In this document: positions 1 to 64,000 of the stretch, piece after piece
How the letters are laid out: each line of letters begins with the position of its first letter
Position numbering within the stretch: the stretch's first letter is position 1
NCBI GenBank assembly: GCA_021209875.1
Contig: JAGYVD010000005.1
Location: forward strand, 1-64,000
Length of the DNA: 64,000 bases
Origin: Rosellinia necatrix
Lineage: Eukaryota > Ascomycota > Sordariomycetes > Xylariales > Xylariaceae
Reading direction: 5' to 3'
Translations under genes and position numbers: made by a program
Notes under the pieces: model-generated
Told to the model about the DNA's origin: nothing
Seen by the model: the letters and a program-made list of their open reading frames with translations, nothing else
Database searches by the model: none

Positions 1-210
1 AAACCCTAACCCTAACCCTAACCCTAACCCTAACCCTAACCCTAACCCTAACCCTAACCCTAACCCTAACCCTAACCCTAACCCTAACCCTAACCCTAAC
101 CCTAACCCTAACCCTAACCCTAACCCTAACCCTAACCCTAACCCTAACCCTAACCCTAACCCTAACCCTAACCCTAACCCTAACCCTAACCCTAACCCTA
201 ACCCTAACCC
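1..210. repeat. Telomere repeat tract (CCCTAA)n
   Basis: About 35 uninterrupted copies of CCCTAA start at the first bases of the window. This is the C-strand of the TTAGGG telomere repeat used by most filamentous fungi, so base 1 is at or very near a left chromosome end. The repeats are perfect, with no degenerate units at the inner edge, and stop abruptly at unique GC-rich sequence. Confidence 0.98.
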
Positions 211-235
211 TGGCGCCAGCCCCATGCAGGCGCCA
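211..235. other. GC-rich palindrome next to the telomere
   Basis: The first non-telomeric bases form an inverted repeat: TGGCGCC at 211-217 and GGCGCCA at 229-235, with an 11-base spacer. It is a GC-rich spot set between the telomere and more than 5 kb of very AT-rich DNA. Its role is unknown. Confidence 0.6.
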
Positions 236-489
236 CACCTTAGCTACTAATAAAAGTATAAAATATATTAAAATATAAGTTTAAAAATAAGAATAAATAA
301 GGCTAAAAGTTAGAATTATTAATTAAATTAAATATTAATTTATAAAACATAAGATTTATATATATTTAATTAAATAAATAATAATAAATAAGAATTATAA
401 ATGTTATATATAAATTAATATAATAATATTAAAATTTTAGCTTTAATAAATATAAATAATTAATTTATAAAATAGTTATATAATTAAAT

Positions 490-743
490 AAAATATATAT
501 ATAAATAAAAATATAAATAGCTATATTTATAATATGCTGCTTTATATTATAGTGTTATATATGTATAGGTAATAAAAATAATAGAATTCTAAGTGTAGTC
601 TTAGAATTTTATTTATTAGTACAGGTAAGTAGGTAGGCCTAGCCTAAGTGGGCTAGCCTAAGTGGCTTAAGGCATTTTATTTAATCTTATAATAAGGCAA
701 CTAGTGGTGCCAAGCCTGGCACTTTTATTTACTCTAACATTTA
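490..743 (+). repeat. Subtelomeric dispersed repeat, copy 1
   Basis: One of four related copies; the others are at about 2160-2385 (same strand), 4628-4880 and 7498-7745 (opposite strand). Shared landmarks in order are an AATAGCTATATTT block, a GAATTCTA-like palindrome around 582-610, a GGCTAGCCTAAG block near 650, TTTATTTAATC, and a terminal hairpin with arms GTGCCA (707-712) and TGGCAC (717-722). It resembles a solo LTR or MITE, but its ends are not defined. Confidence 0.65.
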
Positions 744-2159
744 TATATAAATTTTAAATATCTATGTTTTTAATAATATTTATATATATTAAAATAATTA
801 TTTTATTTATTTATAATAATTTTAATAGTTTATATTAATATTCAAAAAAAAAGTATTTAATATTATAATATTATTTTTTAAATATTTTATAAAAAGTTTA
901 TATATATAAAAGTTTAAAAATAAAATCTTGTTATTATAAGGTTAATTTAAATAAATTAATTAGTTTTAAATTTATATTGAAAGTTTATAATATATTTAAT
1001 ATAAAATTTAAATAAAAAATAAATAAAGAATATAACTTAATTCTAACTTTTAATTATTTTATTAATAATTTATTATTGGTTAATATATAAAAAAAAAAAA
1101 TTTAAACATTTATTTATTTACTACTTAATTTATATTTATATATAAATTATTTTGTTATATATATATTAAATTTAAAAAATATAAATATTTATAAATTTTA
1201 TCTTGAAAATTGTTTAATTTAAAATATTATTAAATTATTTTATATATTATTTAATATTATTTATTTTAATATATTTTATATAACAAAATAATTTATCTTT
1301 ATATAATATATAATAATATAACTTATATTGTTTTATAGCTTGTCATAACAAAATAATTAATATATTTTAAAATTTTTAAAATTTAATTTTAAAGTTTTTA
1401 AAGTGTAAAGATTTTAATAAAATAATAATATTTCAAAAGTATAATAAAATATGAAATATTTTAAAATTAAATATATTAATATATATATATTTTTAAATTT
1501 ATTTCTTATTTTATAACAAATTTAATGTTGTTATTTTATTATTATATAATATATATGATTTAATTTATTAAACTTTTAACTTTTTTATTATGAATTTAAT
1601 AAAAGTTTTTAATTATTAAAAACTATATAAAAAATATGTTTAAAAATATATGCTTTAAAATAATAAATAAAATTTAGTTTATAATAGAATACTAGAAATA
1701 ATAAATAATATATATATTTTTATAAAATAGATTATTTTTAATTCATTTTAATAAAATTTAATAATTATATAAAATAAAAATATATTTTTTTTTATATATA
1801 CTATTTTATATATTAATAATATTTAAAAATCTTATTTATATAAAGATTTATTTATTTATTAAATAATTGCTGATATTTATATTTAAGAATTTTTAAATTA
1901 TAAAAATATTTATATGTAAAAATATTTAAATTATTAACATTTATATATTAAATTTTATATAATAAATAAAATAAAATCTGAGATGAAAACTTTTTTTTTT
2001 TAAATAATTTGAACTTTATATAAAACAGCTTTAATAATAATGCAAAATTTTTAATAATAAATTTTTTTATAATATTTAATATATATAAATATATAAATTT
2101 TTGTTTTATATAAACTTTTTTTATTATTATTTATTTATTTTTAATAAATTTATAAACTT

Positions 2160-2385
2160 AGTTAAAAGTTAAAAGCTATAATTAGCTATATTTTGCTATA
2201 TAGAAATTTATGTTTTAATATTATATATATATAAGTAATAAAATAATAAAATTTTAAACGCAGTTTTATAATTTTATTTATTAATATAAATAAATAAAGT
2301 TAGCTTAAAATAGCTTGTGCTATTTTATTTAATCTAACAAAAGCAACTAATAATGCTAAGCTTAGCATTTTTGCTTACTTTAATA
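2160..2385 (+). repeat. Subtelomeric dispersed repeat, copy 2 (heavily mutated)
   Basis: Same order of blocks as copy 1, with most C and G changed to T and A. The AGCTATATTT block, the TTATTTATTAATAT block, the GTGCTATTTTATTTAATC block and the terminal TGCTAAGCTTAGCA hairpin remain recognisable. It is the most RIP-like of the four copies. Confidence 0.6.
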
Positions 2386-4627
2386 TAAATATAATATTTA
2401 TAATATTTAAAACATTATAATTTTAAAATAAAATAAACAAAAGAAGAATTATAAATTATAAATAAATATTATTAATAATTTTAAACTTTTTTATTTATAA
2501 TTTAAAAATAATTTTAAAAATTATATATAAAAATCTTTTTTATAATAAAAAACTATAATAAAAATAAAAACACTGTTTAACATATCATAATTAATATATA
2601 AAGTTTAATAATTATTTAATTTTAATTTATTATATATTAAAATATATATTATATTATAATATAACTATTAAAAATTATTGCATAAAAACTTTTAGTTTTA
2701 AAATTTTAATAATTTAAATCTGTTAAACATTATAATAAAACATAATTTTAATAATAATAAATATTTTTATAGTTTTTATATATAAAAAAGTTGCAAATTT
2801 ATACTTTAATAATATTAAGTTTAAATTTTATATAAAAATAAAATTAAATATTATTTTTAAAAATATATAGATTAAAATCAATAAAACATTATTATATAAT
2901 AAAATTTAAAATATTAATTATTAAAAAATTAAAAAAAATTTCATAAAGTTTTATAAATTATAATATTTTATATTTAAACTTCATATTAAAAAAATATTTT
3001 ATAAAAGTATTATATAAATAATTATAAATAATTCATAAAGTTAATAAAATTTATAAATATAATTAATAATAAATAGTTTTTATTATTTATTATTTATTTT
3101 ATATATAAAAATATAATATATAAATTTTATATTTATATGTTTTAATTATTTTTATATTATTTTATTAATAAATATTTTAAGTTTCTTAAATTATTTTAAT
3201 TTTTTTTATATATATTATTTATTTATTTAAAATAAAACATTTAAATTTATAAAAAATAAAAAATTAAATATTATTAAACTAAAAACTATAAAATTATTTT
3301 AATGCTTTAAATATTTTAAGATATTTAATTTATAGTTTTAAAATTAAACCATAATAAAATATAAAAACATTAAAATTATATTTTTATAAAGTTTTTTTAA
3401 TATTATTAATAAAAGATACAAAAATTAAATAAACAATTATTAAAAAGTTTTAACTTATTTTAAAATTTTGATATAAAACTAAAAGTTTAAAATATTTATA
3501 AAAACAAAATGTTTATAATTATTATAATTTTTTATTATAAAATAAAATAATATTTATATTATAAAGTTTAATTTATTAAAATTATATTATTTATTAATAT
3601 AAATTATTTATATTTTAAATTTATTTTAAAAATTTTATGCTATTTTTTATTTTTATATATATTAAAAAAATATATAAACTGAAATATTTCATATATAATA
3701 ATTTTAGTTTTATATTTTTATTTTATTTAATTATTCAATAAATTGTAATAATTTATTACATAATTATTTAAAAACTTTTAAATTAAAAAGCTTATAGAAA
3801 AATAATATTATATATAATATATTTTAATATTATAAGATTTTATTATTTATATGAATTTATTAATATAATTAATATTATAATAATTTAGAAAAATAAATAT
3901 AAAATAATAAAAATATATTAAAGTTTTATATAATAAATCTAGTAAAAATAGCAAATTATAGGCTGAATAAAGGACTTGTTATGCTATTTAAACAAAGGCT
4001 GGCTAGAAATAGCTAGGAGACTATTTTTATCTTATTTATTACGGGCCCGGCCAGGTCCTGCAGGCCTAGCTTAGCCGGCCTAGCCTAGCCTAAGGTAGGT
4101 TTTTTGAACACCTTTTACCTGTTTATATTATAAAAAAATATATTATATTTAATATTATTAGTTATTTTATTATAAAAGTTTATAAAAAATATAAGTTATT
4201 TATTTTAAACTTATGTTTTTATTTAAATTAATTAATAAAATTTACAACTTATATTTAAAATTTTTAATAATTATTATTTATATATATATAATATTATTAT
4301 ATAAATAGTTAAAAATAATTAAGTTGTTTATTATTATATATATAATATATTTATAATATTAATATATTTATTATAAACTAATATATATAAACTAATTGTT
4401 ATTCATATAAATTAAAATTGTAATAAATAAAAGTGTTTTTTTATATATTTATTATATAATTTATAATTTATTATTAAATTTTTAACGTTTTAATTAAAAT
4501 AAATATATTATAAATTATTATATTATAAATATAATTATTAATTGTTTTATATTTTATTATATAAATTTTAAAATATAATTATAAATTTAATGTTTTAACA
4601 ATATAAATATTTATATATATTATTAAA

Positions 4628-4880
4628 ATAAGGAAAAATGCTAGGCTTAGCACTGTTAGTTGCTTAACTATAAAATTAAATAAAATAGTATAAGCTATTT
4701 TAAGCTAGGTTTATTTAAGCGAGGGCTATTTATTTATACTAGCAAATAAAGTTTTAAAACTATCCTTAAAATTTTATAAGTTTTATTATTAATATATATA
4801 TATTATTATAATATAAACTAAGATATTATAAATACAGCTATTTATAACTTTATATTTTTAACCCTACTTTTTATATTTAT
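4628..4880 (-). repeat. Subtelomeric dispersed repeat, copy 3 (inverted)
   Basis: Read on the minus strand it repeats copies 1 and 2. It starts at the hairpin side with ATGCTAGGCTTAGCA, then GTTGC, GATTAAATAAA-like and TAAGCTAGG blocks, and ends in an ATACAGCTATTTATA block near 4830-4845. It is intermediate in decay. Confidence 0.6.
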
Positions 4881-5591
4881 TAAAAAATTAACAGTTTATA
4901 TAAAAAGTGTTTTTTTATTAAATATAATTAAAATAATAAAACTTAATATAAAAGCTTTAATATATAATAAATAAAATTACACAAAATATTTTTAAAAACG
5001 CTTATTATAATTAAATAAAATTTTGAAATAATATAAAAATAAGTTAATATTATTTCTAAAATAAATATTAATTATATAATATATTTAAATATATTTAAAC
5101 ATTTTAATTATAAATATTATAAAATTTATAATTTATTATTTAAATAATATTAATATTAAGATAATTATAATATAATTATAATTAATTTTAGATATTGTTT
5201 AAATTTATAAAATAAAAATTATTTTTATATTTTTTTATATTTATATTTTTTTATATTTATATTTATAATTATAAAGTTTTGTTAATATTAAAAATTTATT
5301 TTATTATATTTAAAATTTTTATAAATATCAAATTTATATATATATATATTTATTTAATATTTATATATTATATTATTTTTAAAGTTTAATATGTTATGAT
5401 TATTTAAATAATAATAAATTTTTACTAGGTTAAATAAAATATTTTAATTTCTTTAAAAATTTAATATAATTTATATAAAATATATAATTTATTATATTTT
5501 TTAAAGCTTTAATTAGCTTTATTTTTACATATTATATTTATAATATAGTTTTTTATTTTTAGCTTTTAGCTAATAAAATTAATTTATACTT

Positions 5592-6285
5592 TTTATTTAA
5601 TTTATTAAATTTATTAAATCTATTGAATTTATTGAATTTATTGAATTTATTGAATTTATTAAATTTATTGTATTTATTTAATTTATTGAATTTATTTAAT
5701 TTATTTAATTTATTTAATTTATTTAATTTATTTAATTTATTTAATTTATTGAATTTATTTAATTTATTTAATTTATTGAATTTATTTAATTTATTTAATT
5801 TATTGAATTTATTGAATTTATTGAATTTATTGAATTTATTTAATTTATTGAATTTATTTAATTTATTTAATTTATTTAATTTATTTAATTTATTTAATTT
5901 ATTTAATTTATTTAATTTATTTAATTTATTTAATTTATTTAATTTATTTAATTTATTTAATTTATTTAATTTATTTAATTTATTTAATTTATTTAATTTA
6001 TTTAATTTATTTAATTTATTTAATTTATTTAATTTATTTAATTTATTTAATTTATTTAATTTACTTAATTTATTTAATTTATTTAATTGATTTAATTGAT
6101 TTAATTGATTTCATTGATTTAATTGATTTCATTGATTTCATTGATTTCATTGATTTCATTGATTTCATTGATTTCATTGATTTCATTGATTTCATTGATT
6201 TAATTTATTTAATTTATTTAATTTATTTCATTTATTTCATTTATTTCATTTATTTCATTTATTTCATTTATTTAACTTATTTAAT
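5592..6285. repeat. 9-bp minisatellite, unit TTTATTTAA and variants
   Basis: About 75 tandem 9-bp units. The centre is uniform TTTATTTAA. The left part and scattered positions carry TTTATTGAA. From about 6088 the units become TTGATTTAA and then TTGATTTCA, followed by a short block of TTTATTTCA. An open frame encoding an Asn-Leu-Phe/Leu repeat runs through it only because 9 is divisible by 3 and the unit has no stop in that frame; I do not regard it as a gene. Confidence 0.95.
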
Positions 6286-6300
6286 TAATATATTAATAAT

Positions 6301-6715
6301 AGCTTTTAACTAGCAGTAATAACAACATATAACTGGCTGTTTTAATAAGCTGTATTTCTACAGGCCTGTGGCTACCTGGCATATTAACATTTTACCGGCT
6401 GTTTTTATTGGGTGCATCCCTGTGGGTCTGACTAGCAGGGACACCTATATGTAACGGGCTGTTTTTATTGGGTGCAGGCCTGCAGGTGGGTAACTGGCAG
6501 GGATAGCGACACGTAACAGGCTGTTTTTATTGGGTGCAGGCCTGCGGGCCTGTGACTGGCAGGGATAGCGACACGTAACGGGCTGTTTTTATTGGGTGCA
6601 GCCCTGCCGGCCTGTGACTGGCAGGGATAGCGACACGTAACGGGCTGTTTTTATTGGGTGCAGCCCTGCGGGTCTGCAACTAGCAGGGATAGCGACACGC
6701 AACCTAGGCTTTTAA
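6301..6715. repeat. GC-rich minisatellite of ~62-bp units
   Basis: Six or so tandem units. The GGCTGTTTTTATTGGGTGCA core, or its decayed form, begins at about 6335, 6397, 6457, 6519, 6581 and 6643, with a broken last unit at 6707. Spacing is 60-64 bp. The central units are nearly identical (GGGATAGCGACACGTAACGGG shared) and the outer ones are more degenerate. The array is GC-rich inside very AT-rich DNA. No coding frame is evident. Confidence 0.93.
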
Positions 6716-6720
6716 TTGGC

Positions 6721-8728
6721 CAGTCTTTTTGTATGGCAGAAAATCAGCAAAATTTTGACTAAGTCAACAGCCAACTACAGTAGCAACCCTAACCCGAAAG
6801 CAAAGAGCAATTTTTTTTAACTTTAAAATTAAAATATTAAATAAAATTAAAATATTAAATAAAATGAAAGTATTAAATAAAATTAAAGTATTAAATAGAA
6901 TTAAGTTCAGGCTATACTAAAAACTATTAAATTATGTTAAAAAATTTTATGAATTTTAATACATTTAAAAAAAGAAAAAAAAAACGTTTATTAAAAAACT
7001 TTAACAGCTAGCCATACTTTTATTGTTAATAAAAACGTATTGGTTTTCTGTTAAAAATTTTAAACAGATTTATTGCGCTGAAGACTATTTATATAAAGTT
7101 ATTATAAATTAAATATTAAAATATATAATTAAACAATAAATATATAGTTTTAATAAAATTAAAACAAAAAAAAGATTTTTATCTCAAAAACTTTTATTTA
7201 TTTTAAAATTATATGTGAGTAATATATAAAATAATATTTATTTAAATATAATATTTAAAACAATATAAAATATTTAAAACTTTATAAAAATAATATTTTA
7301 TTAAAACTTTTAAAAATAAAAATAGAATTATATTTTATAAAAAACATATAATATAAAAACTTATTTAAAACTTTTAATACTATTTTTATTTAATATTTAA
7401 ACAATAAAACAAATGCTAACTTAATATCAAATTTATTACTACTAGCCAGCGTTTTTTAAAAAAATACTATTATATATATTTAAGCTTAAAGCTTTATTAA
7501 AGTAGGAAAAAAATGCCAGGCTTAGCATTACTAGTTGCCCTATTATAAGATTAAATAAAGTGGCCCAAGCTACTTGGGCTAGCCTACTTAGGCTCGGGCC
7601 ACCCATTTACCTGTACTAATAAGTAGAATTCTAAGACTGCACCTACAATTCCACCATTTTTATCACTTACATACACATAACACCATAATACAGACCAATA
7701 TACTGCAAATATAGCTATTTACAGCTTTATACCCCTGACCAGACTTTGTAAGCTTTTATAAAACTTAAAAAAAAAATTACTTAAATTTTTATATAAATAA
7801 AAAAGCTAGTTTAAAAAAAAAATTTGATAAGTAATACTATAAACAGAAACTATTTATAATAAAGTTCATAGTTATAACTAATTTTTATTTAAGCTTTAGT
7901 TTTTTTTTTTTTTAAAAAGTTTACAAAAAAACTTTTATTTTAAAAGTTTTTTTTCCAAAAAAACTAAATAAAATATAAATCAAGCTTTATATATATAAAA
8001 CAAAAGTTTTTAGAAACTTATTTAATATATATATATAAGTTTTTAAATAAAATAAATAGCTTAATATATATATATGCTAATATATTTAAGGAAAGTTTTT
8101 CTAAGGCTAATAGTTTAATATATATATATATATTAATATATTTTGCGAAAAGTTATATAAACTTATTTATATAATCTATCTTAACATATTATAAAAATAT
8201 ATTAGTTAATATAATATTTTTTTATTTAAATATCGGGCTAAATTTTTATTATTATATAATATAAACTAAATCTTACTACTTATATAAGTTTTAAAAAATT
8301 TTTAACAAATACTTCTGATTTTATAGCACTGCAAGCTTTACTGCTTTTATGCGCAATGCAGTGCCCGCGCGCACATGTTACGCCACTTAAATCCAAGACT
8401 AAATTTAAACGCAAATACAGACCAGGCCAGAAAGACAGCCTTTAGCTGTTTATAAAAAAAAAAGAAATTAACTATTAAAAAATTAACTTATATAATAAAA
8501 CGTAAGCTAAATAGTTATTTTATCTGCAGGTTTAGTTTTTCTGCTAGCAACTCTTATTTTTTTTACAATTTTCATCTATGCTTGCAAGCTTGCTTTAGGC
8601 GCCCTAAACTAAACTTTAGTTATATTTATTGCGCTAACTTAAATAATTAATAAAAAACTAAACTTTAGTTATACTTGTTGTTTTATTTAAAAAATTTATT
8701 TAATATCGACTTTATAACAAATTTGCTT
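6721..8728. other. AT-rich subtelomeric spacer with small GC patches
   Basis: A short telomere-like motif (AACCCTAACCC, about 6785-6795) lies just inside the minisatellites. A GC-richer patch at about 8327-8435 contains GCCCGCGCGCACATG. A decayed direct repeat around AAACTTTAGTTATA occurs near 8613 and 8655. Copy 4 of the dispersed repeat is listed separately. No gene is supported. Confidence 0.7.
7498..7745 (-). repeat. Subtelomeric dispersed repeat, copy 4 (best preserved)
   Basis: This is the inverted counterpart of copy 1, with the most surviving G and C. It has the ATGCCAGGCTTAGCAT hairpin block at about 7513-7528, GATTAAATAAAGTGGC, a GGCTAGCCTACTTAGGC block, TACCTGTACTAATAAG, GAATTCTA, and a far end containing ACAGCTTTATACCCCTGACC. 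The good preservation makes it the best template for defining the family. Confidence 0.65.
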
Positions 8729-8910
8729 TCATGAGAGGTGCACCACAGGGGTGTAAAGTGTGTATTGTAAAAGATGAAGAACTAGCAAATCTAGGCTAAG
8801 CTAAAGTTTACCTAGGTGTGGGCTAGGGCCCAATTAGGTTGTGCGTGTGGCCACAGGCCACAGCACCCCAAGCAAGGGGCTTATGTAAGCGCTCCCTCTA
8901 CGCGCACGTA
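8729..8910 (+). repeat. Dispersed ~190-bp repeat, copy a
   Basis: It begins near TCATGAGAGGTGCACC and ends near CCCTCTACGCGCACGTA. The same sequence lies inverted at 25973-26174. Shared internal blocks are GGTGTAAAGTGTGTATT, CACACCTAGG on the opposite strand, CCCAATTAGGTTGTGCGTG, GTGGCCACAGGCCAC and AAGCAAGGGGCTTAT. It is little affected by RIP compared with its surroundings. It may be a MITE or transposon end; I found no clear terminal inverted repeat or target duplication. Confidence 0.75.
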
Positions 8911-9708
8911 TTATTTTATTAACAAATAAATATGTTTAATATAAATATTAAATTTAATATAAATTTACTTTTAATTTTAATAAAATCTAGCAGCAATATA
9001 TTTAATTAATTAAACAGTAACTTTGGGGCAAATTTCTTTAAACTATTACACAAAAAAAAAGATATATGTTATTATATATTAAATTTATTTTAAGTTTGCA
9101 GCAAAATATAAAATAATTAAACTATTTAAAAATATTTTATATTATATACTTTTTATTTAACGCTTAACCTATTACATATTAAATCTAAGCTGAATTTGCA
9201 GCTAATTTATTTATTATTAACAGCTTTTAGTGTTAAAATATCCAAAAAAAAACTTTTCTTAAGCAAATTTGCATTTGTTTTGCCGCAATTTTTATTATTT
9301 TTATTATTGTTTATTTTATTATTATTACTATTATTTTTACTATTATTATTATTATTAAAAGCTTTTGCTGCAGCAGATTTTTGAACTTGTTTTTCTGTTA
9401 AACTTTAACTTTAGATTTTATTAACAGCTCTATATAGTAAAGCTTTTTAATTATCATTAAATTTATTGTAGATTTACAGCAGATTTTTATTTTCCACGTT
9501 TTAAAACGTTTTATGAATATTTAGCGCGACATAATTACAATCAGCGGCCGCTTAGGCCTGTATAAATAAGTTTTATTGCTTTTTAATTTTTATATTGTTT
9601 ATACTAATTTAGCAGTAAATTAATATTAAATTTGCAATATATTAGTTTTAATAATTTATATTAAAATAATTTTTTAAACAGTTTTTTTTTAATGCTTTTA
9701 TATAATCT
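8911..9708. other. AT-rich spacer left of retrotransposon alpha-1
   Basis: AT-rich DNA with recurring degenerate AAATTTGCAGC-like motifs (about 9092, 9195, 9470 and 9630), which suggests an old tandem or dispersed repeat. A 62-codon open frame near 9196-9384 is mostly Leu and Phe from TTA and TTT runs and is not convincing as a gene. Confidence 0.6.
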
Positions 9709-9713
9709 ATATA

Positions 9714-9898
9714 TAACACAATCAGGAAGAGGGGGGCTCCTTATCTAGCTAGCGCAGCTAGCTAGATAAAAATTATATAGATTAGATAAAGTACTAGCTT
9801 AAAGCTTCTAGTCCTTGCAGGACTAGAAGCTTTTTTTTTTTTAATTTTATATTATATTTTTATAGACTTAACTATATTACTTTTAATAAACTTTATTA
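9714..9898 (+). repeat. 5' LTR of alpha-1 with two strong hairpins
   Basis: It begins TAACACAATCAGG (from an original TGACACAGTTAGG judged from the copy ending at 49154) and ends TTTATTA. Two perfect palindromes lie inside: 13-bp arms at 9741-9769 around GCA (TTATCTAGCTAGC and its complement), and 15-bp arms at 9801-9833 around TGC (AAAGCTTCTAGTCCT and its complement), followed by a T run. Confidence 0.93.
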
Positions 9899-12800
9899 AA
9901 TAGTGCGGTAAGTTCTGTGATTATACGACTTTATATTTTAGTTTATTTTTTTCGTGCCGGCAGATAAAACATGTTTAGTTTTTTAATGTCTGCGTATACT
10001 TAACTTCCGATATAACTTTTTTTTATATTTTAAGCAGCGCTGTTTATTAAAAAAAGCAGAACTATTAGTTTTTAAGCTTAGCTGTTGCTAGCAAAATTTA
10101 TTAGTATTTATTAACTTATAAATTTGATTAATTAATCGATTTAATATATTTTATGTTAGCCTGTCGATTATTTTATTTTTACTAATATAAAAAACAGGGA
10201 AATATTATAACAGCAGCTAAATCCAACTTTATATTATATTTTAAACAGTTTAGATTATTAGTTGTTTACGTACTATTATATCTAGCCACTAATATATTAA
10301 AATAATCTATTGTTTTTAAACTTTAATTATTTTAATACTAAATATTTAACAATTATAATATCACGATTAATTGTTTTTTAAACTTTAATTAATATTATAT
10401 CTAAATAATAATAATTATATATTTTAAACATAATTATTATTAGCTTTATTTTTTAAAAGCTTATGTAAGGTTTTTAATAAATACGCAGGTTTTAGCATTA
10501 CCCGATTATATTTTTTATTTTATTTTTAATTTTAAAATTTAATTTTGTTTTAAAATATATATATAAATATAAATTTATAAAACAACTAATAATATTTATT
10601 AGTTTAATCATAAAACAACCTATATATATTTGTTCTGCTATTAATTTATTTAATAATTATTAATATATTGGAGCATAAAACCGACTTAGAATTTTTAGCA
10701 CTTAAAAAATTTAAAATAGTTTTAATAGTTAAAAATTCAACTTTAAAGCTTATAAAAACAAAAAAAATTTTTAGCTTTAATATAATCCAACTTAAGCTAT
10801 TAGTCCTAAAAATAATATAAAAAAAACGTTATTTTTTACCGTTAAAACTTAAGTTTATTAAGCTAGCACTTTTTTAATTTATATAAAAATTAAAAACTAA
10901 AACTATAAATATTAAACACTCCGTATTAAAAAAAAAAAAATATAGTTTAAAATAAATTTAATAATAAGTTTAAATTAAACAACAACAAAAAATTATAAGT
11001 TTATATTTTAAACTTGTTTAAAAAATAATATAAAGTTAACAAAACATTTAATAAAAACTTTAAAATTATTGCTTAATTTAAAGCTAAAAAAAGCGATGTT
11101 TAACAACTATAACAGTTTTTTAATTTTCTACAAAAAAAAATAAATAGTTTTAAAAACTATATTACTAAAAACATAGATAAACTGCTATAATAATAACAAT
11201 TTAAATTATAAAATTAAAAATTAAAATTTAAACTAAACAAGCAAGCTTTAAAATTGTTTACTTCAGCTATAGATTTTTTACAGAATTAATACAACAAACT
11301 AAAAAATAATATAACTAAAACAAAAAAATATGCCAAAAGTACTAAAGCAGCAAAAATAATTAATTAATTAATATAACAACTAAAAAAATGCTAAAATGCC
11401 GGCCGATATAAAGACTTTAGCTTTTAAAATATTTTATCGTGCTGCTAATTAATTATTTAAAGCTGCGTTAAACGTAATTAAATACGCAGCAGTACTACTT
11501 GTTTAATTTTAATATTTTAGTTATTAATACCTAACTGCAGCTATATTAACATTAAAACCGTTATTTAAATTGTTTATTTTAATACTTTTAACAGGACTAG
11601 CATAAGTTTTAGTAGTAGCACTTATACTTATTACTCCGATAGTCTGCTTTAAAGCACAAGCTATATATTTATTAATAAAAGCTTTATTTATTAAAACAGT
11701 ATAACAACATATAAAGTTCTTTACTTTATATTAGTTTAAATATATATTTATAACACTTTTTGCTATAACACCCTTAAAACTGCAACACTTAGCAAATAAT
11801 AAAAACTTATTAAAACTACTTCTGCTAAACAATAATTTTAACAATCTAAATAGCTTAAATATAAATAATAAAAAAAGCAGTAGTAAAAAAAAACCTTTAA
11901 AACAACTTTTTAACTAAGGCGGTCAGAGTAACAAAAATAATTATAAATATAAACAAAAAAATCAAAAAAAAAAATATTAAACGTTTAACAGCTTTGTTTT
12001 TTCGTCGTATAATAATTATATAAAACAAGCCAATATTAGCTAGTTTAACCCGGATAAAAAAAATAAAAACAATATAAAAATAGTAGCTAATAAAAATAAG
12101 CTTATTTTTATTAACGTATTCTATTTCGCGGAAAAAATTAATTTATTTTTTAAAAATCTAAAAGTAGCAGAGCAAAATACTTAATAAATCTTAATTATAT
12201 TTTAAACATTATTAAAAAAACCAGCAGTTTTATAATAAAATAATAAACTAACTATTAATTAACAACTTAAGCTTAAAACATAAAAATTAAACGTTATTTT
12301 AAATAAAATAACTATTTAATTTAATATATAACCCGCTATAACAATAAAACGTTTTGCTTAAACTAAATTATTATTAAAAAATATTATATAGCAAAATATA
12401 GTTTTTACTACGTTTATATAAAAAAAACTAAAATATGTTCAAGCTATAAAAACTTTAAACGCCGATAATAAAAATTAGCATAATATTATAATTATAATAT
12501 AAACTAGCATAAACTTTAAAATTAAACAATAGTTATTAACGCCTAACATAAAAAATATTTTCGCTAAATATATAACTTAAGTTATTAAAACAAAGCTTTT
12601 TTTAATAGCAGCAGCAAAAAATAAATATCTATAAATTAAAAAAAATAATTAAAACTATAATAAAAAGTCTAATAATTAAAAAAATAAACGTTAAAAAAGC
12701 GTAAATTAAAACAAAAAAAAAAAGGAGTAATATAATAAAAATAAAAACAAGAGCTATAAGCCTAAATAAAAAAAAAAAAGTAGCAAGAAAAAAAACGGCC

Positions 12801-13999
12801 GGAATAAACATAAAAATAAATATAATTAATACTAAAAAAAACGCGTTAATACAGCTAAGTTAGACTTGTTTATATTAAACGCGATATTATTTTATATTTT
12901 ATTTAACTTTAAATTAAACAGCAATAAAACGTTTATTATAATCGATTATAACTAATTATATAAATACTACGATTAAATATTTAATTTAACGTATAACTAG
13001 GGTTAACATGTTGCGCGTTATGCTAAACGTCCAGCTAAATATATTTAAAACGTATTACTTTTAATTAAACGCACTTATAAACAATATAATATACTGTTTA
13101 TATTATATAATATATTGTTTTAATATTTATATAAATATAATCGTTTTAATATCATATTAAAAATTATATAAAAATTATTACTTTTTCGGAAAAACTAATT
13201 AAAAATATTACAACAAATAAAATTATAAGTTTTAAACTAAATAATAAATCGATTATACTATTTGTTTAAAAACATTTGATAGAATATACAACTTTAAAAA
13301 ACAAAAGCAAAAATAATAATTTTTTATATTTTAAAATTATTATTTAAAAATCTACTAATAGCAAAAATATTATTATAAGCTTAAATATAAGCTGCATTTA
13401 TTTAATAATAATAAAGCAATTATTAAGCAAATTTAAACATACTTTTAAAAATAAACAGGCTAAATTTAAAAAGTTAAAAATAGTTAAATTAAATATAAAC
13501 AAAAAGCTATACTAAAATTCTATTTATTAAATAACAACGATTATAAATTCTTATAATTATTAAAATTTATTAATACCGCTTAAGTTATAAAAAAAAAAAC
13601 AATATTAAAATGTTGTTAAAAAGCAACTTTTTAAATATTTACGAAATATTAATCGATTATAGTTTAAATATAGTTATTTTTATAAATATAAAAATTTTAA
13701 AATATTTTTTAAATATTTTTAAAACAAACTTATATGTTTATAAAATAATTTTAGCATAAAAGTTATTTTAACGCCTAAAATATTAATATTAGCACCAGCT
13801 AAATATAAACTATTATTAAAAAATAAAAACTTTATATTTAAATTATTATAAAAAATAATATAGCAGCTTTAATTAAATTTATAACTTCTGCAAGCGTAAT
13901 AATAGCTAATCTGTTTTTTAAAACTAAAACTATTTTTTAAAATATTTAAATAAATATAATTTAAAAATAATTATATTAAAAAAAAAATATTAAAAATAT

Positions 14000-16900
14000 A
14001 TAAAAAAAATCTTTAAAAGCTATAATAATAGCTGCAGGCTTAGCAGCAGCTAAAGCTATAAATATAATTAATTTACTACTGTTTAACACTGGCTTATTAT
14101 TTAACGCGTTTTATAGCACCGCGTCAGCTATTAATTTTAGCATTTTTATATCTAAAAATAAAATATATATTTTTAATAAATTTAAATTATTAAACGTGTA
14201 TTTATTAGCAGACCCCGTATTAATAACCTTTATTATTGCAGCTATTACTACTAATATGTACTAGAATTATAACGCGACTTAGCACTTAAACTTAACTAAA
14301 ATAAAAACTAGCGCGATCGCTAAAATAATTAATATGTTAAAACAATATAAAATTCCTTTAAAAAGCTTTTTTTCCGATAAAATCTTCGATATAGCAAACA
14401 TAACAAGTAAAGTTAATATAATTAACGCGCCTGTAGCAAAAACTAGCAAATAGCTGAACGAAGCCTTAAAGCCTAAAATTTAAGAAATTCTATTAATACT
14501 AGATATAAAAAAGCCTAGTAAAAAAAACGAAGTTAAAGCCCTAGATAAACAGTCTATTTATATAAAAAAAAATATTATAGCATTAGAAATTCTTAAGTTG
14601 TTAAAAAAAATATTTAATATTTAAAAACTAAAGTATTATTAATATATTAAAAAAAATAAATAAAGATTTTTTAATAAACAATTAATAATAAATAAAACTA
14701 AATTTTTAATTATATTTTTTAATACACACGATTAAAAACAGTTAATATAATATTTAACAAACTTTATAAATAAAATAAAATAAAATAAATTAACAGTTTT
14801 TTTTATTTGTATATTTAACTTTATTATATAGCTTATACGTAAAAAAAAACTATACTTACGTTTAATAGTTAATTTAAAAGTTTTAAATAAAGTCGCCGTT
14901 TTAAATAACTACCTGTTGCTGTTATAATCTATAATTATCGCGTTAATTAAAAAAAAAAAATATTTAACTATAGTAAACGCGACCGCATTTTTTTATTAAT
15001 TTGCAGTTTATTTTAATTATTAAAACCAATTTATAATAATAAGTTCTTAAAAACTAAAACGATTAATAATAGCTTTAATAAAATTTTATAATACGCCCGC
15101 CTATATTTAACGTTTTATAAATAAGTTGTTTTATTTTTATAAACATTATTATAAAGCTTTTATTAATAATATTATTATTTTTTAAATATTAAAACAGATT
15201 ATTTAGCTTATTTATGCAATATTTTTATACTGTTTAACAAAAAAGAATTTTTTATTTTTAAAAAACTTTTATTATATATTTATTTATAAAATTATTAAAC
15301 TTTTAAATAAACGCTTTAAATATATTAACAATAAAAGAACAGCTAGCAGTATTTAAAAACTTTAGGTTTTTAAATCAGTTAAAAGCTTTAAAATAATATT
15401 TAAAAAATATAAAATTTTTTCGTATATTATTGCTATATTATGCTAAAATTATAAAACTTTTATAAAAGCGCAAAATAAAGTTATTTAATAAAAAACGTAA
15501 AACAGGACAATATAAAGTTAATAACTGTAATAAACGTTAAATATATTATTAGTTTATATATTTTAAATTAACTATAGCTAAAATAAAATTATTTAAAGCT
15601 TTTAAAACTTAATATATTTATATATTATATTTTATTATTATAATCTTGCAAAAATATTATATATATAAATAAATAGCTTATTAAAAAAAAGTTTTAAAAT
15701 AATATTGTTTTATATTAAAAATAAGTACGTATAAAAACTAGAATTAATAATTCTAAATATATAAATATTACTAGTAATATTTTTAAGTTGCTATATATTA
15801 TAACTAAAAATAAAATATAAACTTTCTAAACTAAAAATAGTTTGCGTAGTTTAAACTTATTAACGCCTGCAAACTATAATTAAAGCTTTAATAAACTTAG
15901 TAGTTTTTTTTATTAATTATTTAGCAATAAAAAAATATATTAAACTAAACTAAGCTTAATAATAAGTTTATTAATTATATAAACAAACGTTTAATTAACG
16001 CGTTTATATATTTATTATAGTACAGACTATAAATATATTATATATTAAACAGATTAAACTTTAGTTTAAATATATTTAATCGATTAAAAATATTATTAAT
16101 TTAATAAATATTAAAAAAAATAGTTTAAACAAATAAAAACTAATATTAAATAATATATAAATAATATATTTAAAACTAATAATAAAAAAACTATAAAAGC
16201 TGAAATTATAACAGACTACGTTAAAAATCTTAAATATTAAAAGTTCTAAAAATAATTTGCGAAAGCAATAAAAACGTTACGAATTTTTTAAGCTTAAATA
16301 TTTTTTATAATCGTAAATAATTTATTATATAACGTTAACTAAAAAATAAGCATAAATTATATATATTTAAAAATAAATAATTAAATTTTTAGTAATAATA
16401 TATAATAATAAATATTATTTTAACAAGCAACATATAATAAAAAACTAGAACTTTATATAATTAAATTAAAAACTTATAAAATAAAAGCATATTTAAATTA
16501 TTGCAATAAATATAAGTTATATAGTATTAGCAGAAAAAAGCCGCATAATAATTATTAATTTATTTAATTAAAAAACGCTAAACTAATAAAAATAATTGCA
16601 ATAGATTTTATTATAAGCTTATTTAAAATATTATTTTTAGTTATACCGGGGCAATTAAAAAATTTAATTATTATAATATATTAATAATAATAATATATGC
16701 TATATTAAAACGTTTATTATTTATATTTAACAATAAAAATATTCTATTAAAAACTAGGCAAAAATATTAGCTAAACAATTTTTATTATTTAATTAAAACG
16801 TATTAAGCGGCATTATTTTTAATCGGGATCGCAAATTTATTTTTAAATTTTAAACAAAGCTTTAAAAAGCTATAAAAACAAAACTTTTAATAATAACTTT

Positions 16901-17660
16901 TATTATTTATAAAATAATAAATTATTTAAACGAAAAAATTAAATAATAGAAATTATTATTTAATACTATATATATATATATTTAAACTATAAATAAATAA
17001 ACGTGTTATTATTTTTGTAGTAAAATTTAAACAAAACATACTTAGAACTTATTAAGTTATTAGCTTATAAACAGCTTTTTAAATTCTAGCTATTTAAACT
17101 AAATAAAGTTTTTGTTAATATAAAAATAAGTATAATTATTAAAAATATCTGATTTATATAAGAACATTTTTATAAAAATGCAAAATTAACTATAAATTTT
17201 GCAGCAGCGCGCGTAAAATAATACTATAACAATAAATATAAATTAATAAAGTTTAATATAAAAATAAAATATATTTAAAGTTTTATATAAAATACTATTT
17301 TTTAAAAAGCTGTTTAAAAATATTTTTAATAACGCGTAAAACTATAAAAAGTTAAAAAAAATTAATAAATTAGCTTATAAGTTAAAATTGCCGAAAACTT
17401 TTAATATTTATTTTATTATTTTAGTTATATATTTATTATTTAAAAACATAAATAAAAATTTTTTTATTAAAAATACTAGTACTAGGCCTAATGTTTAAAA
17501 AGCAGGACTTAAAAAAAAAAAATAATTTATTTAAAATCGAAATAATTTTTAAGCATTAAATAAACTATATTAAAAATAGATTTAATTATTTTATTAAATA
17601 AAAAAAATACAGCTATAAAAACAACTAATAAAGATCGGAGTAGCAACTGCGTAATATTAA
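14000..17660 (+). pseudogene. RIP-destroyed pol of alpha-1 (RT, integrase, chromodomain)
   Basis: Residual motifs, read through stops created by RIP, identify Ty3/Gypsy pol. A possible aspartic protease region is at about 14080-14280. Reverse transcriptase is at about 14870-15400, where the catalytic Asp-Asp pair now reads AAT AAT (Asn-Asn) at 15165-15170 within a frame reading AFINNIIIFS. Integrase spans about 16490-17330: a Cys-containing zinc-finger remnant, the first catalytic Asp kept in AIDFI (Asp codon 16604-16606), and the second Asp changed to Asn at 16821-16823 before Arg-Asp-Arg. A chromodomain remnant at about 17530-17650 keeps the NYFIK-stop-KKYSYKNN pattern. The three regions lie in different frames. 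The Gag region (about 9900-14000) is too decayed to call. Confidence 0.85.
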
Positions 17661-17804
17661 AGAATTAATTAAAAAATATTAAAATCAAGAAAAAAATAGG
17701 CTTTAGCTAGAAAAATTAAAAAAAAGCTGTAGCTGACCTTATAAACAATAAAAAAAAAGTTATAGTCATTAAAAACAATAACGCTTTATTATAGCCCCAG
17801 CATT

Positions 17805-17989
17805 TAATATAGTTAAAAAAAAAGGGGCTTTTTATTTAGCTAGCGCAGCTAGCTAAATAAAGATTATATAAACTAAATAAAGTACTAGCTTAAAGCTTCT
17901 AGTTCCTGCAGGACTAAAAGCCCTTCTTTCCTTAATTCTATATCACACTTTTACATACTTAACCATACTACCCCTAGTAAACCTTACTA
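17805..17989 (+). repeat. 3' LTR of alpha-1
   Basis: 185 bp, the same length as the 5' LTR. It starts TAATATAGTTA and ends CCTTACTA. The first hairpin (about 17828-17856) has changed on both arms in matching fashion, so it still pairs. The second, near 17891, is partly broken. The differences from the 5' LTR are mostly transitions. Confidence 0.92.
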
Positions 17990-18897
17990 ATATAGTTAAA
18001 AGTTTATATATTAATATTATTCAAACAAAAAATGTTTAAATTTTAAACAAATTAACATTAAATTTGCGTTAAATTATAAATATTAATTTTATAATATAAA
18101 ATATATAATAAATATAATAAACTTAATATTTAATTATTATACCAGGCTTTTTATTTATAATAAATTAGTATTTAATTAAAAATATTTATTAAAAACTTAC
18201 TTTTGTTATATAAATTTAATAATAGTAAACTAAAAACTAATAATAAATTAGCATATTTTTATTTAAAAGCGGCAATATTATTGTTTATTAAAAGCTTGGC
18301 GTTAATATATTATTCACGTTTTAAATTTATAGCGAATTTATATTATATTATTATATTTATTAAAAAAGGTTGTAAAAGTTAAAAAAAAGCTTTTATTTCT
18401 TCACCTTGTTATATTTTTTATTTTGTTTAGCTAGCTTTTTAAAAAATTTATTTATTCATATTTAGTTATATATATATATATATTGTTTTTATAAATTAAT
18501 TATATTTTTGGTTTTTATTATTTTATTTATAAATAAAATAAACGTTTAAAGCATAAGTTAAAGCATTTTTTAGTTAGCTTTTTAATTTTAATTATTTATT
18601 AAATTTAACGTTAAAAAATAAACATATATTTATTATATTTTTACCTATAGTTTTATATTAAAAACAATTTATATTAAATTTATGCTTTTTATATTACGGA
18701 GCATATTTTATTAATAATATAAATAATTAAGTTTTATTAAAATTAAAGGTTTATTATATAATCTTTTTTATAATTTTAATTTTTAAATATATTAAGCTTA
18801 AAATAACTTTAAATTTGTTTTATTTATTATTTAATAACAACAGCCTATTAAAAGAAAATTAACTTTTTTTAATTAATTAATAGCCTATATAGCATCA

Positions 18898-19030
18898 AAT
18901 ATTTTTCCGGCTAGCTTTTTAAGCTTAACTATATTTTAAATTTAGCGCTAAAAAAATAAGCATACGTTTGCTACACTTTTAGCTGCGGTCTTATATTAAA
19001 AGCAACCTTTATTAAGCTTACGCTCCCTTC
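18898..19030 (+). repeat. Decayed ~130-bp repeat, better-preserved copy
   Basis: Related to 18568-18692 (more mutated) and to 27170-27310, all on the same strand. The clearest shared landmark with the 27-kb copy is TTACGCTCCCTTCTAA, at about 19020-19035 here and 27270-27285 there. Identity of the parent element is unknown. Confidence 0.5.
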
Positions 19031-19081
19031 TAAAATACATACTCTTTATCCTGCGCGGTGTGCCCTGTTAGTAATATAAAA

Positions 19082-19231
19082 ACTTGGACTAATATAATTA
19101 AAACTAACCAGCTTTATAAAACTGTGTTTTATAAGCTATATATATATCGTTTATAATTTCTGCTACTTAGCTAAAAAATAAACCTTATTTACCACTTTCA
19201 TAAATATACCTTCAGGCATAGCCTATTATAA
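19082..19231 (-). repeat. Inverted partner of the repeat at 26442-26588
   Basis: On the minus strand this matches 26442-26588 over about 150 bp. Shared blocks are GGCATAGCC, CTTCAGGCATAG, TTCTGCTACTTAGCTA and CCAGCTTTATAAAACT. The pair brackets the gene island at a distance, outside the closer inverted repeats at 21541-21767 and 25752-25977. Confidence 0.7.
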
Positions 19232-20829
19232 AAGTTCATTAAACTAATATATATTAATTTTATTAATTATAAATTAAAGCTTCTTATAAAACTTAACAAG
19301 CTAATAATAAATATTTTTAGCTTTATTTAAATATAATCATTTATAACTTTTTTAGCCGGCTAAATTATTTTAAAGCGTTTTTTAAGCTTTATTATTTAAA
19401 TATATTATTACGCTAGCTCAACATTTGTTTTATGTTTATTAGTTTATTAAGCTTATAAATATTTTAAACTTATTTTTTTTATTTTGCAGCTTATATTTAT
19501 AAATTACAGCATTAAAATCTTGCTATATTTTCTTAAAATAAGCATATTTTTTTTAATAGCTTATATTTAATTAATATAATAAATTATTAACGTTTTTAAT
19601 TAAATATTATATAATAATTTACTGCTGCAAGAAAACTTTTGTTGCAAACATTTTATTTCTATTAAAAAGTTTTAAAATTACTGCTTTTTAACATATTTAT
19701 TTTTATTTTTATATTATATAATTATTTCAACTCTGTTTTTAATAACTTTTATAATAATTATTTAATATTTTTATTAAATAATAGTATAAAAAATAAAACA
19801 TGCAAAATTATATTATATAAAATAAAAATTAAAAATTTAAGCTTAAAATTAAAATTTTAATATATATATTAATAATAATTTTAATATATATAATATTAAC
19901 TATTTTATTGTTTTATTTATAAATAATTATATAATGCTGTTAAAAATAAGCTTTATTTTAAAACTAAATAAAATATTCTGTTTAAATATTTAAAAGTTTA
20001 ATAATAATTTTTAAATAATAAGTTTAAAAATATTCAATATTAAAAAGTTTCTGCGGTTAAAATTTTTATATAAAGCTTTTTATATATATTCTGTTTATAT
20101 TATATTTTTTTGTTTTTAAAATATACTGCTTTTAATTTTTATTTTAATTATATACAAAATAAATTTAAATTATATATTAAACTTCTATCATTAAAATTAC
20201 TTAATAATTAAATATTTTTATTTAAATATAATATTTTATATAAATATACTAGTAATTTTAATTATAAACAGTTTTCAAAAACATTTGTTTTAATTATTAT
20301 AATTAAAACTGTTATTATAAGTGTGAAAAAACACAGTATTCATTTTAAAAATTATAATATAATTAAAAGCTGTAAAATTAAAATATAAAAATTTAGTTAA
20401 AATAAATATTAATAACTATATTAAAATTTAAATAAATAATTTCATAGTTTAAAATTAAATAAATTATAGTTTTTAAAAACGCACCTGTTTAATAATAAAC
20501 CAAGCTTATAATATTAATAAAAATATAAATTAATTTATAAAAATAATTATTAATTATTAAAAATATAATTATATTTTAAAAATATTTAATATAAATAATT
20601 AAGTTTTTTCAAAAGCTTTTATTTAATATATTAAACTACAGGTATTTATATATATTAATTACATAGTAAAAACAACCCTAAAGATTGTTGCTGCTCTGCG
20701 CGCGTAATGCTTGCAAATGCAGCATTAGAACTATATTTTACATATATACATCCTCTGCTTAAAAAATCCTTAAAATAAGGATTCCTGGCTTAATTGCCAA
20801 GCTGTTCCTTACTACAGTTACAAAATAAT

Positions 20830-21419
20830 ATTTAGCAGAAACTTTTAAAAATAATGCAGAGTTTTTATAATATAAATCTAAAAGTAATAAAACTTTAAAT
20901 AAAATTAAATAATTAGTTACAAGCAGCAAAAAAAAAGTAAGTTTAATATAATATATAAAAACAATAATAAAGCTATATAAAAAAAAAACACAGTATAAAC
21001 TAAAATAAACACAAAAAAATAAAATATAAAAAAACTTATATAATAACTTAATAATATAAAAGCTTAAAAAATATTATGTAAATAAATATTTAAAGCCATT
21101 TTTTTTTTTGCTAAAAAATACTACATAAAAATTACATGTTTAAAACCTGGACATGTTTTATAAACAAGCTATTTTTTTTAAAGGGGAGTAGTTACAAATA
21201 ACTAGTCTTTCCTGCGGCGTATATGGCACACACAGGACATTTATACACCTGTTGCCAACTAGCGCGCACAGACTGGACCCACCCTATACACCTGCACTTA
21301 GCCAGAATTCTAATAGGCTAATTCCTTCCACTTACTCTTTCCTTTTTTATCTATAGATTTTTGTATAATATATCACTTATTGCTAGAGCCTTAACTTTTT
21401 ATTTATAACTGGTGCAACA
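20830..21419 (+). mobile_element. 3' fragment of Gypsy family beta with its LTR
   Basis: The LTR at 21190-21419 (230 bp) matches the LTRs of the beta element at 32991-39659. It is preceded by a polypurine tract (AAAGGGGAG, about 21180-21188) and about 360 bp of internal sequence homologous to 33223-33620 on the opposite strand; TTAAGCTTTTATATTATTAA is shared. Homology stops near 20830, so only the 3' end remains here. No partner LTR or target duplication is visible. Confidence 0.8.
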
Positions 21420-21540
21420 AGTATGCCCTGTTAATAATATAAAAAACCTATTTAAAAAACATATAAAAAAAATCGCCTGCTATTAGCCAGGTTTTTAATT
21501 AACTGTTTATATTTATATTTTAAATTAACTATTATTAAAA

Positions 21541-21767
21541 CAAATTTATTATATAACTATAACTTTTTTAACTTTTACAAGCTGCAGCTAAACAAAATAC
21601 TTTCTGATCAGTATTAAAAACCACCCTTTTTATAAAAATTAAAATAAAATAAAATAAAAGAAAACCTATACATAATAAACACATTATAAACAGGGCCCTT
21701 TATAAGGGTCCTGGCCGGACTGGTCTGTGCAAGTGCTAGCCTAGTTAGGAGTAGAACCCAATCATAA
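21541..21767 (+). repeat. Left inverted repeat bounding the gene island
   Basis: About 227 bp matching 25752-25977 in inverted orientation. Shared blocks are TTATATAACTATAA, a GCTGCAGC/GCTACAGC block, AACCTATACATAATAAAC, TTATAAGGGTCCTGGCC, GTGCTAGCCTAGTTA and AGTAGAACCCAATCAT. The inner end is near 21767. The right arm is much more RIP-mutated than the left. Confidence 0.85.
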
Positions 21768-21945
21768 AACAGGTTGTACAGGCTACCCCTGCTAACAGGT
21801 ATTCGAGAGACATTATCGCCTTGTCCATATATTTTATCCTTCCCCCTTCGTCCCCCTAGCGGAGCACTTCATGAAACATCGCATTCCCATCCCTCATCTC
21901 AATCTCCTCATCTGCTATTCTCTTAGCATATAGCTTGCTAGCCAT
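21768..21945 (-). other. 3' flank of the CorA-like gene
   Basis: GC-normal sequence between the inverted repeat and the minus-strand stop codon. It probably includes the 3' untranslated region. No obvious polyadenylation signal stands out. Confidence 0.5.
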
Positions 21946-24202
21946 CTAGACCATATCATCTGTTTTCCTCTTCCTTCTCTGTCTACGCTTCAGGAGGTCG
22001 GATACTGTCATTATTTGCCCGGATCCTCTCCTGCGTTTCTGCTCTTCTGTCTCAGACTCAAGGTTTGAGCGGCTGAACATATCTCTGCACAAGGCCCAAA
22101 GGTAGCTTGATCTGTCGGCCTTGTTCGTCAGATCGCGGAGATCTTGTCGGGTCTGCCTGATCCATTCTCGTAGTGGTGAGACAAACCACAACCACGCTAT
22201 GATACCCAGCGGCACGCTCACGCTCCAAAAGATCCTATACGTTCAGGTTAGCATCTAGTGCGAGCTAATTGTTTATCTTTTAGCGCACCAAACTTTCTCA
22301 GTATCGTTTGCTCCTGTAAAAGAGGGAATGGCTCTATTAGAGTTCAAGTTAGCGCTCAATTCGGAGCCCAAGAGAATCGATCCTAAATGATCTGGCAGTT
22401 TTCACTTACAAGACTGCAGCGCTGAGACTGGCTGGTACAAAAATCGTTGCAAACCTAAACATATGGGTTAAAGCTGCTCAACGACGGCGGACAAGTCATT
22501 GTGTTCAAAGCCGTGTTAACTCACCCAGTAAGCCGTCTCGCACTGCTCCCCTGTTAGTACTGGACACGGAAACTGTTCTCGGCGGAAGTAGAACCGACCT
22601 CATGGCCTGATCATTGGCCACCTGCGCACTGGTGGCCTGTACAGCATCCACGTAAGCTTGCGACGTCCTCTGCAATAGCTTGAATATATACTCCTCTGTG
22701 GCTTGTAGATTTTCCCACTCCGCGAGATCGTTGGCGTTCTCTTCAATGTTATTTTTCCTGTCCGGACCCATTGACTCAATCTCGTTTATACTCTTTATAG
22801 TTCGTATGTTGCGCTTCAGCTTGTACCCCATTTCTTCTAGCTCCTCGCGTAACTCCCACAAATCTGTGAAAAACTCGCCCTTCCATTTCCCAGACCATCC
22901 ATTTATGTCGATTTCTTCTAAACTAAAGTCCTTAATACTCTTGACGTCTGTGGCTGCCGCGGAAGTCAAGAGTGTTGCATCTTGTAGTGCTACTGTAACA
23001 AAGGCCGAGTTTCTGGCCAGTATAACCCTCCGGGCGTAGTATGTAGCCTGTAAAGGCATACTCACTCTTTGCGGGTATTGCGTGAACTCCGAGAGCTGGT
23101 CAAACATAGGCTGCAAAGCGGGTGCTTTACTCCGTTCTGGTTTTGATTCTGAATTTGTTTTTAGTCCTGTTGCCCTGTTCTTTTGGCCTGCATGTCCACA
23201 GATGTCAGCAATTCTGTAGCAAGCTAGAAGCGGACACCTTACATGTTTCATCAAGAGCAGCTACGTCATCCTTGACGCTAAGAGCGCCAGGAACTGGAAA
23301 TGAATTCGTTTTTACTTCAGTGACTGACGTCCAATCATCGCCCGTTATCAGCCCAAATTTAAGCGGCATGTTGCTGTTGGTGCTATTATTGACCGCCAGA
23401 TTTGCTTCACCCTGTGGTGAATCCTTATGGAAGTATGTCTCAGGACACGGGTCGACCAAGAACACGGCTAAAATGTTAACGGGTGCCAGTTGTTTATGGT
23501 GAAAAGGTCTCGCCTTACTTATGGCCCTCTTATTTCTATTTTTAGTTCCCCAGTAACTTAGAAGCTGATCGCATGTCTCAGATTCATAAAGCCCGGCATG
23601 ATGTGTTCCTCGGCGCATGGTCACAGTTCTGATCGCCTGACAGTCCAGCTTATATTCCTTGTCTACGCCATATTAGCCTGTAATAAAGATAACATGAACA
23701 ACATAAACAAAATTAACAGACCAATGTTCCTCCTATGAATCTTGAAAGGCAATGACTGTCTGTAGTTCAGGATGAAATGCCGCTCTGGGGACTGTCCAAG
23801 TGGGAGACTGACTCGTCCAAGGATGTGGTCGACCGGCCGAGCCCAATGGATAGCAAAGAAGTAGCCGGGGATTTTGAGAGCGGAACCAAGAGACTCAACC
23901 CATTGTTTGCCTAGGTTTTCAAGGATAACTAGGCATGGTTCATCAGACGTGGCCGCTGAGCTCAGTGCCTGTTGAAATCCTGTTATGCCAACTGTGGTTA
24001 AGTTCTCCTCTCCCATTGTATTTCCGAAATACTTGGTACAGGCTTTCCTGCCGCCATCGGTAAACTGCCTGATGAGCGCCCGTCCGTCTATCTGCTGCTC
24101 CATATTTTGATGGAAAAGCGATTGCATAAATTCCATTTCTAACTCGCTTGTGGAGTCAAGAGTATTCCACCAGTCGGTAACCGAGAAGGGGTCGGATGCC
24201 AT
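21946..24202 (-). CDS. CorA-like two-helix membrane protein, multi-exon
   Basis: I model complement(join(21946..22234, 22289..22333, 22410..22473, 22525..23187, 23243..23662, 23722..24202)), 653 residues. The start ATG at 24202 is the first in frame. Introns are 51-76 bp with GT...AG ends, the phases all fit, and branch-like TGCTAAC, GCTAAC or GCTGAC motifs precede several acceptors. The layout is that of the large fungal family related to CorA/ZntB cation channels: a soluble N-terminal domain (CLVILENLGKQW, residues 90-101; YFFAIHW, 114-120), a long helical stretch (about 390-496), then two membrane helices near the C-terminus (FATIFVPASLSAAVL, about 527-541; WIFWSVSVPLGIIAWLWF, about 558-575) and a basic tail ending at 653. 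The GMN motif that follows helix 1 in true CorA channels is absent, so Mg2+ transport is doubtful. An in-frame 48-bp segment (22551-22598), ending in TACTAACAG, could be spliced out, giving 637 residues. Base composition is normal and RIP is not evident. Confidence 0.8.
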
Positions 24203-24770
24203 AACTGCTAGTGAGGACAACGTCGAGCCGTTGGTAAAAATGATGATTGCATATACCAACAAGTTAGCCGAAAGTTCGTGATTAGGACCCAGCACGATCT
24301 ACTTGAAGGCTGTTGCATGAGAAAGGTAGATATAAAGAGAGATAAAAAGCTTTGGCCCGGCAAAAACCAACCTACGTAAAAACATCTCCTAAGCGAGAAG
24401 CAAGCCCAACAAATAAGAACATCAAGAATCGTTCACATGAATAGATATATACCTGCGACTCCAGGCTTACATGCATCAGGCCCGCAATCCTGACAAGCTA
24501 CACCGGCTTCAAAGTTATAGACCCAATAAAGAGACAGGACGTTATCTAAGGAAAGCATTGTATTGGCTACACAGCCAAATCGCCGATCGCAGTGCATAAG
24601 TACCTTGGCAGGCATACAGCAAGGCAGACATGATTAAAGATAGGCCCAAGGATGCCTACAAATACGGAGATCTAACGGACGTAAGGCGGACTCATCATCC
24701 TAAGCTTTGCTGGAAAGCCCTCGTGTCTTGCTTTGCCTGGGCTTAGTAGATCATAACAAGAAAGCTTGCC
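24203..24770. promoter_or_regulatory. Divergent intergenic region between the two genes
   Basis: 568 bp separate the two start codons, so both genes probably share a bidirectional promoter region. A pyrimidine-rich stretch and a TTTATATCTACC element on the minus strand near 24325-24345 could serve the CorA-like gene. A 60-codon minus-strand frame at 24433-24615, with a Cys-rich end (CQDCGPDAC), lies here. It could not be joined in phase to the CorA-like gene, and I leave it uncalled. Confidence 0.5.
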
Positions 24771-25664
24771 ATGGCCACACCAGAAGCTCGAATCCGTGCA
24801 GAAAGGCTGCAGAATCAACTGGACCCTGTGATACCACCTCCCGCAGTCCTGTGAGCCCCCCTCACCGTTCTATACATCAATTTCCAGAGGCTCTGACCCA
24901 AACACGACAGGGTAATGGGCCACCCGGATTCTGTCTATGAATTCATGAATAAATATTCACCAGGCGCATTGCCTCGCGACAAGATAGAAAAATCTCCTAA
25001 CGTCATAAATATACGTGAATTCTCCGTGGTTCCAAGATTCAAAACTTGGCAAACGTCAAACGACAACGATGCCGAGTATAATAAGGGGATCATAGCAAAG
25101 CTTGAGAGTTTGCTGCATGACAGATCGACTTCTTATGCGCTTTACTTGCACGACATTTCAAAACAACCCACCGAGGAAGATGACAAGAAGCACGACGAAG
25201 GGCAATTCAAGGACGTGCATCTAGTTTATCCTTTGATTGACAGTGACTGTCTTAATACGGCGTGCCTTGTTTTCAGTGGCGGAACGCAACCTGTTGACAT
25301 GGAGGAGGTAAAAAAGATGGCCACAGGGTGGGGGTCTCCACGGGAGCAGGGCGATAGGCAGAGGGTGGCTGTGATCCTCCGCAACTGGTATGAATCAAAA
25401 TTTAAAAAGTCGAAGCTTGCGGTAAAGCAGATAAGAGAGGCAGCCGATCTTAAGATAGTTGTTGAGGTGATGGAAAAGAGCAATCGTTTGCGATTCCATG
25501 CCGAGTTACATAAATCGGGCCTTGGTTGGCGGTCGACAAATTTAGGCAAGTTAATAGCTGCAAGTACGGCGCCCAAAAAAAGGCAGCCCATGGAAAAGGA
25601 AGCTGGCGTTAAAGGCAATAAGCTGAGTGGAGTGGCTGGCAGGAGGACACAGACATCAGCATAG
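24771..25664 (+). CDS. Hypothetical protein, two exons
   Basis: I model join(24771..24850, 24911..25664), 277 residues. The start ATG at 24771 has a strong fungal context (TTGCCATGGCC). The 60-bp intron begins GTGAGC and ends CTCTGACCC...ACGACAG, and exon 1 (phase 2) joins the long frame exactly. A shorter start at 24915 would lose the leader MATPEARIRAERLQNQ. I do not recognise the family. The product looks soluble, with no signal peptide or membrane helix. The C-terminal part (about 160-277) is rich in Lys and Arg, contains GWGSPREQGDRQRVAVILRN, and ends in a probably disordered basic tail. It is transcribed divergently from the CorA-like gene within the same bounded island, and its base composition matches that gene rather than the flanks. 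Confidence 0.7.
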
Positions 25665-25751
25665 TATAGTAGATCAGTACAAAGAAAGCCATTATGGCAT
25701 AACTTGATATATGCTCTATTATGATCACACCCATTAAACACTAGTTATATA

Positions 25752-25977
25752 AAATGATTAGGTTCTACTTTTAACTAGGCTAGCACTTAAATAAACTAGT
25801 TGGGCCAGGACTTTTATAAAAGGCTTTATTTATAATATGTTTATAATATACAGGTTTTTTTTTATTTTTATTTTTTTATTTTTTATAAAAAAATAGTTTT
25901 AAATAATAATTAAAAAGTTTCTTATTTTGCTGTAGCTTTTAAATATTTTAAAAATTATAGTTATATAATTAATACGC
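25752..25977 (-). repeat. Right inverted repeat bounding the gene island
   Basis: Inverted copy of 21541-21767. The part nearest the gene (AGGTTCTACTTTTAACTAGG, AGTTGGGCCAGGACTTTTAT) is well conserved; the outer 100 bp are decayed to A and T. It abuts the dispersed repeat at 25973-26174. Confidence 0.85.
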
Positions 25978-26174
25978 GCGCGTAGAGGGAGCGCTTATAT
26001 AAGCCCCTCGCTTGGGGTGCTGTGGCCCGTGGCCACACGCACAACCTAATTGGGCCTAGCCCCATGTATGTGGGCCCTAGCCCACACCTAGGTAGAACTT
26101 TAGCTTAGCCTAGATTTGCTAGTCCTTCATCTTTTATAATACACACTTTACACCCCCCATGGTGCACCTCTTCA
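25973..26174 (-). repeat. Dispersed ~190-bp repeat, copy b
   Basis: Inverted copy of 8729-8910. A short extra segment around 26063-26080 (TAGCCCCATGTATGTGGGCC) seems to be a local duplication or insertion relative to copy a. It lies directly outside the right arm of the inverted repeat, with no equivalent next to the left arm. Confidence 0.75.
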
Positions 26175-26176
26175 TA

Positions 26177-26440
26177 ATAAATTTATTTTAATATTAATTT
26201 ATTTAAAATATAAATATAAGCATTTATTTAAATTTTTAATTAATAACTAGCAATTATTTTAAATATATTTTTTAAATAAGGTTTTTTAAGTTAAAAACTT
26301 ATAATGTTTTTTTTTTAGATTATTAATATAAATTTAAACAGTAAACTATTTAAAATTTAATATAAAGAATTAAACTTTTAATAAAAATATATAATATTAT
26401 TAAGTTTTTATTTAAAAATTTATTTTTTTTTAATATATAT
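26177..26440. other. AT-rich spacer, nothing recognised
   Basis: Pure A/T-rich DNA between two repeats. I see no gene or structured element. Confidence 0.6.
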
Positions 26441-26441
26441 T

Positions 26442-26588
26442 ATGATGGGCTATGCCTGAAGGTATATTTATCAGAGTAGCAAATAAGATTTATTTTCTAG
26501 CTAAGTAGCAGAAGTTATAAACAGTATATACGTAGCTCGTAAGACATAGTTTTATAAAGCTGGTCAGTTTTAGTTATACTAGTCCACG
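26442..26588 (+). repeat. Dispersed repeat, inverted partner of 19082-19231
   Basis: Contains GGGCTATGCCTGAAGGTATA, TAGCTAAGTAGCAGAAG, AGTTTTATAAAGCTGG and TATACTAGTCCA, all found on the opposite strand at 19082-19231. This copy retains more G and C. Confidence 0.7.
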
Positions 26589-26652
26589 TTTAGTGGTTAG
26601 TTCACGAGCTATTCGGCAATTGTTCGGGATAGTGGTGTATGGCAGTTTGCCC

Positions 26653-26695
26653 GTATCGGCCCGTGCGCCGATACTTCCTTATGGGCACTGCCCAT
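26653..26695. other. Two adjacent perfect hairpins
   Basis: GTATCGGC (26653-26660) pairs with GCCGATAC (26667-26674) around a 6-base loop. Immediately after, ATGGGCA-C-TGCCCAT (26681-26695) forms a second palindrome. They sit just before the target duplication of the solo LTR and are probably part of the sequence it inserted into. Confidence 0.6.
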
Positions 26696-26706
26696 GACAT
26701 ATATAT

Positions 26707-26977
26707 TGTTATGGCCCACAGCCATGATGGCCTGGATTGGTTGAATGGATGGGTGGCCTGGCAGCCCCTGATTGGCTCCTCAACTAGGTGGGTGCAAATA
26801 CAAGGTGGTAAATATGGCAGGCCAGTCATGTAGTGAATGCCCAGCAGTATATATAAGTAGGAATTATGGCTGTCGGCCCGATATATAGTTTTCTTTTTTT
26901 TTTCAACTTTAGTTTTTCTTTTTAATATATAGGTATAGTTAGGCTTTGCTCTAACTTCTGCTATTACAGCTATTAAA
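26707..26977 (+). mobile_element. Solo LTR of Gypsy family gamma
   Basis: 271 bp starting TGTTATGGCCCA and ending AGCTATTAAA, flanked by TATAT on both sides (26702-26706 and 26978-26982). It is homologous to the 273-bp LTRs at 31481-31753 and 60809-61081, which are on the opposite strand. With a duplication on each side and no internal sequence, it fits recombination between the two LTRs of a full element. It retains high G and C. Confidence 0.85.
26848..26857 (+). promoter_or_regulatory. TATA-box-like site in the solo LTR
   Basis: TATATATAAG lies about 140 bp into the LTR and is followed downstream by a pyrimidine-rich T run, a normal position for an LTR promoter. The gamma LTR at 60809-61081 also has an AT-rich site at the matching place. 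Confidence 0.35.
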
Positions 26978-27169
26978 TATATTTTATTAATTCATATTAT
27001 TATATATTTATTATATATATGTTTTCTATTTATTTTTTTTATTTTTTTATATTTATAAACAAAGAGTTTTAAATTATTATTAAACAGTTTTTTGTTTATC
27101 TGTTGTTTTTTAATTTAATAATCTTTAAAAAGCTAAAAATATAAAAAAAAAAAAAATTTATTTAGGCTT

Positions 27170-27310
27170 TTTTAGTAGCGCTATTCTAGTCTAGGCAGCT
27201 ATTTAAAGCTTAGCATAAGTGGCCGGACCTTTTACAGAGGTGTACTGCACCCCTAGGCCTTTGTTTAAAGGCTTACGCTCCCTTCTAATATATGCGTTCT
27301 ACTAATCTGT
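27170..27310 (+). repeat. Decayed ~130-bp repeat, GC-rich copy
   Basis: Related to 18898-19030. It keeps more G and C (TAAGTGGCCGGACC, CACCCCTAGGCC) and shares TTACGCTCCCTTCTAA. It marks the left border of the GC-richer segment that follows. Confidence 0.5.
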
Positions 27311-28815
27311 GCTGCCGTGTAAAGTGTAGAAGTGACAGTAGCAGTGAAAGAAAGAAGATGTTGCGAACTACGACCTAGTTCTTACGCCAGTTTAATTGCC
27401 CAGAACGCCCGCCCAGACTGGGGGCTCCGTCAATAGAAGCATTGAATTCCATCTACCGATTGTCTGACCCAATCTTGTTCTTCAGTCTTAATCTCCCGAT
27501 CTTCCGGGCTAGCAACGCCAAGTGTTGCTCTCCGCCTGCATGTGCTTGCGCAATCTTGCTCATTTAGCTCCCCTTACCCTAATCCTAGGTCGATAGTTGT
27601 TTCAAGGCCACGTCCACTCGCGCCAGGACGCACCCAGCCCTTAGTTAGTGACTGTCTGCAGAGCACGATGGCGGACTATCCCGACTGCGTATGAGGTTTA
27701 TTAGAGGTTTGGTCTACCCTTTGATGAGTTGTCATAAGTGCTAGATGCTTGACTTGACCCTCGCCTTCCCCCCCCCCCCCTTCCATCCCCCCCAAGGAGA
27801 TTAGTGTGGCTTGTCTGGATACCAGGTTGTAGTGTGTATGTGTTAGTAGCCTCGATAAAGTTACCTCAGTATCGCCGCGCCACGTCTTTCGCATCCAGCA
27901 ATGCAGTAACTTCGTCGATAAAGGTTTTCGACTAGTCGAATTGCGACGGCGAAAGAGAGGCCTGGCTCACGAATAAACCCGACAGGAGATCGTTAATGTT
28001 CCTTGCGCTCGGAGGCCGACGATCGCCAGCCTATTCGTATAGATGGGTGATAGATACTGTCGTCGCTCAGGTTCTGTGCGAAATTGTGCGAAATTATCCT
28101 CGTATGTAGACGTATCCCTGACCCTCGAGGGGGTCCTCATCGCCTCGGTGGTCTGGGTACGCCTGCGCCTGAGGGTGTGGAGGATCTGGAAGAGCGACGG
28201 GAAGCCATCGGATCTACCCTTGGCTCCGGTCACTAAACAAGCCCTGTCAGTAAATAATATTACCAACCCTGAAGATCGGGGCTACCGTGTCTCCCGGACT
28301 AGGCTAGGTACGTCGACTAGGCCTCTTCTCGTCCAGTACCATCGGTTTCGCAAGCGGCCAGGTGCTGTCCCGCCGGTCAAGTTCTTGCAGGGAACGAGGC
28401 GTGAGCCGAATCTACGACAGGCTAGTTATCCAAGAACTCTGTTGATAAATTCAAAGAGTGGTGATGGTCTCTTGGTTTGATATTCTTGCTCAGTCGGAGG
28501 TTTTGGTCGCGTGCGGGCTGTCTCTTCCGGTTCGGCGGCGCTGCCATAGCCGGTCATGTTTCCGTAGTCGGCCGGGAAAAGGTGAGGTGAGAGTTTAAGT
28601 GAGAGTTTAAATTTTCAATGTCCTCGAGCGGCAAGTAAGAACACAAATGCATGCGGCAGGCGACAGGTGGCAGGTGGCAGGTGCGAAGGTGTAATTTGAC
28701 AACGGAAGGTGTAAGCCTAGGGTGTAGCACTTACCCTAGCACTTACCCTGGCAGGGAGACCCACTACGGAGACCTATATATAACACTTAGTACACAGTAG
28801 CTGTAATGCGAGGGC
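27311..28815. other. GC-richer segment with no confident gene
   Basis: About 1.5 kb of near-normal base composition without RIP decay, so it may hold an unrecognised gene, a gene relic or a regulatory tract. Minus-strand clues: an ATG at 28557 opens 43 codons (MTGYGSAAEPEE...) ending at 28426, and the sequence after it can be read as RLTPRSLQELDRRDS. TTTACTGACAG near 28245-28255 resembles an intron end. I could not join these into one frame. A run of C occurs near 27769-27781, and short tandem AGGTGGC and TAGCACTTACCCT repeats at about 28665-28750. TATATATA at 28775-28782 resembles a TATA box. Confidence 0.5.
28043..28480 (+). CDS. Possible hypothetical protein (145 codons), weak
   Basis: An ATG-started frame of 145 codons in GC-normal DNA. 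The product is basic (many Arg), with no recognised domain, signal peptide or membrane segment. The opposite strand has a competing 99-codon stretch (27967-28266) that does not start with ATG. GC-rich DNA easily gives open frames of this size on both strands, so I rate this below even odds. Confidence 0.2.
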   Translation: MGDRYCRRSGSVRNCAKLSSYVDVSLTLEGVLIASVVWVRLRLRVWRIWKSDGKPSDLPLAPVTKQALSVNNITNPEDRGYRVSRTRLGTSTRPLLVQYHRFRKRPGAVPPVKFLQGTRREPNLRQASYPRTLLINSKSGDGLLV

Positions 28816-29718
28816 TTGAACTTATTTATCCCTTTTATATCTTAATATATATAGATTAATTTATTTTTTTGTTATAAATTAATAGCTAGCGATTTATTTT
28901 AGCATTATTATTATTTGCTTTTTTTTTTTTAAGCTATTATAAACTAATATATTTAAAAACGTTAAAAATTTTATTATAAAAGCTTATTAAACATTTTATA
29001 AAAGTTTATTATTTATTAGTTATTTAAACTTATTATTATAATTTTATTATTTTAATAAATATTATTTTTAATAAATATTTATATAATATAATAATAAGTT
29101 TTTATAAGCTATATTAAATCAGCTAAAAATTAAAATAAAAATAATATTAATATAAATATATTATGTTTATATAAACATATAAAAATTTATAAAATTTTAA
29201 TTTATAATTTAAAATTTTTAAATATTAATTATTATTAATATTATTATATCTAGCTATAAATATAAAAATATTTTATTAATATAATAATTATTATAGTTTA
29301 TAAATATAAATTATTGTTTTATTATATTAATTAATAATTTAGATTTATAATTAGCTATATATTTAATAAAAATAAATTATATAAGTTTAAGCTTAAAAAT
29401 AATTATTTATTAGCTTAAATAAAATTAAAACGTTTATTTAATATATTTTTAAAACGTTAAAAATTATTTATAAAATATATAAAGCTAATAATTATTATAA
29501 GCTTATATTAATATTTTTTATTTATTAAGTTAAGTATAAAAAATAAAAATATAAATTTATTAATTTAATTTAACTTATAATTTTTATTATATGAGATTAA
29601 TTGTATTATAACCTTAAAGTGTTTATATTAAAAAATTTATTATTTAGCCTGATTTATTTAAATATATTATCAGCTAATATTTTACGTTTATAAATTTATT
29701 TAAATATATAAATTAAAT
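28816..29718. other. AT-rich RIP-like DNA
   Basis: Mostly A and T with no open frame of note and no repeat I could match within the window. Confidence 0.6.
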
Positions 29719-29723
29719 ATAAG

Positions 29724-29833
29724 TGCTACAGTATGCCAGGGGTAGGAAGTAGACAGACAAATAAGTGGCCCTACTTAGCCTGTAATACCTGTATAGCCAA
29801 CTAACTAGTTGGTCCTTATTTTTTTTTATAGCA
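29724..29833. repeat. Left LTR of the TRIM-like element
   Basis: 110 bp containing TATGCCAGGGGTAG, AGTAGACAGACAAATAAG, TTAGCCTGTAATACCTGTA and CCAACTAACTAGTTGG. It differs from the right LTR by a handful of changes, nearly all C/T or G/A. Confidence 0.9.
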
Positions 29834-30164
29834 AATAATGTAGTAGAGTATAAGTGATTAAACATATAGGCCTGGCTACCGCTTATGTAAGCTATAACTA
29901 AATAATTTTTAAATAATAGGTTTAAATCTTGGGCATATAAAGCAGAAAAAATGTCCTATAAGCTAGCAATAAAACTTTAATAGACCTAAACAGGCCGGTA
30001 ATAAGTTTAAACAGCCTGGCGGTAAGACCTATTTTTATAATAAAAAACTAAAAGTTTAATTATAGCAATAAAACCTGCAAAAAATTAGTCCGCAGCAGTA
30101 AAGCTATATAAAATAACCTGCTAACTAATAAAGTTATTAAAAAGTATTTTTTAAGCCCGGTATA

Positions 30165-30274
30165 TGCTAAAATATGCCAGGGGTAGAAAGTAGACAGACA
30201 AATAAATAGCCCTACTTAGCCTGTAATACCTGTACAGCCAACTAACCAGTTGGTCCCCATCCTTTTCTGTAGCA
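30165..30274. repeat. Right LTR of the TRIM-like element
   Basis: 110 bp, the same length as the left LTR, beginning TGCTAAAATATGCC and ending TTTTCTGTAGCA. The transitions between the pair (for example AAGTGG against AATAGC) fit light RIP. Confidence 0.9.
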
Positions 30275-30279
30275 ATAAG

Positions 30280-31475
30280 CAACTTAATTTTTTAAATAAT
30301 TTATTTATAGATTTTTTAAACAGCTTATTTTTAAAGTTTAAAATAAAAAACTTATTTATAAATAAAAAGGTTTAATATTTATTTAAAAAAGCTATTTAAT
30401 AGCAGGCTAGCTAGCATATTAAAAATATTGCTATATTATTTATAACGTAATAATAATAAAACATTTAAAATATAATATAATTTTTAGCTATAACATGTAT
30501 AAATATGTCGGCGTTATTACAGGCATTAAACATTAAATATTTTAATTTAAAAATAAAAGATTTTATTTTTGCTAGTATTATAGCTGATAAAAAATCTATA
30601 AAATATATAAATATCTATGTTTTTATAAATAAATTTAAATATTTAGCTTTATAGCATAATAAAGCTAACGTTTATAAAGTTTAAACTTAGTGTTTATTAA
30701 AACTAGCACTAATATAGTATTTTTAAATGTTGTTAAAAATAAATAAAAATTATTTAAAATAATAATAATTTAAACTATTTATAAAAATTTATCAACTAAT
30801 TTAAACTATTATAGTTTATAGCTATAAAATGTTTTTAAATGTACTGATTTTCTTTAAATAATATTAATAAAAATTATAATATAATTAGTTTTATATAACA
30901 TATTATATAAAATATTAAAAGCTGTAACTTTATTAAAAATAACTAATTTTAAATAATATTTAAAGCTTTTAATATAAATATATAAAACTAATTAATAATA
31001 TTTATAAATATTATAATAATAAATATTTTTTATAAAAGTTTTTAATAAAAAATATATTAAAAAGAATAGCCCGGAAAAATATCTATTTTGCTTATAAAAT
31101 AATATAATCTTTTTTTTTATTTATTATATTTTAATAATAAAACTAATAATTTTAATACATATTATAATATTTTTAAAATATAATAAAAACTAAATTATAT
31201 ATAATAAAAGCTAATATAATTTATAATATAACTTTTATATATTTAATACTTGCAGCAGTATTAAAAACAATAAAAATAAAAATAATTATATTAGTAAATA
31301 TATTAGCAGTTATTTAAATTAAACTAAAACTTTAGCTTTATATTATTAAAACGCCGATTATTAATATTTTTATTTTAATTTAAATAACTATTATAGCAGT
31401 AAAAAGCTAAAATATTTTGTAATAAAAAATATTTTATAAATATAAAAGCGCCATCAAAAAATTAACCAGGCAATT
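30280..31475. other. AT-rich RIP-like DNA
   Basis: No gene, no matched repeat. It ends at ATAAC, the target duplication of the gamma element. Confidence 0.6.
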
Positions 31476-31480
31476 ATAAC

Positions 31481-31753
31481 TGTAATAGCTGCAATAACAG
31501 CAGTTGAAGAGATTTAACTATACCTATGTATTAAAAAGAAAAACTAAAGTTAAAAAAAAAAGAAAACTATATACAGGGCCGACGGCTAGAATTTTTACTT
31601 GTATATACTACCGGCTATTTACTACGTAACTAGCTTACTACATTTATTACTCTATGCCTGTACCTGCTCTAGCTAAAGGGCTAATCAAAGATCGGCTGGC
31701 CAGACGGCTAATTATTTAATTAAAGATCGTTATTATAGCCTTAGGCTATAATA
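31481..31753 (-). repeat. 3' LTR of gamma-1
   Basis: 273 bp. On the minus strand it starts TATTATAGCC (RIP-changed from TGTTATGGCC) and ends AGCTATTACA. It is more mutated at its start than the 5' LTR. Confidence 0.9.
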
Positions 31754-32990
31754 ATCCTTTTTTTGCAAAAAAACTTGGCCCAAGTTTTTAGCTGCGCGTG
31801 AAGTTAAAAATATGCTAAGCTGATTTTTTTTAAGTTGTTTATGCTACGTTTAAAGCTTAAACTAGCGACTTTTAAATTAATACTTTTAAGTAGTAAAAGA
31901 ATATTTTCAGCGTATATAATTAATTAAAATCTAAAAGTTTTTAATTTCTGGTTTTTATTTATTATGCTAATTAGTTAATTTTTATTTAGTTTATTTTTTA
32001 ATTAAGTTATTTATTATGTTATTTGCGCTACATTTATAACTTCGGCTATACTTTGTTTTACGGTACGTTATTATTATTATATATTTTAATAAATATATTT
32101 TTTTTAGCTGCTTTAATTTATTTTTATAATTGTTTTAGCGGCCCTGCTTTTTTTAAATATTTTTTATAGTATTTTTTTAGCTTAATTAAAACATTTTTTA
32201 AATCGGCTGCTAAATATTAATTATTATTATATTTTTAACTTATTTAAAACATTTTATAAAACAGTTTTTTTTTAAATTTTTAATAACAGAATTTTTTTTT
32301 TTTTTTTTTTTTTAACGTTTTATTAACTATTTTTTTTTAATTAGAGTACTTTTTATTTAAACAACAGATTATTTATATATTTTTATAACTGCTTAATATA
32401 AAATTAGCGGTTTTTTGTTATATTATTAACAACTTTAGCTTAAATATATTAAAACAATTAATTTAAATATTAATAATTTTATAAGCTTGTTATATTATTA
32501 AATAGTTTAACTTATTATTAAAACAATTAGTTTGTTTTTTTTTATAATATAAATATATAGTTTTTAATTATAAAGTTTAAGTCCTGTTAATATTTATTAG
32601 CTTATATAATTATTTATTTTTATATTTTTATATTTATATTTTTGCTTTTTAATATAATCGCGGATTTTTTTGCGAATATTTATATTTTTTTAAAACAGTT
32701 TTTTTTAATTTTTTTATAATTATTTTATTTTTGTTTAAGCTTTTAATTAAACATTATATTTATCGGCCTTTTATTAGCATTTTTTTAAAATAACTTTTTA
32801 AAGCTTTATAAAATAAAAATGTTTAAACTATGTTTAAAACTAATAATATTTTTAATTTGTTTTTTAAAATAATTAACATATAGTTATAATTTTTAATTTA
32901 TTTATTAATATATTATTTTTATTTATTTTATTAATTAATAATGTTTTGCTATAAAAAAATCTAGTTTTATATTATATATTTTTAATAGCT
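31754..32990 (-). pseudogene. Gamma-1 3' part: end of integrase and 3' end
   Basis: Lies between the gamma 3' LTR and the beta element. It is the continuation of the integrase frame interrupted at 39660. The sequence is so rich in stops that I can only place it by position and by Lys/Tyr-rich residual frames, not by clear motifs. Confidence 0.6.
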
Positions 32991-33222
32991 TGTTGCACCA
33001 GTCATAAATAAGAAGTCAAGGCTTCAGCAATAAGTGATGTATTATATAAAAATCTACAGATAAAAAAGGAAAGAGTAAGTGGGAGGAATTAGCCTACTAG
33101 AATTCTGGCTAAGTGCAGGTGTGTAGGGTGGGTCTAGTCTGTGCGTTATGCGCACTAGTTGGCAACAGGTGTATAAATACTAGTTTGTGCTACTTGCATT
33201 AGCTAATTAATTATTTGTAACT
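32991..33222 (-). repeat. 3' LTR of beta-1
   Basis: 232 bp. The plus strand starts TGTTGCACCAGTC and ends TTTGTAACT. Shared with 39426-39659 and, inverted, with 21190-21419. A conserved block is TAGCCTACTAGAATTCTGGC. Confidence 0.9.
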
Positions 33223-35639
33223 ACTTCTCCTTTTAGAAAAAAAACGGCTTGTTTTTTAAGTCGTGTTTATATTTAAACATGTAGCTTTTTAGTATGCTTT
33301 TTAATAAAAAAAAAGATTGCTTCAGGTTTTTATTTTATATTATATTTTTTAAGCTTTTATATTATTAAGTTATTATATAAGTTTTTTTATATTACGTTAT
33401 TAATTTTTTTTTATTTGTTATTATATTTGTTTTTATTTCTGCTTTATTATTTTTTATGATATTATTTTATTGTTATTTTTATATGCTGTATTTAATTTAT
33501 TATTTTTTATAGTTTTAAGCTAATCTTTTAAACGTTTTAAAAGTTCTGCTGTATTTAAATGTTTTTTATAAAATTTTTTTAATAATTTTGCGCTGTTTTT
33601 AAAGTTTTAAGCGAAATATTATTTATTGTTAGTTTTTATTTTTTAAATTATTTAATATTATAGTTTTTTATAATATATTTTTAACGATTTAATTTTTTAA
33701 CTATAAACTTTTTTTTTTTTAAGTTTTATTATTTTATTATTCAGGTTATTAGTTTTTATTTTAACAGTAAGTTATTAAAATATAATTATAGTTTATTAAT
33801 ATAATAATAATTTATTATTTTTATAAAAAAATATTTAGTACAAAAATATTATTATTTTTATTAATTATTTTAAATTTTGTTATGTTATAAAAAGTTTAGC
33901 TTGTTAAAAGTCGGTTAGTTTTTATAATTATTTTTTTTAAAATTAATATACAATTATTTATATTAAAATTAAGTTTTTTTACTTATAATTAATTTATTTA
34001 ATTATATAAGTTTAAGTTTAAATTAAATGTTTTTTATTAAATCTATAAATTAAGCGATTTTTTGTTTTATTTTAAGCTTTTGTTTTAAAATTTTTTTTTT
34101 TAAAAGCTTTTTAACTTTTTGCTGCAGTTTAGTTTTTTAATTAAAATAAAAAATATTAAAAATTTTATTTTTGCTTTATAAAATAATATACTTGTTAATT
34201 TATATAATAATACTGCATATATATAGTTTATTACTAAAATATATTAAAACTAATCGTTTTAATAGTAGTTAATATATAGTTGTAATTATTAATTTAAATA
34301 TTTGTTTATAATTTTTATTTGTTTTATAGTTTTATAATAGCTAATAAAAGCTAAAATATATTTTATATTTATTAGTTTATATAATTTATTTATAAATATT
34401 AAAATAAATTATAAACTTTAATCTAAAATTATTATTGCTAATATATTAAATATTTAAAATAGCTTTTTATAATATATTTTAGCTGCGTTTATTATAATAG
34501 CTTATATAATATATAAAATCGTTCAAGCTTTTTTTTTTAATTAGTTTATTATAATAAGCGCGTTATTATAACTATGTTTATTTTAAAATATTTATTTAAA
34601 GTTTATTATTAAATATTGCTATACGCGGTTAAATATTAATAAAAGTTTTAGTTTATTTAAAGTTTTATCGTGTAATATTTTTGCTAAACGGTATTTTATA
34701 TAGTTTATTATATAAATATTATAGCTATTTATTAGCTTAAGCTACTAGTATTTTTTTAATATTAGTTTTTTAGTTTTACGTTTTTTTAAATATGTTATAA
34801 ATATATAGTTATAGATTTTTATATTAATTTAATTTTTAAATATAAATAGTTTAATACTACTAGTTGTTTATTTATTGTTGTTAATTTGTTTATTATTTAC
34901 TAAAAGTTATTATTTTTAGTTTTTTTAGTTTTATATTAATAAATTTTTATACCGAGGTTTTTACGGTTTTTTTTTAATATTTTTTTAATTAGTTAAAGTT
35001 TTTCTAGATTTTTTAGTTTTTTATATAAATATATTACTAATATTTAATAGTTATATTTTATTTAACCTGGGATATATTTTATAATATTATTTACAGGTTA
35101 AAATACTATTAAATATTTTTAAGCTTTTTTTGCTTTTATATTAACAGATCTTTTATTTTTAAAATAAAACATTTATAATTATATTTTTTTTTTAGTTAAA
35201 AATAATAAAAAATTATATTTTAAAAACAAGTTAGTTTATTCTGTTTATTATAAATTTAAATATTATTTCGTGTTAAAATGTTCTAAAGCTTAATAATTAA
35301 TAATTATTAAAAAGTTTTTTTTTGCCGACTAGTTTAGGTTGCTATTTTTTAAAGCTATAGCTACTATTAATATTTTTTATTAAAGATTTTATAATTTAAT
35401 TTAGTATTATATAGTATTTTTAAAAAATAAGCTGTTAAATGCTAATTTTTTTATATAATTAAAATAACGCGTTAAAAGCTATTTTATTAAAAGAGTTAGT
35501 TTTATTTTAATAAATAAATTATAATTATAATGTTTTAATAGTAGTATAAAAGTTAAAGCTTTTTTAACACGCTAAAAGCTTTATTATATTTATTAGTTTA
35601 TTTAAAAGCTTTTTTTTTTTTTATTAAGCGGTTTATAAA

Positions 35640-35920
35640 AAAAGCTATTTAATTATATTTGTTTATAAACTTTTATAAAAGTTATAAAAACTTAGAAAAA
35701 CTATATATTTTTATAGTAGTAAATATTTTTAATTTATTATAGTTTTTATTTTAGCAGGATCGATATAAATATTATTAATATTTATTATATAGCTTAAAAA
35801 CTTGGTTTGTTTTATATAAAATTTTAATTTTTTTAAGTCGGCCTGCAATTTTATGTTTTATAGTTTTTAAAACATTTTTAAATATATATATAGTAGGTTT
35901 TTATATTATTAAAATAAATA
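35640..35920 (-). pseudogene. Reverse transcriptase remnant of beta-1
   Basis: Minus-strand frames, read through RIP stops, retain the C-terminal part of a Ty3/Gypsy reverse transcriptase: a Lys-rich stretch followed by an FYNFYKSF-like motif, equivalent to the FLGFxNFYRxFI motif of the family. This fixes the orientation and class. The other domains are too decayed to place. Confidence 0.6.
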
Positions 35921-38900
35921 AGAACGTTGTTTATATATATATTATAAAAGTTATTTAAAAATTAAATAATATATTATTAATATATTTTTAAAACAAAAAG
36001 TTTATTTATTAAATTAAACAGAAAAACTTTATAACAGTAGGTTTTATATTTAGTATAAAACATAATAAAGTTTTGTTTTCCGGGTATATTTTAATATCAT
36101 AAAATGTTTATTATATATTAATTTTTATAAAATTTTAATATTAAAAATATAAAACAGGGTTTTTTAATAAAAGTAATAAATACTAGTTTTTTTTTATAAT
36201 TTTATTAAGTTTTTAATAGTTTATATAAAAACGGAGTTTTTTGCTAGCTTTTTTAATAAATAATATTAAAAAGGCATATAATACGTTATTTAGCTTAATA
36301 AATTTTTTTTATAAATTATTAATTAAATGTTTTTGTACGGCGTGCAGCTTATTAAATAATATTTTATATAAAAAACTATATTTTAAGTTTTCTGGGGACT
36401 TGCTGTTTACAAAGTTTATTTTATAGTTTATTTATAGTTAGTAAAAAAGTAATTTATTTAAATTTTTTTTATTAAACGCGTTTAATAAATCGTAGTATTT
36501 AAAAAATATAAGTTCTAATATTTTTTTTTTTACGTTTTTATTTTTTTAGTTTTTTTTGTTTTTTTTTTAGTTAATTAACTTATTAATTTAATAAATACTA
36601 GTAATTTATACCTGGTTATTAGTTTTATTTTTATATATTAACGTTTTAAAAGTAATAGCGCTAAAAGTAGTAATTTAAGTGTTCGGTTTTTTTTTATATT
36701 AATTTATGCTGTTTTTTTTTATTTAATAAAGTTTAAAAATATTTAATTTTTAATTTAAAAATATAGATTGTTTTTTATTTAATATGTTTTTTTTTTTAGT
36801 TTAAAGTTTTAAAGGCTTGTTAAACAGAGGTACGTTTTTTAAGTTTTAGTTTATTTTTTTTATATTTTTTAACGTAAGGTTGGATTTTTTTATAATTTTT
36901 ATTTTTATTACTAGTATTTTTTTGCGGAAGCTTTTTTTAGCTTTTTTTTTTTGGTTTTTTCGACGGGTATTTTTAAAATTAATGTTTTTGTTTTTTTGTT
37001 TAGCGTTTATTTAATATTTTAAGTATTATAACTATGTTTTAGTTTTATTTATAGCTAATATATAATAGCATTTATAATTTTTTAATAAATAAAGTAAAAA
37101 AATTAATATATGCTGTTTAATATTAGGCAATATATTATATTATTTAAACTATTTTTTTTTTAATACTACTTTTTGTTTTATGTTTAAAATATTAACAGGT
37201 ATATTTTTAAATGTTTTTTTATATATTTTTAAAGTTAAGCGTAAAATATAATTAATTTTTTAATCTGATTTTTTATTATATTTAGTTATTAGTTTAAGTT
37301 TAAACTTATTTTTAATAAGTAGGTTTAACAGCTTTATAATTTTTTAATAAAAATATGTTTATATTTATATATATACCGGCTTTTATATTATTAAATACGT
37401 TAAAAATAATAAGCGATAGTTTATTATTATATAAAATATAAATATATAATAAAAGTTTTTATTTAAATAGTTGTTTATTAGGTTTTTTTTTTTATACGAT
37501 AATATTATTTTTAAAAAAGTTTATTTTTTAAAGTTATTTTTTTTTTTTTTGTTGCGCTTTTTTAATTTTAAAAAGCTGGTTTAAACTTATTTATAATTAT
37601 ATTTATATAAGTATTACGTTAAGCTTAATTTATAGCTTTTATAAAATAGTTTTTAATAACGTGTTTTTTTGTTTATATCGGAAGCATTTATTTTTAGCAA
37701 TTAATTATTTTATTTTTTCTGTTATAAGTTAAAGTTTTTATTTTTTATAAATATATTTACTAGCAGAGTTAATTATATTATTATAACTAAAAAAGTTTAA
37801 TATAACAAATATATATTATATTTTATAAGTTGTTTTTGTTTTATAAGCTTTGCTTTTTTTTAATTATTTATAAATAAATAATAAGCTATTTAAATATAAT
37901 ATTTTATATAAGCGTTAAAATTTACAGTGTTTTTAAATATTTAAAAATAGTTTTAATAGTTATATAAAATAATAACTTATTTTTAAATTTTTTTTATTTA
38001 GTTTTATTAAAGCATGTTTTTTAATAAAACGTATAAAATCTGTTTTAAACTATATAAACTTAGCAAGCATATATTTATTAAAATTTAAAGTTTTATAGTT
38101 AGCTTTTATTTTTTAAAACGTTTATATTTTTATAAGTGTTATATAAATATTATATTAAATTTTTAAAGTTATAATTATATTTAAATGTTTATTAAATAAA
38201 TATAAAATTAAGTTTTTAAATGTTTTTTAGCAAAATAAGATTTAATATTGTTTATTTTTATATTACTAGCGAACTAATCTGCGTTTACTTTAAAACAGTT
38301 AGTTATATTTTAATATTATATTTTAAATTTTATTTTATTTTTTAAAGCGTTATTATAAAACTTATTTATAAATATTTTAATTAATTTTTATATTTTTTTT
38401 TAAAATTTTAAAAGCAGGTGTTTTTTTATACGACTTAATAAATTAATTATTTATTAATTAAATTTATTTAATAAGTTTTAAATATAGTTATAATTAATTA
38501 TTATTATTTTTAGTTTAATTATAATATAGTTTATAGCTGCGTTATTATTTTAGCTTTTAAATAATTTAAATATAAAAGTTTATATTTTTGTTTTATTTAT
38601 ATAATTTATTTAATTTTTATTATGTTTTAATAAAGCTTTTTAAATATCGGATAATTATTTTAAGCTATTATTAGCTCTGCTTTAATATTTTTAAATTATT
38701 TTTGCTTTTTATTAAATATTTTTTATATTTTATAATATAAACGTTAAATTCTATAGTTTATTTTATAGCGGTTTTTATTTATCTAGCAGTATAACATATA
38801 ATAAAATAATAGTTAATTGCTGTTTATTAAAAGCTATTAATATATATATTTTAATTTTTATTTTATTAAAAAATAATAAAAATAAAAAAGTTTATATAAA

Positions 38901-39425
38901 GTTTATAAATAATTTTATATTAATAAGTTTATTAAAGTTAAGCTAAACAAAATTGCTTTTTTATAATAAGTTTTTAAAAAAGCCTGTTAGTTGTTTTTAT
39001 AGCAATTATAGCAAAATTTTATATTAAAATACTAACTGCTTTATAAAAAAATTTATAAGTTTTATTATATAAAGCGGCTTAAAAGTCCAAGGTTTTAATT
39101 TACAAATAAAATTTTTAAGCAAAGTTAAACAGTAAGTTTTATATAGCTTTAGTTTTAATATTAGCTTTAATAATTAAATATATTATATTAAGTTTTTTAA
39201 AAATAACTTAAATATATTTAGTTTTAAATATATTGCTAAAAGTTTTTTTAACAAAGTATACTAAAAACTTAAAAACTTTATATAATAAAATAACGTTTTA
39301 GCATGCTAAATTTTTAACACGTTTATAAGCACTGCTAGCAGAAAAAATTAATGCTATATTATTATTTTTATATAAAAAATATTTAAAAAAGCAGTTTTAA
39401 TGTTTTAAAATAAAATAATTTATAG

Positions 39426-39659
39426 ATTGTTGTACTAGTTATAAATAAAAAGTTAAAGCTTTAGCAATAAATAATATATTATATAAAAATTTATAAATAA
39501 AAAAAGAAAAAATAAGTGGGAGGAATTAGCCTACTAGAATTCTGGCTAAGTGCAGGTGTGTGGGGTGGGTCCAGTCTGTGCGCTGTGCGCACTAGTTGGC
39601 AACAGGTGTACGGATACTGGTCTGTGCCACCTGTATTGGCCAACTAGTTATCCGTGACT
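39426..39659 (-). repeat. 5' LTR of beta-1
   Basis: 234 bp. The part farthest from the interior (39515-39659) retains GC-rich, little-mutated sequence (GGGTGGGTCCAGTCTGTGCG), while the inner part is strongly RIP-changed. The lower LTR shows the same contrast less clearly. Confidence 0.9.
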
Positions 39660-39664
39660 TAGCT

Positions 39665-40951
39665 TATTTATAAAATCAGCAATAAATTATTTTTTTTTGT
39701 TGCTAATTATTATTTTTAACTACTTATATATTTAATAAAAGCTTTTATAATATATTTTAACAGTATTTTTTATTATTATAAATTTTTATATATAATTGTT
39801 TATATTAGTTTTAATAATCTGTTAATTATATAAAAGTTATATTATTTTTATATTTGTTTTTAAAAAGCTTTTAAAATTAATTATTATATATTATTAAATA
39901 TATTTTAATATTAATAATAAAGTTAGTTTTTTTAATATTTTATTGCAGAAAATTTTTATAGAGCAGCAAAAATAGTTTGCTATATATTAGTTAATTTTAT
40001 AATATAGCTTTAACCACTAATAACGTTAAAATATTAAGCGTTTTATTTTTTTACGACCTAAATATGCTGTTGCTAGCCTCACGTGGACTTTTTTAATTAT
40101 TTAAGTCTATAGATTATTTAATTTAAAAACAACCAGTTTTTTTTTATATAATAACAGGTTTTTTAATATTAACTAATCGGGGTTTTTGTTAGCCCGGGCT
40201 TTTTTTTAATACTTATTTAGACTAGTGTTATATTGATTTGCCTCTAGTACTGCGTTTATAAGTACTACCCCTGACAGTAGTAGGGGTGTAATGTCCCCTA
40301 CAGTGTATATTTTGTATATACTCCTTTCTACCCTGGAAGTCACCGGTTTAAAAAGGGCCATAGTCCTCTGTTTATCCTTCTGTTGTTTTTGTGTTTTTAG
40401 GTCCTTGTAGTCGAAATGCTTTAGTACTGGTGCATTGGTCAGCCTGTCTTTTAGTGTCTCGAACGCACTCTGGCAGGCTTCCGATTAAGTTAAATCGGCC
40501 CTTGTATAAGTCAGGTTGTTTAATAGTTTAGCTATTTAATTATACTTCTGGATAAACTTTCTATAAAAGTTATAAAAGCTTAAAAACAAGCGCACTTTTT
40601 TTAATAGCGCTTTATTTTTTTTTAAGCGTTTTTTAGCTAGATATAATTTTAATTTTATAAAGGTTAACTTTTATTTTTCTAGTTTTAATAATAAATTTAA
40701 AAAACTTGGTTTTTTTTATATAAAATTTATATTTTTTTAGGTCGGCTTATAGTTTTGTTTTTTTAAAACGTTGCAGCATTTTATCGACGTAATATTAATA
40801 TTTTAGTTTGTTTAAATAAATTAAAATATTATTAATATAAGCTATATAAAAAATATTTAAATATTTTTACAGCGTGTTATTAATATATTTTTAAAAAAAA
40901 GCCGGCTTATTAATGAATTTAAAAAGTAATATTTTAAATTAATAGGCTTTA
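39665..40951 (-). pseudogene. Gamma-1 pol middle: RT C-terminal half and integrase start
   Basis: On the minus strand from 40951 down, residual RT motifs (FINKPAFF, then LSFYNFYRKF near 40560) lead into a nearly unmutated stretch at about 40230-40500 that still reads SEACQSAFETLKDRLTNAPV, a typical Gypsy connection/RNase H lead-in. Integrase follows: YWWPKLYYKI and a Cys-Cys zinc-finger remnant at about 39990-40050, then IIINFKSF near 39865-39890, where the first catalytic Asp has become Asn. The frame is broken at 39660 by beta-1. Confidence 0.85.
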
Positions 40952-40956
40952 TACTA

Positions 40957-41139
40957 TAGTAAAGTTTACTAGGGGTAGTGTGGTTAAGTCTGTAAAAATG
41001 TAATATAGAATTTAAAAAAGAAAAGCTTTTGGTCCTGCAAGGACTAAAAGCCTTAAGCTAGTACTTTATCTAATCTATACAATTTTTATCTAGCTAGCTT
41101 TGCTAACTAAATAAAAAGCCCCTCTTCTTAACTATATTA
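40957..41139 (-). repeat. 3' LTR of alpha-2
   Basis: 183 bp. The minus strand starts TAATATAGTTAAGAAG. It retains GTTTACTAGGGGTAGTGTGG at its lower end. The hairpin near 41090 is weakened by changes on one arm. Confidence 0.92.
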
Positions 41140-41207
41140 AATGCCAAGGCCACAATAAAGCGTTATTATCTTTAATAACTATAATTTTTTTTTATTATTT
41201 ACAAGGT

Positions 41208-44200
41208 TGGCCACGGCTTTTTTTTAATTTTTCTAGCTAAAGTTTATTTTTCTTTTAATTCTAGTATTTTTTAATTAGTTTTTTAGCACTACGTAGTTAC
41301 TACTTTAATTTTTACTAGTTGTTTTATAACTATATTTTTTATTTAATAAAATAATTAAATTTATTTTTAATATAGTTTATTTAATGTTTAAAAATTATTT
41401 TGATTTTAAATAAGTTATTTTTTTTTTAAGTTCTATTTTTTAAACACCAGGCTTAATACTAGTATTTTTAATAAAAAAATTTTTACTAGTATTTTTAAAT
41501 AATAAATATACAACTAAAATAATAAAATAAATATTAAAAGTTTTCGGCAATTTTAATTTATAAGCTAACTTATTAATTTTTTTTAATTTTTATAATTTTA
41601 CGCGTTATTAAAAATATTTTTAAACGGCTTTTTAAAAAATAATATTTTAAATAAAGTTTTAAATATATTATATTTTTACGTTAAATTTTATTAATTTATA
41701 TTTATTATTATAATATTATTTTATATACGCTGCTATAAAATTTATAGCTAATTTTATATTTTTATAAAAATATTTTTATATAAATTAAATGTTTTTAATT
41801 ATTATATTTATTTTTATGTTAATAAAAATATTATTTAATTTAAATAGCTAAAATTTAAAAAGCTGTTTATAAGCTAATAATTTAATAAGTTTTAAATACG
41901 TTTTATTTAAATTTTACTACAGAAATAACAATATATTTACTTAATCGCGGTTTAAATATATATATATATAATACTAAATAATAATTTTACTGTTTAATTT
42001 TTTGTTTAAACAAATTATTATTTTATAAATAATAAAAATTATTATTAATAGTTTTGCTTTTATAGCTTTTAAAGCTCCGTTTAAAATTTAAAAATAAATT
42101 TATAATTTTAATTAAAAATAATACCGCTTAATACACTTTAATTAAATAATAAAATTATTTAATTAATACTTCTGTTTAATTTTTAACAGAGTATTTTTAT
42201 TACTAAAATAAATAATAAACGTTTTAATATAATATATATTATTATTATTAATATATTATAATAATTAAATTTTTTAATTGCTATAGTATAGCTAAAAATA
42301 ATATTTTAAATAAGCTTATAATAAAATCTATTATAATTATTTTTATTAGCTTAATATTTTCTGGTCAAATAAATTAATAATTATTATACAGCTTTTTCTG
42401 TTAATACTACATAACTTATATTTATTGCAATAATTTAAATATGTTTTTATTTTGCAAATTTTAATTTAATTATATAAAGCTTTAATTTTTTATTATATAC
42501 TGTTTATTAAAATAATATTTGTTATTATATGCTATTATTAAAAATTTAACTATTTATTTTTAAAACATATAATTTATATTTATTTCTTTAGTTAACATTA
42601 TATAATAAATTGTTTATAATTATAAAAGATATCTAAGCTTAAAAAAATTCGCAACGTTTTTGTTGCTTTTATAAATTATTTTTAGAACTTTTTAATATTT
42701 AAAATCTTTAGCATAATCTATTATAATTTTAGCTTTTATTATTTTTTTATTATTAGTTTTAAATATACTATTTATATATTATTTAATATTAGTTTTTATT
42801 TGTTTAGATTATTTTTTTTAATATTTATTAAATTAATAATATTTTTAATCGATTAAGCGTATTTAAAACAAAGTTTAGTTTGCTTAACATATAATATATT
42901 TATAGTTTATATTATAATAAATATATAAACGCGTTAACTAAACGTTTATTTATATAGTCGGTAAATCTATTATTAAGCTTAGTTTAATTTAATATATTTT
43001 TTATTACTAAATAATCAGTAAAAAAAACTATTAAATTAATTAAAGCTTTAATTATAGTTTGCAGGCGTTAACATATTTAAACTATATAAGCTACTTCTAG
43101 CTTAAAAGTCTATATTTTATTTCTAGTTATAATATATAACAACTTAAAAATATTACTAGCAACATTTATATGTTTAAAATTATTAATCTTAGTTTTTATA
43201 TATATTTATTTTTAATATAAAACAATATTATTTTAAAGCTTTTTTTAATAAGCTATTTATTTATATATATAATATTTTTATAAAATTATAATAATAAAAT
43301 ATAATATATAAATATATTAAATTTTAAAAGCTTTAAATAATTTTATTTTAGCTATAATTAGTTTAAAATATATAAACTAATAATATATTTAATACTTGCT
43401 ATAATTATTAACTTTATATTATTTTATTTAATGTTTTTATTAAATAGTTTTATTTTACGTTTTTATAAAAGTTCTATAATTTTAGTATAATATAATAATA
43501 ATATATAAAAAATCTTATATTTTTAAATATTATTTTAAAACTTTTAACTAATTTAAAAATTTAAAGTTTTTAAATGCTGCTAATTGTTTTTATTATTAAA
43601 AGACCTAAAACATTTATTTAAAAACTTAATAGTTTAACAAAAAATATAATAAAAGTTTTTTTAAAATAAAAAATTCTTTTTATTAAACAGTATAAAAATA
43701 TTACGTAAATAAGCTAAATAATCTGTTTTAATGTTTAAAAAATAATAATATTATTAATAAAAGCTTTATAATAATGTTTATAAAAACAAAATAATTTATT
43801 TATAAAACGTTAAACATATATAAACATATTATAAAATTTTATTAAAGCTATTATTAATTGTTTTAGTTTTTAAAACTTATTATTATAAATTAGTTTTAAT
43901 AATTAAAATAAACTGCAAATTAATAAAAAAAAGCGGTTATATTTACAACAGTTAAATATTTTTTTTTTAATTAAAGTAATAACTATAGATTATAACAGCA
44001 ATAAATAGTTGTTTAAAACAGCTATTTTATTTAAAACCTATAAATCGACCACTAAATATAAATATAGTTTTTTTTATATAAGCTATATAATAAAAGTCGG
44101 ATATATAAATAAAAAAACTATTAATTTATTTTATTTTATTTTATTTATAAAGTTTATTAAATATTATATTAACTATTTTTAATCGCATGCGTTAAAAAAA

Positions 44201-44868
44201 TATCATTAAAAATTTAGTTTTATTTATTATTAATTATTAACTAAAAAATTTTTATTTGTTTTTCTATAATATATTAATAATGCTTTAGTTTTTTAAATAT
44301 TAAATATTTTTATAACAACTTAAAAATTTTTAACGCTATAATATTTTTTTATATAAATAAATTATTTATTTAAAGCTTTAACTTTATTTTTTTGCTAAGC
44401 TTTTTATATCTAGTATTAATAAAACCTTTTAAATTTTAAGCTTAAATATTTTATTTAATTATTTATTTATTTTTATTATAAGTATTTCTGCCGCGTAAAT
44501 CGCGTTAATTATATCTGCTCCGCTAGTTATATTAGCTATATTAAAAACTTTATTAAAAAAAAAGCCTGTTAAAAAAATACTGTATTGTTTTAACGCGTTA
44601 ATTATTCTAGCGATTATACTAGTTTTTGTTATAGTTAAGTCTAAGCTTTAAGTTACGTTACAACTTTAATATATATTAACAGTAATAATAGCAACAATAA
44701 AAGTTATTAATATAAAATTTATTAATAAATATATATTTAATAATTTAAAATTATTAAAAATATATATTTTTTTTAAATATAAAAATACTAAAATTAATAG
44801 CTAATAAAATATTTTAAAACGCGTTAAGCAGCAGGCCAGTATTAATTAGTAATATATTAATTATATTT
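41208..44868 (-). pseudogene. RIP-destroyed pol of alpha-2
   Basis: Counterpart of the alpha-1 pol region. The reverse transcriptase active site lies at about 43745-43775 and again encodes Asn-Asn in place of Asp-Asp. Integrase is at about 42030-42530 and the chromodomain remnant at about 41320-41420. A plus-strand open frame at 46072-46326, antisense to the element's Gag region, is a by-product of the low stop density on that strand. Confidence 0.8.
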
Positions 44869-47800
44869 ATAGTTTTAGCTGCTGCTAAACTTATAGTTAT
44901 TATTACAGCTTTTAAAAAATTTTTATATATTTTTAATATTTAATTTTTAATATAGTTATTTTTAAATTATATTTATTTAAATATTTTTAAAAATAGTTTT
45001 AGTTTTAAAAAACAGATTAGCAATTATTACGTTTAAAAAGTTATAAATTTAATTAAAGCTGCTACACTGTTTTTTATAATAATTTAAATATAAAGTTTTT
45101 ATTTTTAAATAATAGTTTATATTTAGCTAGTGCTAATATTAATGTTTTAAGCGCTAAAATAATTTTTTATGCTAAAATTATTTTATATATATATAAGTTT
45201 ACTTTAAAAATATTTAAAAAATATTTTAAAGTTTTTAACGTTTATAAAAATAATTATATTTAAATTATAATCGATTAAAACTTCGCGAGTATTTAAAAGT
45301 TATTTTTAATAATATTTTAATTTTGTTTTTTTTTATAACTTAAGCTATATTTATAAATTCTAGTAATTATAAAAATTTATAATCGTTATTACTTAATATA
45401 TAAAATTTTAGCATAGCTTTTATTTATATTTAATTTAATTATTTCTTACTTTTTAAATCTAGCCTGTTTATTTTTAAAAATATGTTTAAATTTATTTAAT
45501 AATTGTTTTATTATTATTAAGCAAATACAACTTATATTTAAGCTTATAATAACGTTTTTGCTATTTATAGATTTTTAATAATAATTTTAAAATATAAAAA
45601 TTATTATTTTTGTTTTATTTTTTAAAATTATATAACTTATTAAATGTTTTTAAACTAACGGTATAATTAATTTATTTTTCTGTCCAAAATTTATAATTTT
45701 TTCTGCTACTATATTTTTAATTAGTTTAGCTAAAAAAATAATTTTAGCATAATTTTTAATATAATATTAAAACAATTATATTTATATAAATATTAAAACA
45801 ATATATTATATAATATAAACAATATATTATATCGCTTATAAATACGTTTAATTAAAAATAATATGTTTTAAATATATTTAACTAGACGTTTAATATAACA
45901 TATAATATGTTAACCCTAGTTATATATTAAATTAAACATTTAATTATAATATTTATATAATTAATTATAATTAATTATAATAAACGTTTTATTATTATTT
46001 AATTTAAAGCTAAATAAAGCATAAAATAATATTACGTTTAATATTAACAAGTCTAACTTAGCTGCGTTAGCATGTTTTTTTTAATAGTAATTATATTTAT
46101 TTTTACGTTTATTCCGGCTATTTTTTCTTTTATTATTTTTTTTTTTTTATTTAAGCTTACAGCTTTTTTTTTATTTTTATATTATTTTTTTATTTTTGTT
46201 TTTATTTTAATCTATGTTTTTCTGCCGCTTATTTTTTTAATTAAACTTTTTGTTATAGTTTTAATTGCTTTTTTAACTTGCAAATACTTATTTTTGCTGC
46301 TGCTATTAAAAAAAGCTTTGTTTTAACAACTTAAATTATATATCCAGCTAAAATATTTTTATATTAAACGCTAAAAATATTATTTAATTTTAAAATTTAT
46401 ATTAGTTTATATTATAATTATAATATTATATTAATTTCTATTATTAACGTTTAAAGTTTTTATAGCTTAAACATATTTTAGTTTTTTTATATACATAATA
46501 AAACCAGTATTTTATTATACGATGTTTTTAATAATAATTTAGTTTAAATAAAACGTTTTATTACTACAGCAGGTTATATATTAAATTAAATAATTATTTT
46601 ATTTAAAATAACGTTTAATTTTTATATTTTAAGCTTAAATTATTTATTAATAATTAATTTATTATTTTATTATAAAACTGCTAATTTTTTAATAATATTT
46701 AAAATATAATCAGAATTTATTAAATATTTTATTCTGCTACTTCTAGATTTTTAAAAATAAATTAACTTTTTCCGTAAAATAAAATACGTCGGTAAAAATA
46801 AACTTATTTTTATTAGCTATTATTTTTATATTGTTTTTATTTTTTTTATTCGGGTTAAACTAGCTAATATTAGCCTGTTTTATATAATTATTATATAATA
46901 AAAAGCAAAGCTATTAAATATTTAATATTTTTTTTTAATTATTTTTTGTTTATATTTATAATTATTTTTATTATTTCGACCTTTTAATTAAAAAGTTGTT
47001 TTAAAGGTTTTTTTATTTTTTTTATTGTTCATATTTAAACTATTTAGATCGTTAAAATTATTGTTTATTAGAAATAGTTTTAATAAGTTTTTATTACCTG
47101 CTAAATATTATAGTTTTAAAAATATTATAGCAAAAAATGTTGCAAGTATATTATATTTAAATTAATATAAAATAAAAAACTTTATATATTGCTATATTGT
47201 TTTAATAAACAAAGCTTTTATTAACAGGTATACAGCTTATGCTTTAAAGCGAACTATTAAAATAATAAGTACTAGTGCTACTATTAAAACCTGTGCTAGT
47301 CCCGTTAAAAATATTAAAATAAATAATTTAAATAATAGTCCTAGTACTAGTATAGCTGCGGTTAAGTATTAATAACCAAAGTGTTATAGTTGAACAGGCA
47401 GTACTGCTGCATATTTAATTATATTTAATACAGCTTTAAATAACTAATTAACAGCGCAATAAAATGCTTTAAAAGCTAAAGTTTTTATATCTGCCGGCAT
47501 TTTAACGTTTTTTAGTTATTATATTAATTAATTAACTATTTTTGCTACTTTTATACTTTTAACATGCTTTTTATTTTAATTATATTATTTTTTAATTTAT
47601 TATATTAATTTTATAAAAGTCTATAACTAAAATAAATAATTTAAAAGCTTGCTTATTTAGTTTAAATCTTAATTTTTAATCTTAGAATTTAAATTGCTAT
47701 TATTATAATAATTTATTTATATTTTTAACGATATAGTTTTTAAAACTATTTATTTTTTTAAAAAAAAAAAACTGTTATAATTATTAAACGTTGCTTTTTT

Positions 47801-48971
47801 AGCTTTAAATTAAACAATAATTTTAAAGTTCTTATTAAATTTTTATTAATTTTATATTATTTTTAAACAGGTTTAAAATATAAACCTACGATTTTTATTA
47901 TTGCTTAATTTAAACTTATTATTAAACTTATTTTAAACTATATTTTTTTTTTAACATAAAATATTTAATATTTATAGTTTTAATTTTTAATTTTATATAA
48001 ATCAAAAAATGCTAGCTTAATAAACTTAAGTTTTATTAGCAAAAATAACGTTTTTTCTGCATTATTTTAAAAATTAATAGTTTAAGTTAGATTATACTAA
48101 AGCTAAAAGTTTTTTTTGTTTTTATAAGCTTTAAAATTAAATTTTTAACTATTAAAACTATTTTAAATTTTTAAATATTAAAAATTCGGTTTTACGTTTT
48201 AATATATTAACAATTATTAAATAAATTAATAATAAAACAAATATATATAAGTCGTTTTATAATTAGCTTAACAAATATTATTAATTATTTTATAAATTTA
48301 TACTTATATATATATATTTTAAAACAAAATTAAATTTTAAAATTAAAAATAAAATAAAAATATAATCAGATAGTACTAAAAACCTGCATGCTTATTAAAA
48401 AACTTAACACAAGCTTTTAAAAAATAAAGCTAATTATAATTACGTTTAAAATATATAATTATTATTATTTAAATATAATACTAATTAAAGTTTAAAAAAC
48501 AACTAATTATAATACTATAATTATTAAATATTTAATATTAAAATAATTAAAGTTTAAAAACAACAGATTATTTTAATATATTAATAGCTAAATATAATAA
48601 TATATAAACAATTAATAATTTAAACTGTTTAAAATATAATATAAAGTTAAATTTAACTGCTGTTGTAGTATTTTTTTACTTTTTATATTAATAAAAATAA
48701 AATAATCGATAAGCTAACGCAGGATATATTAAATCAATTAATTAATTAAATTTACAAGTTAATAAATATTAATAGATTTTACTAGCAACAGTTAAGCTTA
48801 AAAGCTAATAATTTTATTTTTTTTATAAACAGCGCTGCTTAAAATATAAAAAAAAGCTGTGTTAAAAGTTAAATACACGCAAACGTTAAAAAACTAAACG
48901 TGTTTTATCTGCCGATACAAAAAAAAAACTAAAATATAAAATCGTGTAATTATAAAACTTACTGCATTATT

Positions 48972-49154
48972 TAATAAAATTTACTAAGGGTAATATAATT
49001 AAGTCTATAAAAATATAATATAGAATTTAAAAAAAAAAAACTTCTGGTCCCGCAAGGACTAGAAGCCTTAGGCTAGTACCTTATTTAATTTATACAATCC
49101 TTATCTAGCTAGCTTTGCTAGCTAGATAAGGAGCCCCCCTTCCTAACTGTGTCA
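48972..49154 (-). repeat. 5' LTR of alpha-2, least mutated end
   Basis: 183 bp. The minus strand starts TGACACAGTTAGGAAGG, the best preserved LTR start of the family and so the guide to the original TG terminus. Both hairpins are present: a GCTAGCTTTGCTAGC core at about 49105-49135 and a CTAGTCCTTGCGGGACC-like one at about 49045-49070 (minus strand). Confidence 0.93.
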
Positions 49155-52038
49155 TACTAGGTCTAAGAAACAGTTAACTTTTTGTTTTTTTTTATAATAT
49201 AAATGCAGTAGAATGCCTGTTTAATATTAATTTTTATAAATATTTTAGCTTGTGCTATATAAGCTAATATTTTTTTAATTAGCAGTAATAAGTATTAGTT
49301 TTTTATAATTAATATATAAATATAAAAACCTATGGCTTTTATATGTAAAAAATATAAAAGCTGCTTATAAAGCTAGTATAAGTTTTATAAATTTTTTATT
49401 AAATTATTATAAATATATTATTAATACGTTTTAACTTTTTAAATAATATTTTATATAAAAACTATATTTTAATAATCTTAGGTTTTAGTTTAATATTAAA
49501 TAATAGTTAATTTCTGGTTTATATAAAAATAAGTTGTTTAAAGCAGCTTTTAAAAAATATTTAAATACTTGTAGTAAGCTTTTAAAACAATTTATAATAA
49601 GTTTTTTTTTAGTTCTATTTTATTTTTATTTAATAGTTTATTTTAAGTTTTTTGTTTTTTATGTTTTATTATTTTATTAATTTTATATAGCATAGTTATA
49701 CCGTAGTATATTATATTATTTTATTATAGCGTTATATTAAAAGCTATAGCTTTAATAGTTGTAATTTTTAAAAGTTAGTTCTTATATTATTTAATAACGT
49801 TTTATTAAAGTTAATATAAGCTTTAAATATTTTTTTTAAGCGGAGTTTTTATTTTCGGTTTAATTTTTACTATTTTTAAAATTAAATTAATATTTTTCTT
49901 TTTATTTAATACTTTTTTTATTTTATATATTGCTTATATAGTTTTATTTTTTATTTAAAATAACTGTTGGTTTTAAAGCTTTAGAATAACTACTAAAGTA
50001 GGTTTAAAAAAGCTAAAGCTTTTCGGGTTTATATTATTTATAGTCGGCTTAATTTTTAGCTTAATAATTTTTTTGTTGTATTTAGTTTAAAATATTTTGT
50101 TTTTACAGCTTTTTTTTTTGCTGCTTTTAATTAAGTCGCTTATTTTTACGTTTTTTATTTTTGCGGTTTATTAGCTTTTTTTTTTAAGCGACGTTTTTTT
50201 AATATTTAAAATGTTTTAATAAGTTGCTTATTTTATTTATTAAAATTTTAAAAACTTAATACTCTGGTTTTTAATTATTTAAAAACAAAAATTGTTTATA
50301 TAAAAAATTTATTAACACGTTATAATAATTATAATATTTTTTTTAATAATTATATTATATTTTATATTAATTATAATTAAAAAAGCCTTTCATACTATTT
50401 TTTTTTTTATATTTTAAAATATGCTTTTAAAGCCAGGTCTATTTATTAAGTTAAATTGCTGTTATATCTAGCGATAATAACTAGTTTAAAGCTTGTTATA
50501 ATTTTAAGTTTTAAGTATTTTATTATTTAAGCAGTAAAAGTTATATTAATTAAAATATATACGTTTGCTTTTATATTAACTAAAGCTTTAATAAATAATA
50601 TAAATTTATTATTTCTTATAATATAATCTATAAAAATAAGTTTTTTTAAAATGCTTTTAAAAAATTAAACAGGATTTTTTATATTATATTATATTAAATA
50701 CTAATATTTTCTGCTTAAAAAAAGTTTATTTATTTTAAGCTGTTTTTTTTTTTTTATTTATTTTTTTTTTATATAATCTGTTTTTATAGTTTTTATAAAA
50801 ATAATATTAACATATATATTATTTAGTTAATTAAAGTTGCTTTTATAAAAATAATTATTATTGTAATATTTTTATTTATAACAAATAAAACATTTGCTTT
50901 TTAAAATAAAAGCTTTAAACTAATTTAATTTTAGCTTAATATAAATTTTTGTTTTATTTTTGCTAGTTTAATAGTAGCAACGCTTTTATTATTATTTTTT
51001 AATATATAAATGTTTTTAAGTCGGGGGCTATTTTAAGCAGCTTAAGTTAAAGTTTTTTCCAGTTTTTTATTTTTTTTTAAATTTTTTTTTTTTTGTAAAG
51101 CCTTGCTTTAAATAAAGTTTTTCTGCTGCTAATAATTATATAACTATATATATTTATAATAAGCAGTAAAATTTATTATTTTATTATATAGTTTGTTTAT
51201 ATAAAATTTATTTAAACGTTTAAATAATTTGTTATATATGTTCTGCTTAAAATTTTTAAATTAACCTGTGCTATGCTAGCTTATTAAATAAATTTAATAT
51301 AAAATAAAATAAATTTATTTTTGCAGCTATTTTAAGTTTTAATATTTAACTTTAGCTTTTTATACTTATTAAAATTATTATAAAATAAAAAAAAATAGGT
51401 TAAAACTTTTCGGCTAGTTTTTAATATTAGTTTACTATAATTATTAATAATAAATAATATAAAGTTTTTAAAGCTTTGCTTTTTATATAGCTAACAATAT
51501 AATCGATTTTTTTAATTTATATTAAAAATAGTTGCTGTTTTTAATAAGTTTGCTTTTAAAAATATAAACTAATGTTTAAATTTTATTTTTAGTTTATTAT
51601 TTATTAGTTTTTGCTTATAAAAACCAATAGTTTTATAGCTTTAAAATTAATTTTAATTTTTTTAATATATTATAAATTAAAAATGCTTAAGTTTTACTTT
51701 AATATAGTTTTTAGCGACTATTAAATATTTTATTTAGCTGGGCAGATATTATAATAATTTAATTTTTAAAATTTTAATCTTTTTGTTTGCTTTAATTAAA
51801 ACGTAATTTAAATTAGTTTTAATTTTTTATTTTATAAGCTAAACTAGTTTATTTAATATAATATTTATATAAAGTTGTTATTTGTTTTATTTATTAAATT
51901 AATAATATTTTTTAAAATGTTTTAAACAGCGCTAATAAATAATAAGCAGTATTTAAATTTATAATATATTTTTTTAAAATAGTTTTAAACTAATTTTATA
52001 AACTATTAAAAGTTTATAACGCTATTTTATAATAAAAA
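49155..52038 (-). pseudogene. Gamma-1 5' half of pol and Gag region
   Basis: Between alpha-2 and alpha-3. The lowest part (about 49160-49230, minus strand) reads IYIIKKNKKLTVS, the RT segment that continues on the other side of alpha-2 at 40951 as YKAY-stop-FKILLF. Farther up it is decayed Gag and protease sequence, Lys-rich in the minus frames, without identifiable motifs. Confidence 0.7.
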
Positions 52039-52224
52039 TAGTATAGTTTACTTAGGGTAGTGTGGTATTAAGTCTGTAAAAGTGTGATGTAGAATTAAAA
52101 AAAAAAGGGCTTTTGGTCCTGCAGGGACTAGAAGCTTTAGGCTAGTATTTTATTTAATTTATATAATTTTTATTTAGTTAGCTGCGCTAGCTAGATAAAA
52201 AGCTTTTTTTTTTTAACTGTGTTA
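52039..52224 (-). repeat. 3' LTR of alpha-3
   Basis: 186 bp. The minus strand starts TAACACAGTTAAAAAA and ends GTAAACTATACTA. It shares TAGGGTAGTGTGG with the other copies. Confidence 0.92.
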
Positions 52225-52343
52225 AGTGCTAAGGCTATAATAAAACGTTATTGTTTTTAATAACTATAATTTTTTTTTTACTGTTTATAAAGTTAGCTAC
52301 GGCTTTTTTTTAATTTTTTTAGCCAAGGTTTATTTTTTTTTCG

Positions 52344-55300
52344 ATTTTAGTATTTTTTAATTAGTTTTTTAGCATTATATAGTTGCTACTTCAATTTTTA
52401 CTAGTTGTTTTTATAGCTGTATTTTTTTTATTTAATAAAATAATTAAATCTGTTTTTAGTACGGTTTATTTAATGTTTAAAAATTATTTTAATTTTAAAT
52501 AAATTACTTTTTTTTTTTAAGTTCTGTTTTTTAAACATTAGGCCTAATGTTAATATTTTTTAATAAAAAGGATTTTTGCTTATGTTTTTAAATAATAAAT
52601 ATACAACTGAAATAATAAAGTAAATATTAAAAGTTTTTAACAATTTTAACTTGTAAGCTAATTTATTAATTTTTTTCTAATTTTTAAAGTTTTACGCGTT
52701 ATTAAAAATATTTTTTAAACAGCTTTTTAAAAAAATAATATTTTATATAAAGCTTTAAATATATTTTATTTTTATATTAAACTTTATTAATTTATATTTA
52801 TTGTTATAGTATTATTTTATATGTGCTGCTATAAAATCTATAGCTAACTTTGCATTTTTATAAAAATGTTTTTATATAAATTAAATATTTTTAATAGTTA
52901 TATTTATTTTTATATTAGCAAGGACTTTATTTAGTTTAAATAACTAGAATTTAAAAAGCTGTTTATAAGCTAATAATTTAATAAGTTTTAAGTATGTTTT
53001 GTTTAAGTTTTATTATAAAAATAACAACATATTTATTTACTCGCGGTTTAAATATATATATATATAGTATTAAATAGCAATTTCTACTGTTTAATTTTTT
53101 TGTTTAAACAATTTATTATTTTGCAAATAATAAAAAATTATTATTAAAAGTTTTGTTTTTATAGCTTTTTAAAGCTTCGTTTAAAATTTAAAAATAAATT
53201 TATGATTTTAATTAAAAATAATACCGTTTAGTACGTTTTAATTAAATAATAAAAATTGCTTAGCTAATACTTTTGCTTAATTTTTAGCAGAATATTTTTG
53301 TTGCTAAATATAAATAATAAACGTTTTAATATAGCATATATTATTATTATTAATATATTATAATAATTAAATTTTTTAATTATTATAGTATAGCTAAAAA
53401 TAATATTTTAAATAAGCTTATAATAAAATTTATTACGATTATTTTTATTAGCTTAATATTTTTAATTAAATAGGTTAATAATTATTATGCGGTTTTTTTG
53501 CTAGTATTATATAATTTATATTTGTTATAATAATCTAAATATATTTTTATTTTGCAAGTTTTCGACTTAATTATATAAAGCTTTAATTTTTTTATTATAT
53601 ACTGTTTGCCGAAGTAGTGCTTGTTATTATATATTATTGCTAAAAATTTAACTATTTGTTTTTTAAGTATATATAATTTATGTTTATTTTTTTAGTTAAC
53701 GTTATATAATAAATTATTTATAATTATAAAAAGATATTTAAGCTTGAAAAAATTCGCAACGTTTTTATTGTTTTTATAGATCGCTTTTAAAACTTTTTAA
53801 TATTTAAGATTTTTAGCATAGTCTGTTATAATTTTAGCTTTTATTATTTTTTTATTATTAGTTTTAAATATATTATTTATATGTTATTTAATACTAGTTT
53901 TTATTTATTTAGACTATTTTTTTTAATATTTATTAAGTTAATAATATTTTTAATTGATTAAATATATTTAAAATAAAGTTTAGCCAGCTTAATATATAAT
54001 ATATTTATAATTTATATTATAATAAATATATAAACGTATTAATTAAACGTTTATTTATATAGTCCATAGATCTATTATTAAGCTTAATTTAGTTTAATAT
54101 GTTTTTTATTGCTAAATAATCGGTAAAAAAAACTATTAAATTAATTAAAGCTTTAATTATAGTTTGCAAACGTTAATATGTTTAAACTACACAAGCTATT
54201 TTTAGTTTAAAAAGTTTATATTTTATTTTTAGTTATAATATATAGCAACTTAAAAATATTACTAGTAATATTTATATATTTAAAATTATTAATTTTAATT
54301 TTTATATATATTTATTTTTAATATAAAATAATATTATTTTAAAGCTTTTTTAGCAAGCTATTTATTTATATATATAATATTTTTGCAGGATTATAATAAT
54401 AAAATATAATATATAAATAAATCAAGTTTTAAAAGCTTTAAATAATTTTATTTTAGCTATAGTTAGTTTAAAATATATAAACTAATAATATATTTAACGT
54501 TTATTATAGTTATTAATTTTATATTGTTTTATTTTACGTTTTTATTAAATAATTTTATTTTATATTTTTATAAAAGTTTTATAATTTTAATATAATATAG
54601 CAATAATATATAAAAATTTTTATATTTTTAAATATTATTTGAAAGCTTTAATTAATTTAAAAATTAAAATTTTTAAATGCTGCCAGCTGTTCTTTTGTTA
54701 TTAATATATTTAAAACGTTTATTTAAAAGCTTAAAAGTTTTATAAAAAATATATAATAAAGGTTTTTTAAAATAAAAAATTTTTTTATTAAACAGTATAA
54801 AAATATTATATAAATAAGCTAAATAATCTGTTTTAATATTTAAAAAATAATAATATTATTAATAAAAGCTTTATAATAATACTTGTAAAAATAAAGCAAT
54901 TTATTTATAAAACGTTAAATATATGCAGATATGTTATAAAATCTTATTAAAACTATTATTAATTGTTTTAGTTTTTAAAACTTATTATTATAAATTAGTT
55001 TTAATAATTAAAATAAACTATAAATTAGTAAAAAAATGTAGTCGTGTTTATTATAGTTAGATATTTTTTTTTTTTAATTAACGTAATAATTATAAATTGT
55101 AATAATAACAGGTAGTTGTTTAAAACAGCGATTTTATTTAAAACTTTTAAATTAACTATTAAACGTAAATATAATTTTTTTATATATAAGCTATATAATA
55201 AAATTAAATATATAAATAAAAAAATTATTAATTTATTTTATTTTATTTTGTTTATAAAGTTTATTAAATATTATATTAATTATTTTTAATCGTATATATT

Positions 55301-56004
55301 AAAAAATATAATTAAAAGTTTAGCTTTATTTATTGCTAATTATTTATTAAAAAGATTTTTATTTGTTTTTTTTAGTATATTAATAATACTTTAGTTTTTT
55401 AAATATTAAGTATTTTTTTAACAACTTAAAATTTCTAGTGTTATAATATCTTTTTTATATAAATAAACTGTTTATTTAAGGCTTTAATTTTGTTTTTTTA
55501 CTAAGCTTTTTTATATTTAGTATTAATAAAATTTTTTAAATTTTAAGCTTTAAGGCTTTGTTCAGCTATTTGTTAGTTTTTATTACAGGCGTATTAATTG
55601 CGTTAATTTTATTTGTCGCGTTTGCTATATCGAAAATTTTATTAGAAAAAAAGCTTTTTAAAAAAATTTTATGTTGTTCTAACGTATTAATTATTTTAAC
55701 GATCGCGCTAGTTTTTATTATAGTTAAGTTTAAATGCTAAGTTATATTATAATTTTAATATATATTAATAATAATAGCTGCAATAATAAAAGTTATTAAT
55801 ATAAAGTCTGCTAATAAATATATGTTTAATAATTTAAATTTATTAAAAATATATATTTTATTTTTAAATATAAAAATACTAAAATTAATAGCTGATATAA
55901 TATTATAAAGCGTGTTAAATAATAAGCCGGTATTAAATAGTAGTAAATTAGTTATATTTATAACTTTAGCTGCTGCTAAGCCTGCAGCTATTATTATAGT
56001 TTTT
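52344..56004 (-). pseudogene. RIP-destroyed pol of alpha-3
   Basis: Counterpart of the pol regions of alpha-1 and alpha-2, with the RT active-site sequence near 54845-54880 (again AAT AAT on the minus strand), integrase at about 53120-53630 and the chromodomain remnant near 52400-52510. A 60-codon plus-strand frame at 55558-55740 is antisense and hydrophobic from T-rich codons; I do not call it a gene. Confidence 0.8.
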
Positions 56005-59000
56005 AAAAAAAATTTTTATATATTTTTAATGTTTTTTTTTTAATATAATTGTTTTTAAATTATATTTATTTAAATATTTTTAAAAATAGTTTTAGTTTTA
56101 AAAATAAATTAGCTATTATTATGCTTGTAAAATTATAAATTTAATTAAAACTGCTATATTATTTTTTATAATAGCTTAAATATAAAATTTTTGTTTTTAA
56201 TAATAGTTTATATTTAACTAGTGCTAATATTAATATTTTAAGCGCTAAAATAACTTTTTATACTAAAATTATTTTACGAACGTATAAGTTTACTTTAAAA
56301 AATATTTAAAAAAATATTTTAAAATTTTTAATATTTATAAAAATAACCGCGTTTAAACTATAATTAATTAATACTTTGCAAATATTTAAAAGTTACTTTT
56401 TAATAACATTTTAATATTGTTTTTTTTATAACTTAAGCTGTATTAATAAATTTTAATAATTATAAAATTTATAATTATTATTGCTTAATATATAAAATTT
56501 TAGTATAGCTTTTATTTATATTTAATTTAATTATTTTTAACTTTTTAAATCTAGCTTGTTTATTTTTAAAATATATTTAAATTTGCTTAATAATTGCTTT
56601 ATTATTATTAAATAAATGCAGCTTATATTTAAACTTATAGTAATATTTTTATTATTAATAGATTTTAAATAATAACTTTAAAATATAAAAATTACTATTT
56701 TTATTTTTGTTTTTAAAGTTATATATTTTATCGGGTGCTTTTTAAACAAATAGTATAATTGTTTTATTATTTAGTTTAGAACTTATAATTTTATTTATCG
56801 CGGTATTTTTAACTAGTTTTTTTAAAAAAATAATAATTTTTGCATGATTTTTTAATATAGTATTAAAACAATTATATTTATATAAATATTAAAATAATAT
56901 ATTACGTGATTTAAACAATATATTATATTGTTTATAAATATGTTTAGTTAAAAATAATATGTTTTAAATATATTTAGCTGAACGTTTAGTATAACATATA
57001 ACGTGTTAACTTTAATTATATGCTAAATTAAACATTTAATCGTAATATTTATATAATTAGTTATAATTAATTATAATAAACGTTTTATTATTGTTTAATT
57101 TAAAGTTAAATAAAATATAAAATAATGTTATATTTAATATAAACAAGTTTAATTTAGCTGCATTAACACGCTTTTTTTAGTAGCGATCGTATTTATTTTT
57201 GCATTTATTCTGGCCGTTTTTTTTTTATTACTTTTTTTTTTTTATTTAAACTTACAGCTTTTTTTTTTAATTTTACTATATTACTTTTTTTTATTTTTGT
57301 TTTAATCTGCGTTTTTTTAACGCTTATTCTTTTAATTATTAGACTTTTTATTGTAGTTTTAATTGTTTTTTTTAACTTATAAATACTTGTTTTTTGTCGC
57401 TATTATTAATAAAAGCTTTATTTTAGCAATTTAAATTATATATCTAGCTAAAATATTTTTATATTAAACGTTAATAAATATTGCTTAATTTTAAAGTTTA
57501 TATTAGTTTATATTATAATTATAATATTATATTAATTTCTATTATTAGCGTTTAAAGTTTTTATAGCTTAAATATATTTTAATTTTTTTATATAAACGTA
57601 ATAAAAGCAGTATTTTGTTATATAATATTTTTAACGATAATTTAGTTTAAATAAAACGTTTTGTTATTATAGCAGGTTATATATTAAATTAAGTAGTTAT
57701 TTTATTTAAAATAACGTTTAATTTTTATGCTTTAAACTTAAGTTATTAATTAGTAGTTAACTTATTATTTTATTATAAAACTGCTAGTTTTTTTAATAAT
57801 ATTTAAAACATAATTAAAATCTGTTAAATATTTTGTTTTATTATTTTTAAATTTTTAAAAAACAAATTAATTTTTTTTACAAAATAAAATACAGCAGTAA
57901 AAATAAGCTTATTTTTATTAGCTATTATTTTTATATCGTTTTTATTTTTTTTATTTAAATTAAACTAGCTAATATTAGCTTGCTTTATATAATTATTATA
58001 TGATAAAAAAAACAAAGCTGTTAAACATTTAATTTTTTTTTTTTTAATTTTTTTGTTTATATTTATAATTATTTTTGCTATTTTAACCTTTTTAGTTAAA
58101 AAGTTTTTATAGAAGTTTTTTTTTTTTACCGCTTTTTTTATCGTTTATATCTAAGCTATTTAAATCGCTAGAATTATTGTTTTATAAAAGTAGTTTTAAT
58201 AAGTTTTTATTACCTGCTAAATATCGCAGTTTTAAAGATATTATAGCAAAAAATGTTGCAAATATATGTTTAAACTAATATAAAATAAAAAAACTTTATA
58301 CGTTGCTGTACTGCTTTAATAAACAAAGCTTTTATTAACGGATATACAGCTTATATTTTAAAATAAACTATTAAAATAATAAGTATTAACGCCGCTACTA
58401 GAACTTATGCTAGTTTTATTAAAAATACTAGAATAAACAATTTAAATAACGGTTTTAGTGCTAATATAGCTGCAGTCGGGTATTAATAACTAAAATATTA
58501 AAGTTAAACAGGCGGTGCTGCTGCATATTTAGTTACGTTTAATACAGCTTTAAATAACTAATTAGCAGCACGATAAAATATTTTAAAAATAAAAGTTCTT
58601 ATATCGGCCGGCATTTTAACGTTATTTAATTATTATATTAATTAATTAACTGTTTTTATTGTTTTAATATTTTTAACATGTTTTTTTGTTTTATTTATAT
58701 TATTTTTTAATTTGTTATACCGATTTTATAAAAAGTTTATAGCTGGAGTAAATAACTTAAAAGTTTATTTATTCGGTTTAAATTTTAATTTTTAATTTTA
58801 TAGCTTAAATTGCTATTATTATAGCAATTTATTTATATTTTAAACGATATAGTTTTTAAAACTATTTATTTTTTTAAAAAATTAAAAACTATTATAATTA
58901 TTAAACGTTATTTTTTTAGCTTTAAACTAGGTAATAATTTTAAAGTTTTTATTAAATCTTTTATTAATTTTATATTGTTTTTTAAACAAATTTAAAATAT

Positions 59001-60104
59001 AAACCTAGGATTTTTTATTATTGTTTAATTTAAACTTGTTATTAAACTTATTTTAAACTATATTTTTTTTTTTTAACACGAAGTGTTTAATACTTATAGT
59101 TTTAGTTTTTAATTTTTGCATAAAGCAAAAAAATGCTGGTTTAATAAACTTAAGTTTTGCCGGCAAAAATTAGCGTTTTTTTTATATTATTTTAAAAATT
59201 AATAGTTTAAATTGGATTATTTTAAAGCTAGGAATTTTTCTGGCTTTTATAAGCTTTAAAGTTAAATTTTTAATTATTAAAACTATTTTAAATTTTTTAA
59301 GTGGTAAAAATTCTAGGTCGGTTTTACGTTCTAATATATTAATAATTATTAAGTTTATGCAAATTAATAATTAAAATCTATATTAATATTAATAGCAGGG
59401 CAAATATATATAAGTTATATAATTTTTGCAATTAAGCTGGCAAATATTATTAGCTGTTTTATAAATTTATATTTACGTACACGTTTTAAAACAAAATTAA
59501 ATTTTAAAATTAAAAATAAAATAAAAAATATAATTAAGTAGTATTAAAAACTTATATGTCCGTTAAAAAACCTAACGCAGGTTTTTTAAAAAAATAAAGC
59601 TGGTATTAATTATAAGTTATAATTTTTATTATTTAAATATAATATTAATTAAAGTTTAAAAAAACAGCTAATCGTAATACTATAGTTATTAAATATTTAG
59701 TATTAAAATAATTAAAGTGTAAAAAAACAACAGATTATTTTAATATATTAATAATTAAATATAATAATATATAAACAGCTAGCAAAGCTGTTTAAAATAT
59801 AATATAAAGTTAAATTTAGCTGCCGGTAAATTAGTCGACTAGCTGGCTAACGCAGGATATATTAAATCGTTAGTTATTAAATTTATAAGTTAAATAAATA
59901 TTAATAGATTTTGCTAGCAACAGTTAAGCTTAAAAGCTAATAATTTTACTTTTTTTTATAAACAGCGCTGCTTAAAATACAAAAAAAAGCTATATTAAAA
60001 ATTAAATATACGTGGACGTTAAAAAATTAAGCATGCTTTATCTGCCGACATAAAAAAAAAACTAAAGTATAAAGTTATATAATTATAAAACTTACCGTAT
60101 TATT

Positions 60105-60290
60105 TAATATAGTTTATTTAAAATAGTATAATATTAAGTCTATAAAAATATAATATAAAATTAAAAAAAAAAAAGCTTCTGGTCCCGCAGGGACTAGAAG
60201 CTTTAGGCTAGTACTTTATTTAATCTATATAATCTTTATCTAGCTAGCTGCGCTAGCTAGATAAGGAGCCCCCTCTTCCTGACTGTGTTA
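60105..60290 (-). repeat. 5' LTR of alpha-3
   Basis: 186 bp. Both hairpins are intact: GCTAGCTAGCTGCGCTAGC core at about 60238-60262, and CTTCTGGTCCCGCAGGGACC near 60176-60196, with one G-T type mismatch in each outer arm. Confidence 0.92.
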
Positions 60291-60295
60291 AAAAA

Positions 60296-60808
60296 TATAT
60301 GCTTTTTTTTAAGCGTTATTGCTGCAAATATTATTTTAAATTATTTATTAATAATAAAATAAGCTGCATTAATTTTTATTTATTTTATAAAGTTTTTATA
60401 AAGTTTTAAAAAAAACTAGCTATATATAAGCTTTAGCTATTATTTTAAGCGGCGCGATTTTAATATAAAAATATTAATAAATTTGTTTTTTTTTGTTTTT
60501 GTTTCTGTTATAACTATTATTTTTATATTTAAAACGTTTTATTATATTAATATTATCTGTTTATAATACTAATTTTATAAACTTTAAAAACTGGCAATAA
60601 AGTTTACAGTAATTATATTAATTAACGTTTTAAAATATTAGTTTATTTAAATCGTTTTTTTTAAAGCGTATTTATTGTTTAGCTTCTGCTAAAAAAGTCG
60701 GGTCGTTTTTTTTTATTATAATATTTTAACGTGTTAATTAATTAATCAGTATTAATTAATTAAAAAAATTTTATGTTTTTTTAAACAGTAAAAAATAAAC
60801 TTTAGTTT
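60296..60808 (-). other. Gamma-1 leader region between its 5' LTR and alpha-3
   Basis: 513 bp of RIP-degraded sequence immediately inside the 5' LTR. It should hold the primer-binding site at its upper end (minus strand AAACTAAAGTTTATTT), but I could not match it to a tRNA end. Confidence 0.6.
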
Positions 60809-61081
60809 TATAATAGCTGTAATAACAGCAGTTAAAAAGATTTAACTATACTTATATATTAAAAAAAAAAACTAAGGTTAAAAAAAAAAAAAAACTATAT
60901 ATAGGGCCGACGGCCAGAATTCCTACTTGTATATACTACCGGCTATTCACTACATGACTAGCTTACTACATTTACTACTCCATGCCTGTACCTGCCCTAG
61001 CTAGGGGGCCAATCAGGGATCGGCTGGCCGGACAGCCAGTCATCCAATCAGAGATCGCCATCATGGCCTTGGGCCATAACA
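60809..61081 (-). repeat. 5' LTR of gamma-1
   Basis: 273 bp. The minus strand starts TGTTATGGCCCAAGGCCATG and ends AGCTATTATA (CA changed to TA). The outer two-thirds (about 60900-61081) retain normal G and C, while the inner part is RIP-changed. Confidence 0.9.
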
Positions 61082-61086
61082 ATAAC

Positions 61087-64000
61087 AATTATTTTTAATA
61101 ATAAAATAAAAACTATAAAGCTGGTTTATAAGTTAAAAAAACTTTATATAAATATAATTATAAAAACAGATTTTTTAGCTAAACAAAAAGTTTTTATAGC
61201 AAAATATAAATTTTAATATTATATATTAGCTGCTATTAATTTAATCAGCTAAAAGCGGTTATTTTAAGATAATATATTATATATTGTTTATAAAACGTTT
61301 TATTAAATGCTAGAAATATACTTTTTTTTTTAATAATAATAAATTATATAAACATATATAACATATTTATAATAAAACAACTTTTAATTATATTATATTA
61401 TATAATATTTATAACTTATTATTTTATTTTAAAATATTTTTATTATATAATTTTAAACGTTAATAATAAGTTTTAGCTTAAGCTATAAATTTAAATTTTA
61501 TAGTTATTTTAAATTTTATATTATATTAAATTTAAAAAGCTATTAAAATTAATATAACGTTTATATAAACATTAAATGTTTTAAAACTTTAAAAAATTAA
61601 TAATAAATTTAAAAAAAACTATTTAGTATTAAAAGTTTATAAACAAGCTATTTTATTAATATTATAAAAATTTAGCGCGACGTTTTATATTTTAAATAAA
61701 TATATTATAATGTTTATATATTTTTAAAGCAGAGGTAAAACAATAAAAAAACCTGCGACAGTATTTTTTATATAAAAAGTTGTTTTAATTAATAATTTAC
61801 AAGCATATATGCTTTTAAATATAAATGTTCTAACTTTTAAAAAGTTTAATATATTTATATTTTATAACAAAGCTGTTATATAGTTATATAACGTTGTTAT
61901 TTTTATAAATTTTATATTATAAAAAAACGTTAAAATATTAAGGTTAAAATAAAAATATAATAAATAATTAATTTTAAAAGCTATATATTTATTTTAATAT
62001 AGTATGCAGTAATAAATAACAGGCAAGATTTATTTTTAAACTAACTAATATTTAAATAAACATATTTATATTAATTATTAACGCTAGTATAAACAAAATA
62101 ATAGTTAAAAATAATATAAATAAGCTTATATATATATTTTTTAAAAAATGCTGGAATATTTTATATTTATTAATTTAAAATGTTTTATATATTAAATGAA
62201 AAATATATGTTTATAAAGCAGCTAAGTTAGTAATATATAAACTAAAGCTTTAATAAAACGCCGATAAATTTATTTATATTAAATATACGGTTAAATATTT
62301 TAAAACAGGTATTAATTTTTATAATAATTTTAATAATTTAAACTAGCGTTAGCAAATTTTTAGCTTTTAAATAAATTTAAAATAATATTTAAAAATATAA
62401 GTTATATTAATATATTTATAAAAAATAAATAAAAATATATTTTAAGCTTAAATAAAAAAAGATTTTTAATATTATAAAGTTTATTTATTTTTTAAAATAG
62501 TAAACAAGTTATAAAAACACGGTTATTAAATTTAAAAATAAAAAAGTTGTACTAAACTAAAAAATAAGTTTTATTTTTTTTTTTTGTTTTTATTATATAA
62601 AAAAACAAGCTAAAAATAAATAAAACTTTTAAACAAAAAAATAAAGCTAATAAAATAAGTTATATAGTTATTAATATTAAGCTTTTAGTAAAACAGTTTT
62701 ATAAAATATTTATTTTATATGTACTTGAAATAAAATTATAGATTATATAGTAGAAAAGCTATTTTAAAATATATTTAATATTATTATTTTTATTATTAAT
62801 AACGCGTTTATTTATAGTTATAATAAGTTTTTATTATAATTATATATATAAGCTAATTTATATATAAATATATTATAATAAACTATAAAATAATAATATA
62901 TATATTTAATATTAAATTAACGTTATATTTAAATATATTGTTATAAAATGTTATTATAATAATATTATTGTTTTATTAAATAATTTTAACAGCTATTTTT
63001 AAAACCTGCGGAAAGTTTTTATAATTTTCTGCGATAAAAATATTAATATTAGACTTTTAAAATTATATATAATATTTTTAAGTATAATAATATTAAATAA
63101 ATTAATTAATTTTTTAATATAACTATTATAAAAAAATTAGCTATAATTAAACAACTTTAATTTTTAAAAATATTAAAAGCTTTAAAAGTATTTATTAGTT
63201 TAATTATATAGTTTTATATATTATATTTTTAACACGGGATATTAATTAAATTATTTTAAAATATAAAACAAAATTATTTAAATAAGCTAAAACAAGTTAA
63301 CTTAAACATGTTTAATAAATATAAGCTATTATAATCGTGTTTATATTTTTTTTAGCTAAAAAACATATAATATTTGCTTAAATTAAACAAGCTTTATTAA
63401 ATAATATATTGCTAGCTTTTAATTTGTTTAATTATTAGCTGTTTATAGATTTTAACATGTTTATTAATAGTATTAATATAAAAGTTCATTACGTCGATAA
63501 ATAAATAATTCTAAAGCTTATATAAAATAATATTATTATTAAATATTTATTTTAGCTAATAATTTAAACTGTAGCTTTTTATTTTGTTTATTAATTAATA
63601 TTAAGCTTAAATATTAGTTAATAAAAATAAAGATTTATAAATTTATATAGCTGCTTAAAAATATTAATATTAGTTAAATATAATTAAAATTATATTTTTA
63701 ATTATATTTATAAATTATAAAATATATTAAAATTATATAATTATTAATAATATTAATAAAAAATTATATAAGCATTAGAATATATTAGCTAGTTTAAAGT
63801 TTATATGTTTTATAAGCTAGGCCGTTATTATATAGTTTTAATATATTAAATAAGCTGTTTTATAATAACTTAAGTAATATTTATAATTTTTAAGCTAGTA
63901 ATTTTAACAGTTTAAATAAATTTTTAACAAAAAAATATTAAATAATATATTAAATATTATAACAACTTTTATTAATAATGTTGTTAAATAAGCATAAATA
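61087..64000. other. AT-rich RIP-degraded DNA to the window end
   Basis: About 2.9 kb with no open frame of note. I found no match to the elements in this window, so it is probably another decayed transposon or its relic. No gene is supported. Confidence 0.6.

What the first reader, a model, noticed from the sequence alone, without database searches (positions are those of the whole stretch)
31481..61081. Three-insertion nested retrotransposon stack with target duplications at every level
The sequence shows a 273-bp LTR pair 29.6 kb apart with matching ATAAC flanks, and inside it three complete elements with TAGCT, TACTA and AAAAA duplications. Removing them leaves a ~6.47-kb Gypsy element whose RT motifs continue across the alpha-2 insertion point (IYIIKKNKKLTVS on one side, FKILLF and FINKPAFF on the other) and whose integrase is cut by beta-1. 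This gives a relative dating series for RIP: the host gamma must be older than the beta and alpha insertions.
Basis: partly seen in the sequence, partly recalled or inferred. Interest (0 to 1): 0.75.

Follow-up and report, generated by a model that had tools for sequence, protein, structure and literature searches.

The report
Nested fungal retrotransposons scarred by RIP

Summary
The stack is real. A Gypsy-type LTR element (gamma, LTRs 31481-31753 and 60809-61081, target duplication ATAAC) holds three complete insertions: beta 32991-39659 (TAGCT), alpha-2 40957-49154 (TACTA), alpha-3 52039-60290 (AAAAA). Each gamma remnant, searched on its own, maps co-linearly on 8 of 8 other gamma copies fetched from the same genome, and those copies are uninterrupted at all three points. 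Gamma reads on the minus strand. The dating claim fails: in the four pairs 134 of 135 LTR substitutions are RIP-type transitions and the host pair has no other difference, so only the nesting gives order. What the LTRs do record is position. In 21 of 21 LTR pairs (three families) the outer third of the left LTR keeps C/G that its twin has lost; on the right the mirror image holds in 20 of 21. Of 10 gamma LTRs classed as solo, 9 are almost unmutated. RIP is thus weaker toward the outer edge of the repeat. This gamma copy also has a private deletion of about 385 bp with almost unmutated flanks. Nested, RIPed LTR stacks are known; the edge gradient is the useful part.

The parts
31476..31480 (.). 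gamma target-site duplication ATAAC, left copy
31481..31753 (-). gamma left LTR (the 3' LTR, since gamma pol reads on the minus strand), 273 bp
31754..32990 (-). gamma remnant 1 (3' part of the internal region), ends with the beta target duplication TAGCT 32986-32990
32991..39659 (-). beta insertion, complete; LTRs 32991-33222 and 39428-39659; TG...CT ends; RT-like motif on minus strand near 35937 read by eye, no Pfam hit
39660..39664 (.). second copy of beta target duplication TAGCT
39665..40956 (-). gamma remnant 2: RT_RNaseH_2 start (about 40404-40481) and Integrase_H2C2 (about 39963-40112); ends with alpha-2 duplication TACTA
40162..40600 (.). almost unmutated block of gamma around the private deletion
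40400..40414 (.). site of the private deletion (372-389 bp, by copy compared) inside the RNase H coding part; the stretch is present in 8 of 8 other copies
40957..49154 (-). alpha-2 insertion, complete; LTRs from 40957 and from about 48972; RT-like motif minus near 43761 read by eye, no Pfam hit
49155..49159 (.). second copy of alpha-2 target duplication TACTA
49160..52038 (-). gamma remnant 3 (RT-like at its left end by eye; the rest unassigned); ends with alpha-3 duplication AAAAA
52039..60290 (-). alpha-3 insertion, complete; LTRs from 52039 and from about 60105; RT-like motif minus near 54866 read by eye; not scanned with Pfam
60291..60295 (.). second copy of alpha-3 target duplication AAAAA
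60296..60808 (-). gamma remnant 4 (5' leader side); not scanned with Pfam
60809..61081 (-). gamma right LTR (the 5' LTR), 273 bp
61082..61086 (.). gamma target-site duplication ATAAC, right copy

Best explanation
A Gypsy-type LTR retrotransposon (gamma) integrated in a subtelomere of a Xylariaceae-like ascomycete and duplicated 5 bp of target. Three later integrations (one beta, two alpha elements) hit gamma itself, each with its own 5-bp duplication. RIP, in one or several rounds, turned all four into AT-rich wrecks. RIP acts over shared homology but weakens toward the place where the homology ends, so the outer parts of both LTRs keep more C/G than the inner parts. LTR-pair divergence here therefore measures position and RIP dose, not time. 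Shown: the nesting, the target duplications, occupied versus uninterrupted sites, almost pure RIP-type divergence, the edge gradient in three families, nearly unmutated solo LTRs, and a RID-like methyltransferase gene in the genome. Inferred: that RIP by RID is the mutator; that the gap of about 385 bp in this gamma copy existed before RIP and made an internal homology edge; and any order of RIP relative to the three insertions.
For: Stack. RIP signature: and (of LTR positions that are C in one or both twins, the fraction changed is highest in CpA in all three families: 0.67, 0.48, 0.55; the last rests on 29 positions). Edge gradient: (left third 21 of 21 pairs, right third 20 of 21; outermost bins, left LTR v right LTR: gamma 0.67 v 0.37 and 0.28 v 0.86, beta 0.91 v 0.46 and 0.46 v 0.90, alpha 0.86 v 0.25 and 0.33 v 0.94). 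Solo LTRs: (9 of 10 at 48-51% GC, against means of 28% and 34% for left and right LTRs of the nine full copies). Deletion flanks: (three 100-bp windows 4.3-5.0 sd above this copy's background; 0 of 1375 overlapping pooled background windows as high). RID-like protein: (822 hits, best 120 listed; the first 34 have 61-73% identity and nearly all named ones bear names of Xylaria, Nemania or other Xylariales; two lower Apiospora hits are named 'RIP defective'); Nemania serpens and Xylaria hypoxylon are Xylariaceae.
Against: The gradient does not appear where other gamma copies carry private indels: 3 insertions in L014 and L015 (6 flanks, excess at most +0.02), and the deletions in L013 and L009 show no clear one next to the breakpoint (L013 is less mutated 100-200 bp away on the left, the left side of L009 had no usable columns). 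They may postdate RIP, but that is not shown. One beta pair (L034) breaks the right-hand pattern; of 7 further gamma LTRs without a fetched partner 1 (L062) goes the wrong way. At the six gamma flanks of the three insertions only one (right of alpha-2) shows protection. The alpha pairs come only from this window (3). The decay length is not resolved: at the LTR midpoint the twins are equally far from the edge, so their difference must vanish there whatever the scale.
Confidence: 0.85

Rival explanations
1. The LTR pairs form a usable clock: more divergence means older insertion, and RIP can be dated along the stack.
For: Nesting does make gamma older than its guests.
Against: alpha-3, a guest, is the most diverged of the four pairs (81.9% against 85.3% for the host); non-RIP differences do not rise with depth; same-end LTRs of different copies are on average more alike than the two LTRs of one copy in all three families (0.874 v 0.833, 0.893 v 0.851, 0.877 v 0.822).
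Confidence: 0.04
2. Left and right LTRs differ because whole elements multiplied as DNA (segmental duplication) after RIP, not by new retrotransposition.
For: Left LTRs resemble left LTRs of other copies, right resemble right.
Against: 21 of 21 copies have perfect 5-bp target duplications, with 9 different ones in the 9 gamma copies; the left/right difference is a directional C/G loss in three different LTR families. Flanking DNA beyond the duplications was not compared.
Confidence: 0.03
3. The unmutated block at 40162-40600 is not an edge effect but a local patch: gene conversion from an unmutated copy, or chance patchiness of RIP.
For: Private indels in four other gamma copies lack such a block; RIP is patchy (background sd 0.12-0.13).
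Against: The block is centred on the deletion and tapers on both sides; no background window of 1375 is as high; no other place matched across the deletion junction in one piece (73 matches listed, 40 of 95 candidates scored).
Confidence: 0.35
4. alpha-2 was already in place when gamma was RIPed, whereas beta and alpha-3 arrived afterwards.
For: Gamma just right of alpha-2 is protected (14 of 17 C/G kept in this copy, maximum 0.35 in others; 3.9 sd; the window includes 3 bases of alpha-2); both beta flanks and both alpha-3 flanks are not beyond background.
Against: The left flank of alpha-2 is not protected, although an edge should protect both sides.
Confidence: 0.25

Closest known systems
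Nested LTR-element clusters in Mycosphaerella graminicola (PMC4522978)
   Same: LTR base element with later LTR elements inside, 5-bp target duplications, CpA-biased transitions; 78 clusters, a 47-kb example; the authors say RIP may have inflated LTR ages (passages seen)
   Different: Different fungus; the passages seen do not mention an outer/inner LTR gradient
crapaud LTR elements of Podospora (PMC10787394)
   Same: LTRs of full copies are RIPed while solo/fragment LTRs mostly are not (passages seen), as found here
   Different: No left-versus-right LTR comparison in the passages seen; that paper links solo escape to small size
RIP in Neurospora crassa (PMC4858203)
   Different: The terms edge, boundar, gradual and flank have no occurrence in its main text; the gradient here comes from natural LTR pairs
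Ty3/Gypsy LTR retrotransposons
   Same: RNase H before integrase zinc finger in gamma, 5-bp target duplications, LTRs
   Different: Nothing structurally unusual except non-canonical LTR ends in beta (TG...CT) and alpha (TA...CA or TA...TA); that TG...CA is the usual form is recalled

Membership tests
LTR retrotransposon (gamma) | Two LTRs in direct orientation with target-site duplication | tested here: met
Ty3/Gypsy (gamma) | pol order RT, RNase H, integrase | tested here: inconclusive
   RT_RNaseH_2 (E 9.2e-5, 22.9 bits, cut-off 29.8) before Integrase_H2C2 (E 2.6e-4, 21.5 bits, cut-off 25.5) on the minus strand; RT read by eye only; three of four remnants scanned
Ty3/Gypsy (beta, alpha) | Gypsy pol profile | tested here: inconclusive
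   No Pfam family in any of the 12 frames of beta and alpha-2; RT-like motif by eye; alpha-1 and alpha-3 not scanned with Pfam
Insertion into gamma (beta, alpha-2, alpha-3) | Uninterrupted gamma sequence at the site in other copies, duplication present once | tested here: met
   8 of 8 copies at each of 3 sites; the 5 bp are RIP-altered in some
RIP | Transitions of C-to-T type dominate, CpA preferred | tested here: met
RIP | Mutations confined to repeats | not tested
   No non-repeat control DNA was measured; the GC-rich island fits but was not compared
RIP | RID methyltransferase homologue in the host | tested here: met
   by similarity only, no tree; part of the open frame fetched
RIP | Needs a sexual cycle | not testable with these tools
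   Organism unnamed

The most novel reading that the evidence does not exclude
RIP needs homology on both sides of a base: it fades toward any end of shared homology, whether the end is the outer LTR border or an internal deletion in one copy. LTR pairs are then a built-in experiment (identical sequence, different distance to the edge), and protected flanks at nested junctions could tell which insertions were present when RIP struck.
Probability: 0.5. Interest if true: 0.55.

Novelty: new member of a known kind. Interest (0 to 1): 0.36.

Why it matters
The stack itself is ordinary for RIP fungi. The useful point is practical: LTR-pair divergence, often used to date fungal elements (as in PMC4522978), is here set by position relative to the repeat edge, so both ages and LTR groupings built on identity mislead (left LTRs group with left, right with right). 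The same gradient gives a simple natural measure of how RIP treats the end of a homologous tract.

Tried and rejected
Dating by LTR divergence: rejected. Segmental duplication to explain left/right grouping: rejected. Private indels in other gamma copies as further edge tests: negative (3 insertions; 2 deletions). Pfam on beta and alpha-2, both strands: no hit. Protein search with the 24915-25664 ORF to name the host: no hit at E 0.001; Pfam on five ORFs of the GC-rich island: none at E 0.01. Rfam at gathering threshold and bacterial-code tRNA scan of the window: nothing. Literature: searches looked for an edge gradient or LTR-age work, 41 for nesting. I saw the listings and, by term search, passages of PMC10787394, PMC12543289, PMC4858203, PMC11969663 and PMC4522978; none of what I saw states an outer/inner LTR gradient. 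Only open-licence PMC is held, so this is no claim that it is unpublished. The first BLAST script timed out and was rerun with other scoring (whose output was cut, mainly for L012; one search covers L012).

Rows dropped: of 15 beta stretches fetched, 8 gave a pair and 7 did not (L038, L040, L042, L044-L047: no proper partner LTR in the stretch). Of the gamma places (42 matches, 40 of 237 candidates scored), 8 pairs were fetched besides the window's, then 14 single LTRs. Alpha LTR loci L018-L024 were not used in pair counts. One search found no private indel of 60 bp or more in the beta alignment.
Full report
The window is the first 64 kb of contig 9 of a 49.1-Mb, 12-contig genome and starts with 35 copies of the telomeric repeat. 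The genome carries a RID-like methyltransferase; among the best 120 of 822 hits the first 34 have 61-73% identity and nearly all named ones are Xylaria, Nemania or other Xylariales, and Nemania serpens and Xylaria hypoxylon belong to the Xylariaceae. The host is therefore probably a Xylariaceae-like ascomycete; the species is not known.

Observation. The four LTR pairs, their ends and their 5-bp duplications were read from the sequence and checked by script. The gamma remnants, each searched separately, lie in the right order and orientation on eight other gamma copies (L012, cut from that output). At all three insertion points those eight copies are uninterrupted and hold the duplicated 5 bp once, RIP-altered in some. 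Elsewhere L014 and L015 have private insertions and L009 and L013 private deletions.

Orientation and coding. Gamma pol reads on the minus strand: RT_RNaseH_2 and Integrase_H2C2 were found in one minus frame of remnant 2, nothing in 9 of 9 plus frames; remnant 4 was not scanned. Both scores are below Pfam's curated cut-offs. One further weak hit in another frame (LETM2_N, E 0.083) I take as chance. Beta and alpha-2 give no Pfam match but show RT-like stretches by eye: beta, alpha-2 and alpha-3 on the minus strand, alpha-1 on the plus strand. The window-left LTR is thus gamma's 3' LTR.

Dating. Within the four pairs (gamma, beta, alpha-2, alpha-3) the differences are 40, 35, 26 and 33 RIP-type transitions, 0, 1, 0 and 0 transversions, and 0, 2, 1 and 1 gap events. 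The host is not more diverged than its guests. Nesting alone says gamma came first; it gives no order among the three guests.

Edge gradient. Comparing twins that were identical at insertion (a property of LTR elements, from general knowledge), the outer third of each LTR keeps C/G that its twin, lying inward, has lost: left third 21 of 21 pairs, right third 20 of 21 (exception L034), in gamma (9 pairs), beta (9) and alpha (3). Same-end LTRs of different copies are therefore on average more alike than the two LTRs of one copy, which explains why raw identity does not pair the two gamma LTRs. The scale is not resolved, because twins are equally far from the edge at the LTR midpoint. Of seven further LTRs with gamma internal sequence on one side, 6 follow the pattern and L062 does not. 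Of ten LTRs classed by their flanks (by eye) as solo, nine are nearly unmutated and the one in this window, 26704-26975, is partly mutated; L064 was classed solo although its flanking 5-mers do not match exactly.

Deletion. This gamma copy lacks 372-389 bp, by copy compared, in the RNase H part; the stretch is present in 8 of 8 other copies. In the genome search no other place matched across the junction in one piece (73 matches, 40 of 95 candidates scored). Its flanks are almost unmutated: three 100-bp windows are 4.3-5.0 sd above this copy's background and none of 1375 overlapping pooled background windows reaches them. The window directly left of the breakpoint had too few columns there; under a laxer column rule its last 50 bases keep 13 of 15 against 23 of 75 in the others. 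An internal homology edge during RIP would explain it; other copies with private indels do not show it, so this step is inference.

Junctions. Of six gamma flanks at the three insertions, only the one right of alpha-2 is protected (3.9 sd). This hints that alpha-2 was present when gamma was RIPed, but its left flank says no; I leave it open.

Comparison. Nested LTR stacks under RIP are described (PMC4522978, passages), as is the escape of solo LTRs (PMC10787394, passages). The stack is a new example of a known kind. The natural gradient at repeat edges is the part worth following.

Noticed in passing
2-211: Telomeric repeat AACCCT x35: the window starts at a chromosome end
   Followed up: partly
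5592-6286: Array of about 77 copies of the 9-mer TTTATTTAA; the long ORF listed there is an artefact of it
   Followed up: no
6397-6703: Five copies of a GC-richer 62-bp tandem unit beside the AT-rich array
   Followed up: no
9714-17989: A further alpha copy in the opposite orientation with target duplication ATATA; same edge gradient in its LTRs
   Followed up: yes
20907-21424: Beta fragment: LTR plus adjoining internal sequence, minus orientation
   Followed up: no
21500-29000: Island of about 32-48% GC in a subtelomere that is mostly 4-30% GC, with ORFs that match no Pfam family (5 scanned) and inverted-orientation repeats between its two ends
   Followed up: partly
26704-26975: Gamma LTR without internal sequence, partly mutated unlike the other nine classed as solo
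   Followed up: partly
L015:1084-1364: Nearly unmutated solo gamma LTR inside a heavily mutated gamma copy
   Followed up: partly
G000:C11:2476412-2477351: Second DNA-methylase match with in-frame TAA and TAG: intron-bearing or broken gene
   Followed up: no
beta and alpha LTR ends: Non-canonical LTR ends: TG...CT in beta (9 of 9 copies), TA...CA or TA...TA in alpha (3 of 3)
   Followed up: partly
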